A stretch of 64,000 bases of DNA, from positions 1 to 64,000 of the forward strand of contig NW_027457389.1 of NCBI RefSeq assembly GCF_027942865.1. Direction: 5' to 3'. Positions within the stretch are counted from its first letter, which is position 1, and each line of letters opens with the position of its first letter. Under the pieces are notes generated by a model. That model saw only the letters and a list, made by a program, of their open reading frames with translations. It was not told the origin of the DNA and searched no databases. This DNA is from Odontesthes bonariensis. Lineage: Eukaryota > Chordata > Actinopteri > Atheriniformes > Atherinopsidae. The position numbers and the translations under genes are program-made. Below, piece by piece: positions 1 through 64,000 of the stretch.

Positions 1-226
1 TACTACAGGGCAGAAAATGTTGGTATAAACAGAGGTGTATTGTTGTAGTGTTTTGTTTAATTAATAAAGTCAGTTACTGTTTACTGGAAAAAATACTGTT
101 AGATTTTATCCCCTTTTTCTCTGTTTCAATAGAAGAAAACTGTCTTCTGTCATCGCCTGTCGTATGATTGAAAAAGAGAAACACTCATTTATTTCATCGA
201 TAATGCTGAAACATTAATGCTCTTAC

Positions 227-266
227 CAAAGAACAGAGCAGCCATCATCATCATGAACCCATCCAT
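227..266 (-). CDS. Double-CTLD lectin copy A, coding exon 1 only (gene cut by window edge)
   Basis: This is the first coding exon of a secreted C-type lectin gene that continues beyond the left edge. Read on the minus strand it encodes MDGFMMMMAALFF plus one base, a hydrophobic signal-peptide start. It ends in a donor reading G|GTAAGAGC and begins after an acceptor TTGTTTGCAG near 278. The same exon with the same phase heads copies C, D and E. The window starts inside intron 1, so the two lectin domains and the C-terminal exons are not visible and it is unknown whether this copy is intact. Its promoter and 5' untranslated exon lie at 828-943. Confidence 0.85.
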
Positions 267-827
267 TTTGATATTTACTGCAAACAAGAAGATAATGTGA
301 CACAAAACCAGCTGTAAAGCTTCTACATGACTATTTATTTGCAAATATTTCCAAATAAATACTTGTTGACTCTTGGTTTATTCTGCCTGAGTGAGATCTC
401 TACTGGTGTAAAACTGGAATAATCCAAAATGATGTACGCTCAAATTTATCCAGCTTACAATCATTAAAACAAACAAAATAATCAAGAAAATACAGATTGC
501 AACGAAAGAAAGTTTGTGGTTCTTTACGACGATGAGCCCAAAAGACATTAATGATTGTTAGTATATTGCCTGATTAGTTTCCTGTTGACTGATGGTCAAA
601 TTTATATGTAAACTCAGTAACTAACTTAGTCTGTACTTGTTCACAGCTATAAACCATCAAAGGTTTTGATTTTGTCATCGAGAAAGAAGATTTTTACCAA
701 ATGAAACTCAACTAAAAGTTGACTGTATGATTTAAAAACTAGCTCCATGTGAGTCTTTCAGTCACATTGTAAAGGTTTGATACTCTATTCATCTGATAAG
801 TACATTGGAAATATTAAAGTTACTTAC

Positions 828-943
828 AAGTCTGAGTATAACGTCTGGAGGCTTTGAAGTCCGGTATGAATTGAACTGGTATATATGTGAAGTCGGACGT
901 CAGACTGTATGAAAAATTCTTGGTGTAATTTTCATATGCAAAG
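828..943 (-). promoter_or_regulatory. Lectin copy A promoter and 5' untranslated exon
   Basis: On the minus strand an octamer-like CTTTGCATATG (933-943) is followed about 48 bases later by a TATA-like TATATACC (878-885). A short exon then ends at 828 with donor CTT|GTAAGT. The exon would splice to the acceptor just upstream of the start codon of copy A. The layout is repeated at copies C, D and E. The octamer differs from the classical ATTTGCAT at one base. Promoter activity is inferred from layout only. Confidence 0.6.
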
Positions 944-1226
944 TTTTCCTTTGGGGAAGTTATTTTTTGTGGGCTGTCCTTCCACTGCTTAGAGATCAAT
1001 ACAGTCTCTGTAAAACTGATTATAGTGAGGGAAAAGATGCCATTCAGGACCAATAGGAGACTTTATTTTTTTTTATTTGCTTTTTTTATTTCATTTCAAT
1101 TCACCATTTTAGGTATTAAAAAAAATCTCTTTCTGATTTTTCATTTTAAACCTCTGACCATATGTCTTTATATGTATGTATATATGTATCGATCCATACG
1201 TATAGATCGATAGATTGATATGTTCA

Positions 1227-1390
1227 TGTATAACGGGGTTGAGGTCAGGACTGCAGGAAGGCCATTCCATCCTCTGGCCATCAATCAGTTCTTTTCTTCA
1301 GCAGCTACAGATCTGTGATTAGCCCTTAAAGTTCTGATTGGAGCATCCTTAAAACTTTTATTAATCTTTTGAACATTGCATCTGTGCATT
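1227..1390 (-). mobile_element. Tc1/mariner scrap
   Basis: A stretch containing GGTTGAGGTCAGGACTGCAG and GGCCATTCCAT, hallmarks of the antisense strand of fish Tc1 transposase genes, followed by typical downstream Tc1 sequence. It is far too short to encode a transposase. The same scrap is present at 40912-41075, so it predates the segmental duplication. Confidence 0.65.
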
Positions 1391-2268
1391 AAATGTACAC
1401 GTTTGAATTACTTATTGAATTTGTACCTGGCTTAATTAAGTTTGCCTGCATTTTAAGTCATGGTTTGACACATTACCACCTACTTGGTTATGATTTAGAT
1501 ATTAACAACAACATGACTAAGGTTTGCATTGAAACAGACACTGTAATAACGTATCGCATCAAATATAATTCTCCTGGATTATAACTGCTGAGTCACACCA
1601 CAATGGAAAAATAAACTAAATGTGTTGGTCACATAAACCACTCATCCTACTGAAATAGATCACTGGGGTGGCATGAAAAAAAATCATTTGTGAAGATCAG
1701 GCTTCACAGAGACAAAACTCTGAGGGCATTCATGTATGTTGGTATCATTTATCTCTTACAAAGAAATATATTTAAAAAACTTTAGTTTAAATCTCTGCAT
1801 CATTCTTCATTTGCTTTCATTCGCTCCGACAAAACAACAATTTCAATATGAAAAACATATGAAAATAGACGCAGAGTAGGAGCTTACTCCTCCTACCACT
1901 ATTTCCATATGCAAAGATTGACCTCAAAAGCTCTCTTTCTCTTTAAGGGTATTTTGGGCAGTAATAGCCTTCATTCAACAGTAGGTACAAATATATATTT
2001 AACAATATATGTTAAATATATACATATATTCATATTGTACATTTACATATACAATCTAATGTTTTATTAGATTGTTAAATATATGTACATAAAAAAAAAG
2101 CAGAGGGAGCAGGACTCATCAGGCAGTAATCCAAGAAAAGGATATTTTTATGCAGTACAATTATTATATTATATCTAACCATGTATTTCTAATGGAAAAG
2201 GTTAACCAAGTAGTTTGTAATGTGTAAAACAACAAAATAGGACGGTAATTGAACATGGCTCTCCTGCT
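1391..2268. other. Upstream flank of copy A, no gene seen
   Basis: AT-rich flank with no supported gene. It holds a second octamer-like CATATGCAAAG at 1906-1916 followed by a T-rich block, matching sites near 21608 and 57386. It also holds an AT-rich inverted-repeat patch near 1985-2095. The short ORF at 1393-1584 is conserved at 41074 only because the block is duplicated; nothing suggests it is coding. Confidence 0.5.
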
Positions 2269-2887
2269 CAGAGGCGCACCTTGTCAACAGGCAAGGCAGG
2301 CAACTGCTTGGAGCCCCGAGCCACTAGGGAGCCCCCGAGAGCTGAGGTCCATTCAATCAAAGATTGTCTAGTTACTTTAAAAACTGTCTCAAACTGTTGC
2401 GAACGTTCGTGGTGAACGTGTTTTCTTTGAACAGTTAAATTTATATGATTTAGTCAAAGATTGTCTAGTTAACATGTCTTTGGATCTGGAGGACATAGTA
2501 TCAGCATTTGCACAAGCCAAGGCCCGTAAGCAGCATTTCTAAAAGCAGAGCATACTGTAAATTGGGCTTATGAGGAACTTAATACTGTATATACTTTGTA
2601 AATATGTACTGTAAATATTTTGTACAAAGTTTATATTGGGTTTTCTAAGTAATTCGCGGTATTTTAGTCAATTTTTTTTAAATTTTATTATTAGTCTTTT
2701 TTAGTTATTTATTTATTCTTTACATGTATATTTTAAAAATAACAATGTTTTTCATGTTTGGAATAAAAAGAGGTTTTATTTCATACATTTTTCGTTGGTG
2801 TCAGATGTTTTGGTGACGAACACTGGTCGGTAGGGCCCCCTAGGATTTTTTTGCTTGGGGCCCCCACAGACTCTAGAATCGCCACTG
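2269..2887. mobile_element. Non-autonomous hAT-like transposon
   Basis: A 619 bp insertion bounded by CAGAGGCGCACC and, inverted, CAGTGGCGATTC, flanked on both sides by the 8 bp duplication CTCCTGCT (2261-2268 and 2888-2895). The paralogous position at 41952-41959 has a single CTCCTGCT and no element, which proves the insertion boundaries. There is no transposase ORF. An 8 bp duplication with CAG...CTG termini is typical of hAT elements. Confidence 0.9.
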
Positions 2888-3243
2888 CTCCTGCTGGACA
2901 GTGTGTCGGTAGCTCCGGTATTTAAGTCTGTTCGACCTCCAAATGTGGACCTTGTTGCCTGTTAAATGTGATGCATCAGCGGTTTCGTGACTTTTATACA
3001 AAATGATATGACACTGCATTCCTCTATGAAGTTATTGTGTCCCATAGCAGATAAAAACAGTGAAAATTGTGTCTGAACACAAACCAATAGCTTTGAGACT
3101 GGGTTGAACACGCAGCACAGAGTAAAAAGTCTTGTGCTATAATTATCATTGCAAATTAGGTGGTTCATGTCACAAGAAACCAAACGGAAGACATCCCGTG
3201 GCCTCTGTGGGGAATCCAGGCAGAGAACCACAAGGAGCACCTG

Positions 3244-3836
3244 TAAGTTGAAAAAACGGAGAAATAAAACAAAACAACAAAAACAACAAAGAAAAAAGAA
3301 AGCACAAGCAGCCACAACACCAGCACCAAGCACACACAACACAACCGTGGATACAGATGGCCCGAAACCACAGGACAACACAGCAACTGCATAGCAAGCA
3401 TGCAAATGGGCCAATAAATGGGTGTGTGTGCACATGTTATACACTCAGCATAGGTCCCACATGAACCGTGCTCAGTTATGAGTGTATAGGGCCACCGCCC
3501 TCCCCCCCAGCAATCAGAAGCAGGCAGGGAGGACCCCAAAACCCAGGCCACCAGCAGCTCCCACGGAGCACAGAACCGGGGAAGCCCACCGCAGGGACAA
3601 CCATGCATCCACCCAGAACACTGCAGAGGAAGCCCAAGGACAGAACCCCCACGACCATAGGACAGAGGCCTCCCGGGAATCAGGGGCGACAGCCCACCGG
3701 CCCCGCCAGGTCCCTGCCAACCAGACACACGTCGAGTGCCGTACCCGGGCACTCATACATGTGGTTTGCTGACTGCTGCTGCTGCACACTAAATGCCCCC
3801 CGGTGACAATAAAGATTAACTTAAACCTTGAATGTG
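3244..3836 (+). mobile_element. 3' end of a LINE-like retroelement
   Basis: An A-rich start, a GC-rich middle and an AATAAAG followed by TTAACTTAAACCTTGAA resemble a LINE 3' untranslated region. A shortened copy of the same tail ends at 9526 and a second full copy lies at 45276-45796, each immediately beside a lectin 3' flank. No reverse transcriptase is present. The left boundary is approximate and the family is not identified. Short overlapping ORFs here in several frames look like composition effects. Confidence 0.5.
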
Positions 3837-5254
3837 TAATCTGAATATAGAAAATGACATCAGATGCTGCTGATGCAGTGGTCACGTAATGTTACCATGA
3901 ATATATACACATGCAGCACAGATAAAACTGCACAGGCATAATCAGACAGACACTAATCAGGGACACATGTTTAATCTGAGTATAGACAAGGTCTCTTTGC
4001 AGAAAACTTTTATTTTAGAAATACAAATGATCATAAAATTGAAGGGAAAAGTTTTTAGTAAAAACACTGATGGATTTCAAATTGTTTTAATAAGCAGTGG
4101 ATGTCATTGCTTTAAACTTGAAGATCTCTTGGGAATATAAAGACATGCTCAGAGTTTTATTGGTTGAAAAATCAGAAAACAAGCTCATTATTATTCAGAC
4201 TATCTTTATTTATCTTAAAACATGTTCCAGGTTATCTTATCTGCTGATGAAAGTAATAAAGTCAAATCACTCAGTGAGAAATAAAAACACATCAAAGTTG
4301 AACAGTGTTTAAAAATATGAATGGAAGTAAAGTAATTATTAAAAAGAATTAAACAACTAACAAGCACAGAAATCATGGCCCTTATCTAATGAAGCTCTGT
4401 TAAAAATGCATATCATATGATTAGTTGTTGGTAAAAGTGCCACTTTGGTTCAATCTGTCACTTAAATTAGAGCAAAAAAAAGAAAAAGAAACTTAAAAAA
4501 TCTATCAGTCCCGTCTCTCATTTTGTCCTCGAGTTGCTGCTGTCGGTTTCTGAGCCTCCACGTGAGACATTACGGTTGCAGACGTGTTACTGTTTAGAAA
4601 ATGTGAGTTATGCACAGGTAAAATCATCATGTACTTCAGAGTTTTGTGTTCCAACTGAAGTAGAGCTGGAGCTGAATAAAAGCCACGTCTGCTGCAGAAT
4701 CATTTCTCACAGAACAAAACAGCAATTAAACATTTTCACATGCATTTCAGAGCCAGATGTAAGCAGATGTTAGCAGCGTTTCTGACAAGATGGGGCTTAA
4801 ATGTTGCTTACCTAATTTTCATACAGGCGTCTGCTAAATGATCAAATGTAAATGCACATTATATCACCATGTTGATGACTACTTGAACTGAAAGATGGAG
4901 GAAAAACTACTGATCTGCGTATGTTTCTAAATTCCTTCTTATGTTCAATGAGACTGACCTAATAATTGAATAAGATGCTTAATAAAACTTGCTGCTGCCA
5001 AGGTAACCATGGCTTTTACCACATCACCCGGGACTAAAATCTAATGGCATTCAGTTTTAAGTTGTACCAGTGAAAATCCACACAAATATATATGCGTATG
5101 TGATTTGGTTATAAATCAAATACCACTCAAGTCAAACTACATAAAAGCTTCAGTACAGTTCACCACAGTGAAGAGAGACAATCAAAACGGCATTAAGAAC
5201 AGTTGAGTACATGATTGTTCCCTGATTTAAATCACTGAGTTTTGTGAATTCCTC
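3837..5254 (-). other. Lectin B 3' untranslated and downstream flank
   Basis: On the minus strand this follows the stop codon of lectin B and is closely repeated after copies C and E. AATAAA-type signals (TTTATT on the plus strand) occur near 4155 and 4206, which would give a 3' untranslated region of roughly 1 kb. Short plus-strand ORFs at 4097-4312 and 4534-4773 are shared between copies because the DNA is duplicated; I do not call them genes. Confidence 0.5.
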
Positions 5255-7094
5255 TCAGTCTTTTTTTTCAGTTTTTTTGGGTGGACTCTTCCATCGCAGT
5301 TTGAAGTCAGTCAATCCCTGACGTGTCAGCAAGTCGTTCATCTGAAGAGGAATTAAATAAGCAGTCACCGACATAACCATAACTTATACTGAAATAAAAA
5401 CGGGGACAGAAAGTTTTACCTGCTGGAGGACCTGGCTGTAAATAGCTGGATCAGTCAGGTCAGCATCAGTCTCAGTCGTTATCTTGAAAGTGGAGGTCAT
5501 CCTTGAAACTGAACATAAACACTGAGTCAGAAATAATGGGACACATTTTAACTGAAAAGAAAATGTATTTCTTTATAACGTTATGAATAAGCACCTTGAT
5601 GGCAGATGAATGGCCACTTGTAACTACAGAACTCATCATGCCACTGATGCAAAGGACTTTCCATCACACAGTGTTGAATTCCATGAATGTTCCTTTCGTC
5701 TTCAGGGTCCCAGTTGGTGAGGGAGCTTTTGCTCTTGTCGGACCAAGTCCATGGAACTCTGTACAGACCGATCCAAGGTGCAGCTCCAGATGGTTTTGTC
5801 CTGAAAGCCTCAGCGTTTTCTTCCTCATTTTCAATCATTGCTAAGTCCGTGTAGTGTTTCCTGCAGTACTCTTGAGCAGACTTCCATGTTTCCCCTTGTG
5901 AGAAGAACACATAGTTTTTCTTGTTTTGCTTTGTAACTGCAACAGAAAATAAACCAGTGGAAGTTCAATTATTCCTCTTGTGCTGCATTTCAGTTTGTTT
6001 TTGCACAACGATGAAGATATTGATAACAACTGCTCAGCTGTTCCCAAGTGCTTAGATAGAAGCCAACAAGAACTATTTACTGGAAACCTGCCAGCTTGTG
6101 GTTCTCCTAAGGGTAGCTTGTTGAGCCATGAATTATAATTTAGAGGACATTTACAGAAGGTCATGAAATGGAAACTCCCTCTACGTTTAGATAATAATAA
6201 CAATAATGATCTAAATATAAATAAGCCTAATAATAAGGCTTCATGACTGCTGGCACATGCAAAGAGCATCATATGAATGTATACGTTTCCTTATTTAAAT
6301 AGAATCTATTATAGTTATAGTTAGTAAGACGTGCGTAAAGTTTTATGTACTTGGCACTCAGGGTCTTCCATAGTAAGAGGCATAAAGAGAAGCATTGCTG
6401 CACCGGAGGAGACACCTTTTATTACTATTTACGAAAAAATCTTTTTAAAATGATTGGATTAAATCTATAAAACATGACTTACCATTGTAGCAAATAAAGT
6501 CTTTGGTCAGGAAACAATCCATATCACCCCATAGTCCTGTGGTGTTCATCACTACACACGTTTCCTTTGCCCATATGTAATCTGGTTGACCAGAATCCCA
6601 CATCTGGAAACCGGTTTTGCTCGTTTCCCCGGTCGTTGACCATCTCCAAGAGTTGGTGTCATTGCCCATGGAAGTTTTCCAGGACTTGGGGTCATCCCAG
6701 AGTCCGATCCACGCAAAGGAATAAGAGAAATCAGCTTTCAGCCTGCTTATATCATCCATGCTTTCGAAGGTGGCCAAGTCGGTGTATTTGTCTCTGCAGT
6801 ACTGTTGAGCGTCTGCCCAATTCATTGGTATGTTAACATAGTGGTAATGACGCGCGGGGCACTGTGAGCAGGAGCTGAGGTCAAGTCCTACATATAGATG
6901 GAGGATGTAGTTAGTGTTTATTGAATCATTTAAACAAATTAACACAGTTATGCTGAAGTCTTTGATATTCACAGTAATTTTTGTTGTTGTTGTTTGGACA
7001 ACTCAGTGACCTAAGGAACATACAAACTCAAAATTTCCTTTTCACAGTTTTAAAAAAACAATTTGATGTTCTGCTAATTGTGATTTTATTTCAT

Positions 7095-7125
<31 letters not shown>

Positions 7126-7886
7126 TATGGGGAAGATGATGATTTCACAAATACAGCTGTATTGATGCCGCCTGTGTTGTTTTTATTCAACATGTTAAAC
7201 CATGTTTCAGTCGATTTTCTATTAGCTGGAGAAATTTCAGTTAAACTTCATCCCCTTTGACTATGTTTCAATATCAGTTGTGAGACAATTGAGAAAGAAA
7301 GAAACCTTTCTCTAATTGCTAATGCTAGAACAATAATGCTCTTCTCAACAGGAACGACAGGTAAATAACTCCCCTTTCATCAGGAATCTGGCTTGGTGGT
7401 GTGCTCCTGTTTACTTAGTTTTATTCAGTCGGTGTCTTCTCTTGCAAAAATCTTCACATACTCACACAGCTGTTGCTTTTGTTTGTGAAATAAGTTCACT
7501 CTTAAATGCACACTTCAGTGTGACCTCTCCTATGTCGTCTTAAATTTGAGCTCCTTCATCACAGAAGTTATATATTCTGTATATATAATATAAATTAAAT
7601 GTGTTAAGCCATAAATGGATACATATGAAATAAATAAATGCTTATTTTGTTGTAGCACTACTTTCCATATTTCCACCTGCATTATTTCTGTGTATATTTC
7701 CTCGATTTATTCTTATTTGTAGAGGTCCTATCTCAGCAGTGATCTGAACTTTAGAATTGGCACGTTTTTCTTAAGTCAACCTTCTCTTAAAGGTCTACAC
7801 TTCTCAGCTCGGTGACTTAATGGAAGATCAAACAGTTAGAGGCTCTTACCACAGAAGAGGAGGATCAGATGCAGTGTGTTGTCCAT
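5255..7886 (-). CDS. Secreted double C-type lectin domain protein, copy B (intact, 319 aa)
   Basis: Exons in transcript order: 7850-7886, 6483-6887, 5936-5595, 5508-5420 and 5341-5255 (all minus), with GT/AG junctions and a continuous frame. Exon 1 encodes MDNTLHLILLFC, a signal peptide unlike the MDGFMMMM of other copies. CTLD1 (about residues 13-147) has the Cys pattern, WIGLWDDP, and a QPD triplet of the kind linked to galactose-type binding; the usual WND is WGD. CTLD2 (about 148-261) has WIGLYRVP and FICH but WDPED in place of EPN/QPD, so Ca-dependent sugar binding there is doubtful. The tail is a linker plus a lysine-rich end. It resembles teleost L-selectin-like or CLEC20A-like predicted proteins; a symbol is not justified. 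The 5' region (6940-9430) is not shared with other copies. Confidence 0.85.
7098..7124. repeat. TG microsatellite
   Basis: A run of TG dinucleotides interrupted once by TTTG, inside intron 1 of lectin B. Confidence 0.9.
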
Positions 7887-9430
7887 TTCAGATTTCACTG
7901 AAACTTAGAAAGAAATATTAGAAATTAGAACCACACCAGGAGAGCAGACGCTAAAACACAAAGCCACCTTGAATAAAACCTTGACTGGGCTTTTACGGCT
8001 GCACCATAATTAATGACATTCTTTTTGCTCATATTTATAGTGCCCTCCGTAATGTTTGGCATCACAATCACATTTTTCTTTCTCTGTTCCTCATTGTGAA
8101 ATTCTAAATCAAATAATTCAGACATGATTAAAGTGCACATTCCAGACTTTGGTTTAGAGTCATTTTCATACATTTTGTTCCTCCATGTAGGAATTGCAAC
8201 ACTTTTATAGCTTTGTTTTTTGGAAATAAGTTGTTCTGTAGATTCTATGTGCAATATAAAACTCTACCAGTGGAATTGCTGGTGTTTTGATAAATAGCAG
8301 CCGACAGTGTTTTTATTTTGTTCAAGTTGAGTTAGCCTTGGTTTTGTGTGTATTTGTGGATTTCAGATTACAAATGTAAATTTATTCTGCAGATGTTATT
8401 AAAAAGCATTTCTGAAAATTTAGTGTTGCTGCTGGGGAAAAGTTCCTCAAAAGTTCAAATTTCACAATTCAAAACTGAAATATTCTGTTCAATCGAGCAG
8501 GTTGAGGCAGATCAATCAAACAAATGGTAACAGACTTATATTAGTAATGTTAAAAAATGTGAAGATGAAAGAAGATAGAAGATATACCTGCAGGTATGAA
8601 TCCAGCCTTTGAGCAGAGCAACAGCACATCAGTGCAGGAATGGCTGACATCTGCGTGGAAATGTCCTCTCAACCCTCTGCTCACCATTATTTGGTTTCAC
8701 AGTTTTTGCATGATAATTTTCAAGTATCCAAATGATCAGCTTAACAAAAGCCAGCCCTGCGGATGTGTTTTGCCTCGTGTTGTTGCATCCTATAACCTGA
8801 AATCCCAAATAGGTCTGTGGCAGAAACCAAAGCAGAACATGACACATAGCCTACTGCAGTGCAGTGGAAAACAAAGCAAAATCAGTACATTTTCCTTAAA
8901 TGCTGCTCTTTGACGGCGTTTTTCATTGTTTGACATCTTTGGTACATTGTTAGGGGCACTGGGTTTTCAATGAACAGGTGTAAACAGATGTAAATCCCTG
9001 CTATGGCTGTGGATGCATCGGTGGTGTGGTGCCGATATAAAGAATATGATTTAAATGTGCCAAAACAGTCAGCATTATTTTCAGTCATAAAAATCTTAGT
9101 CTGGAAAACTGAAAAGAAAAAAACAAAAAAACATTTCTACAGCATCAGTCGCTGTTTCTGTGCTTTCAGTTCCTGTTAATCCAACACTTACCAACCTACT
9201 TTGCTGAAGTTGGCACACATAGGATGCATTTTTACCGTAAGCTAATAAGTTTGAACGTGAAAACAGTTCTGTACCAGGTTTCGTGCAGTGTTGAAGGCTC
9301 AATCCTTTTTTTCTGACCCTGGTCACCCCCTTTTTAACAAGTGTGAGGTTCCTCCACCAGCTCGTAGAAACTACTACTTTACTATTTTTATGTCAAACCT
9401 CTGTTTACATTCACTGATGTTTTATCTGCA
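7887..9430 (-). other. Copy B-specific upstream region
   Basis: This region has no counterpart beside the other copies. It should contain the copy B promoter, but I see neither the octamer/TATA arrangement nor the 5' untranslated exon of copies A, C, D and E. ORFs up to about 109 codons on both strands have no recognisable features. The segment near 7200-7340 inside intron 1 of B still resembles the exon 1 neighbourhood of other copies but no longer carries a usable exon 1. Confidence 0.4.
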
Positions 9431-9526
9431 GTGAGGATTCATACATGTGGAAAGGATGACCGTTTCTGCTGCTGCACACTAAATGGCCCCTCGGGGGAAA
9501 ATAAAAATGAACTTAAACCTTGAATG
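9431..9526 (+). mobile_element. Shortened LINE-like 3' tail
   Basis: It ends in GCACACTAAATGGCCCC, an AATAAA-like stretch and ACTTAAACCTTGAA, as do the fragments ending at 3836 and 45796. It marks the left border of the copy C duplication. Confidence 0.5.
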
Positions 9527-10949
9527 TGTAATCTGAATATAGAAAATGACATCAGATGCTGCTGATGCAGTGGTCACGTGATGTTACCATGAATATATAC
9601 ACATGCAGCACAGATAAAACTGCACAGGTATAATCACAGACAGACAATAATCAGGGACACATGTTTAATCTGAGTATAGACATGGTCTCTTTGCAGAAAA
9701 CATGTCTTGTAGAAAAAAAATGATCATAAAATTGAAGGGAAAATCATAAGTAAAAACACTGATGGATTTGAAATTGTTTTATAATAAGCAGCGGCTGTCA
9801 TTGCTGTAAACTTGAAGATCTCTTGGGAATATAAAGACATGCTCAGAGTTTTATTGGTTGAAAAATCCGAAAACAAGCTCATTATTATTCAGACTATCTT
9901 TATTTATCTTAAAACATGTTCCAGGTTATCTTATCTGCTGATGACAGTAATAAAGTCAAATCACTCAGTGAGAAATAAAAACACATCAAAGTTGAACAGT
10001 GTTTAAAAATATGAATTGAACTAAAGTAATTATTAAAAAGAATAAAACAACAAACAAGCACAGAAATCATGGCCCTTATTTAATGAAGCTCTGTTAAAAA
10101 TGCATATCATATGATTAGTTGTTGGTAAAAGTGCCACTTTGGTTCAATCTGTCACTTAAATTAGAGCAAAAGAAAGAAAAAGAAACTTAAAAAATCTATC
10201 AGTCCCGTCTCTCATTTTGTCCACGAGTTGCTGCTGTCGGTTTCTGAGCCTCCACGTGAGACATTACGGTTGCAGACGTGTTACTGTTTAGAAAATGTGA
10301 GTTATGCACAGGTAAAATCATCATGTACTTCAGGGTTTTGTGTTCCAACTGAAGTAGAGCTGGAGCTGAATAAAAGCCACGTCTGCTGCAGAATCATTTC
10401 TCACAGAACAAAACAGCAATTAAACATTTTCACATGCATTTCAGAGCCAGATGTAAGCAGATGTTAGCAGGGTTTCTGACAAGATGGGGCTTAAATGTTG
10501 CTTACCTAATTTTCATACAGGCGTCTGCTAAATGATCAAATGTAAATGCACATTTTATCACCATGTTGATGACTACTTGAACTGAAAGATGGAGGAAAAA
10601 ACTACTGATCTGCGTATGTTTCTAAATTCCTTCTTATGTTCAATGAGACTGAGCTAATATTTGAATAAGATGCTTAATAAAACTTGCTGCTGCCAAGGTA
10701 ACCATGGCTTTTACCACATCACCCGGGACTAAAATCTAATGGCATTCAGTTTTAAGTTGTACCAGTGAAAATCCACACAAATATATATGCGTATGTGATT
10801 TGGTTATAAATCAAATACCACTCAAGTCAAACTACATAAAAGCTTAAGTACAGTTCACCACAGTGAAGAGAGACAATCAAAACGGCATTAAGAACAGTTG
10901 AGTGCATGATTGTTCCTTGATTTAAATCACTGAGTTTTGTGAATTCCTC
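9527..10949 (-). other. Lectin C 3' untranslated and downstream flank
   Basis: Nearly identical to the flank of copy B at 3837-5254, including TTTATT (AATAAA on the minus strand) near 9898. No separate gene is supported. Confidence 0.5.
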
Positions 10950-13257
10950 TCAGTCTTTTTTTTCAGTTTTTTTGGGTGGACTCTTCCATCGCAGTTTGAA
11001 GTCAGTCAATCCCTGACGTGTCAGCAAGTCGTTCATCTGAAGAGGAATTAAATAAGCAGTCACCGACATAACCATAATTTATACTGAAATAAAAACGGGG
11101 ACAGAAAGTTTTACCTGCTGGAGGACCTGGCTGTAAATAGCTGGATCAGTCAGGTCAGCATCAGTCTCAGTCGTTATCTTGAAAGTGGAACTGAACATCC
11201 TTGAAACTGAACATAAACACTGAGTCAGAAATAATGGGACACATTTTAACTGAAAAGAAAATGTATTTCTTTATTACGTTGTGAATAATCACCTTGATGG
11301 CAGATGAATGGCTTCTTGGAACTACAGTAGTAATTAACCCACCTGTGCGATGTATCTGCCATCACACAGTGTCTGTTATCACCACCATATTTCCTCTTGT
11401 CTTCAGGGTTCCAGTTGGTGAAGGAGCTTTTGCTCTTGTCGGACCAAGTCCATGGAACTCTGTACAGACCGATCCAAGGTGTAGTTCCAGATGGTTTTGT
11501 CCTGTTAGCCTCAGCGTTTTCTTCCTCATTTTCAATCATTGCTAAGTCCGTGTAGTGTTTCCTGCAGTACTCTTGAGCAGACTTCCATGTTACCCCTTGT
11601 GAGATGTACACATAGTTTTTCTTGTTTTGCTTTGTAACTGCAACAGAAAATAAACCAGTGGAAGTTCAATTATTCCTCTTGTGCTGCATTTCAGTTTGTT
11701 TTTGCACAATGATGAAGATATTGATAACGACTGCTCAGCTGTTCCCAAGTGCTTAGATAGAAGCCAACAAGAACTATTTACTGGAAACCTGCCAGCTTGT
11801 GGTTCTCCTAAGGGTGTCACGCCCATGGGATTTTCCCATGTTTTTAGTTTTATGTTTTACATATTTTAGGTTTTATGTCTTGGGTTCATGTTTTGCCATT
11901 TGCTTTTCCCCTCACTTCACTTACCAGCTCATTAGTTTCACTCACTTCACCTGTCTTTTTCCCCTCAGCTGCACTCACTCACCTGTCACTCAGTCCCTAT
12001 TTAGTTTCCAGGCTAGTTTTCTTTGTCGATTTTCACCCCTCATGCTACGCCTCCACGATAAGTTAAGTGTTTTTTATGTATCATACCAAGTCTTTTGTTT
12101 TCGTTAGCCTCAGCCATGTTTATGTCTTTTGTTCCACAGTTAAGTTTCTTGTTGAGCCTTGAATTATAATTTAGAGGACATTCGCACAAGGTCATGAAAT
12201 AGCAGCTCCCTCTACGTTTAGATAATAATAACAATAATGATCTAAATATAAATAAGCCTAACAATAAGGCTTCATGACTGCTGGCACATACAAAGAGCAT
12301 CAAATGAATGTATACGTTTCCTTATTTAAATAGAATCTATTATAGTTATAGTTACTAAGACGTGCGTAAAGTTTTATGTGCTTGGCACTCAGGGTGTTCC
12401 ACAGTAAGAGGCATAAAGAGAAGCTTTGCTGCACCGGAGGAGACACCTTTTATTACTATTTACGAAAAAATCTTTTAAAAATCACTGGATTAAATCTATA
12501 AAACATGACTTACCATTGTAGCAAATAAAGTCTCTGGTCTGGGAACAATCCGTATCAAACCATACTCCTGCGGTTTCCATCGCTACACACGTTTCCTTTG
12601 CCCCTTTGTAATCTGGTTGACCAGAATCCCACATCTGGAAACCGGTTTTGCTCGTTTCCCCGGTCGTTGACCATCTCCAAGAGTTGGTGTCATTGCCCAT
12701 GGAAGTTTTCCAGGACTTGGGGTCATCCCAGAGTCCGATCCACGCCCAGGAATAAGAGAAATCTACTTTCAGCCTGCTTATATCATCCATGCTTTCGAAG
12801 GTGGCCAAGTCGGTGTATTTGTCTCTGCAGTACTGTTGAGCGTCGGTCCAATTCATTTGTAAGTTAACATAGTGGTAATGACGCGCGGGGCACTGTGAGC
12901 AGGAGCTGAGGTCAAGTCCTACATACAGATGGAGGATGTAGTTAGTGTTTATTGAATAATTTAAACAAATGAAACTAAATTTGTACTACAGGGCAGAAAA
13001 TGTTGGTATAAACAGAGGTGTATTGTTGTAGTGTTTTGTTTAATTAATAAAGTCAGTTACTGTTTACTGGAAAAATACTGTTAGATTTTATCCCCTTTTT
13101 CTGTGTTTCAATAGAAGAAAACTGTCTTCTGTCATCACCTGTCGATGTGGTATGATTAAAAAAGAGAAACACTCATTTATTTCATCGATAATGCTGAAAC
13201 ATTAATGCTCTTACCAAAGAACAGAGCAGCCATCATCATCATCATGAACCCATCCAT
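10950..13257 (-). CDS. Secreted double C-type lectin domain protein, copy C (intact, 323 aa)
   Basis: Exons in transcript order: 13257-13215, 12918-12514, 11637-11293, 11206-11115 and 11036-10950, all phase-consistent with GT/AG borders. Exon 1 encodes a methionine-rich signal peptide starting MDGFMMMMM. CTLD1 (about residues 15-149) has WIGLWDDP and QPD, with WFD in place of WND. CTLD2 (about 150-264) has WIGLYRVP but no EPN/QPD and carries an extra codon near its variable segment. The linker exon is one codon longer than in B, D and E (VSRMFSSTFK against VSRMTSTFK). The C-terminal exon ends in a lysine-rich WKSPPKKTEKKD. Intron 2 contains an LTR fragment at 11815-12147. The paralogue at the same place in the right unit is copy E. 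A soluble sugar- or pathogen-binding role is inferred from the fold. Confidence 0.88.
11815..12147 (+). mobile_element. Truncated solo LTR in lectin C intron
   Basis: It starts TGTCACGCCCATGGG and shares blocks with the LTR at 42309-42752: CCTCAGCTGCACTCA, CTATTTAGTTTCCAGG, CATGCTACGCC and TTCCACAGTT. Lectins B, D and E lack it at the same intron position. The 3' part of the LTR is missing and no clean target duplication remains. It is a relative of the young element, not the same copy. Confidence 0.7.
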
Positions 13258-13803
13258 TTTGATGTTTACTGCAAACAAGAAGATAATGTGACACAAAACC
13301 AGCTGTAAAGCTTCTACATGACTTTATTTGCAAATATTTCCAAACGAATACTTGTTATATCTGGATTTATTCTGCCTGAGTGAGATCTCTACTGGTTGAA
13401 AACTGGAATAATCCAAAATTATTCTCAAATTTATCCACCTTACAATCATTAAAATAACCAAGAAAAAACAGATTGCAACAAAAGAAAGTTTGTGGTTCTT
13501 TATGAAGATGAGCCCAAAAGAAATAAATGATTTTTAGTATATTGCCTGATTAGTTTCCTGTTGACTGATGGTCAAATTTATATGTAAACTCAGTAACTAA
13601 CTTAGTCTGTACTTGTTCACAGCTATAAACCATCAAAGGTTTTGATTTTGTCATCGAGAAAGAAGATTTTTACCAAATGAAACTCAACTAAAAGTTGACT
13701 GTATGATTTAAAAACTAGCTCCATGTGAGTCTTTCAGTCACATTGTAAAGGTTTGATACTCTATTCATCTGATAAGTACATTGGAAATATTAAAGTTACT
13801 TAC

Positions 13804-13919
13804 AAGTCTGAGTACAACGGCCGGAGGTTCTGAAGTCCGGTATGAATTGAACTGGTATATATGTGAAGTCGGACGTTAGACTGTATGAAAAATTCTTGGC
13901 GTAATTTTCATATGCAAAG
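13804..13919 (-). promoter_or_regulatory. Lectin copy C promoter and 5' untranslated exon
   Basis: Same arrangement as copy A: octamer-like CTTTGCATATG (13909-13919), TATA-like TATATACC (13854-13861) and an untranslated exon ending at 13804 with a GTAAGT donor. It is followed by an intron to the acceptor upstream of 13257. Confidence 0.6.
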
Positions 13920-14074
13920 TTTTCCTTTGGGGAAGTTATTTTTTGTGGGCTGTCCTTCCACTGCTTAGAGATCAATACAGTCTCTGTAAAACTGACTACA
14001 GTGAGGAAAAAAGTCATTTCAGGACCAATAGAGGCCTAAAATCGATTTACGTCTATAGATCGATAGATAAATAT

Positions 14075-14350
14075 GTTAATGTTTAACGTGGGTTGAGGTC
14101 AGGACTGCAGGAAGGCCATTCCATTGTCTGCACTCCCAAATTCCGGAGGTAGTCTTTGATAAAGCCTGCTCTGTGGGGGCGAGGGTGGTCATCTTAGAGG
14201 ATAGACTTTGGTCCCAGATCTTGTAGATAAGGGATTGCTACTGGTGAAAGAATCTCATCTTGATATCTCTCTCCATTCTGATTCCCTCCAATGATGACAA
14301 GCCTTGTGAGGAAGATGCTGCCCCACATCGTCACACTGTCTCCACCGAAA
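14075..14350 (-). mobile_element. Tc1/mariner remnant
   Basis: GGTTGAGGTCAGGACTGCAG, a GGTCATCTTAGAGGATAG region and a block about CCTTGTGAGGAAGATGCTGC are typical antisense Tc1 transposase sequence. It is a fragment without an open transposase frame. An identical copy is at 50049-50325. Confidence 0.7.
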
Positions 14351-14354
14351 GCTG

Positions 14355-14860
14355 TTATCCTACACTGTAAAACCCGATAAGTTATTTTAACTCAAAATAT
14401 TTTTTAAATTGATTACATTGAAAGTTTTGAGTAGTAGTATTTTAGTAAACGATTTTTGAAACGATTTTTTTAAGTAATAAAAACATCCTTGTTCAAGTAC
14501 TTTTTACTTGTTTAGTTTACTCAATTTTTACTCAATTTTTTTAATGTACAAAAAGTAAAGATAGTTACTTTTACTCAGTATTTTTGTTTTGAAAGCAAGT
14601 ATAGCTAACTGTAAAATTTAAATTATGTAAACTTAACTTGTTTAAGTTCAGGAAAGCTATACAAACCTCTTAAAACTTAAACATTTTACTTAACATCTTC
14701 TCAATTCTAGAAGTTAGTTACTTCATTTTTTTTGTTGAAAATGATTACATAAATTAAATTGTGTATTTTTGACTCAAACACAAGCACATTAAAAACATTA
14801 AATACAGTTTAACGCACATGATTTAACTTAAGTTACTCTTTTATTGAGTTACAACTACAA
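14355..14860. repeat. AT-rich interspersed repeat
   Basis: It starts CACTGTAAAACCCGATAAG and continues with runs rich in AGTTACTTTTACTCA-type motifs, resembling a small non-autonomous DNA element. I could not define matching termini or a target duplication. The duplicate lies at about 50336-50832. No gene seen. Confidence 0.4.
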
Positions 14861-14929
14861 ATATACACAAATACTATTATATATAATACTATTATAATAC
14901 TAGTAATACAAATACTATTAAATAATATT

Positions 14930-14933
<4 letters not shown>

Positions 14934-14976
<43 letters not shown>
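14934..14976. repeat. TA microsatellite
   Basis: An uninterrupted AT dinucleotide run of about 40 bases. The same run is present near 50907-50948. Confidence 0.95.
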
Positions 14977-14983
<7 letters not shown>

Positions 14984-15188
14984 GTATATACACAGCACAC
15001 TCCTCTTACCACTATTTTCATTTGCAAAGATTGACCTCTATGGTTCTCTTTCTCTATAAGGATATTTTGGGCAGTAATAGCCTTCATTCAACATGTTCAC
15101 ACTAAAGGGCCCAGAGAGTGTGGGGAAGGCATGCAGCAAAGGGCGTCGGTATTGGCTTGGGTTGGGGTTGTAGTGTATTGTTTACTGA

Positions 15189-15315
15189 TTCAAGGTAAAC
15201 ACAAGAAACTTGTGCTAAAGGAAAAACAAAAATGGACCAGACTCAGTGAATAATTCCCTATACTCCCTATATAGATCAGTGAGCAATGCTGACCAACATG
15301 TCATTGGGGTCATCA
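15189..15315. repeat. Long direct repeat flanking the LINE, left arm
   Basis: GATTCAAGGTAAACACAAG through CAACATGTCATTGGGG recurs at 20796 to about 20908 on the other side of the LINE, and again around the right-hand LINE copy (51161-51287 and 56812-56945). The arms are about 110-125 bp. They may be an unusually long target-site duplication. Confidence 0.7.
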
Positions 15316-15783
15316 GCTGGGAACCTCCTTTCATCAGTGTTTCGTCGAGTTGGGCCCACGACACCTCCAGGAGGCTAGACAATGACCACTGGCGTCCCAG
15401 AGTCACCCCCCTAATGCCAGCCAACACTGCTCCTCACACCACAACAACCATCTTTTACAGCCACAAGCTACCTCAGCCTCTCACCAACTGCACACCAGTC
15501 ACAGCGGGGTGGGGATTCAAACCCTGGTTATGGTAGGGAGTAATGAAAATATAGAGGGTGCCAGAGGTGGAGGCAGGACAAGACACAATAGCAGATTCAG
15601 CAGACACTCGCCTTAACAGTCCTATAATCACTAAAAATGCCAGCAAAAACTAAGCCATACAACTCACTCAAAGCCAACTCACTCAAAATGGCCGCCTGGT
15701 TTCAAAAGGCTCACATGGGCCGCACCCTACACTTAAATATCTTGAACTTCTTCTTTGCTTTTCCAAAAGTCTGTTTACCCTAT

Positions 15784-17144
15784 TGCCCCTTTTCCACCGC
15801 CAAGCTAGCCCTACTCTACTCGGTTCGATATAGCCCGACACTACACCACACGACACGGCACCAGTAACATTTTCTTTTCCACCAGAAACCGAGACCTGGA
15901 AGTGGGCGGAGTCCGCCCGTTCACCACTAACGTGACGTCGGTTTCAGGTGATTACAAAGTGTCACGCCGCGGTTAGTCAAAAGTAAACACAACGATGGAG
16001 TGTAATGTGTAACGCAGTTGACAATCCATATTGTTTAGTTAAACCAAGCTCTTTATTAAAAAAGACAGTACAAAAGTAAACAGCAGGAGTTGTCTCAGAT
16101 ACAGGCGTCGACGCCAGTGTTGGTGCCGGTGGAATGCAGATAGCAGCTGTTGCCTCAGCTGCAGATTGCGATGCCAGTGTCGGTTCTGAAGCCTGCAGGA
16201 TTGGAGGATCTTCGCTGACCTCAGCAACCGAACACTCATCGGTTGCACAAACCGAGTCTTGAGGGAAAAAAAATAAAAAGTGTGAACATACGAAACGCAT
16301 ACACGTAACCGCATAGGTGAGACACTGTGCTAGCCTTCCAAAACAGCGTTGTTTGCTAGCTCACTCAGAACAACTTACATGAGACACCTGTGTAACGTTT
16401 TACACAAGTTAAAGACTGAACATGTATTTGTTACGATATAAAACATGCATTTGTTAAGATATAAGCGTTGCACCAAGGGGATAAGAACAACACTTACCAT
16501 TTTCCATCGCCTCCAACAAAGACGTCGCCGAATCCACGCCGTTCGCCGGGCGGTGACCGTAAATGCCGTCCATTTGGTCGAACCACTTCCATGTCTTTCG
16601 GTTTGACCCACTCCGGCTGTTGTGGTCCTTTACCTGCCGGTAATCACTCTTCAGCTTGTCTCGGTACTGCTGAGAATTCCGGTGATAGCCATGGTTAGCC
16701 ATCAGCTTGGCTTCTCATTTCGTGTTGCTCCGTCCAGTTCCTTCTGTACGCGGTCCTCGGCCACCACACACAGAAAGGTCTGCACCTCGCTCACTGTCCA
16801 TGGGTTGGCTTTCCTTCTCTGGTCTTCCATCTTCGCAATTCTGTTTATTCTCTGTTGCTCTCGCAGGTGTGTTTTCATACATGGCGGGTGATTATATAAA
16901 GCTCCCCGAGCTTCGTTGCGTGTATGACGTAATTTCACCTGACCAATCAGTGGACAGCACTAATCACGTGACGTTTTTAGCACCGACTAGTACCTACTAG
17001 ACCCACCTCTGAAGCAGGTACTTGCTGGGGCTCAAAATTGTAATGGGTCCCACCTTCAACCCGCGGTGGAAAAGCTCACAATCAGGGTAGAGTGGGACCG
17101 TGTAGAGCTGTGTTGGTACAAAAATGTTCGGTGGAAAAGGGGCA
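15784..17144 (-). mobile_element. Harbinger/ISL2EU-like element nested in LINE
   Basis: Terminal inverted repeats TGCCCCTTTTCCACCG (left) and CGGTGGAAAAGGGGCA (right) bound a 1.36 kb element inserted between the LINE endonuclease region and its 3' untranslated part. The only gene recognisable inside is a broken Myb/SANT-like protein. No transposase is visible, so it would depend on enzymes elsewhere. A target duplication could not be resolved. The same element is at 51756-53116. Confidence 0.75.
16050..16830 (-). pseudogene. Harbinger Myb/SANT-like accessory protein, broken
   Basis: Transcribed on the minus strand. Exon 1 starts MEDQRRKANPWTVSEVQTFL, the opening of a Myb/SANT-like DNA-binding domain, and continues with HRNSQQYRDKLKSDYRQVKD and RKTWKWFDQMDGIYGHRP. 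The two parts are in different frames around 16700, with residues missing between RNEK and MANHGY, so the domain is interrupted. A donor GTAAGTG follows ...LEAMENG near 16500. A second exon (about 16050-16262) encodes an acidic, alanine/threonine-rich tail and is followed by AATAAAG. Such proteins accompany Harbinger transposases and are thought to help DNA binding and nuclear import. Confidence 0.65.
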
Positions 17145-17145
17145 T

Positions 17146-20100
17146 GAGTGCTGCCCCTGCTGGGCCCCCAGCTGCTATTGCTTCTTCTAATCCAAATCCA
17201 CTGACTGGACTTTACTGGCTCATCAGACACTTCCTTCACTATTTTCCTCACACTCTGTCCACTTACACCCAACTCCCTCAACGATAAGACAACAGACTTT
17301 GCAACAAATCCTCTACATCCTACTTCCACTGGACATATCCTAACTTTCCATCCTCGCTACTCTGCTTCTGCCCCCAACTCCACATATCTAAGCTTTTTAC
17401 TTTCATATGCTTCTGCTACTAATTCCTCCCAAGGAACAGTCAGCTCTATGAAATAGACTCTCATTCTACTCCTAGACCATAAGACTATATCAGGCCTTAG
17501 ATTTGTAGAGGCTATCTCCTGGGGAACAACAAGCTTATTTCATAAATCTACCTGCATCTCCCAATCACAAGCATCCTCCAAGCTGCCGTGCCTCCTTATC
17601 GTCTTATTAACTTTCTCCCCCTCTTGAACAAACTGAATTGCAACTCTCTTCACCTTAGACCCTCCTAAGTTTACCTGCCTTCGTTTATCTTCAATACCTG
17701 CAGCTAAGCTTCTTAATACTTGGTCATGTCGCCATGTATACCGGCCTTGTGACAGACTAACCTTACAACCTGACAAAATATGCCTTAGAGTTGCAGTACC
17801 TGAACATAACGAGCATAACGGGTCTCCATTTACCCAGAGTTTTAGGTTCTGGGGAGTTGGCAATACATCATATGTTGCCCCTATCAAAAGTCTAATACTC
17901 CTTTCGTCCATACTCCACGGTTCTTTCCAACTAAGCTTTTTCTTCTCTACACCTTCCCAATTCAACCACCGTCCCTGCTTAGCCTGAGCCACTGCCTTTG
18001 CACCCCTTAACATTTCCTCCTGTCTACGAACCTGCTCAACAACTAGCTTTCTCTTCTCCTTGGGACCTGCTCTACTCCACACTGGTTTGCCTGGACCAAG
18101 CCCCAAGCCTCCCCGGCCTATTTGCACATTACCCACAATGTCTAAGAGTTTCTTCTGCCTCCTGAGCTGCCATTCTTGGTTTCCACTTCCTCCCCTTGGT
18201 TGGGTTTGGAACCACCTTACTAACTACCACATCTTTACTCCCAGCTAACAGGAGCTCTGTCCTAACTTTAGTAAATTTAAACTCCTCTACTAGACTAGAT
18301 ACTGGGAGCTGGAGTATGCCTTTCCCATAAAGTGCCACCGTACTTAAGCATCTAGGAACACCTGGCCACTTCCTAATATAAAAACTAACTAATCTTTCCA
18401 TTTTTTCTACAACAGATAATGGAATCTCATACACAGACAGTGGCCACATCAACCTAGGAAATAATCCAAACTGCAGACACCACAGCTTCAACTTTCCTGG
18501 AAGCTCCGATTTATCTATTCTATCCAGTCCCTCAGCAACATCTTTCCGAAACTGCACTGCCTGCTCTCCATCATTCATGTCTGCCTGGTACCACCTGCCT
18601 AAACTCTTTACTGCCTTTTCCCTAATTATTGGAATGTTTTCTTCATCTATTAAAAACTTTCTATCAGTTAATTTCCCTCTACTTATTGAGATACTTCTAG
18701 ACTTAGTAGGTTTGATTTTCATACCAGCCCACTTTAGATTTTTATTAAGTCTCTCAAGTATTCTCTTCATACGTGGCACTGTTGTAGTCACTAACGTCAT
18801 ATCATCCATGTATGCTCTAATTGGTGTAAGACGCATGCCATCCTGACGTCTCTCTCCACCTACAACCCACTTGGAAGCTCTAATAATTATCTCCATCGCC
18901 ATTGTAAATGCTAATGGAGAAATCGTACACCCTGCCATAATGCCTATTTCTAGCCTCTGCCAACCTGTTGTGAAACCTGCTGTACTTAGGCACAGTCTAA
19001 TATCCTGAAAATATGCTCTTGCTAAGTTAACAACTACTATGGGCACTCTAAAATACTGAAACGCTTTCCAAATAAGGCTATGTGGCACTGAACCAAATAC
19101 ATTTGCTAGATCCAGAAATATAACATGCAAGTCTTTTTTTCTCAATCTTGGCTGTCTGAATCTGATGCCAAATCATGCTAGTGTGCTCTAAACACCCTGC
19201 TAAACCTGGTATTCCTGCCTTCTGCACAGTAGTATCTATCAAGCTATTCTTTTCTAAATAACTAGCTAATCTCTGTGCAACTAAACTAAAGAAAATCTTC
19301 CCCTCGACATTTAGGAGAGAGATCATCCGGAACTGACTCAGGTCCGAGGACTCTTTCTCCTTTGGAATAATAACGCCTCCTGCCCTACGCCATGCTCTAG
19401 GAATAACCTGTTTCTCCCAAACTATTCTTAATTGCCTCCACAAAATCTTTAGGATATCAGGTGCACTTTTATAAACCCGGTAGGGGACTCCATTTGGCCC
19501 TGGGGCCGACGAAGCCTTTGCACGCCTGACTACCTCCTCAACCTCTTTCCACCTAGGTGGTCTAACATCCATCTTATGAGCTATCTCTCCTAATGGTGGC
19601 ATGTCAGGTGGAAGGCCTACTACTCTACGCTGCTCAAGATCTGAATATGTATTTCTTAGATACTCTTCCACCTCTGACTTTGTTGCCTTAAGCTGCCCTC
19701 CCTTTTCCTGGTTAAACAATCCTTTAAAAAACTTGAACGGGTCCCTGTAAAATGCAGTCCTTACATATTCTTTCTTCTTTCTCTTTTTCCTAAGACATTC
19801 AGCCCTTCTGAGTATTGCTAGCCTGTTTCTTCTGTAACTCTTTTCCACTGCTTTCTTAAATTTCTTCTTTCCTTAACCAATTTCTCCATCTCTTTTTGCC
19901 GTCTAGACTTAACTAAATGTACTCTTTCAACCCTCTTTCTATCTTGCACCCCAAATATTTCTATACCATAGGAGTAAATTATATCTCCCATCTTCTCTAG
20001 CCTATCGCTTGCTTTTCCTCCTAACCTACCCAATACTATCGACAAATCTTTATTGACTGCCTCCCATTCTTTGTTACTATTTGCCCTAGGCCACTTAACT

Positions 20101-20547
20101 CTAGCTTTCTGCTCCATATTTCTCTCTATAACTGGCCTGTTCACCTCAGTATCAGCTGCATCCCTTCTTAGAACCTCCTCCGTAGCTGTGTTATTGATAT
20201 CCTTCGGACTGTGGTTTTCTACCTGCCACTGGACTTCATCTGACTTACTCGATTGACTTCTTAAAAAGTACTGATCGATTCGGCCACACTGCCCTTCCTT
20301 TACCACATCTCTTTCTTCCCTGATGCATTTTAAGTCCTCTAACTGATGTTACTTTCTGCCAGCCACAAGGACAAACCTGGAGCTTACTTCCCTCTAGTCT
20401 ACCACTTTTATTTTGTCCAACTACGCTCTCTTTCCTCTGAGAACTATTCTGGTCAGTTCTAGCCCTAGAGAATAGGTCTGTCCCCCTATCCTTCACTGAC
20501 TCGCGTATCCACCTCATAGTCATGTTCGTTCCAGTGTCAGTTGCCAT
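17146..20547 (-). pseudogene. LINE polyprotein: zinc finger, reverse transcriptase, RLE-type endonuclease (disabled)
   Basis: Reading from 20547 leftward: a zinc finger (VCPCGWQKV...KMHQGRKRC), a basic coiled region, then the reverse transcriptase from about 19848 to 18129 with SSAPGPNGVPYR, GIPGLAGC and the catalytic AYMDDM. A C-terminal part (18136-17540) has a CSLCSGTATLRHILSGC knuckle. After an in-frame TGA come LRPDIVLWS and VYFIELTVPWEE, the PD...E core of a restriction-like endonuclease, then a second stop. Frameshifts lie near 19140 (poly-A run), 18130 and 19830. A 2-base deletion near 20306 and a deletion near 19820 are private to this copy; the stops and the first two frameshifts are shared with 53118-56559. 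Confidence 0.85.
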
Positions 20548-20796
20548 GTAGTCTGCCTGTGAGTCATCTTCCGCCCCTGCTCTCGCTGACTCTTGGGGTA
20601 TTCTCTTTAATCTATTTGTAGCTTATGCTGGTTGTAACAAAGCTGCTAGGCCTCGCTACCGCTACCATGGATTGCTAGCTCATGGCAGCACCTTTGGGGT
20701 CTTTGCCTCCTGTCAGCTGTCTTTCCAATCTGTCACATGGTCTTTCCCTTCTTGTCAGCTGCCCTATTCACAACAGTCACTAGCTAGGCTGGATTT

Positions 20797-20908
20797 GTAT
20801 TCAAGGTAAACACAAGAAACTTGTGCTAAAGGAAAAAAAAATGGACCAGACTCAGTGAATAATTCCCTATACTAGATTAGTGAGCAATGCTGACCAACAT
20901 GTCATTCT
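20797..20908. repeat. Long direct repeat flanking the LINE, right arm
   Basis: Matches 15190-15302 with a short deletion (CTCCCTATATAGATCAG reduced to AGATTAG). It abuts the 5' end of the LINE and runs directly into the ORF segment at 20909. Confidence 0.7.
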
Positions 20909-21039
20909 TCTTGTCTTGGCTCTCGGTGGAAGAGGTCGCATTTTTCTCTGCTCCTCCCTCCCTTTTTTTGCCCTGCTCAGCGTGTCTGCGTGTGTGTCTT
21001 TTGGAGCATCTTTTTACATATCAGACGAATTCAAGTAAG

Positions 21040-21420
21040 ATGGATTTGGTCAGCTGGGGTCTCAATGCTTTTGATCAAATTTTCTCAAATGCGAAGTTGA
21101 GGAAAGGAGAAGCCTCATGCCCCGACAGGACATTCTTCGCTGGATACTCGGAGGACGCCTGGGGGAAATGGCGTACCGTGTGTTTAGCGTTGCTGGCTGT
21201 CGAGGACGCGGAAGACGTCTACATATTCGGATTTATGATACTCGGGTTCCTGCTGTTAAGAGTTGGAGGATACCTGGTATATTGTGAAATTAAGAGATCA
21301 TGGAAGGCATTCAATGGGGTCACAAGAGCAATCAACGCTCAGACTGAGATGCTACGTGAGCAGAATCGGAAGCTGGAGGCGATCCTTGCGCAGGTTCGCA
21401 GGCTGCAAACAAGAAGATAA
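21040..21420 (+). CDS. Small membrane/coiled-coil protein ORF, 126 aa, unidentified
   Basis: An open frame starting MDLVSWGLNAFDQIF (an in-frame start at 20887 would add 51 residues of unlikely sequence). Residues about 60-81 form one hydrophobic membrane-spanning segment (VYIFGFMILGFLLLRVGGYL). Residues about 93-122 look like an amphipathic coiled coil (TEMLREQNRKLEAILAQV). I do not recognise the family. The last codons and the stop come from lectin-type flank shared with 57172 onward, so the natural C-terminus may be replaced. The segment 20909-21403 is absent from the right unit, where lectin exon F sits instead. It could be a fragment of a transposon- or retroelement-encoded protein, or a captured host exon. 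Confidence 0.45.
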   Translation: MDLVSWGLNAFDQIFSNAKLRKGEASCPDRTFFAGYSEDAWGKWRTVCLALLAVEDAEDVYIFGFMILGFLLLRVGGYLVYCEIKRSWKAFNGVTRAINAQTEMLREQNRKLEAILAQVRRLQTRR

Positions 21421-21748
21421 TGTGACATAAATTCAGCTGTAAAGCTTCTGCGTGACTATTTGTTTACAAATATTTTGGGAAAATAAACAAAATGTGTTGG
21501 ACACATAAACCATTCATTCTTCATTTTCTTGTTTGCTCAATTTCATATTATGAAAGACATATGCAAATAGACGTACAGTCGGAGCGCACTGCTCCTACCA
21601 CTATTTCCATATGCAAAGATTGACCTCAAAGGTTCTCTTTCTCTTTAAGGGCAGAAATAGCCTTCATTCAACAGTAGGTACACGCAAAAGGGCCCAGAGA
21701 GTGTGGGGAAGGCATGCAGCAAAGGGCCTCGGCTTACACGCATATGAA
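21421..21748. other. Lectin-type upstream flank with paired octamer sites
   Basis: Matches the flank upstream of lectin exon F (57175-57515). It contains a perfect octamer in CATATGCAAAT (21558-21568) and CATATGCAAAG (21608-21618), 40 bases apart. Here it is detached from any lectin exon. Confidence 0.5.
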
Positions 21749-22700
21749 CTTAAGTAACATCCCATTCTTAATCCAGAGGGTTTAATATGACGCCGGCCCA
21801 CCCTTTGCAGCTATAACAGCTTCAACTCTTCTGGGCAAGCTTTCCACAATGATTAGGCATGTGTTTATAATTTTTTGGCCGTTCTTGCAGAAGCTCATCT
21901 GTGAGGTCAGACACTGATGTTGGACAGAAGGTCTGGCTCGCAGTCTCCACTCTAATTCATCCCAAAGGTGTTCTATCGGGTTGAGGTCAGGACTCTGCAG
22001 GCCAGTCGGGTTCTTCCGCACCAAACTGGCTCATCCATGTCTATATGGACCTTGCTTTGTGCTCTAGTCATGTTGGAACAGGAAGGGGCCATCCCCAAAC
22101 TGTTTCCACAAACTGTTTCCACAAAGTTGGGAGCATGAAATGGTCTAAAATCTTTTGGTATGCTGAAGCATTCAGAGTTCCTTTCACTCTATCTAAGGGG
22201 CCAAGCCCAGCTCCTGAACAACAACCCCACACCATAATCCCCCCCTCCACCAAACTTTACACTTGGCACAATGCAGTCAGACAAGTACCGTTCCCCTGGC
22301 AACCGCCAAACCCAGACTCCTCCATCAGATTGCCAGATGGAGAAGCGTGATTCGTCACTGCAGAGACCGCATCTCCACTGCTCTAGAGTCCAGCGGCGGC
22401 GTGCTTTACACCGCTGCATCCGACGCTTTGCATTGCACTTGGTGATGTGCGGCTTGGATGCAGTTGCCATGGAAACCCATTCCATGAAGCTCTCTACGCG
22501 CTGTTCTTGAGCTAATCTGAAGGCCACATGAAGGTTGGACGTCTGTAGCGATTGACTCTGCAGAAATTTGGTGACCTCTGCGCACTATGTGCCTCAGCAT
22601 CCGCTGACCCCGCTCTGTCATTTTATATGGCCGACCACTTCGTGGCTGAATTGCTGTCCGCCCACCCTCCCAGCATCAGAAGCAACATCATTTTGAAGAA
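21749..22700 (-). pseudogene. Tc1-like transposase, broken (left copy)
   Basis: Minus-strand fragments in several frames: a helix-turn-helix N-terminal part with [14 protein letters not shown] and [16 protein letters not shown], a central part with [20 protein letters not shown] and [13 protein letters not shown], and the C-terminal SPDLNPIEHLWDELE. Together these cover most of a DD34E Tc1/mariner transposase, including the acidic residues of SDES, SPDL and NPIE. Frameshifts separate the pieces, so no full protein can be made. The right-unit copy (59475-60260) additionally lacks the N-terminal third. Confidence 0.85.
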
Positions 22701-23267
22701 AATTTTTCATTTCATTCACATTTCATCTGCGAAATCATGCAAATTACATTTTATGTCCTAACCAAAGAGTAATTTTAAATGGTGCACACATACTGTATAT
22801 AAGAAATAGGATGTATTTGGTGAATGAATTGTCAGAAAATCGTGAAAATGCCTTTGCAATAATTAAGGTTAATAGTCCAAATCCATTTATTGATTATAGA
22901 GATTTAAAATTACAGAAAGGCACCAAATTCTCCCACCAGAGCAGCTGGAAACAAAGAATATTTGTGGGTTCTGATCCAAGAAAGAGATTATTTTAGTTCT
23001 CATTTTATGTACATGAGTTTTTTATTAAAAAAACAGCATTTTCTTTGTCAAATGCACATCTTTAAGGTTATGTTTTGATTTTATATTTTACTTTAACACC
23101 CCACCCCAGAAGCTGGGAAGTCTTTTACTTGCTCGTGTGAAGGCAGACATTTAAAACCCTGCAGGATGCAGTGCTTGGGACGATTTTCATATGCAAAGGC
23201 TGACTTTGGTGTAAATCCTTCTTTTGGGGTTGTTTAGTGTCAGTAACTGACGAAAGCTGCTAAAAGG
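22701..23267. other. Flank with octamer-like site, no gene
   Basis: No supported gene. CATATGCAAAG at 23188-23198 is followed by a T-rich stretch and GTCAGTAACTGACG. The right unit has the same at 60626. The shared sequence stops at AAAAGGAGTT (about 23267). Confidence 0.45.
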
Positions 23268-24398
23268 AGTTCTGTCAGAACCACTCTCGTCAAAACGAGA
23301 CGAGAAACAGAGATAAATTTCAGAAGCTTATTCTGAATGCATACAATTTGTGTTTGGCGGTATGGCTCTGTTCGGAGGAAGTTCCCGACTTTTCCATGAG
23401 CTCCATGGAAGCCAAGACAGGGAACAGCAGCATCCTCAGGTGGAGTGCCTTCCATTTGCTGTAAAGGCAACAAACCCCCCAACAGACCATACCGGAACGC
23501 AGACCAGCCAATTGGATTGTTGGACCAGGGTGTCCTACAACCCCCCAACGAAATATTAGGCTACCAAACGTGTGTCACCATTATGATTAGTAGTAGTAGT
23601 ATTACAAAAATAATTATTATTAAACCGCGACTATGCTTGACGTTAAAAGGTGGAACTGCCGTAGGCCTACATGAACACAGACTGAAATGTGATGCGAGTA
23701 TTTAATTGGGGCAAGCATTGAAACTCAACCACTTAGGTACACCATATAAAATATAGTCGGTCTCCACAGCAGCGACAGAGCTTTGCGGCAGGGCAAAGCA
23801 GAGCAAGATCCAAGCAAAGCAGAGCAAGATCCGATCCAAGAACAGCAAAAACGAGATCCAAGCAAGCAGAACAGGATCCAAGCAAGCAGTGGTGATTCTA
23901 GAGATTTATACATGGGGTGGCAGGCATATATTGTAGGGTGGCAATTTTATTTATTTTATTTTTTTTAGGAAGCCCATCTTACTTTGTACTTTATATTAGC
24001 CCATATACAACAGTTTTTTCAACACCCAAGTGTGATAAATTCAATATTTGGTCTCCATACATGAGCATTCCACTTTTTAGTACATTAAAACAGTGTTTCC
24101 CTTGGGATTATTGTAGCAGCAGAAATGTTTTTCCCCCCCATTAACAATAACAATAACAAAACATGTATATAAACTGATTGCTATACAGTATCAAATTACA
24201 GAAGCTGTATGCGACGATTGCTGTGCGGCAAATCTCTTAACAACTCATCCAAATCTAAATTTTTTGCACGTTTAGACTCAAGAATTGCTAAACCTGTGAG
24301 TCTGTTCTCTGACACAGTTGAACGCAGGTGATTTTGATGAGTTTAAGAGCTGAAACTCCTCTGTATGGTTCCAACACAGTTCTGCTAGCCTTAGCCAC
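23268..24398. other. Left-only block, first part
   Basis: This begins a stretch (23268-27278) missing from the right unit, where AAAAGGAGTT joins directly to AATTTGTTAAAGG. It contains short repeats of AGCAAGATCCAAGCAA (about 23795-23885) and, from 23888, CAGTGGTGATTCTAGAG, a hAT-like terminus close to that of the element ending at 2887. Its other end was not found. The 102-codon minus ORF at 23240-23548 has no recognisable features. Confidence 0.4.
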
Positions 24399-25503
24399 CA
24401 GTGGCGGTTGGTCAATAGAGGGCGCTAGAGCGCCGCCCCTCCCGTGAATCAACCATAACAAATATGAAATTAATTACACATTTGTACATTGCGTTTTTAC
24501 TCGTGCAGTGGTGTGATAGACTCTGCTGTAGGCTACATGCCACTGCCAGCAACCATTAAATGCTTTCAACTTTAAGATAGGCTTGCTATTTGCTATTGGA
24601 TATAAAGCCCTCCTCCAGGTGGTCGCCGGTAACACTGGACTCTATGAGAGCTAGCAAACTTTTTTACCGCGAACAAGCAGAGGCAGCTTTTCATTGGCGC
24701 ATGAAACATTTATTCTAGTTCGCAGCTCTGTGCGCCCAGACCAATGGCAGAGTTTTCCTTATTTTTTTCCTTAACGTGATTGGACAATTCATCGAATCAA
24801 TCACGTCCATCAAGCAAGCATCCGAGGAAGCGCCGGGCTCTCGGGGAAGAAGACCACAGACAGTAGGATTGCTGCAGAGGTGAGTCTCTGTTGTAGAAAT
24901 TAGTTGTATTCCATTTTTCAGTGCAGTCAAGTCAAGTCAGCTTTATTTATATAGCACATTTAAAAACATCAGAATTGATCCAGTCTTCTATATTATTCCT
25001 CAAAACATTAGACACACCTACCTTTTAATGTGGTCTTTGTTTTTCCTGAATATTTGTACATTTTGCAATAGAATAGGAAATTCAGAACCATCCCTCCCTA
25101 CTATTATGTTGTGGTTATGGTATAACATATGGTCTATTTTCATTAAAGTAGCCTACTTTCTGAATCTATTCTGCCCCAAAACTCTTCATTTTTGATCAAC
25201 TCAATGTCTGTCTCTAACTGTATTGATAGTTTAACAATGATCTAGTTGAATGGTGTTTAGATGGTGTAACATGTGGTCTATTCTAATTACAGTAGCCTAT
25301 ATTTCTTGATCTATTCTGTCCCAAAACTCTTTATTTAAGGTCAACAATATCCAAAGTATCTCTCTAATTGTATTAATACTTGAACAATGGTCTAGTTTAG
25401 GTGGTTTTTAGAATTTGTGTGTTGTGTTCTGATTGTGAGGTGCTATTTGACCCATCACGCGCAACTGCGCCCCCCCAACAAATTGAATCACCAGCCGCCA
25501 CTG
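24399..25503. mobile_element. Non-autonomous hAT-like transposon
   Basis: Inverted termini CAGTGGCGGTTGG and CAGTGGCGGCTGG with the 8 bp flanking duplication TTAGCCAC at 24391-24398 and 25504-25511. It is 1105 bp with no transposase frame; the inside holds generic fish repeat sequence. Confidence 0.9.
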
Positions 25504-25854
25504 TTAGCCACCACTAGCATACTAGCCAACGCCAACTAGCAGACTTTTTAAGAACGGTTCATAGAACAACAATGATATGAAATGCCACACTTCAATTGGT
25601 TCAGTTCAAGATGTCAAAGGCTAGCCAGTAGCTAGCTAGTTCAACGTTTTCAGTTAGGTAGCGCCAGCTATCTAGTTACCGAACTGGCTTGAAAAGCTAT
25701 CTTGTGGCTACCGTGACATGAGGTAACCCATAGGCACAAAGCACTCCACACCCCGACACGACAGGTGGCGCCGCACCCATCAGACTGTAATGCATACATA
25801 CCAATCAGCAGCGTGTAGCACCTGTTGGGGAGGTGAGGCGCGCGCTCCACCTTA

Positions 25855-26643
25855 TAGTGATGGGATTTTCGGCTCTTTTTCGAGATGCGGCTCTAATGGC
25901 TCTTCTTACTGTGGAGAGCCGGCTCTTTCGGCTCCCAAACGGCTCCCGATATATATATTTTTTACATAATTAATTAATAGCTTAAACCTAATTTGATAAC
26001 ATTTTGTTTCATTATTGACATTGTTAAGCACTTATGATGAGTACAAATGCGGCATAACAATGCTTTATAAATAAAAGTTTTATTATAACCAATTAAATTA
26101 TCACAAAATAGCACCACTTCCACAAAAATAACTTAAAATAAATTAAACAGTTATAAATACAAACACGCTTGACACGAGGACAGCAGAGGAAAGGAAAAAA
26201 GTGGACAAACTTTTTTTCAGTGTTTCCCGTCACCTTATTAATTGAAAGCTGCGTGTGATTGGTCAGATGTGTGGAGCACACGCTTGACATGAGGGCAGTG
26301 GAGACATTAAGGCACCGACCAAGGAAAAAAACCCTCCGTCAAGCACTGGCAGAAGCAGAGCAAAACGCGCAAGGAGAGGGAGAGTGAGAGGGAGGGAGAG
26401 GGGAGAGACAGCGAGGCACCGAAGGACAAAAATAAAAGGAAAAAACTGTCGGCTCTGTGGCACTTGCAGAGCACAAGCGCAACGACAGGGAGGCGGAGAG
26501 ACAGAGAGATACTGAAAAAAAAAAAAAAAAAAAAGGCTCCCAAATAGGATCCCAAAACAGCTCCCATTGTGGAGCCGGTTCCTGTCGTTCACTTCAAAGA
26601 GCCGGCTCTTAGAGCCGGATCGTTCGCGACCGACACATCACTA
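25855..26643. mobile_element. Non-autonomous hAT-like transposon with GAGCCGGCTC repeats
   Basis: It starts TAGTGATGGGATTTTCGG and ends GCGACCGACACATCACTA, with the 8 bp duplication CCACCTTA at 25847-25854 and 26644-26651. Subterminal GGCTCTTTCGGCTCCC and AGAGCCGGCTCTTAGAGCC repeats are characteristic of a widespread animal hAT family. No transposase frame is present. An A-run at about 26515-26534 lies inside. Confidence 0.9.
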
Positions 26644-26651
26644 CCACCTTA

Positions 26652-27278
26652 GAAGCATCACCGCGAGGATCCAAACGGACCAATTAGGAGGATGGTTTGT
26701 AATCCAAATGTGCCGGCATAAGACCCGCGCCACACAGCTACAGTCACGCAAAATCATGTGAAATCGGTGTAAAATAAGCCGCGTGTCTAACCGCGGCAGC
26801 CCTGCCACGTACAGGAGCCCGGCCGCGGCCTACCTCGACTCTGCCCGCGGCGCGCTGTGACAGCCCGCCCAGTGTCGCGTCTTGGCTCGGCTGGACTTGG
26901 GAAGGTTCGGTGTCCTCCACGGCGTCCATCTCAGCCGAATCTTCCGAGTCCTCCGGCAGACTCTCCGACTCCGCCCGCCGGCAGGCGGGGATCCATGCCG
27001 GACGACAGGGTAAGCAGCAGCAGCAATAATAATACTAGCATCGGCGCGTATGCTAGTCGGAGCTACGTCTTGCAAGCAGAAAGCAAAAAGAGCAGTGACA
27101 GCAAACCAAGTTTAAATGAAGCGCCCCAAATGCCAGCATCCAATTGCGAGCAGCAGCTGATTACCCATAAGCGCAGTTGGTTTGTGGACAGCCATAAGGG
27201 TTGGGTCGGCGTCAGCCAATAGGCAAAGGGCGCGTTGACTACGTGGTCTGCCAGAACTACCGCGGTGCTCCATTTAAT
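26652..27278. other. CpG-rich single-copy segment
   Basis: GC- and CpG-rich from about 26760 to 27050, unlike the AT-rich surroundings. Open frames exist on both strands (26857-27222 plus, 121 codons; 26744-26929 and 26830-27075 minus), none with a recognised domain. It could be a first exon or CpG island carried in with the left-only block. Which strand, if any, codes is undecided. Confidence 0.35.
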
Positions 27279-29256
27279 TTGTTAAAGGTCCAAGTAAGTT
27301 CAAGACAACTACGTTTTGAAGATGGTGGTCACTCTTGTCATGTTCAGCAACTTGCGCAGAATTCATCTTTGCAACCAGCTCCAGAGGCACGTTATAAGGT
27401 CATATTCTGCCCTTTTTAACAATTTGACACAGTTTTCTGAGGTCACATTGAGATGTATGAGACAGGATTTGCTCAAAATACCTGTTGGTTTTAAGCCCAG
27501 TGTCTTTTGTCTTTGCCCTGTGTTGAACCTTCTTTTTTAACCGTCTGTTTTCAGAGTGGGGTCTTTAGCCCCTCACCCCCCAGCTGTGGGTTGTCTGAAT
27601 TACAGAACGGAACCATTCAACTAGTTAGCATTCAGTTACCAAAATAATGGTGTAACAATAGTGTTAGTCTTTTAAAAAATAAAAGCAAAAACTTCTTAGA
27701 CGTTAGTGTGCATCATCTTCGTTACCAAAGCTGTTAGCGTTAGCTCCTGCTAAAGGAAAAAAATGAATAAACCATGAGGAATTATTTTCTCAGATACTTC
27801 CATTTCCCTGCTCTGAAGTTCACGCTCTGAAAGTTGAAAATGATCCCTCTTTGTGGCTTAGTTTCTTCAGTCCAGTGTTGAAGTGGACCAAGTTGTTAAA
27901 ACTGTGGTTGCTGCACATGCACAGTACTTAGCTAACTCTGCTGCAACATTACCCTCAAATATAGTTTATCCACTGGGCTCTTATATCCTCTGAGGCTGCT
28001 GCTAGATGGAGGATGCTCCTCAGTGCAGCTGACAGCAGAACAATTCCACCAGAAGCTGGCTTGATCCATCTAGCAGGGTGGATGTGAGCAGGTGGGGCAC
28101 AGATGTCAAGGCTTAGCAAAGGAGGAGTGAACTTAAGAAGTGATATATCTTTTGAAATGAAAACCTAACAGAGTATAATAATATACAGAAATGGCTAAAT
28201 GTTAACTGTTTTAGTTTTTTTAGGCTTAAAAATGTAGTTTTTAACCTGTTGATGGAAACATTGGACATTGTAGTTATTCATTAAACACAAAAAGATAAAT
28301 GATGCATCTCTTAAATGCTGTGAGAATGAGATCTAAACTCGTGCACATCACAAACACCCTGTTCTGAAGTCATTTTCATATGCAAAGTGTGAAGTCAAAG
28401 TTGTTCTTTGAGGATTGTTTACACCATTTGCAAATGTTGTTTTTCAAGCTCGCCACTGTTGAATGGAATTGACTATCAAAGCATCATTTAAAGTCTCCTT
28501 TATTAAATATTCTACAGACATGTGTAGCCCACATGCTACTTTTAGGTTGTAATGAAAATAGAACTGTAGTTTGCAATACATTTTAATTGCTACTAAACAT
28601 CGCTTAAAATGTTATCACGTGTAGAGTCATTATGGCTGACGTTGAAGCTGTTTCACACTGAAAAAACATCAGCACACAGCAGAGGGTGCTGCAGAATGGA
28701 TTTGCAGGATACAGCTCTGCTGTAAACAAACCAACACTCACAATATTTCAGTTGTTCTCAAACAGATGGATACTTCAGTTTTTAGCAAATGTAACTCAAA
28801 CAGGAGGAAAATGTGCATTTGTTAGAGATTAAATTCAGCTGGGGCTTAATAAACACCAGAAAGTGTTTACAGGTACAGAACAGTAGATGGTGCAGGTCTA
28901 AAAGAATCGAGGAAACCATTGATGACTGTTTCGATGCTACAGGTGTATGAGGATATATAACAACGTGGAATGATTGTGTTGAAAAAAATCAGGGAAACAA
29001 AAGCTCAATATTATTGAAGACGTAAAATGGAAAATTAACATTCACTATCACTCAGTATTACGTGTTAAATATGACCCCCTTAAACTGAAAACAATGCAGA
29101 ACTGAGAAGAAAAAAGCATCATCACACTTTTTATACAGTATTAGGAGTAAATGACTGAACATCGTGCTGTGTTGCAGCTTTCAGGAAGTTGCTCGTGCAG
29201 GTTCAAAATTCCCCTAAAAAGAAATGCAAAACAATCATTTGGTTATTCAGAGAGAT
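27279..29256. other. Flank of lectin family 2, no gene seen
   Basis: Closely duplicated at 60706-62922. It contains an octamer-like CATATGCAAAG at 28377-28387. The 74-codon ORF at 27316-27540 is conserved at 60750-60974 only with the duplication; nothing supports coding. Confidence 0.45.
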
Positions 29257-30688
29257 TCAGTGTCTGTGAGTGTTTATTTCAGTATTTGTACCTTTGGCTT
29301 TGTTTTGTGTCTCCTTCTCTGGCAGCTTCCTCCAGGCCAGTTTGACGTCAGTCACACCACGGTTAGCAAGCATTGCACGTAGCTAAAAAAAAAGAAAGAT
29401 GAAGGTCAAATTTAAAATGTAAAGCAATGTTTACCTTTTTAAATCTTCCCTTTTTTGCTCCGTCTCTCTTATGTTTGGGCCCGCAGACACGCCTTGTCTT
29501 GCTTTCCCAGTGGGAGTGACAAACATAATGAACGTCTACCCTTATCCTCACATAATATCAACTTAATTCTGGCGATTACCCTAAAACAGCTCGATTTTAC
29601 AGCACAACTTCTAATGGGTTTGTTTGTCCGTATGTCCAAAACGTGGTAGTGTGACGATAAAGGAAAAAGAAACTGTGATGAGAAATATTTCACTGCCTGT
29701 TTTTTACAGTTCAGATTATGTGATGCAAACCTGTAACCATGTATTCATCCATTTCTTATTCCTAACCCTTATCATATTTTTATTGTTCTTTTTTTTTTTT
29801 AATTATTCCTAATCTTAAAGCAGACTTTTCAAGTCATTTCATTCCAAATCTTTGGTACCCCTAGATTAGTTTTGCACACTCGATAACTCCAAATAGTTTG
29901 TGATTAGTTCAGAGGGAGGGAGAGCTTTCTCTGAGGTGAAGCCTCCTCCTGGGAACCAGAGAATCTGGCTAAACTGTCCTCTGAGCGGCTGAATTCCTGG
30001 AGGCTTTCCAGGGGGGAGTGACTCATGAAATGCGCACTGCTCCAGTTGCCTGCTAGGAAGCTACAGCAACACATAAACAAGAAAACTATTTGAAAAACAC
30101 ACTACTATTACAGCCACATTTCACTGTTTGGTAAATGTGCACACAGTGTCTGTTTGTGTGAGTCACTCTGTGTTTCTGGGCGGTTTTACCGGCAACATAT
30201 GGATGCATTTAGTTGTCTTGTGAACAGCCTGCGGTTCACACTTGTGCTCTTAGTGTTGGAACAGCCTTGGCTTGTAGCTTCAGTCTCCCCACAAAGCCAC
30301 TGTTGTTCTGGTCCTTGTTCATAAAACTGAGGTCTGTGAAGTGTAGTGAAAAAATACAAACTTTGCTGGCCAGGAAAAACTAATCGCATCCACTGATCCA
30401 AGATTACTGGGTGCAGCTGAAAACGGCCAACTTGCCTTCACAACCAAAAAGATATCTCTGAATCAAAAACAAGTACTGTGCTCTGAAAAGTACGAGCCGA
30501 TCACTTGTTCCTTGCAGCCCGAAAACTCTATAAAAAGCTAGCAGTGGATAATGTGCAGCTTCTAGCTCCCATGAGCAAATGTTGCCTTAAAGCAGGGATG
30601 TCCAAAGTCTGTCCTGCAGCTTTTAGATGTTCCCCTGCGTCAACACTCCTGATTCAGATGAAACGGATCTCTCCAAAAAGATTGTTAA

Positions 30689-31468
30689 AGGGACACTTTG
30701 CCATTTCTTCCCCCATCTAGTGGTGCAATTTTATTTTGCAAATTCGAATGAATTTGCTCTCTAGCGACTCGCGTTTTCAAATGTGCGTTGCAACTTCTTG
30801 AACTACGGCAGGCGGTATGTGTCAAGATTCAAGAAGCTACAGCTTCAGACTCAAGGTCCATAAAAACAAAAAGACATCAAGACACACAGTACAAAGGATT
30901 ACATAACACACATACAATAACACTATACATACAGATGACAGATAACATGTCAGATAACAAAAGTTGACATAGCCTTTGGTGTGCAAACAATGCAATTAGT
31001 CATATTCCAGGAGTTACCGGAAGTGACGTCGACGCAGCGTTAGCGTTAGCAGCAGTGTGTAGTTGCTATCTGGAAAGTGTTCTTTTAAATAAACTCCCGG
31101 TAAACTTACAAACTTTCTAATGCCTCGTTTTGTGATTTAAGAGTCTATGTGTACTACGGCAGACGTGTACTACGGCGGACGTGACGTCAAAATGACATCA
31201 TTTCCGCTTGTAGGGGAAACGCGTTGGGGAAAACGCGATTCGAAGTGCTTTTTGTCCCTCTCTGCACTTCGTCGTTTTTCACAGACCAGAAGGACATGGC
31301 AGGCTCCATAGAGCTTGCCCGCTCTGTGTAGATACAGACAAGTTATTATTCACTCAGGAGGATAAGTGAGATTGTTGACAGAGATAATTTTACACCAATG
31401 AGGACTAATTTATGAATGAATATGTTGATTTGAGCTAATAAATTACTTAATTTATTACATAGTGTCCC
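30689..31468. mobile_element. piggyBac-like non-autonomous element (TTAA target)
   Basis: Flanked by TTAA at 30685-30688 and 31469-31472, with inverted ends AGGGACACTTTG and AGGGACACTATG. No transposase frame. Nested inside the hAT of 30593-32145. Confidence 0.75.
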
Positions 31469-31542
31469 TTTAAGTTGTGCACACGCCTGCTCGTGATGCA
31501 CTGATCTGAATTAGGTGTGTTGAAGCTGGGAAACATCTAAAA

Positions 31543-32093
31543 CAGGGGTGGCCAACCGGTCAGAGACTAAGAGCCACATTATTTAGAAAAATGACCGAAT
31601 TCGGTCACGTGACGCATCAACGCTGATATTAACCGAGCAAAATGAGTCAAAGACAGACGTGTTTGGAAAGCTTCTTCCCAGTGAGGAGACAAGAAGAAGA
31701 TGCTGTGACCACTAAGAAAAAGAAAGCTGCATTTTGAAGGCACGTTTAAGCGTTACCATAGCGACCAGAAAGCGTTAGGAGGCAGAGAGGATGTTATGTC
31801 AGGAGGACGCTGCAAATAAAGTTACATACAAGTGCACAGTGGATTCAAGTTTGTTATCATATTTACTAAATACCACAGTGTCTATGTTGGTCGTATTATT
31901 TTATTTTGTAGTATTTATCCGCCACACCTGAAAGGCCGGTCCGTGAAAATATTGTCTGACATTAAACCGGTCCGTGGAGCAAAAAAGGTTGGAGACCGCT
32001 GCCATATTGAACTCAAACGAAGCGAACACGAACATAAAAAAAAACCACAAATTTTGATGCATGTGGCTCGGGAGCCGTGGGTTGGACACCCCG
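31543..32093. mobile_element. hAT-like element with transposase N-terminal scrap
   Basis: Starts CAGGGGTGGCCAACCGG and ends GGGTTGGACACCCCG, with the 8 bp duplication ATCTAAAA at 31535-31542 and 32094-32101. At 31642 a short frame begins MSQRQTCLESFFPVRRQEED and stops soon after. This resembles the start of hAT/ZBED-type transposase proteins, so the element looks like an internally deleted autonomous copy. Confidence 0.85.
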
Positions 32094-32151
32094 ATCTAAA
32101 ACCTGCAGGACAGCAGCCCCCGAGGATCGGATGTGAACATCCCTGACTTAA

Positions 32152-32818
32152 AGGGATAGTTCGCCTCTTTTGACATGAAGCTGTATGACATCCCATACTA
32201 GCAATATCATTTATGAACATCTTCTTACCCCCTGCTGCGTCCTGTGAGCCGAGTTCCAGCCTCGTTTTGGTGTTGACAAAAGTAGTCCGGCTAGTTGGCT
32301 GGGGTTTAAAATATAAAGCGTTTTGCATCTCAAAACAATATGCGTTCAAAAGAGTAATACATGTGCATCACAAAATCGTTCTCCAGAAAAAGTCAGACCT
32401 CACAATCGCTTGGCCCTATTTTCTCTCCCTTCGTATCACTGCCTGCTGCCGATAGCTGCACCTGTTACGGTGTTTGCTGCTCGGAAGCAGGGGACTGCTC
32501 GGTCTGCACTTCGGTCTACACAGCACGCAGTGATACGAAGGGAGAGAAAATAGCGCCAAGCGATTGTGAGGTCTGACTTTTTCCTGGAGAACGATTTTGT
32601 GATGCACATGTATTACTCTTTTGAATGCATATTGTTTTGAGAAGCAAAACGCTTTATTTTTTAAACCCCAGCCAACTAGCCGGACTACCTTCGTCAACGC
32701 CAAAACGAGGCCGGAACTCGGCTCACAGGACGCAGCAGGGGGTAAGAAGATGTTCATAAATTATGTTGCTAATATGGGATGTCATACAGCTTCATGTCAA
32801 AAGAGGCGAACTATCCCT
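32152..32818. mobile_element. Foldback piggyBac-like MITE (long palindrome)
   Basis: Flanked by TTAA at 32148-32151 and 32819-32822. The two arms, about 290 bp each, are inverted copies beginning AGGGATAGTTCGCCTC and meeting around 32445-32525. The mirrored ORF pairs in this interval (for example 32213-32455 plus and 32416-32757 minus) are products of the palindrome, not genes. It sits directly against the end of the preceding hAT, using the TTAA in that element's target duplication. Confidence 0.9.
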
Positions 32819-32822
32819 TTAA

Positions 32823-33620
32823 AGGAATTTCTGCCTCTCATTTACTGCGACGTGTGAGTGAAAAGAAAAATAGTCTTCTGTATAGAAAAACACAAAAACA
32901 TGCATAAACCTTCTTTAGTTTAGCTTTGGGTGACGTTTAAAGTCATAATACATGATTTTAACACTGCAGATGAGACAGAAAACATTGACAAGCAAACTTG
33001 TTGGACAATATTGGGTCTGATCGGAGTTGACCTTGGTTCTTTCATGTGACGGTGTGCGTTGCACCACCCGCCCCTCCTACATCCTTAGAAATGATTCATG
33101 GACATTTGTGACAGCTTCACATAATGCCCGACATAAAGATGGAACAATTTGCAAAGCAAAACATAGGCATGTAACATTTACTCTTGAACATATAATATTA
33201 ACAATATTTTTTGTCATTTCGCGAGAGATTCGAGCAATGCGAGAAGACTAGTCATTTTACCATTTTTATTTCTAAAGCGTGAAACGCGTGTCCTCAGTGA
33301 TTGTCTTCACAGTGACACAAGTCCCCATGGTCCTCCACCAGGAATAACAGACATGAACACACACAGAAGTTGGGGGCATGAAAAGGGCAACAGTGCGCAG
33401 ATAAACATGTCTGATTAGTTGCTAAAAGTCCCAGTTGTGTGTGTGTGTGACTGTGCACGATTAAGATAACTCAGTGTGTGTACTCTGCATGTGTGTCCAT
33501 TTTCTACCCCACATACAGTCATACATCCCAGGTTTCAGAGGACATCACAACGGCTTAAATTAATTCCTTAATGACTCTGTCGTGCTTCATTGTTTTCCCC
33601 GTCTATGCCTCTGGTTGGGT

Positions 33621-33656
<36 letters not shown>

Positions 33657-34114
33657 ATGTGATGTCATCAAGGGCCAATCAGGAGCCTCCTAACCGAACA
33701 GCCTAAAATTTGCTGTAGGTACAGAACTTAACTAAAGGAGAGACTGAGCAAGGAGATTCTCCTCACCCACACGTATATAGCAGAATCAGAGTATAATTGA
33801 GGATCACCCTCTTTGACTGTCTAATGAAAGAGCTACTCATTCCCAAAATGAATAAATGGATTATTTTTGTGTCACTAACTGAATGTAGCCCAGAGGGTAA
33901 AAACATTTGTCCCATCTGGGACCCCGATGGGCCATATTCGAGTGTACGAACAACCTCTTTGGTCGTTTAAATTGGAGGTGTTATAAAGATTTAATGACCT
34001 GCATTAGCATGACCTCCCTTTTGTCCCTGTAAAACAGCATGTCCCATAATGACACGTTCAGGTCCCCACAGCACACGCGTGCACATGATAACAGTAATGA
34101 TGATAATTATAAAC
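32823..34114. other. Intron of lectin family 2, no gene seen
   Basis: AT-rich intronic sequence without supported ORFs. A GT microsatellite lies at about 33621-33652. Confidence 0.5.
33621..33652. repeat. GT microsatellite
   Basis: An uninterrupted run of about sixteen GT dinucleotides. Confidence 0.95.
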
Positions 34115-34879
34115 CTGCAGTTCGAGGTCGGCTCTGGCTTCTGGATCTTCCATGTTCGCTGTGGTCTGCATCCTCAGCCTCACCATCGACTGCTTTGATT
34201 TCTGAACTGCAAAGCAGGAACGTCGGGAGACGTAAACGTCCATTGGAGCACAATCGTAGTATTTAATGACATCTTATGAGCATAAAAACCTGCTGCATGA
34301 ATGTGCAAAATGTTACATTAACTCGATAATTAGTAAAAGTAAAACTATTTGCTACAGGGACATGTAAAAATCCATAAACATGATGTAATACTCTGATGCT
34401 TTGTGTTATTGGAGCAGCGTCTGCCTCAGTTTCTTCCCTGGGATGTGCTCTTTCATTATTTTCTCACCTGCCGTTCCTGATCCTTGACTCGGACGTGATG
34501 ACTCTGCAACAATCAAAGAGCAGTCTTCCTTGTTATTTTCATTTCAAAATATCCACAGGGCTACTTTATTAAAACATCCGCGAGGTACTGCTGCCACACA
34601 GCCGATTCAGATTCTGCAAAGGCTTAAAAGGAAGGGCTGTATAGAATGGTCTGACAACTACTCCAAACGCATTTTTCAGGTGATTTTTTTTTTAGCAGAT
34701 GCACTAAAGAGCCTTTAAGAACCAAAATTCAATTTTAAAACCTGTCATAACAAAATCTAACTTTAACACATTGCTGACATTTATTTCCTCTTAAATTACA
34801 GCTTTTAGATGATGCTACTTTTTTAACCCTCATAATCACTTAAGGCTGTTGAGTCATTTGTCTACAGTAATTTGCCTAC

Positions 34880-36540
34880 AGGGCAAACAGGTCGACAGAG
34901 GACGCTGTGAACGCAGCGCTACACACAGCGCTGACCCACCTGGAGAAAGCAGGAAATTATGCCCGTCTTCTCTTTGTGGAGCGTTCAACACCATCCTTCC
35001 CCACGGTCTCATGAGGAAACTACCACATGCCTCTGGATTAAGGACTTTCTGTCAGAGCTCCCACAGAGGGTCAGGACTGGCCCCCACACCTCCTCACCCC
35101 TCACACTCAGCACCGGTTCCCCTCAAGGTTGCGTGCTGAGCCCCCTGCTTTTCACCCTCTACACCAGTGTTTCCCAACCGGGGGTACGCGTACCCCTAGT
35201 GGTACGCGGGGGTACTGCAGGGGGTACGCGGCGCACAGGGATTTTTTTATTTTTATTTATTTATTTATTTTTATTTATTAAGGCGTCACACTTTTATGGA
35301 GGTGTTTATGAAGTACACTCCAGTTTTGTGATGAATGTTACATGAGTTAGGCCTGTTAATGTATTCTTAAAAAAGAGAGAAATGTTACTTGTTTAAGTTA
35401 GATAACAAAGGAAGATTATTTTGATTAAGTATTTATACTATTTGGGTTAATTATTTATATTTCAAGAAAATGTTTTTTATTCTTATGTTGAATTCAACTG
35501 AGGTTAAAAAAAAGAGAGAGAAAGCCTGAGAATTTTATGTTCAAGTAAAGGATATTAAATAAAATGATTTTCATGTAATAACCACCGTGTTGCTCTACTT
35601 TTGTTGTATGTGTGAGGGGGTACTCGTGGTGTGACAAGAAGGCTCAGGGGGTACTCAGGCCAAAAAAGGTTGGGAAACACTGCTCTACACCTCAGACTGC
35701 ACCCCCACCCACACCAGCAACACCTTCATTAAGTATGCGGACGACACCACAGTGGTAGGTTGCATCACTGGAGGGGATGAGGTGCAACGGCTGACGGTGT
35801 GGTGCAGAGACAATAACCTGCTCCTGAACACATCCAAGACAAAGGAGCTAATCATTGACTTCAGAAGAAACAAAACAGACATTCAGCCCATTTTCATTGG
35901 TGGGACCTGTGTGGAAAGGGTCAGTGACTTCTGCTTCCTGGGAGTCCACATAGAGGAGAAACTGACCTGGGACAAGAAAGCCACACAGGTGGTGAAGAAA
36001 GCACAGCAAAGACTCATCCTCACATACTGCCAGCTGCACAGCGCCAAACAGGAAAGAACTCCAGAGGGTCACCAAAATGGCTGAGATGGTCATTGGGTGT
36101 CCTCTGCACACACTGGAGGACCTTCATGGCTCTTACTGTCTCAGGAGATCCAACACCATCCTGAAGGACTCATTCCACCCGGCACAGTTCCTGTTTGAGC
36201 CACTGCCGTCGGGCAGACGGTACAGGGCCGTCAGAACCAGGACAAATAGACTAAAAGACAGCTTCTTTCCAACTGCTGTCAGAGCCATAAATGCCACTTT
36301 ACGGTGAAATTTGTGCAATATACTGGTTTTCTAATAAATGCAATATTGTGTTTAATACATTGTCATATTGTTTTATATTGGGTTTTTTTATTCAGTATTT
36401 ATACTGTTTTTTAAAATATAGTACATACTGTCCCTTTATAGTTATATTGTTATATGTCTGCACTGAAAGGCCTGCACCTTACTTTTTATTGTACTCGTTA
36501 CAATGACAATAAAGAAAATCTGATCTAATCTGATCTAATT
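34880..36540 (+). mobile_element. Rex1-like (CR1-clade) LINE, 5'-truncated and broken
   Basis: Plus-strand reverse transcriptase remnants: a region about ALTHLEKAG, then SPLTLSTGSPQGCVLSPLLF, interrupted by a hAT (35165-35682). It continues [12 protein letters not shown] (the catalytic YADD), [17 protein letters not shown] and a C-terminal PLPSGRRYRAVRTRTNRL. Frameshifts lie near 34980 and 36060. It ends in an AATAAAG followed by TCTGATCTAATCTGATCTAA, a short 3' repeat tail of the kind seen in Rex1/CR1 elements. A related antisense fragment is at 57961 to about 59020. Confidence 0.85.
35165..35682. mobile_element. hAT-like element inside the Rex1-like LINE
   Basis: CAGTGTTTCCCAACCGG at the left and, inverted, CAGTGTTTCCCAACCTT at the right, with the 8 bp duplication CTCTACAC at 35157-35164 and 35683-35690. 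Removing the element and one duplication restores a continuous LINE reading region across LFTLYTS. Confidence 0.95.
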
Positions 36541-38048
36541 GACTGGCTGTTAACGCCATCTTTAGAAAAGTATCACAAACTCTGTGTTGAGTAAGTTTTG
36601 ACGGGCCCACTCAGAAATGTGCCTGAGTCTGCGTGGGTGGCCCAATCGAGTCGGGTGAATTTCAGTTTAGTTTCTATCGTAAAATAAATGCAGAAACTAA
36701 ATAAATGAGCGCGTACATCTGTGATATTATCTTAAAAAGCTATACATTTTTGCTGGTGAGCAGCTTGAACTATCCCTAACTTTAATTTCTCTTCTTTTCC
36801 TACACACACACATATTTATATATATATACACAGAGATGTATAGTAACGAAGTAGAACTACTTCACTACTCTACTTATGTACTAAAATGCTGTATCTGTAC
36901 TCTACTGGAGTAGTTTTTTTTTCTCCTACTTCCACTTTTACTTCAGTACATATTTTCAATGAGTTTAGTAGTTTTACTCCGATAAATTTTTATGTGCTGC
37001 ATCGTTACTCGTTATTATAAACGCACACACACACACATAAAAACGTACACTCATTCATGCACAAACACACCCACACGCATACAAACACGCAAACATACAT
37101 ATAAAAACACACACAGAGAGACACACAAGCATGCACATAGTTTAAGAAGGGGAAAAGTTGTAGAGAAAAAAAAGCACAAGCAGGGAAGAGAGGGGGGAGG
37201 GATGCTTTAAATGGAGAGGGGACATGCTTGATCTGTTTGTTCACAAAGAGTTAAGCCCAGTGTTTTCAGGTGTTCTAATCACTTTTTGTTTTTACATGAC
37301 ATTTGTATTTGTATGTGGCCTACTGGCCTTGAGATTTTTTTAACAAGTTGAAAGAAAATGACAAGGATGAAAAGAAAATGTGTAATGTGTGAAGTGATGG
37401 GAGATGCTTTAAAGGGGGAAGGGGCATACATGCCAAATACATATTCTTTTGTTCAAAAGAGTTAAGCTCAATGTTTTAAGGTGCTCTTGTACATTCCGCT
37501 GTACTGCTGTTACAGCCAAACATTTTGAATAATATAAACAATTTGATTTTCAAACTTTCGACTGATTTCTTTAATAACTACACTACACAATACTTTTACT
37601 TTTGCTTTCAGTACTTGAGTAGTAATTTTAAAAATAAACTACTTGCAATACTTAAGTACAAAACATGTTTAATACTTTAGTACTTCCACTTAAGTACGGT
37701 GCTTAAAGAGTACTTCTACTTCTACTCAAGTCACTTTTTTTATAGAGTACTTGTACTTCTACTCAAGTCTGAATCGCTAGTACTTTATACATGTATGTGC
37801 ACAGGTAAAGTCATCATGTACTTCAGGGTTTTGTGTTCCAACTGAAGTAGAGCTGGAGGTGAATAAAAGCCACACAAATATATATATGTGTATGTGATTT
37901 GGTTATAAATCAAATACCACTCAAGTCAAACTGCATAAAAGCTTAAGTACAGTTCACCACAGTGAAGAGAGGCAATCAAAACGGCATTAAGAACAGTTGA
38001 GGACATGATTGTTCCCTGATTTAAATCACTGAGTTTTGTGAATTCCTC
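36541..38048. other. Intergenic, putative DNA element and AC repeat
   Basis: No gene seen. About 36835-37795 is a repeat rich in AGTAGAAGTACTT-type motifs that begins GTATAGTAACGAAGTAG and ends CTCAAGTCTGAATCGCTAG, resembling a common fish non-autonomous DNA element; termini were not proven. An AC-rich simple repeat lies at about 37021-37130. From 37800 the shortened 3' flank of lectin D begins. Confidence 0.45.
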
Positions 38049-40002
38049 TCAGTCTTTTTTTTCAGTTTTTTTGGGTGGACTCTTCCATCGCAGTTTGAAG
38101 TCAGTCAATCCCTGACGTGTCAGCAAGTCGTTCATCTGAAGAGGAATTAAATAAGCAGTCACCGACATAACCATAATTTATACTGAAATAAAAACGGGGA
38201 CAGAAAGTTTTACCTGCTGGAGGACCTGGCTGTAAACAGCTGGATCAGTCAGGTCAGCATCAGTCTCAGTCGTTATCTTGAAAGTGGAGGTCATCCTTGG
38301 AACTGAACATAAACACTGAGTCAGAAATAATGGGACACATTTGAACTGAAAAGGAAATGTATTTCTTTATAACGTTATGAATAATCACCTTGATGGCAGA
38401 TGAATGGCCACTTGGAACTACAAGGGTCATCAAGCCACTGATGCAACTTATTTTCTGCCACACAGTGTTGTTTACCACCATAGTTCCTGTTGTCTTCAGG
38501 GTCCCAGTTGGTGAAGGAGCTTTTGTTCTTGTCGGACCAAGTCCATGGAACTCTGTACAGACCGATCCAAAGTGCAAGTCCAGATGTTTTTTTCCTGTTA
38601 GCCTCAGCGTTTTCTTTCTCATTTTCAATCATTGCTAAGTCCGTGTAGTGTTTCCTGCAGTACTCTTGAGCAGACTTCCATGTTTCCCCTTGTGAGATGT
38701 ACACATAGTTTTTCTTGTTTTGCTTTGTAACTGCAACAGAAAATAAACCAGTGGAAGTTCAATTATTCCTCTTGTGCTGCATTTCAGTTTGTTTTTGCAC
38801 AATGATGAAGATATTGATAACAACTGCTCAGCTGTTCCCAAGTGCTTAGATAGAAGCCAACAAGAACTATTTACTGGAAACCTGCCAGCTTGTGGTTCTC
38901 CTAAGTAGCTTGTTGAGCCTTGAATTGTAATTTAGGTTATGAAATAGGAGCTCCCTCTACGTTTATATAATAATGATAATAATAATAAAAATATAAATAT
39001 AAATAAGCCTAATAATAAGGTTTCATGACTGCTGGCACATACAAAGAGCATCATATGAATGTATACGTTTCCTTATTTAAATAGAATCTATTATAGTTAT
39101 AGTTAGTAAGACGTGCGTAAAGTTTTATGTACTTGGCACTCAGGGTCTTCCATAGTAAGAGGCATAAAGAGAAGCTTTGCTGCACCGGAGGAGACACCTT
39201 TTATTACTATTTATGAAAAAATCTTTTAAAAATCACTGGATTAAATCTATAAAACATGACTTACCATTGTAGCAAATAAAGTTTCTGGTTGGGGAACAAT
39301 CCGTATCAAACCAAACTCCTGTGGTGTCCATCACTCCACACGTTTCCTTTGCCCCTTTGTAATCTGGTTGACCAGAATCCCACATCTGGAAACCGGTTTT
39401 GCTCGTTTCCCCGGTGGTTGACCATCTTCAAGAGTTGGTGTCATTGACCATGGAAGTTTTCCAGGACTTGGGGTCATCCCAGAGTCCGATCCACGCAAAG
39501 GAATAAGAGAAATCAGCTTTCAGCCTGCTTATATCATCCATGCTTTCGAAGGCGGCCAAGTCGGTGTATTTGTCTCTGCAGTACTGTTGAGCGTCGGTCC
39601 AATTCATTGGTAAGTTAACATAGTGGTAATGACGCGCGGGGCACTGTGAGCAGGAGCTGAGGTCAAGTCCTACATATAGATGGAGGATGTAGTTAGTGTT
39701 TATTGAATCATTTAAACAAATGAAACTAAATTTGTACTACAGGGCAGAAAATGTTGGTATAAACAGAGGTGTATTGTTGTAGTGTTTTGTTTAATTAATA
39801 AAGTCAGTTACTGTTTACTGGAAAAATACTGTTAGATTTTATCCCCTTTTTCTGTTTCAACAGAAGAAAACTGTCTTCTGTCATCACCTGTCGATGTGGT
39901 ATGATTGAAAAAGAGAAACACTCATTTATTTCATCGATATGCTGAAACATTAATGCTCTTACCAAAGAACAGAGCAGCCATCATCATCATGAACCCATCC
40001 AT
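38049..40002 (-). pseudogene. Double C-type lectin copy D, nonsense codon in CTLD1
   Basis: Exons: 40002-39963, 39669-39265, 38730-38389, 38302-38214 and 38135-38049, with all splice sites intact and the same phases as C and E. At 39430-39428 the codon that is TGG in B, C and E is TGA, ending the protein at codon 94, before the QPD site. CTLD2, linker and tail remain open, so the lesion may be recent. Exon 1 encodes MDGFMMMMAALFF. CTLD2 has its own variable block around CVAENKLHQWLDDPC. It is the counterpart of copy A. A truncated product, or readthrough, cannot be excluded; a base error in the assembly would also explain it. Confidence 0.8.
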
Positions 40003-40565
40003 TTTTTTTGTTTCCTGCAAACAAGAAGATAATGTGACACAAAACCAGCTGTAAAGCTTCTGCATGACTATTTATTTGCAAATATTTCCAAATAAATACT
40101 TGTTGACTCTTGGTTTATTCTGCCTGAGTGAGATCTCTGCTGGTTGAAAACTGGAATCATCCAAAATGATGTACGCTCAAATTTATCCAGCTTACAATCA
40201 TTAAAACGAACAAAAATAACCAAGAAAAAACAGATTACAACAAAAGAAAGTTTGTGGTTCTTTACCAAGATGAGCCCAAAAGAAATGAATGATTTTTAGT
40301 ATATTGCCTGATTAGTTTCCTGTTGACTGATGGTCAAATTTATATGTAAACTCAGTAACTAACTTAGTCTGTACTTGTTCACAGCTATAAACCATCAAAG
40401 GTTTTGATTTTTTCATCGAGAAAGAAGATTTTTACCAAATGAAACTCAACTAAAAGTTGACTGTATGATTTAAAAACTAGCTCCATGTGAGTCTTTCAGT
40501 CACATTGTAAAGGTTTGATACTCTATTCATCTGATAAGTACATTGGAAATATTAAAGTTACTTAC

Positions 40566-40681
40566 AAGTCTGAGTTCAACAGCCGGAGGTTCTGAAGTCC
40601 GGTATGAATTGAACTGGTATATATGTGAAGTCGGACGTTGGACTGTATGAAAAATTCTTGGTGTAATTTTCATATGCAAAG
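40566..40681 (-). promoter_or_regulatory. Lectin copy D promoter and 5' untranslated exon
   Basis: CTTTGCATATG at 40671-40681, TATATACC at 40616-40623 and an untranslated exon ending at 40566 with GTAAGT, as in copies A, C and E. The promoter layout is kept although the coding region carries a stop. Confidence 0.6.
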
Positions 40682-42303
40682 TTGTCCTTTGGGGAAATTA
40701 TTTTTTGTGGGCTGTCCTTCCACTGCTTAGAGATCAATAGAGTCTCTGTAAAACTGACTATAGTGAAGAAAAGATTTCATTTCAATTCACCATTTTAGGT
40801 ATTAAAAAAATCTCTTTCTGATTTTTCATTTTAAACCTCTGACCATATGTCTTTATATGTAAATATTTATCGATCCACACATATAGATCGATAGATTGAT
40901 ATGTTCATGTATAACGGGGTTGAGGTCAGGACTGCAGGAAGGCCATTCCATCCTCTGGCCATCAATTAGTTCTTTTCTTCAGCAGCTACAGATCTGTGAT
41001 TAACCCTTAAAGTTCTGATTGGAGCATCCTTAAAACTTTTATTAATCTTTTGAACATTGCATCTGTGCATTAAATGTACACGTTTGAATTACTTATTGAA
41101 TTTGTACTTGAATTAATTAAGTTTGCCTGCATTTTAAGTCATGGTTTGACACATTACCACCTACTTGGTTATGATTTAGATATTAACAACAACATGACTA
41201 AGGTTTGCATTAAAACAGACACTGTAATAACGTATCGCATCAAATATAATTCTCCTGGATTATAACTGCTGAGTCACACCACAATGGCAAAAAAAAACAA
41301 AATGTGTTGGTAACATAAACCACTCATCCTACTGAAATAGATCACTGGGGTGGCATGAAAAAAAATCATTTGTGAAGATCAGGCTTCACAGAGACAAAAC
41401 TCTGAGGGCATTCATGTATGTTGGTATCATTTATCTCTTACAAAGAAATAGATTTAAAAAGCTTTAGTTTAAATCTCTGCTTCATTCTTCATTTGCTTTC
41501 ATTTGCTCCGACAAAACAACAATTTCAATATGAAAAACATATGAAAATAGACGCACAGTAGGAGCACACTCGTCCTACCACTATTTTCATATGCAAATAT
41601 TGACCTCAAAAGCTCTCTTTCTCTTTAAGGGTAGTTTGGGCAGTAATAGCCTTCATTCAACAGTAGGTACAAACATATATTTAACAATATATGTTAAATA
41701 TATACATGTATTCATACTGTATATGTACATATACAATCTAATGTTTTATTAGATTGTTAAATATATGTACATAAAAACTTTTTTTAAAAAGCTGAGGGAG
41801 CAGGACTCTTTAGGCAGTAATCCAAGAAAAGGATATTTTGATGCAGTACAATTATTATATTATATCTAACCATGTATTTCTAATGGAAAAGGTTAACCAA
41901 GTAGTTTGTAATGTGTAAAACAACAAAATAGGACGGTAATTGAACATGGCTCTCCTGCTGGACAGTGTGTCGGTAGCTCCGGTAGTTCAGTCTGTCCGAC
42001 CTCCAAATGTGGACCTTGTTGCCTGTTAAATGTAACGCATCAGTGGTTTCGTGACTATTATACAAAATGATATGACACTGCATTCCTCTGTGAAGTTATT
42101 GTGTCCCATAGCAGATAAAAACAGTGAAAATTGTGTCTGAACACAAACCAATAGCTTTGAGACTGGGTTGAACACGCAGCACAGAGTAAAAAGTCTTGTG
42201 CTATAATTATCATTGCAAATTAGGTTGTTCATGTCACAAGAAACCAAACGGAAGACATCCCGTGGCCTCTGTGGGGAATCCAGGCGGAAAAACCACCATG
42301 AGC
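40682..42303. other. Upstream flank of copy D, no gene seen
   Basis: Contains the Tc1 scrap (40912-41075), a perfect octamer in CATATGCAAAT at 41588-41598 and the empty hAT site CTCCTGCT at 41952-41959. No gene is supported; ORFs shared with block 1 on the left are duplication shadows. Confidence 0.5.
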
Positions 42304-42308
42304 ACCTG

Positions 42309-42752
42309 TGTAACGCCATGTCACGAGTTTAGGTCATGTTTTGGTTTATAGTTCATGTCTTAGTTTAGTGTTTTTTCTCATGTTTTAGGTTCAGGTCTTG
42401 TTTAGTTTTCATGTCACGTCACCCTCTCCTTCCCTGCAATCAGCCTCACGTCCCTCACCTGTGTTTTCCCCTTCAGCTGCACTCAATCCCTAATCACCCT
42501 CCACAGTATTTAGTTTCCAGGTTTCTTTTCAGTTCTTGTGAGATCCTTCCCCGTCACCATCCATGCTACGCCACGCCACAGATAAGTTTCCATGCTTTTG
42601 TTTTGTTTCGTCATAGATATTTCCACAGTTTAGGTTTTTGTATCCGGCTCAGCCGCGCTTTCCTTTTGGTACTTTGTTTTTGTTAAATAAATCTATTTTA
42701 CTTTTGGAAAATCCGCATCCGTGTCCTCCCTTCAAACCCAACCTTGCTGACA
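42309..42752 (+). repeat. 5' LTR
   Basis: U3 contains TATTTA at 42507-42512. About 30 bases later GTGAGATCCTTC (42538-42549) is the predicted transcript start. An AATAAA near 42684 is the likely poly(A) signal. The LTR ends CA directly before the primer site. Confidence 0.92.
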
Positions 42753-42764
42753 GAAGGATCTCAC
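42753..42764 (+). promoter_or_regulatory. Self-priming primer-binding site
   Basis: GAAGGATCTCAC abuts the end of the 5' LTR and is the exact reverse complement of GTGAGATCCTTC at 42538-42549, the predicted 5' end of the RNA. No TGG tRNA-type primer site is present. In Tf1 the 5' end of the transcript primes minus-strand synthesis by the same kind of pairing. The match is visible in the sequence; the mechanism is inferred. Confidence 0.8.
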
Positions 42765-42768
42765 CACC

Positions 42769-44850
42769 ATGGACGCGGCGGATTACTCAGCCTTATGGGA
42801 GCTGGTCGGGGACTTCTGGTGCCGCTCAGGACCGAACAGCACCACCTGGGAGAAACTAAACTCCTCCAATGACGTTTTGGATTTCTTTGTGCAAAAACGG
42901 GTCCTCCAGCACTTACCCACGGTGTCAGCTATCTGGGAGGAGGTCAGGACTGTACAGCGCACTGCCTCACTGGAAATTTTCGGCTTGGAGCCAGAAGAGG
43001 TAGCTGCGCTGTACAGCTCCTCCTCCTTACCTGCACCGCAGCCCCCGGCCCCAGCCGTTCCAGAGCTGGCCCCGGCCCCAGCCGTTCCAGAGCTGGCCCC
43101 GGCCCCAGCCGTTCCAGAGCTGGCCCCGGCCCCAGCCGTTCCAGAGCTGGCCCCGGCCCCAGCCGTTCCAGAGCTGGCCCCGGCCCCAGCCGTTCCAGAG
43201 CTGGCCCCGGCCCCAGCCGTTCCAGAGCTGGCCCCGGCCCCAGCCGTTCCAGAGCTCTCCACAGAGGCCGCGGGGCCTGAGCTCTCCACAGAGGCCGCGG
43301 GGCCTGAGCTCTCCACAGAGGCCGCGGGGCCTGAGCTCTCCACAGAGGCCGCGGGGCCAGACCAAGAGGCCGCGGGGCCTGACCAAGAGGCCGCGGGGCC
43401 CGACCAAGAGGCCGCGGGGCCCGACCAAGAGGCCACAGGGCCCGACCAAGAGGCCACAGGGCCAGACCAAGAGGCCACAGGGCCAGACCAAGAGGCCACA
43501 GGGCCAGACCAAGAGGCCACGGGGCCCGACCAAGCCACAGCCACAGAGGCCGCGGGGCCCGACCAAGCCACAGCCACAGAGGCCGCGGGGCCCGACCAAG
43601 CCACAGCCACAGAGGCCGCGGGGCCCGACCAAGCCACAGCCACAGAGGCCGCGGGGCCCCACCAAGCCACAGCCACAGAGGCCGCGGGGCCCCACCAAGC
43701 CACAGCCACAGAGGCCGCGGGGCCCGACCAAGCCACAGCCACAGAGGCCGCGGGGCCCGACCAAGCCACAGCCACAGAGGCCGCGGGGCCCCACCAAGCC
43801 ACAGCCACAGAGGCCGCGGGGCCCCACCAAGCCACAGCCACAGAGGCCGCGGGGCCCGACCAAGCCACAGCCACAGAGGCCGCGGGGCCCGACCAAGCCA
43901 CAGCCACAGAGCAGGCCACAGAGCAGGCCACAGAGCAGGCCACAGAGCAGGCCACAGAGCAGGCCACTCGAGCCCCTCCCTCCCACCCCCAGATATTGGG
44001 GATGTCTGGGATCCATCCCTTAAGGGGGGGGCTCTCCCCTTGCCGTCGGATGTCTGGCCGCCCGCCAGACCACCGCCTCCTGCTGCCACGCCGACGGAAG
44101 TCCGGGCGTCCGCCAGACCACCGCCTCCTGCTGCCACGCCACGGGATGTCTGGCCGCCCGCCAGACCACCGCCTCCTGCTGCCACGCCATGGGATGTCTG
44201 GCCGCCCGCCAGACCACCGCCTCCTGCTGCCACGCCACGGGATGTCTGGCCGCCCGCCAGACCACCGCCTCCTGCTGCCACGCCACGGGAAGTCTGGCCG
44301 CCCGCCAGACCACCGCCTCCTGCCTCCACGCCGACGGAAGTCCGGGCGTCCGCCGGACCACCGCCGTCACCTGCCGCCACGCCATGGGAGGTCTGGGCGT
44401 CCGCCAGACCACCGCTTGTTCCTGCCACGCCATGGGAAGTCTGGGCGTCCGCCAGACCACCGCTTGTTCCTGCCACGCCATGGGAGGTCTGGGCGTCTGC
44501 CAGACCACCGCCTGTTCCTGCCGCCACGCCATGGGAGGTCTGGGCGTCTGCCAGACCACCGCTTGTTCCCGCCACTCCATGGGAAGTCTGGGCGTCCGCC
44601 GGACCACCGCCTGTTCCTGCCGCCACGCCATGGGAGGTCTGGGCGTCCGCCAGACCACCGTCTCCTGCTGCCCGAACCCGGTACGAGCTGCAGGCCTGGT
44701 TGGCCACTGCATCCACGCAGCCTGGATGTCTGGTCCCCGTCGGACCGGTTTCAAGCCCCTCCCTCCCACCCTCAGAATTTTTTTTTTTTAGGGTCGTCTG
44801 GGATCCGACCCTTGAGGGGGGGGCTCTGTAACGCCATGTCACGAGTTTAG
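42769..44850 (+). CDS. Tandem-repeat protein of the LTR element, 693 codons
   Basis: It starts in a strong context (CACCACCATGG) only four bases after the primer site. Residues 1-85 are unique: MDAADYSALWELVGDFWCRS through GLEPEEVAALY, possibly a gag-like or matrix-like head; I do not recognise a named domain. Then come 8 copies of a 9-residue APAVPELAP unit, 4 of ELSTEAAGP, 8 of the 7-residue DQEAAGP/DQEATGP, 12 of the 11-residue DQATATEAAGP (some HQ) and 5 of EQAT, all acidic and alanine/proline-rich. After 43970 the frame reads arginine-rich SGRPPDHRLLLPRHG units. Another frame (44040-44831) reads a more protein-like PWEVWASARPPLVPAT repeat, so a frame change at the G-run near 44025 is possible. 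The stop lies inside the 3' LTR. Confidence 0.6.
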   Translation: MDAADYSALWELVGDFWCRSGPNSTTWEKLNSSNDVLDFFVQKRVLQHLPTVSAIWEEVRTVQRTASLEIFGLEPEEVAALYSSSSLPAPQPPAPAVPELAPAPAVPELAPAPAVPELAPAPAVPELAPAPAVPELAPAPAVPELAPAPAVPELAPAPAVPELSTEAAGPELSTEAAGPELSTEAAGPELSTEAAGPDQEAAGPDQEAAGPDQEAAGPDQEATGPDQEATGPDQEATGPDQEATGPDQEATGPDQATATEAAGPDQATATEAAGPDQATATEAAGPDQATATEAAGPHQATATEAAGPHQATATEAAGPDQATATEAAGPDQATATEAAGPHQATATEAAGPHQATATEAAGPDQATATEAAGPDQATATEQATEQATEQATEQATEQATRAPPSHPQILGMSGIHPLRGGLSPCRRMSGRPPDHRLLLPRRRKSGRPPDHRLLLPRHGMSGRPPDHRLLLPRHGMSGRPPDHRLLLPRHGMSGRPPDHRLLLPRHGKSGRPPDHRLLPPRRRKSGRPPDHRRHLPPRHGRSGRPPDHRLFLPRHGKSGRPPDHRLFLPRHGRSGRLPDHRLFLPPRHGRSGRLPDHRLFPPLHGKSGRPPDHRLFLPPRHGRSGRPPDHRLLLPEPGTSCRPGWPLHPRSLDVWSPSDRFQAPPSHPQNFFFLGSSGIRPLRGGLCNAMSRV
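44814..44826 (+). promoter_or_regulatory. Polypurine tract
   Basis: A GAGGGGGGGG run directly before the 3' LTR, the expected plus-strand primer of an LTR element. A very similar AAGGGGGGGGCTCT occurs internally at about 44023-44036. Confidence 0.75.
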
Positions 44851-45270
44851 GTCATGTTTTGGTTTATAGTTCATGTCTTAGTTTAGTGTTTTTTCTCATG
44901 TTTTAGGTTCAGGTCTTGTTTAGTTTTCATGTCACGTCACCCTCTCCTTCCCTGCAATCAGCCTCACGTCCCTCACCTGTGTTTTCCCCTTCAGCTGCAC
45001 TCAATCCCTAATCACCCTCCACAGTATTTAGTTTCCAGGTTTCTTTTCAGTTCTTGTGAGATCCTTCCCCGTCACCATCCATGCTACGCCACGCCACAGA
45101 TAAGTTTCCATGCTTTTGTTTTGTTTCGTCATAGATATTTCCACAGTTTAGGTTTTTGTATCCGGCTCAGCCGCGCTTTCCTTTTGGTACTTTGTTTTTG
45201 TTAAATAAATCTATTTTACTTTTGGAAAATCCGCATCCGTGTCCTCCCTTCAAACCCAACCTTGCTGACA
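44827..45270 (+). repeat. 3' LTR
   Basis: Same length as the 5' LTR and identical by eye, with the same 91-codon incidental ORF in both. Confidence 0.92.
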
Positions 45271-45275
45271 ACCTG

Positions 45276-45796
45276 TAAGTTGAAAAAACAGAGAAATAAA
45301 ACAAAACAACAAAGAAAAAAGAAAGCACAAGCACAAACAACACAACCGTGGATACAGATGGCCCGAAACCACAGGACAACACAGCAACTGCATAGCAAGC
45401 ATGCGAATGGGCCAATAAATGGGTGTGTGTGCACATGTAATACACTCAGCATAGGTCCCACATGAACCGTGCTCAGTTATGAGTGTATAAGGCCACCCCC
45501 ACCCCCCCCAGCTATCAGAAGCAGGCAGGGAGGACCCCAAGACCCAGGCCACCAGCAGCCCCCATGGAGCACAAAACCGGGGAAGCCCAGGGACAACCAT
45601 GCATCCACCCAGAACACTGCAGAGGAAGCCCAAGGACAGAACCCCCACGACCATAGGACAGAGGCCTCCCGGGAATCAGGGGCAACAGCCCAGCGGCCCC
45701 GCCAGGTCCCTGCCAACCAGACACAGGTCGAGTGCCGTACCCGGGCACTCTAAATGCCCCCCGGTGACAATAAAGATGAACTTAAACCTTGAATGT
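45276..45796 (+). mobile_element. 3' end of a LINE-like retroelement (right copy)
   Basis: Counterpart of 3244-3836, slightly shortened (it lacks the CATACATGTGG...GCTGCACA stretch near its end). It ends GACAATAAAGATGAAC and CTTAAACCTTGAA. Confidence 0.5.
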
Positions 45797-47208
45797 GTAA
45801 TCTAAATATAGAAAATGACATCAGATGCTGCTGATGCAGTGGTCACGTAATGTTACCATGAATATATACACATGCAGCACAGATAAAACTGCACAGGTAT
45901 AATCAGACAGACACTAATCAGGGACACATGTTTAATCTGAGTATAGACAAGGTCTCTTTGCAGAAAACATGTCTTGTAGAAAAAAAAAGATCATGAAATT
46001 GAATGGAAAGTCATTATTAAAAACACTGATGGATTTGAAATTGTTTTATAATAAGCAGCGGCTGTCATTGCTTTAAACTTTGAGATCCCTTTGGGAATAT
46101 AAAGACATGCTCAGAGTTTTATTGGTTGAAAAATCCGAAAACAAGCTCATTATTATTCAGACTATCTTTATTTATCTTAAAACATGTTCCAGGTTATCTT
46201 ATCTGCTGATGACAGTAATAAAGTCAAATCACTCAGTGAGAAATAAAAACACATCAAAGTTGAACAGTGTTTAAAAAAATGAATTGAACTAAAGTAATTA
46301 TTAAAAAGAATAAAACAACAAACAAGCACAGAAATCATGGCCCTTATCTAATGAAGCTCTGTTAAAAATGCATATCATATGATTAGTTGTTGGTAAAAGT
46401 GCCACTTTGGTTCAATCTGTCACTTAAATTAGAGCAAAAGAAAGAAAAAGAAACTTAAAAATCTATCAGTCCCGTCTCTCATTTTGTCCACGAGTTGCTG
46501 CTGTCGGTTTCTGAGCCTCCACGTGAGACATTACGGTTGCAGACGTGTTACTGTTTAGAAAATGTGAGTTGTGCACAGGTAAAATCATCATGTACTTCAG
46601 GGTTTTGTGTTCCAACTGAAGTAGAGCTGGAGCTGAATAAAAGCCACGTCTGCTGCAGAATCATTTCTCACAGAACAAATCACCAATTAAACATTTTCAC
46701 ATGCATTTCAGAGCCAGATGTAAGCAGATGTTAGCAGGGTTTCTGACAAGTGTAAAAAGGGCTTTACACTGATGAGGCTTAAATGTTGCTTACCTAATTT
46801 TCATAAAGGCGTCTGCTAAATGATCAAATGTAAATGCACATTATATCACCATGTTGATGACTACTTGAACTGAAAGATGGAGGAAAAACTACTGATGTGC
46901 GTATGTTTCTAAATTCCTTCTTATGTTCAATGAGACTGACCTAATAATTGAATAAGATGCTTAATAAAACTTGCTGCTGCCAAGGTAACCATGGCTTTTA
47001 CCACATCACCCGGGACTAAAATCTAATGGCATTCAGTTTTAAGTTGTACCAGTGAAAATCCACACAAATATATATGCGTATGTGATTTGATTATAAATCA
47101 AATACTACTCAAGTCAAACTACATAAAAGCTTAAGTACAGTTCACCACAGTGAAGAGAGACAATCAAAACGGCATTAAGAACAGTTGAGTACATGATTGT
47201 TCCTTGAT
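45797..47208 (-). other. Lectin E 3' untranslated and downstream flank
   Basis: Counterpart of the flanks of B and C. No separate gene supported. Confidence 0.5.
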
Positions 47209-49214
47209 TTAAATCACTGAGTTTTGTGAATTCCTCTCAGTCTTTTTTTCAGTTTTTTTGGGTGGAGTCTTCCATCGCAGTTTGAAGTCAGTCAATCCCT
47301 GACGTGTCAGCAAGTCGTTCATCTGAAGAGGAATTAAATAAGCAGTCACCGACATAACCATAATTTATACTGAAATAAAAACGGGGACAGAAAGTTTTAC
47401 CTGCTGGAGGACCTGGCTGTAAACAGCTGGATCAGTCAGGTCAGCATCAGTCTCAGTCGTTATCTTGAAAGTGGAGGTCATCCTTGGAACTGAACATAAA
47501 CACTGAGTCAGAAATAATGGGACACATTTTAACTGAAGGGAAAATGTATTTCTTTATAACGTTATGAATAATCACCTTGGTGGCAGATGAATGGCTTCTG
47601 TTGACTACAGACCCCATCATGCCACTGATGCGAATTATATTCTAACACACAGTGTTGATTACCACCAGTATTGCTCTTGTCATTAGGGTCCCAGTTGGTG
47701 AAGGAGCTTTTGCTCTTGTCGGACCAAGTCCATGGAACTCTGTACAGACCGATCCAAGGTGTAGTTCCAGATGGTTTTGTCCTGTTAGCCTCAGCGTTTT
47801 CTTCCTCATTTTCAATCATTGCTAAGTCCGTGTAGTGTTTCCTGCAGTACTCTTGAGCAGACTTCCATGTTTCCCCTTGTGAGATGTACACATAGTTTTT
47901 CTTGTTTTGCTTTGTAACTGCAACAGAAAATAAATAAGTGGAAGTTCAATTATTCCTCTTGTGCTGCATTTCAGTTTGTTTTTGCACAATGATGAAGGTA
48001 TTGATAACAACTGCTCAGCTGTTCCCAAGTGCTTAGATAGAAGCCAACAAGAACTATTTACTGGAAACCTGCCAGCTTGTGGTTCTCCTAAGGGTAGCCT
48101 GTTGAGCCATGAATTATGATTTAGAGGACGTTCGCACAAGGTTATGAAATAGCAGCTGCCTCTACCTTTAGAAAATGATAATAATAATAATAATAATAAT
48201 GATCTAAATATAAATAAGCCTAATAATAAGGCTTCATGACTGCTGGCACATACAAAGAGCATCATATGAATGTATACGTTTCCTTATTTGAATAGGATTG
48301 ATTATAGTTATAGTTAGTAAGACGTGCGTAAAGTTTTATGTACTTGGCACTCAGGGTCTTCCATAGTAAGAGGCATAAAGAGAAGCATTGCTGCACCGGA
48401 GGAGACACCTTTTTTTACTATTTATGAAAAAATCTTTTAAAAATCACTGGATTAAATCTATAAAACATGACTTACCATTGTAGCAAATAAAGTCTCTGGT
48501 TGGGGAACAATCCGTATCAAACCATAGTCCTGCGGTGTCCATCACTCCACACGTTTCCTTTGCCCCTTTGTAATCTGGTTGAGCAGAATCCCACATCTGG
48601 AAACCGGTTTTGCTCGTTTCCCCGGTCGTTGACCATCTCCAAGAGTTGGTGTCATTGCCCATGGAAGTTTTCCAGGACTTGGGGTCATCCCAGAGTCCGA
48701 TCCACGCATAGGAATAAGAAAAATCAGCTTTCAGCCTGCTTATATCATCCATGCTTTCGAAGGTGGCCAAGTCGGTGTATTTGTCTCTGCAGTACTGTTG
48801 AGCGTCGGCCCAATTCATTTGTAAGTTAACATAGTGGTAATGACGCGCGGGGTACTGTGAGCAGGAGCTGAGGTCAAGTCCTACATACAGATGGAGGATG
48901 TAGTTAGTGTTTATTGAATCATTTAAACAAATGAAACTAAATTTGTACTACAGGGCAGAAAATGTTGGTATAAACAGAGGTGTATTGTTGTAGTGTTTTG
49001 TTTAATTGATAAAGTTAGTTACTGTTTATTGGAAAAAATACTGTTAGATTTTATCCCCTTTTTCTGTGTTTCAATAGAAGAAAACTGTCTTCTGTCATCG
49101 CCTGTCGTATGATTGAAAAAGAGAAACACTCATTTATTTCATCGATAATGCTGAAACATTAATGCTCTTACCAAAGAACAGAGCAGTCATCATCATCATC
49201 ATGAACCCATCCAT
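47209..49214 (-). CDS. Secreted double C-type lectin domain protein, copy E (330 aa, altered tail and Cys)
   Basis: Exons: 49214-49172, 48880-48476, 47917-47576, 47489-47401 and 47322-47209, splice sites intact and frame continuous. Exon 1 encodes a signal peptide beginning MDGFMMMMMTALFF. Residue 24, a Cys in B, C and D (CSQCP), is Tyr here (TAC at 48854-48852), leaving an N-terminal Cys unpaired. CTLD1 keeps WIGLWDDP and has AQPD rather than GQPD. CTLD2 has its own variable block around CVLEYNSHQWHDGVC. The last exon has one fewer A in an A-run (a 7-T run after CAGTC on the plus strand), so the frame passes the usual stop and adds about ten residues before TAA at 47211-47209. It is the paralogue of copy C. 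Folding of the altered domain is uncertain. Confidence 0.82.
48176..48205. repeat. AAT microsatellite in lectin E intron
   Basis: A run of ATA/ATG triplets, longer here than in the same intron of B, C and D. Confidence 0.8.
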
Positions 49215-49777
49215 TTTTGATGTTTACTGCAAACAAGAAGATAATGTGACACAAAACCAGCTGTAAAACTTCTGCATGACTACTTATTTGCAAACATTTC
49301 CAAATAAATACTTGTTGACTCTTGGTTTGTTCTGCCTGAGTGAGATCTCTACTGGTGTAAAACTGGAATAATCCAAAATGATGTATGCTCAAATTTATCC
49401 AGCTTACAATCATTAAAACGAACAAAAATAACCAAGAAAAAACAGATTGCAACGAAAGAAAATTTGTGGTTCTTTATGAAGATGAGCCCAAAAGAAATGA
49501 ATGATTTTTAGTATATTGCCTGATTAGTTTCCTGTTGACTGATGGTCAAATTTATATGTAAACTAAGTAACTAACTTAGTCTGTACTTGTTCACAGCTAT
49601 AAACCATCAAAGGTTTTGATTTTGTCATCGAGAAAGAAGATTTTTACCAAATGAAACTCAACTAAAAGTTGACTGTATGATTTAAAAACGAGCTCCATGT
49701 GAGTCTTTCAGTCACATTGTAAAGGTTTGATACTCTATTCATCTGATAAGTACATTGGAAATATTAAAGTTACTTAC

Positions 49778-49893
49778 AAGTCTGAGTACAACGGCCGGAG
49801 GTTCTGAAGTCCGGTATGAATTGAACTGGTATATATGTGAAGTCGGACGTTAGACTGTATGAAAAATTCTTGGCGTAATTTTCATATGCAAAG
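49778..49893 (-). promoter_or_regulatory. Lectin copy E promoter and 5' untranslated exon
   Basis: CTTTGCATATG at 49883-49893, TATATACC at 49828-49835 and an untranslated exon ending at 49778 with GTAAGT. The sequence is nearly identical to copy C. Confidence 0.6.
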
Positions 49894-50048
49894 TTTTCCT
49901 TTGGGGAAGTTATTTTTTGTGGGCTGTCCTTCCACTGCTTAGAGATCAATACAGTCTCTGTAAAACTGACTACAGTGAGGAAAAAAGTCATTTCAGGACC
50001 AATAGAGGCCTAAAATCGATTTACGTCTATAGATCGATAGATAAATAT

Positions 50049-50325
50049 GTTAATGTTTAACGTGGGTTGAGGTCAGGACTGCAGGAAGGCCATTCCATTG
50101 TCTGCACTCCCAAATTCCGGAGGTAGTCTTTGATAAAGCCTGCTCTGTGGGGGCGAGGGTGGTCATCTTAGAGGATAGACTTTGGTCCCAGATCTTGTAG
50201 ATAAGGGATTGCTACTGGTGAAAGAATCTCATCTTGATATCTCTCTCCATTCTGATTCCCTCCAATGATGACAAGCCTTGTGAGGAAGATGCTGCCCCAC
50301 ATCGTCACACTGTCTCCACCGAAAG
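50049..50325 (-). mobile_element. Tc1/mariner remnant (right copy)
   Basis: Duplicate of 14075-14350. Confidence 0.7.
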
Positions 50326-50335
50326 CTGTTATCCT

Positions 50336-50903
50336 ACACTGTAAAACCCGATAAGTTATTTTAACTCAAAATATTTTTTAAATTGATTACATTGAAAGTT
50401 TTGAGTAGTAGTATTTTAGTAAACGATTTTTGAAACGATTTTTTTAAGTAATAAAAACATCCTTGTTCAAGTACTTTTTACTTGTTTAGTTTACTCAATT
50501 TTTACTCAATTTTTTTAATGTACAAAAAGTAAAGATAGTTACTTTTACTCAGTATTTTTGTTTTGAAAGCAAGTATAGCTAACTGTAAAATTTAAATTAT
50601 GTAAACTTAACTTGTTTAAGTTCAGGAAAGCTATACAAACCTCTTAAAACTTAAACATTTTACTTAACATCTTCTCAATTCTAGAAGTTAGTTACTTCAT
50701 TTTTTTTGTTGAAAATGATTACATAAATTAAATTGTGTATTTTTGACTCAAACACAAGCACATTAAAAACATTAAATACAGTTTAACGCACATGATTTAA
50801 CTTAAGTTACTCTTTTATTGAGTTACAACTACAAATATACACAAATACTATTATATATAATACTATTATAATACTAGTAATACAAATACTATTAAATAAT
50901 ATT

Positions 50904-50955
<52 letters not shown>

Positions 50956-51160
50956 GTATATACACAGCACACTCCTCTTACCACTATTTTCATTTGCAAA
51001 GATTGACCTCTATGGTTCTCTTTCTCTATAAGGATATTTTGGGCAGTAATAGCCTTCATTCAACATGTTCACACTAAAGGGCCCAGAGAGTGTGGGGAAG
51101 GCATGCAGCAAAGGGCGTCGGTATTGGCTTGGGTTGGGGTTGTAGTGTATTGTTTACTGA
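50336..51160. repeat. AT-rich repeat, TA run and lectin-type flank
   Basis: Duplicate of 14355-15188. It contains the TA run (50907-50948) and an octamer variant CATTTGCAAAG at 50991-51001. No gene seen. Confidence 0.5.
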
Positions 51161-51287
51161 TTCAAGGTAAACACAAGAAACTTGTGCTAAAGGAAAAACA
51201 AAAATGGACCAGACTCAGTGAATAATTCCCTATACTCCCTATATAGATCAGTGAGCAATGCTGACCAACATGTCATTGGGGTCATCA
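51161..51287. repeat. Long direct repeat flanking the right LINE, left arm
   Basis: Counterpart of 15189-15315; its partner is at 56812-56945. Confidence 0.7.
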
Positions 51288-51755
51288 GCTGGGAACCTCC
51301 TTTCATCAGTGTTTCGTCGAGTTGGGCCCACGACACCTCCAGGAGGCTAGACAATGACCACTGGCGTCCCAGAGTCACCCCCCTAATGCCAGCCAACACT
51401 GCTCCTCACACCACAACAACCATCTTTTACAGCCACAAGCTACCTCAGCCTCTCACCAACTGCACACCAGTCACAGCGGGGTGGGGATTCAAACCCTGGT
51501 TATGGTAGGGAGTAATGAAAATATAGAGGGTGCCAGAGGTGGAGGCAGGACAAGACACAATAGCAGATTCAGCAGACACTCGCCTTAACAGTCCTATAAT
51601 CACTAAAAATGCCAGCAAAAACTAAGCCATACAACTCACTCAAAGCCAACTCACTCAAAATGGCCGCCTGGTTTCAAAAGGCTCACATGGGCCGCACCCT
51701 ACACTTAAATATCTTGAACTTCTTCTTTGCTTTTCCAAAAGTCTGTTTACCCTAT

Positions 51756-53116
51756 TGCCCCTTTTCCACCGCCAAGCTAGCCCTACTCTACTCGGTTCGA
51801 TATAGCCCGACACTACACCACACGACACGGCACCAGTAACATTTTCTTTTCCACCAGAAACCGAGACCTGGAAGTGGGCGGAGTCCGCCCGTTCACCACT
51901 AACGTGACGTCGGTTTCAGGTGATTACAAAGTGTCACGCCGCGGTTAGTCAAAAGTAAACACAACGATGGAGTGTAATGTGTAACGCAGTTGACAATCCA
52001 TATTGTTTAGTTAAACCAAGCTCTTTATTAAAAAAGACAGTACAAAAGTAAACAGCAGGAGTTGTCTCAGATACAGGCGTCGACGCCAGTGTTGGTGCCG
52101 GTGGAATGCAGATAGCAGCTGTTGCCTCAGCTGCAGATTGCGATGCCAGTGTCGGTTCTGAAGCCTGCAGGATTGGAGGATCTTCGCTGACCTCAGCAAC
52201 CGAACACTCATCGGTTGCACAAACCGAGTCTTGAGGGAAAAAAAATAAAAAGTGTGAACATACGAAACGCATACACGTAACCGCATAGGTGAGACACTGT
52301 GCTAGCCTTCCAAAACAGCGTTGTTTGCTAGCTCACTCAGAACAACTTACATGAGACACCTGTGTAACGTTTTACACAAGTTAAAGACTGAACATGTATT
52401 TGTTACGATATAAAACATGCATTTGTTAAGATATAAGCGTTGCACCAAGGGGATAAGAACAACACTTACCATTTTCCATCGCCTCCAACAAAGACGTCGC
52501 CGAATCCACGCCGTTCGCCGGGCGGTGACCGTAAATGCCGTCCATTTGGTCGAACCACTTCCATGTCTTTCGGTTTGACCCACTCCGGCTGTTGTGGTCC
52601 TTTACCTGCCGGTAATCACTCTTCAGCTTGTCTCGGTACTGCTGAGAATTCCGGTGATAGCCATGGTTAGCCATCAGCTTGGCTTCTCATTTCGTGTTGC
52701 TCCGTCCAGTTCCTTCTGTACGCGGTCCTCGGCCACCACACACAGAAAGGTCTGCACCTCGCTCACTGTCCATGGGTTGGCTTTCCTTCTCTGGTCTTCC
52801 ATCTTCGCAATTCTGTTTATTCTCTGTTGCTCTCGCAGGTGTGTTTTCATACATGGCGGGTGATTATATAAAGCTCCCCGAGCTTCGTTGCGTGTATGAC
52901 GTAATTTCACCTGACCAATCAGTGGACAGCACTAATCACGTGACGTTTTTAGCACCGACTAGTACCTACTAGACCCACCTCTGAAGCAGGTACTTGCTGG
53001 GGCTCAAAATTGTAATGGGTCCCACCTTCAACCCGCGGTGGAAAAGCTCACAATCAGGGTAGAGTGGGACCGTGTAGAGCTGTGTTGGTACAAAAATGTT
53101 CGGTGGAAAAGGGGCA
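51756..53116 (-). mobile_element. Harbinger/ISL2EU-like element nested in LINE (right copy)
   Basis: Duplicate of 15784-17144 with the same TGCCCCTTTTCCACCG termini and the same broken Myb/SANT-like gene (about 52022-52802). Confidence 0.75.
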
Positions 53117-53117
53117 T

Positions 53118-56100
53118 GAGTGCTGCCCCTGCTGGGCCCCCAGCTGCTATTGCTTCTTCTAATCCAAATCCACTGACTGGACTTTACTGGCTCATCAGAC
53201 ACTTCCTTCACTATTTTCCTCACACTCTGTCCACTTACACCCAACTCCCTCAACGATAAGACAACAGACTTTGCAACAAATCCTCTACATCCTACTTCCA
53301 CTGGACATATCCTAACTTTCCATCCTCGCTACTCTGCTTCTGCCCCCAACTCCACATATCTAAGCTTTTTACTTTCATATGCTTCTGCTACTAATTCCTC
53401 CCAAGGAACAGTCAGCTCTATGAAATAGACTCTCATTCTACTCCTAGACCATAAGACTATATCAGGCCTTAGATTTGTAGAGGCTATCTCCTGGGGAACA
53501 ACAAGCTTATTTCATAAATCTACCTGCATCTCCCAATCACAAGCATCCTCCAAGCTGCCGTGCCTCCTTATCGTCTTATTAACTTTCTCCCCCTCTTGAA
53601 CAAACTGAATTGCAACTCTCTTCACCTTAGACCCTCCTAAGTTTACCTGCCTTCGTTTATCTTCAATACCTGCAGCTAAGCTTCTTAATACTTGGTCATG
53701 TCGCCATGTATACCGGCCTTGTGACAGACTAACCTTACAACCTGACAAAATATGCCTTAGAGTTGCAGTACCTGAACATAACGAGCATAACGGGTCTCCA
53801 TTTACCCAGAGTTTTAGGTTCTGGGGAGTTGGCAATACATCATATGTTGCCCCTATCAAAAGTCTAATACTCCTTTCGTCCATACTCCACGGTTCTTTCC
53901 AACTAAGCTTTTTCTTCTCTACACCTTCCCAATTCAACCACCGTCCCTGCTTAGCCTGAGCCACTGCCTTTGCACCCCTTAACATTTCCTCCTGTCTACG
54001 AACCTGCTCAACAACTAGCTTTCTCTTCTCCTTGGGACCTGCTCTACTCCACACTGGTTTGCCTGGACCAAGCCCCAAGCCTCCCCGGCCTATTTGCACA
54101 TTACCCACAATGTCTAAGAGTTTCTTCTGCCTCCTGAGCTGCCATTCTTGGTTTCCACTTCCTCCCCTTGGTTGGGTTTGGAACCACCTTACTAACTACC
54201 ACATCTTTACTCCCAGCTAACAGGAGCTCTGTCCTAACTTTAGTAAATTTAAACTCCTCTACTAGACTAGATACTGGGAGCTGGAGTATGCCTTTCCCAT
54301 AAAGTGCCACCGTACTTAAGCATCTAGGAACACCTGGCCACTTCCTAATATAAAAACTAACTAATCTTTCCATTTTTTCTACAACAGATAATGGAATCTC
54401 ATACACAGACAGTGGCCACATCAACCTAGGAAATAATCCAAACTGCAGACACCACAGCTTCAACTTTCCTGGAAGCTCCGATTTATCTATTCTATCCAGT
54501 CCCTCAGCAACATCTTTCCGAAACTGCACTGCCTGCTCTCCATCATTCATGTCTGCCTGGTACCACCTGCCTAAACTCTTTACTGCCTTTTCCCTAATTA
54601 TTGGAATGTTTTCTTCATCTATTAAAAACTTTCTATCAGTTAATTTCCCTCTACTTATTGAGATACTTCTAGACTTAGTAGGTTTGATTTTCATACCAGC
54701 CCACTTTAGATTTTTATTAAGTCTCTCAAGTATTCTCTTCATACGTGGCACTGTTGTAGTCACTAACGTCATATCATCCATGTATGCTCTAATTGGTGTA
54801 AGACGCATGCCATCCTGACGTCTCTCTCCACCTACAACCCACTTGGAAGCTCTAATAATTATCTCCATCGCCATTGTAAATGCTAATGGAGAAATCGTAC
54901 ACCCTGCCATAATGCCTATTTCTAGCCTCTGCCAACCTGTTGTGAAACCTGCTGTACTTAGGCACAGTCTAATATCCTGAAAATATGCTCTTGCTAAGTT
55001 AACAACTACTATGGGCACTCTAAAATACTGAAACGCTTTCCAAATAAGGCTATGTGGCACTGAACCAAATACATTTGCTAGATCCAGAAATATAACATGC
55101 AAGTCTTTTTTTCTCAATCTTGGCTGTCTGAATCTGATGCCAAATCATGCTAGTGTGCTCTAAACACCCTGCTAAACCTGGTATTCCTGCCTTCTGCACA
55201 GTAGTATCTATCAAGCTATTCTTTTCTAAATAACTAGCTAATCTCTGTGCAACTAAACTAAAGAAAATCTTCCCCTCTACATTTAGGAGAGAGATCATCC
55301 GGAACTGACTCAGGTCCGAGGACTCTTTCTCCTTTGGAATAATAACGCCTCCTGCCCTACGCCATGCTCTAGGAATAACCTGTTTCTCCCAAACTATTCT
55401 TAATTGCCTCCACAAAATCTTTAGGATATCAGGTGCACTTTTATAAACCCGGTAGGGGACTCCATTTGGCCCTGGGGCCGACGAAGCCTTTGCACGCCTG
55501 ACTACCTCCTCAACCTCTTTCCATCTAATTGGTCTAACATCCATCTTATGAGCTATCTCTCCTAATGGTGGCATGTCAGGTGGAAGGCCTACTACTCTAC
55601 GCTGCTCAAGATCTGAATATGTATTTCTTAGATACTCTTCCACCTCTGACTTTGTTGCCTTAAGCTGCCCTTCCTTTTCCTGGTTAAACAATCCTTTAAA
55701 TAACTTGAACGGGTCCCTGTAAAATGCAGTCCTTACATATTCTTTCTTCTTTCTCTTTTTCCTAAGACATTCAGCCCTTCTGAGTATTGCTAGCCTGCCT
55801 CTCAATTCTTCCTGCAAAACATTAATTCCCTCTCTCTTCTTCTGTAACTCTTTTCCACTGCTTTCTTAAATTTCTTCTTTCCTTAACCAATTTCTCCATC
55901 TCTTTTTGCCGTCTAGACTTAACTAAATGTACTCTTTCAACCCTCTTTCTATCTTGCACCCCAAATCTTTCTACACCATAGGAGTAAATTATATCTCCCA
56001 TCTTCTCTAGCCTATCGCTTGCTTTTCCTCCTAACCTACCCAATACTATCGACAAATCTTTATTGACTGCCTCCCATTCTTTGTTACTATTTGCCCTAGG

Positions 56101-56559
56101 CCACTTAACTCTAGCTTTCTGCTCCATATTTCTCTCTATAACTGGCCTTTTCACCTCAGTATCAGCTGCATCCCTTCTTAGAACCTCCTCCGTAGCTGTG
56201 TTATTGATATCCTTCGGACTGTGGTTTTCTACCTGCCGCTGGACTTCATCTGACTTACTCGATTGACTTCTTAAAAAGTACTGATCGATTCGGCCACACT
56301 GCCCTTCCTTTACCACACATCTCTTTCTTCCCTGATGCATTTTAAGTCCTCTAACTGATGTTACTTTCTGCCAGCCACAAGGACAAACCTGGAGCTTACT
56401 TCCCTCTAGTCTACCACTTTTATTTTGTCCAACTACGCTCTCTTTACTCTGAGAACTATTCTGGTCAGTTCTAGCCCTAGAGAATAGGTCTGTGCCCCTA
56501 TCCTTCACTGACTCGCGTATCCACCTCATAGTCATGTTCGTTCCAGTGTCAGTTGCCAT
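53118..56559 (-). pseudogene. LINE polyprotein, right copy (disabled)
   Basis: Here the N-terminal part is one 245-codon frame (56559-55822) carrying the VCPCGWQKV zinc finger, without the 2-base deletion of the left copy. A frameshift near 55817 precedes the reverse transcriptase region (55817-55050 and 55117-54101, AYMDDM), then the CCHC part (54108-53512) and the endonuclease remnant after an in-frame TGA. The frameshifts near 55110 and 54105 and the TGA at the end of the CCHC part are shared with the left copy, so they were present before duplication. Confidence 0.85.
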
Positions 56560-56811
56560 GTAGTCTGCCTGTGAGTCATCTTCCGCCCCTGCTCTCGCTG
56601 ACTCTAGGGGTATTCTCTTTAATCTATTTGTAGCTTATGCTGATTGTAACAAAGCTGCTAGGCCTCGCTACCGCTACCATGGATTGCTAGCCCATGGCAG
56701 CACCTTTGGGGTCTTTGCCTCCTGTCAGCTGTCTTTGCAATCTGTCACATGGTCTTTCCCTTGTTGTCAGCTGCCCTATTCACAACAGTCACTAGCTAGG
56801 CTGGATTTGGA

Positions 56812-56945
56812 TTCAAAGTAAACACAAGAAACTTGTGCTATAAGAAAAAAAAAATGGACCAGACTCAGTGAATAATTCCCTATACTCCCTATATAGATCA
56901 GTGAGCAATGCTGACCAACATGTCATTGGGCTCATCAGGTGGGGA
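56812..56945. repeat. Long direct repeat flanking the right LINE, right arm
   Basis: Matches 51161-51287 through CATGTCATTGGG and a few bases beyond with two mismatches. Lectin intron sequence follows at about 56946. Confidence 0.7.
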
Positions 56946-57116
56946 AAAAGTCAGTTACTGTTTACTGGAAAAAATATTGTTAGTTTTTTTTATCCCCTTT
57001 TTCTGTGATTCAATAGAAGAAAACTGTCTTCTGTCATCACCTGTCGATGTGGTATGACTGAAAAAGAGAAACACTCATTTATTTCATCGATAATGCTGAA
57101 ACATTAATGCTCTTAC

Positions 57117-57156
57117 CAAAGAACACTGCAGTCATCATCATCATGAGCCCATCCAT
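57117..57156 (-). pseudogene. Orphan lectin exon 1 (copy F)
   Basis: Encodes MDGLMMMMTAVFF plus one base, with intact acceptor and GTAAGAGC donor, but no CTLD exons follow. To the left, intron-type sequence runs only to about 56946, where the LINE flank begins. The next lectin sequence on the minus strand is the promoter of copy E. In the left unit this exon is replaced by the ORF segment at 20909-21403. It is a remnant unless it splices across the LINE. Confidence 0.75.
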
Positions 57157-57521
57157 TTTTTATGTTTACTGCAAACAAGAAGATAATGTGACATAAAATC
57201 AGCTGTAAAGCTTCTGCATGACTATTTGTTTACAAATATTTTAGGAAATTAAACAAAACGTGTTGGACACATGAACCATTCATTCTTTATTTGCTTGTTT
57301 GCTCCTACAAAACCACAATTTCATATTATGAAAGACATATGCAAATAGACGTACAGTCGGAGCGCACTGCTCCTACCACTATTTCCATATGCAAAGATTG
57401 ACCTCAAAGGTTCTCTTTCTCTTTAAGGGCAGAAATAGCCTTCATTCAACAGTAGGTACACGCAAAAGGGCCCAGAGAGTGTGGGGAAGGCATGCAGCAA
57501 AGGACTTACACGCAGATGAAT
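57157..57521. other. Lectin-type upstream flank with paired octamer sites
   Basis: CATATGCAAAT at 57336-57346 and CATATGCAAAG at 57386-57396, as at 21558 and 21608. No gene seen. Confidence 0.5.
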
Positions 57522-58213
57522 TTAAAGGTGATAGAGAATGGTTGAATGGGGCATTAATCCTTGTTCTGTGATGTGATATGTTGCCAAAAAAAAATTGGTT
57601 GGGTCTGTAATGGCTCAGAACCTCCCTAAAAGGCTCTCTGAAACAGCTGTTACTATGCTGGGTTTAGAATGCGTCTTTTTCCCTTATTGGCGTTGTTTCA
57701 GAGCTTATCTGGCAACCTCATTATGAAATGCAGGTAGGTGTTGGCGCTATTCGGTTGCCGATGCTTGATTGGCTGCCCTTGCTCTCACTGAAAAAGAGCT
57801 ATAGAGTAATACACTGACTGAAAAGAAAGCTCATTCCCTTTAGATGAACAAGCCAGAGCTAACGTGCAATTCTTACAACAGGAATATGGCACAACAGACA
57901 TTTAAAACAAAATAAAATGTGATACTTACAGGCTGTACTGATTGCTGGGGTTGATTTTGTTCAGAATCAGAATCAGAATTCGTTTTATTGCCATTGTTAG
58001 TGAACAGTGTTCACTAACTAGGAATTTGCTGCGGCGTAAGGTGCAAACATGTAACATAGGATATAATAATAATAAATAAAGAATAAAAATATATGAATAT
58101 AAAATGTACAAGGTGTGTACAACAATACACAGTATCCAATATACAGAGCAACAACAGTGCAGCTTCATTAGTGCAATTTTAATGATGGTAAAGTGACTGG
58201 GGCAGGTTATGAG

Positions 58214-58749
58214 TGTCAGGGTCTGTTTTATCTGTTCATGGTTTATTCTGATAGTCTTGTCTGCTTCCTGTTTTATTTTTTCCCTCACTTCCTGTTGTGT
58301 TTCACTTTAGGTTTCTTGACTCCCGTTGTGTGTGATTGCCCATTGTTTTCACCTGTGTTCTGTTTATTTATACCTTTGCTCCCCAGTGTGTCTTTGACCA
58401 GAGACCAAGGGAAAGAAAACTCTGTTTCTTATAGGACAGTAGGGGGCGGACATGCGCCTGAACTGAGCGCTACTCGCCCATAAAGTCTCCAAAGAAGAAG
58501 AAGTGTGTCTTTTTCAGATTGTCTGCGTATTTTTGGTAGCTTTCCGGCGATTTATTCCTTCGTGATTGATTACATTCCTGGTTATTTCGACTCCTTGCTT
58601 GTTTTCTGGATATCCCTTTTGCCTAGCGATTTTGTACCTTTGCCTTACTGACTGCCTTCCCGTGTACCGACTTGGAATAAACTCCCTTTACGTCTACCTC
58701 GTCTGCCTCTGGTCTGCTCTGTGGGTCCACTGTCTGTCTGATTCTGACA
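58214..58749 (+). mobile_element. Solo LTR
   Basis: Starts TGTCAGGGTCTG and ends GATTCTGACA, with the 5 bp duplication ATGAG at 58209-58213 and 58750-58754. It contains TATTTATACC as a TATA-like signal and GGAATAAACTCCC as a poly(A) region. A second small insertion is nested at about 58396-58501. Confidence 0.9.
58396..58512 (+). mobile_element. SINE-like short insertion in the solo LTR
   Basis: About 106 bp bounded by an 11 bp direct repeat AGTGTGTCTTT (58385-58395 and 58502-58512), ending in a GAAGAAGAAG tail after CCATAAAGTCTCC. The direct repeat plus simple tail suggests retroposition. The family is not assigned. Confidence 0.55.
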
Positions 58750-59474
58750 ATGAGGTGTTTATGAAGTGTTCATAAGTCCAACTGCAAGGGGGAAAAAACT
58801 GTTTTTGTGACGGGAGGTTCTGGTCCAAATGGACCGAAGCCTCCTGCCCGAGGGGAGTGGAGCAAATAGAGAAGGGTCAGCTGTGATCCGACCTGCTCGC
58901 CCCATAGTCCTGGAGACGTGCAGGTGGTCATGGATAGATGGGAGGCTGCAGCCGTTCACCTTCTCAGCGGAGCGCACAGCTCGCTGCAGTCTGTCTGTCC
59001 CTGTCGGCACTGACCATCGACTGAGCAAAATTCCGACTGAAGCCTGCTCGGAATCGTGCAAGCTTTGTGAAACTGTACTCCGTGAAATGCGCAGCGCAAA
59101 GGAAAAGTCGGCGGTTACTGGGGATGCTGTTAAAATAAATAAAAGCCATTGATCGCGAACATTGCTTTCCGGGGGAATCGTAGTCCGCTTTCACAGCCTT
59201 GGAAGGCACACCAGTTCCTGTTTCTCGCCGAAGGGCGTGTCTGAAACGGGGTGGCTGTGGATTTGGGTGTGGGGGGGCGATTGCTGAAAAAGTGACGTCA
59301 CTTTTTCACAAAAACGGATTGGGGGATATTCTGGGGGCTATTCAAAAAAGGGGAGTACTTGAAACAGAGGTTCTGACACTTGCTGGCACTTCGTGTGTAC
59401 TCCCCACAGCGGGGAGACTCAGAACTAACACCAAAAACGTGAAAAAGACGATTTTGATTCTCTATCCCCTTTAA

Positions 59475-60260
59475 GTAACATCCCATTCTTAATCCAGAGG
59501 GTTTAATATGGCGCCGGCCCACCCTTTGCAGCTATAACAGCTTCAACTCTTCTGTGAAGCTTTCCACAAGGATTAGGCATGTGTTTATATTTTTTTGGCC
59601 ATTCTTGCAGAAGCTCATCTGTGAGGTCAGACACTGATGTTGGACAGAAGGCCTGGCTCGCAGTCTCCGCTCTAATTCATCCCAAAGGTGTTCTATCGGG
59701 TTGAGGTCAGGACTCTGCAGGCCAGTCGGGTTCTTCCGCACCAAACTGGCTCATCCATGTCTATATGGACCTTGCTTTGTGTCATGTTGGAACAGGAAGG
59801 GGCCATCCCCAAACTGTTTCCACAAAGTTGGGAGCATGAAATGGTCTAAAATCTCTTGGTATGCTGAAGCATTCAGAGTTCCTTTCACTGGAACTAAGGG
59901 GCCAAGCCCAGCTCCTGAACAACAACCCCACACCATAATCCCCCTCCACCAAACTTTGCAGTCAGACAAGTACCGTTCCCCTGGCAACCGCCAAACCCAG
60001 ACTCCTCCATCAGATTGCCAGATGGAGAAGCGTGATTCGTCACTGCAGAGAACGCATCTCCACTGCTCTAGAGTCCAGTGGCGGCGTGCTTTACATCGCT
60101 GCATCCGACGCTTTGCATTGCACTTGGTGATGTGCGGCTTGGATGCAGTTGCCATGGAAACCCATTCCATGAAGCTCTCTACGCGCTGTTCTTGAGCTAA
60201 TCTGAAGGCCACATGAAGGTTGGACGTCTGTAGCGATTGACTCTGCAGAAATTTGGTGAA
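59475..60260 (-). pseudogene. Tc1-like transposase, broken (right copy)
   Basis: Duplicate of the element at 21749, with [35 protein letters not shown] and [13 protein letters not shown] in minus-strand pieces. It lacks the N-terminal helix-turn-helix part owing to a deletion of about 249 bp relative to the left copy. Confidence 0.85.
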
Positions 60261-62922
60261 TGAATTGTCAGAGAATCGTGAAAATATCTTTTGCAATAAT
60301 TAAGGTTAATAGTCCAAATCCATTTATTGATTATAGAGATTTAAAATTACAGAAAGGTACCAAATTCTCCCATCAAAGCAGCTGGAAACAAAGAATTTTT
60401 GTGGTTTCTGATCCAAGAAAGAGATTATTTTAGTTCTCATTTTATGTACATGAGTCTTTTATAAAAAAAAACAGCATTTTCTTTGTCAAATGCACATCTT
60501 TAAGGTTATGTTTTGATTTTATATTTTACTTTAACACCCCACCCCTGCAGCTGAGAAGTCTTTTACTTGCACGTGTGAAGGCAGACATTTAAAACCCTGC
60601 AGGATGCAGTGCTTGGGACGATTTTCATATGCAAAGGCTGACTTTGGTGGAAATCCTTCTTTTGGGGTTGTTTAGTGTCAGTAACTGACGAAAGCTGCTA
60701 AAAGGAGTTAATTTGTTAAAGGTCCAAGTAAGTTCAAGACAACTATGTTTTGAAGATGGTGGTGACTCTTGTCATGTTCAGCAACTTGCACAGAATTCAT
60801 CTTTGCAACCAGCTCCAGAGGCACGTTATACGGTCATATTCTGCCCTTTTTAACAATTTGACACTGTTTTCTGAGGTAGCATTGAGATGTATGAGACAGG
60901 ATTTGCTCAAAATACCTGTTGGTTTAAAGCCCAGTGTCTTTTGTCTTTGCCCTGTTTTGAACCTTCTTTTTTAACCGCCTGTTTTCAGAGTGGGGTCTTT
61001 AGCCCCTCACCCCCCAGCTGTGGGTTGTCTGAATTACAGAACGGAACCATTCAACTAGTTAGCATTCAGTTACCAAAATAATGGTGTAACAATAGTGTTA
61101 GTCTATTAAAAAAATAATTGCAAAAACTTCTTAGATGTTAATATGCATCATCTTCGTTACCTAAGCTGTTAGCGTTAGCTCCTGCTAAAGGAAAAACATG
61201 AATAAACCATGAGGAATTATTTTCTCAGATACTTCCATTTCCCTGCTCTGAAGTTCACGCTCTGAAAGTTGAAACTGATCCCTCTTTGTGGCTTAGTTTC
61301 TTCAGTCCAGTGTTGAAGTGGACCAAGTTGTTAAAACTGTGGTTGCTGCACATGCACAGTCTTTAGCTAACTCTGCTGCAACATTACCCTCAAATATAGT
61401 TTATCCACTGGGCTCTTATATCCTCTGAGGCTGCTGCTGGGTGGAGGATGCTCCTCAGTGCAGCTGACAGCAGAACAATTCCACCAGAAGCTGGCTTGAT
61501 CCATCTGGCAGGGTGGATGTGAGCAGGTGGGGCACAGATGTCAAGGCTTAGCAAAGGAGGAGTGATATATCTTTTGAAATGAAAAGCAATGCCAGAGTTG
61601 TGTTTTTGGGCAGAAAGCGGTTACACTTGCTGCTGACTTTAGACTCCCTAATATCCAGGAGTACACGAGTTGTTGGAAGATGGAGAGGATGCCTAATGCA
61701 CACATTTTAATTTTTCATTCAATTATATTTCATGCATCATAATATTTTTGATTTGCAAAGAGGATAATAAATAATACTTTATAAATCCCAGAATTGGTAA
61801 TTATTAAATAGTTAGTCGTATATCCAAACCTAACAGAGTACAATAATATACAGAAACGGCTAAATGTTAACTGTTTTAGTTTTTTTAGGCTTAAAAATGT
61901 AGTTTTTAACCTGTTGATGGAAACATTGGACATTGTAGTTATTCATTTAACACAAAAAGATAAATGATGCAGCTCTTAAATGCTGTGAGAGTAAGATCTA
62001 AACTCGTGCACATCACAAACACCCTGTTCTGAAGTCATTTTCATATGCAAAGTGTGAAGTCAAAGTTGTTCTTTGAGGATTGTTTACACCATTTGCAAAT
62101 GTTGTTTTTCAAGCTCGCCACTGTTGAATAGAATTGACTATCAAAGCATCATTTAAAGTCTCCTTTATTAAATATTCTACAGACATGTGTAGCCAACATG
62201 CTACTTTTAGGTTGTAATGAAAATAGAACTGTAGTTTGCAATACATTTTAATTGCTACTAAACATCGCTTAAAATGTTATCACGTGTAGAGTCATTATGG
62301 CTGACGTTGAAGCTGTTTCACACTGAAAAAACAGCGGCACACAGCAGAGGGTGCTGCAGAATGGATTTGCAGGATACAGCTCTGCTGTAAACAAACCAAC
62401 ACTCACAATATTTCAGTTGTTCTCAAACAGATGGATACTTCAGTTTTTAGCAAATGTAACTCAAACAGGAGGAAAATATGCATTTGTTAGAGATTAAATT
62501 CATCTGGGGCTTAATAAACACCAGAAAGTGTTTACAGCTACAGAACAGTAGATGGTGCAGGTCTAAAAGAATCGAGGAAACCATTGATGACTGTTTCGAT
62601 GCTACAGGTGTATGAGGATATATAACAAAGTGGAATGATTGTGTTGAAAAAAATCAGGGAAACAAAAGCTCAATATTATTAAAGACGTTGAATGGAAAAT
62701 TAACATTCACTATCACTCAGTATTACGTGTTAAATATGACCCCCTTAAACTGAAAACAATGCAGAACTGAGAAGAAAAAAGCGTCATCACACTTTTTATA
62801 CAGTATTAGGAGTAAATGACTGAACATCGTGCTGTGTTGCAGCTTTCAGGAAGTTGCTCGTGCAGGTTCAAAATTCCCCTAAAAAAAAATGCAAAACAAT
62901 CATTTGGTTATTCAGAGGAGAT
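60261..62922. other. Flank of lectin family 2 (right copy), no gene seen
   Basis: Octamer-like sites at 60626-60636 and 62042-62052. There is extra sequence relative to the left copy at about 61580-61825 (AT-rich, no ORF of note). No gene is supported. Confidence 0.45.
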
Positions 62923-63048
62923 TCAGTGTCTGTGAGTGTTTATTTCAGTATTTGTACCTTTGGCTTTGTTTTGTGTCTCCTTCTCTGGCAGCTTCCTCCA
63001 GGCCAGTCTGACGTCAGTCACACCACGGTTAGCAAGCATTGCACGTAG
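62923..63048 (-). pseudogene. Lectin family 2, last exon (right copy)
   Basis: Same as 29257-29382 with one visible change (DVRLAW instead of DVKLAW). It follows a polypyrimidine acceptor and ends at TGA. Any upstream exons would lie beyond the right edge, so it may belong to a whole gene outside the window; I list it as a fragment. Confidence 0.6.
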
Positions 63049-64000
63049 CTAAAAAAAAAGAAAGAGGAAGGTCAAATTTAAAATGTAAAGCAATGTTTAC
63101 CTTTTTAAATCTTCCCTTTTTTGCTCCGTCTCTCTTATGTTTGGGCCAGCAGACACGCCTTGTCTTGCTTTCCCAGTGGGAGTGACAAACATAATGAACG
63201 TCTACCCTTATCCTCACATAATATCAACTTAATTCTGGCGATTACCCTAAAACAGCTGAATTTTACAGCTCAACTTCTAATGGGTTTGTTTGTCCGTATG
63301 TCCAAAACGTGGTAGTGTGACGATAAAGGAAAAATAAATTGTGATGAGAAATATTTCACTGCCTGTTTTTTACAGTTCAGATGATGTGATGCAAACCTGT
63401 AGCCATGTATTCATCCATTTCTTATTCCTAACCCTTATCATATTTTTATTATTCTTTTTTTTATTGTTATTATTCCTAATCTTAAAGCAGACTTTTCAAG
63501 TCATTTCATTCCAAATCTTTGGTACCCCTAGATTAGTTTTGCACACTTGATAACTCCAAATAGTTTGTGATTAGTTCACAGGGAGGGAGGGAGAGCTTTC
63601 TCTGAGGTGAAGCCTCCTCCTGGGAACCAGAGAATCTGGCTAAACTGTCCTCTGAGCGGCTGAATTCCTGGAGGCTTTCCAGGGGGGAGTGACTCGTGAA
63701 ATGCGCACTGCTCCAGTTGCCTGCTAGGAAGCTACAGCAACACATAAACTAGAAAACAATTTGAAAAACACGCTACTATTACAGCCACATTTCACTGTTT
63801 GGTAAATGTGCACACAGTGTCTGTTTGTGTGAGTCACTCTGTGTTTCTGGGCGGTTTTACCGGCAACATATGGATGCATTTAGTTGTCTTGTGAACAGCC
63901 TGCGGTTCACACTTGTGCTCTTAGTGTTGGAACAGCCTTGGCTTGTAGCTTCAGTCTCCCCACAAAGCCACTGTTGTTCTGGTCCTTGTTCATAAAACTG
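63049..64000. other. Intron or flank of lectin family 2, no gene seen
   Basis: Matches 29383-30329. Short ORFs are shared with the left copy but have no coding features. Confidence 0.5.

Follow-up and report, generated by a model that had tools for sequence, protein, structure and literature searches.

Short hypervariable segments on a conserved scaffold in a tandem family of dual-CTLD lectin genes from Odontesthes bonariensis

The lectin genes labelled B, C, D and E in a 64,000-nucleotide stretch of Odontesthes bonariensis DNA (hereafter the window) are four of at least 16 distinct members of a tandem family, in which changes between copies are concentrated in a short block of each of two CTLDs and in two further patches of CTLD2. 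The account that we consider probable is that the family forms a repertoire of soluble dual-CTLD proteins carried in the germline, in which a frozen scaffold carries diversified and shuffled binding segments. In such a repertoire, copies would arise through unequal crossing-over, while sequence exchange, presumably by gene conversion, would homogenise most of each gene and shift short segments from copy to copy, and selection would favour copies with differing binding segments. Differences in the CTLD1 block and the two CTLD2 patches would have begun as amino-acid-changing mutations under positive selection, and the variants of the CTLD2 block would in addition be older, or faster-mutating, than the sequence around them. 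We infer that the proteins are secreted, have a role in immunity and contact their ligands through the variable residues; their probable use would be as a germline-encoded repertoire binding many different, probably microbial, ligands.

The gene family and its domain architecture

All eight CTLDs of genes B to E, including the D CTLD1 with its one stop, scored above the curated PF00059 cut-off of 22.6 bits (55.6 for E CTLD1, 69.5 for E CTLD2 and 61.2 for B CTLD2). Reading frames, splice signals and alignment place the CTLD1 and CTLD2 exons within one putative gene model (Table 1), with a first exon that is hydrophobic and a tail that is hydrophilic, as judged by eye.

Table 1. Lectin gene features in the window; positions are those of the whole stretch.
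Feature	Position	Strand	Basis or remark
Gene E CTLD2 exon	47576..47917	-	reading frames and splice signals; Pfam PF00059 E 4.9e-19
Gene E CTLD2 hypervariable block D76-F111	47589..47690	-	divergence, alignment, segregating sites
Gene E CTLD1 exon	48476..48880	-	reading frames and splice signals; Pfam PF00059 E 9.9e-15
Gene E CTLD1 hypervariable block, columns 96-129	48492..48593	-	alignment, dN/dS, N:S counts
Gene E first coding exon, signal-peptide-like start MDGFMMMMMTALFFG	49172..49214	-	gene model
Gene E exons 4 and 5 region, near-invariant C-terminal tail, by eye without membrane span	47180..47490	-	
Gene D CTLD2 exon	38389..38730	-	ends from alignment to E
Gene D CTLD2 hypervariable block	38402..38503	-	
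Gene D CTLD1 exon	39265..39669	-	ends from alignment to E; in-frame TGA 39428-39430
Gene C CTLD2 exon	11293..11637	-	ends from alignment to E
Gene C CTLD2 hypervariable block, one codon longer	11306..11410	-	
Gene C CTLD1 exon	12514..12918	-	ends from alignment to E
Gene B CTLD2 exon	5595..5936	-	ends from alignment to E
Gene B CTLD2 hypervariable block	5608..5709	-	
Gene B CTLD1 exon	6483..6887	-	ends from alignment to E
Gene A first coding exon	227..266	-	gene A lectin exons outside the window, C6:34905081-34906367

Fourteen of the at least 16 members lie on contig C6, arranged as two subarrays; 16 is a minimum, the genome searches having scored 150 of 164 and 150 of 407 candidates. Positions 55801-72117 of contig C50 are the same as C6:34926268-34942584 with 0 mismatches, and C50:1-19825 differs from C6 at 6 positions, all within 19001-19825. 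Genes D and E are found on C50 only, so that either about 36 kb has been dropped from C6 or copy number varies. One member (H4p) is truncated, and D is likely a pseudogene, given the in-frame TGA in its CTLD1 exon. Gene B has a near-copy, G2, and both are without a recognisable first exon; for B a first-exon match was looked for and none was found. Part of the diversity would therefore not be expressed as protein.

The duplicate placements B6 and C6 were left out throughout, B and C each being counted once, and the flanks of H7 and H8 are incomplete. H4p was left out of the selection, PHI, Mantel and run tests and kept in the sliding-divergence plot and the count of distinct blocks. Gene D was left out of the CTLD1 coding tests (dN/dS, N:S counts, site models, PHI and codon position 3) and of the intact set; it was kept in the intron rows, in the Mantel and run tests (with the stop codon as one column set), in the count of distinct blocks and in the row for the four window genes alone.

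The best sequence matches of solved structure were CTLDs of the mannose-receptor/PLA2R/LY75 group. The CTLD2 block aligns with the long loop-WND region of the second matched CTLD in chain 5ao5 (C-type mannose receptor 2), a sequence alignment that agrees with the placement proposed in the first-pass annotation. AlphaFold2 models of the window domains, built from 4- and 3-row alignments, were discarded for mapping (pLDDT ~44).

A canonical Ca-dependent sugar-binding CTLD has an EPN or QPD motif plus a WND motif. In the alignment of 15 CTLD1s and 16 CTLD2s, no copy has this set complete: the WND asparagine is replaced in 16/16 CTLD2s, where EPN/QPD is absent at the aligned place, and in 15/15 CTLD1s, 13 of which carry QPD, one QPN and one EPD. 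Read from sequence, this would make a canonical sugar binder less probable and leave binding of something at this site untouched. The variable segments might instead work outside immunity, for instance in recognising gametes or self or in binding mucus or ice, under another kind of selection. We regard this as unlikely but worth keeping in view: the findings are neutral as to the ligand, the incomplete motif in all copies fits such a role, and the fish F1 group, which has this architecture, is given no function in the consulted sections of PMC514892.

Distribution of variation along the genes

The first-pass annotation had quoted four peptides for the variable end of CTLD2, and all were found at their places on the minus strand; at its flanking motif, FTNWDP, B reads LTNWDP and C reads FTNWNP. 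Its central observation, that variability is concentrated there, is borne out: 57/108 nucleotides of the CTLD2 block segregate among 15 members, against 33/267 in neighbouring introns (Fisher p 1.8e-15). The corresponding values for the CTLD1 block are 44/102 and 56/255 (14 members; p 8.7e-5), and dN is concentrated in the block in each domain (codon permutation, p 1e-4 for each). All 16 members differ in their CTLD2 blocks, and 14 of 15 CTLD1 blocks are distinct.

In 45-base windows across 16 members, divergence reaches 0.19-0.20 where the window starts at exon positions 228-285; it is 0.007-0.07 for starts at 48-198 and 0.003-0.04 from about 370 on. Over the first ~45 exon bases (0.11-0.14) and in the upstream intron the values are pushed up by the truncated H4p, which carries unrelated sequence there. 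The first two thirds of CTLD2, described as almost identical, are not conserved throughout, since two patches also vary, one of six codons (YISQGE) and one of eleven codons ending directly before WIGL. Counted as minimum mutations per nucleotide, the CTLD2 block stands at 0.78, the CTLD1 block at 0.56, the patches at 0.49 and the scaffold at 0.04. Exons and introns 3' of CTLD2 hardly differ from copy to copy. Adjoining introns diverge by 0.041-0.075 for CTLD1 and 0.009-0.043 for CTLD2 (up to 0.12 in a wider, indel-rich intron stretch); the introns beside the CTLD2 block are, as had been claimed, similar, with divergence far below that of the block. A control CTLD array in the same genome (sampled in 5 of its 9 listed matches) was without a comparable peak above its flanks; the C-terminal third of its exon diverges more (0.18-0.25) than the remainder (0.07-0.14), though this third does not exceed most flanks, and its four closest members have an overall dN/dS of 1.8, from few changes.

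Selection, age of the variants and exchange between copies

The cleanest positive selection is in the CTLD1 block. Minimum counts there are 55 amino-acid-changing (N) to 2 synonymous (S) mutations (p 5.5e-5), with dN 0.183, dS 0.023 and dN/dS ~8, and dN exceeds the divergence of the adjoining introns about 2.4- to 4.5-fold. What had been called a weaker version of the CTLD2 pattern is therefore lower in divergence but stronger in selection. The two CTLD2 patches together have 25 N : 0 S (10:0, p 0.055, and 15:0, p 0.0055), and position 3 is avoided both there (1/25 changes) and in the CTLD1 block (5/57). CTLD1 block and CTLD2 patches thus combine the two marks of positively selected recognition segments, dN/dS above 1 and divergence above linked introns, as the annotation had expected of the blocks; the CTLD2 block does so through site models only.

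In the CTLD2 block, dN/dS was 1.25 by NG86 (CI 0.69-2.27), 1.41-1.62 under M0 (p 0.11-0.23 against 1) and 1.04 when only the four window genes were used. The earlier statement that changes here are mostly amino-acid-changing is correct as a raw count (minimum 73 N : 15 S), but this is close to the random expectation of ~79% N (p 0.20), and position 3 is not avoided (23/84 changes, p 0.15). By NG86, M0 and N:S counts, the mean dN/dS of this block (~1.0-1.6) does not significantly exceed 1, since synonymous change has risen there too, more than tenfold: the synonymous difference at codons for the same amino acid is 0.145, against 0.010 outside (codon permutation p 1e-4). The block therefore looks like an island that has been spared homogenisation, or that mutates faster, and not only like the product of fresh positive selection. 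Site models within the block nevertheless rejected their nulls (M1a/M2a, p 5e-6; M7/M8, p 1e-6) with a site class of omega near 4, pointing to codons 78, 80, 83, 92, 94, 104, 107 and 109 of CTLD2, and were significant inside each block on its own, with the caveat that they assume a single tree, which exchange violates and which biases the tests, and that branch lengths were held in proportion. Selection and exchange are both supported, though not in the form first proposed, the mean dN/dS of the CTLD2 block not being clearly above 1.

The synonymous excess and the mean dN/dS near 1 are what would be seen had gene conversion homogenised the array everywhere except in a CTLD2 block that retained old neutral variation, with positive selection scarcely needed. 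We give this possibility a minor share, since the CTLD1 block and CTLD2 patches are rich in N and almost without S, and the models prefer a site class near omega 4 in the CTLD2 block itself. A higher mutation rate confined to the CTLD2 block, such as targeted hypermutation would bring, would explain why S and N are both elevated there, but is very improbable: S is not elevated in the CTLD1 block or the patches, where hypermutation is unneeded, and a search of the assembly found no extra template copy of the gene C block. Relaxed constraint, with loops drifting in redundant copies after massive duplication, would suit the in-frame stop, the truncated copy and the two copies in which no first exon was recognised, but we reject it as most unlikely because drift should stay within the neutral rate, whereas block dN exceeds the introns in CTLD1 and, at 0.247, is about 6-27 times the adjoining introns in CTLD2, and scaffold codons are conserved.

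That paralogues exchange sequence is indicated by run tests in both domains and by PHI in CTLD2 but not in CTLD1. Runs of shared variants exceeded permutation in 10/105 pairs for CTLD2 and 7/105 for CTLD1, where about 1 is expected (global p 0.0099, the lowest value that this test can give). In CTLD2, PHI gave p 0.02 with the whole exon, 0.0135 with the block and a non-significant 0.92 outside it; the joint set gave 0.035. Neither CTLD1 (p 0.07) nor its block (p 0.16) reached significance. Copies that are close in one of the four segments compared (CTLD1 block, CTLD2 block, patches, tail) show no tendency to be close in another (Mantel r -0.20 to 0.16), although a star-like history also predicts zero correlation. 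A genome search with the gene C CTLD2 block returned 18 matches, all of them array members (16 genes and 2 duplicate placements); no external donor for this block was found.

Significance and comparison with known systems

If the repertoire reading is right, fish would inherit, alongside antibodies, a library of soluble recognition proteins with one fixed scaffold and swappable binding segments. The array lends itself to a direct test of whether targets differ between copies that differ mainly in their binding segments. It also provides natural material for telling selection and gene conversion apart, because one domain shows near-pure positive selection, whereas in the other both kinds of change are raised within an island. 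Our search of the open-licence literature found no account of such a pattern among soluble lectins of fish, a result that counts weakly towards its absence. More tentatively, the family may be a vertebrate combinatorial repertoire in the germline, in which each secreted protein has two lectin domains, each with its own hypervariable cassette, plus the two CTLD2 patches; the cassettes would assort nearly independently among ~15 genes by short-tract exchange while the remainder stays near-identical, and the C-type lectin fold would be used as in bacterial diversity-generating systems, without somatic change.

The mannose-receptor/PLA2R/LY75 proteins are large multi-CTLD membrane receptors, and the likeness to them, by sequence match, would lie in the CTLD fold and core motifs. 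By architecture the closest named group is Fugu F1, a comparison made through its published description. In the available text of PMC514892, the Fugu and zebrafish F1 proteins are soluble, dual-CTLD and inferred to be fast-evolving, with ~30% identity between species; they resemble the present family in being fish proteins with two CTLDs and, as judged by eye for the family here, no apparent membrane span. Of the features given for F1, the two (or three) CTLDs per protein are matched by the two in our predicted gene model; a signal peptide and lack of a membrane span may correspond to the hydrophobic first exon and hydrophilic tail of that model; and Ca/carbohydrate residues in at least one CTLD may be represented by QPD in 13/15 CTLD1s, with WND altered in 15/15. 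A frozen-scaffold tandem array with hypervariable blocks is a feature of the family here and does not appear in that part of the F1 description.

Mammalian langerin and CLEC12A are C-type lectin receptors under positive selection whose fast-evolving sites cluster in carbohydrate-recognition regions (PMC10329266, as far as its text was available), as the variable sites do here in putative recognition regions; those are, however, single genes compared across species, whereas the present array holds at least 16 paralogues in one genome. Accelerated segment switch in exons (ASSET) in snake venom proteins, as presented in the consulted sections of PMC2711939, radically replaces short exon segments on a kept scaffold and affects target-binding loops. 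The lectin array likewise has strongly differing short segments on a conserved scaffold, but ASSET concerns venom families, and in the fish array runs shared between paralogues suggest exchange as a source.

In diversity-generating retroelement (DGR) systems variation is generated by error-prone reverse transcription from a template. A limited-sensitivity search with one block, that of gene C, gave family matches only and no template repeat. DGRs are prokaryotic or viral, whereas the lectin array consists of germline paralogues. What the two appear to share is the scaffold, since in DGR variable proteins, according to the available part of PMC6328139, the C-type-lectin fold is a stable support for heavily varied residues.

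The lectin family and its arrangement on two contigs

Contig C50, whose positions 1-64000 make up the window, is 72,117 bases long in an assembly of 945 Mb in 187 contigs; judging by the gene family, the source is probably a teleost. The window holds the lectin genes B, C, D and E together with the first exon of A, all on its minus strand, and Pfam confirmed the C-type lectin domains of the window genes. Gene E was modelled in five exons: a short hydrophobic start, one exon for each C-type lectin-like domain (CTLD1 and CTLD2), whose junctions are phase-1, and two small near-invariant exons; no membrane span was seen by eye in this model. A protein search with the CTLD2 of E, combined with inspection of exon-level matches, gave a family of at least 16 distinct members. 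CTLD1 of gene D contains an in-frame TGA, and no first exon was recognisable near B or G2.

Features of the lectin family and other elements
Feature	Location	Strand	Remark
G1, G2, G3, A, B, C	C6:34.88-34.92 Mb	minus	
D, E	C50 only		
H1-H8	C6:35.04-35.19 Mb	plus	H4 truncated
Solitary CTLD2-exon fragment	C7:15858578-15858789		far from array
Family first-exon-like sequence	window 57095-57231	minus	no family CTLD exon found adjoining
Near-identical segments	window 12150-20906 and 48100-56927		~36 kb apart; one version only on C6
Reverse-transcriptase (RVT_1) ORF	window 18129-19145	minus	Pfam
Reverse-transcriptase (RVT_1) ORF	window 54101-55117	minus	Pfam
Direct repeats	window 42309-42752 and 44827-45270		identical across 444 bases
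GC-rich minisatellite stretch	window 43043-44672		693-aa mechanical ORF
Second tandem CTLD-exon array	C23:10601468-10656628		same genome

The C50 and C6 copies of B and C are identical over the 960-980 bases compared per domain, and the two contigs match exactly across 16.3 kb on the right side and with 6 mismatches in 19.8 kb on the left. The difference of about 36 kb between them contains D and E: since C6 has a single version of the segment repeated on C50, the contigs differ by these two genes, which fits either a real copy-number difference, arising when repeats 36 kb apart crossed over unequally, or assembly collapse. Each copy of the repeated segment bears one of the RVT_1 ORFs, with equal Pfam scores. 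The direct repeats bracket the minisatellite stretch, whose 693-aa ORF is without a Pfam match, and the whole looks like a non-autonomous long-terminal-repeat element.

Variable blocks within conserved exons and introns

Variation in CTLD2 is concentrated in a hypervariable block (D76-F111) and in two short patches outside it, of six and eleven codons; minimum mutations per nucleotide reach 0.78 in the block and 0.49 in the patches, against 0.04 in the scaffold. The CTLD1 block (columns 96-129) has 0.56 and the remainder of CTLD1 0.08. In a sliding alignment of the 16 members, divergence was 0.19-0.20 in the block and 0.003-0.04 beyond roughly exon position 370; the upstream part was noisier (0.07-0.32), in part because the sequence upstream of the truncated H4 is unrelated, and with that member left out intron 2 gave a K of 0.015 over its final 120 bases. 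Intron K was 0.009-0.043 adjoining CTLD2 and 0.041-0.075 adjoining CTLD1, and an indel-rich wider intron stretch of 300 bases gave 0.12.

As a control we used five members, of nine matches listed, of the array on C23. Exon divergence among them was 0.07-0.25; on one side the adjoining ~270 bases gave 0.09-0.18, and values in the opposite flank and farther out were 0.19-0.56. No divergence peak exceeded most of the flanks in these five of the nine listed matches. The C-terminal third of the exon was also more variable in these five (0.18-0.25 versus 0.07-0.14), so some extra variation at that end may be general. Across all five, dN/dS was 0.75 for the whole exon and 0.81 for the corresponding block; when the most distant member was dropped, the overall value for the other four was 1.76, from few changes.

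Against the second matched CTLD of chain 5ao5 (C-type mannose receptor 2), columns 79-81 align to EPN and W-x-D to WND. This places the block over the final part of the long loop and on through WND, where the first-pass annotation had located it. Because the ligand positions themselves are changed in CTLD2, this domain is not predicted to bind sugar in the ordinary Ca-dependent way; the variable residues may nevertheless contact a ligand.

Tests for selection and exchange among copies

Selection was assessed by NG86 on 15 CTLD2 and 14 CTLD1 sequences, by tree-free counts of nonsynonymous to synonymous changes, and by our own implementation of one-ratio codon models. The CTLD1 block gave dN 0.183 and dS 0.023, a count of 55:2 (p 5.5e-5) and omega 12 (p 3.3e-7 or less); the rest of CTLD1 gave dN 0.020 and dS 0.032. 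The patches gave 10:0 (p 0.055) and 15:0 (p 0.0055), with omega at its upper bound (p 6e-6 or less). In the CTLD2 block, dN was 0.247 and dS 0.198, the count 73:15 (p 0.20) and omega 1.41-1.62 (not significant); outside it the exon gave dN 0.042 and dS 0.010. M2a and M8 were preferred over M1a and M7 for each block alone and also for CTLD2 outside the block, and the selection picture was the same without B, D, G2 and H4. The binding-end block had been proposed to vary mostly at amino-acid-changing sites: the amount of such change holds, but not its excess over synonymous change, dN/dS of the CTLD2 block being 1.04 for the four window genes alone.

Where both codons of a pair encode one amino acid, the fraction of synonymous sites that differ is 0.145 in the CTLD2 block versus 0.010 elsewhere in the exon. 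This excess persists (0.103, permutation p 6e-4) when columns 79-88, which are prone to gaps, are left out; the corresponding fraction for the CTLD1 block is 0. Variation in the CTLD2 block is therefore older, or faster-mutating, or both, and that in the CTLD1 block is not.

Exchange among copies, for which gene conversion, the other process suggested at first pass, is the probable mechanism, is supported by GENECONV-style run tests, in which long shared runs exceeded those in permuted columns for 10 of 105 pairs in CTLD2, 7 of 105 in CTLD1 and 16 of 105 in the joint set (global p 0.0099, the minimum the test can give). The PHI test reached significance with the joint set, the CTLD2 exon and the CTLD2 block; it did not with CTLD1, the CTLD1 block or the part of CTLD2 that lies outside its block. 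Distances between copies, taken in different segments, were uncorrelated, with the sole exception of CTLD1 rest versus tail (r 0.31, p 0.03). By eye, H7 joins a front like that of G1 and H2 (AGDNEHC) to a middle resembling that of B (PLHQW). The CTLD1 block is almost the same in G1, G3 and A, although the CTLD2 block of G1 is unlike those of G3 and A.

Relation to known systems

Judged from sequence, the family is best read as a germline-encoded repertoire of probably soluble dual-CTLD proteins, which would be shaped by diversifying selection together with exchange among copies. Likened by description, it resembles accelerated segment switch in exons (ASSET) in snake venom proteins (PMC2711939) and is similar to the CLec fold used as a variable scaffold (PMC6328139), and its predicted architecture corresponds to that of the soluble dual-CTLD group F1 of Fugu (PMC514892).
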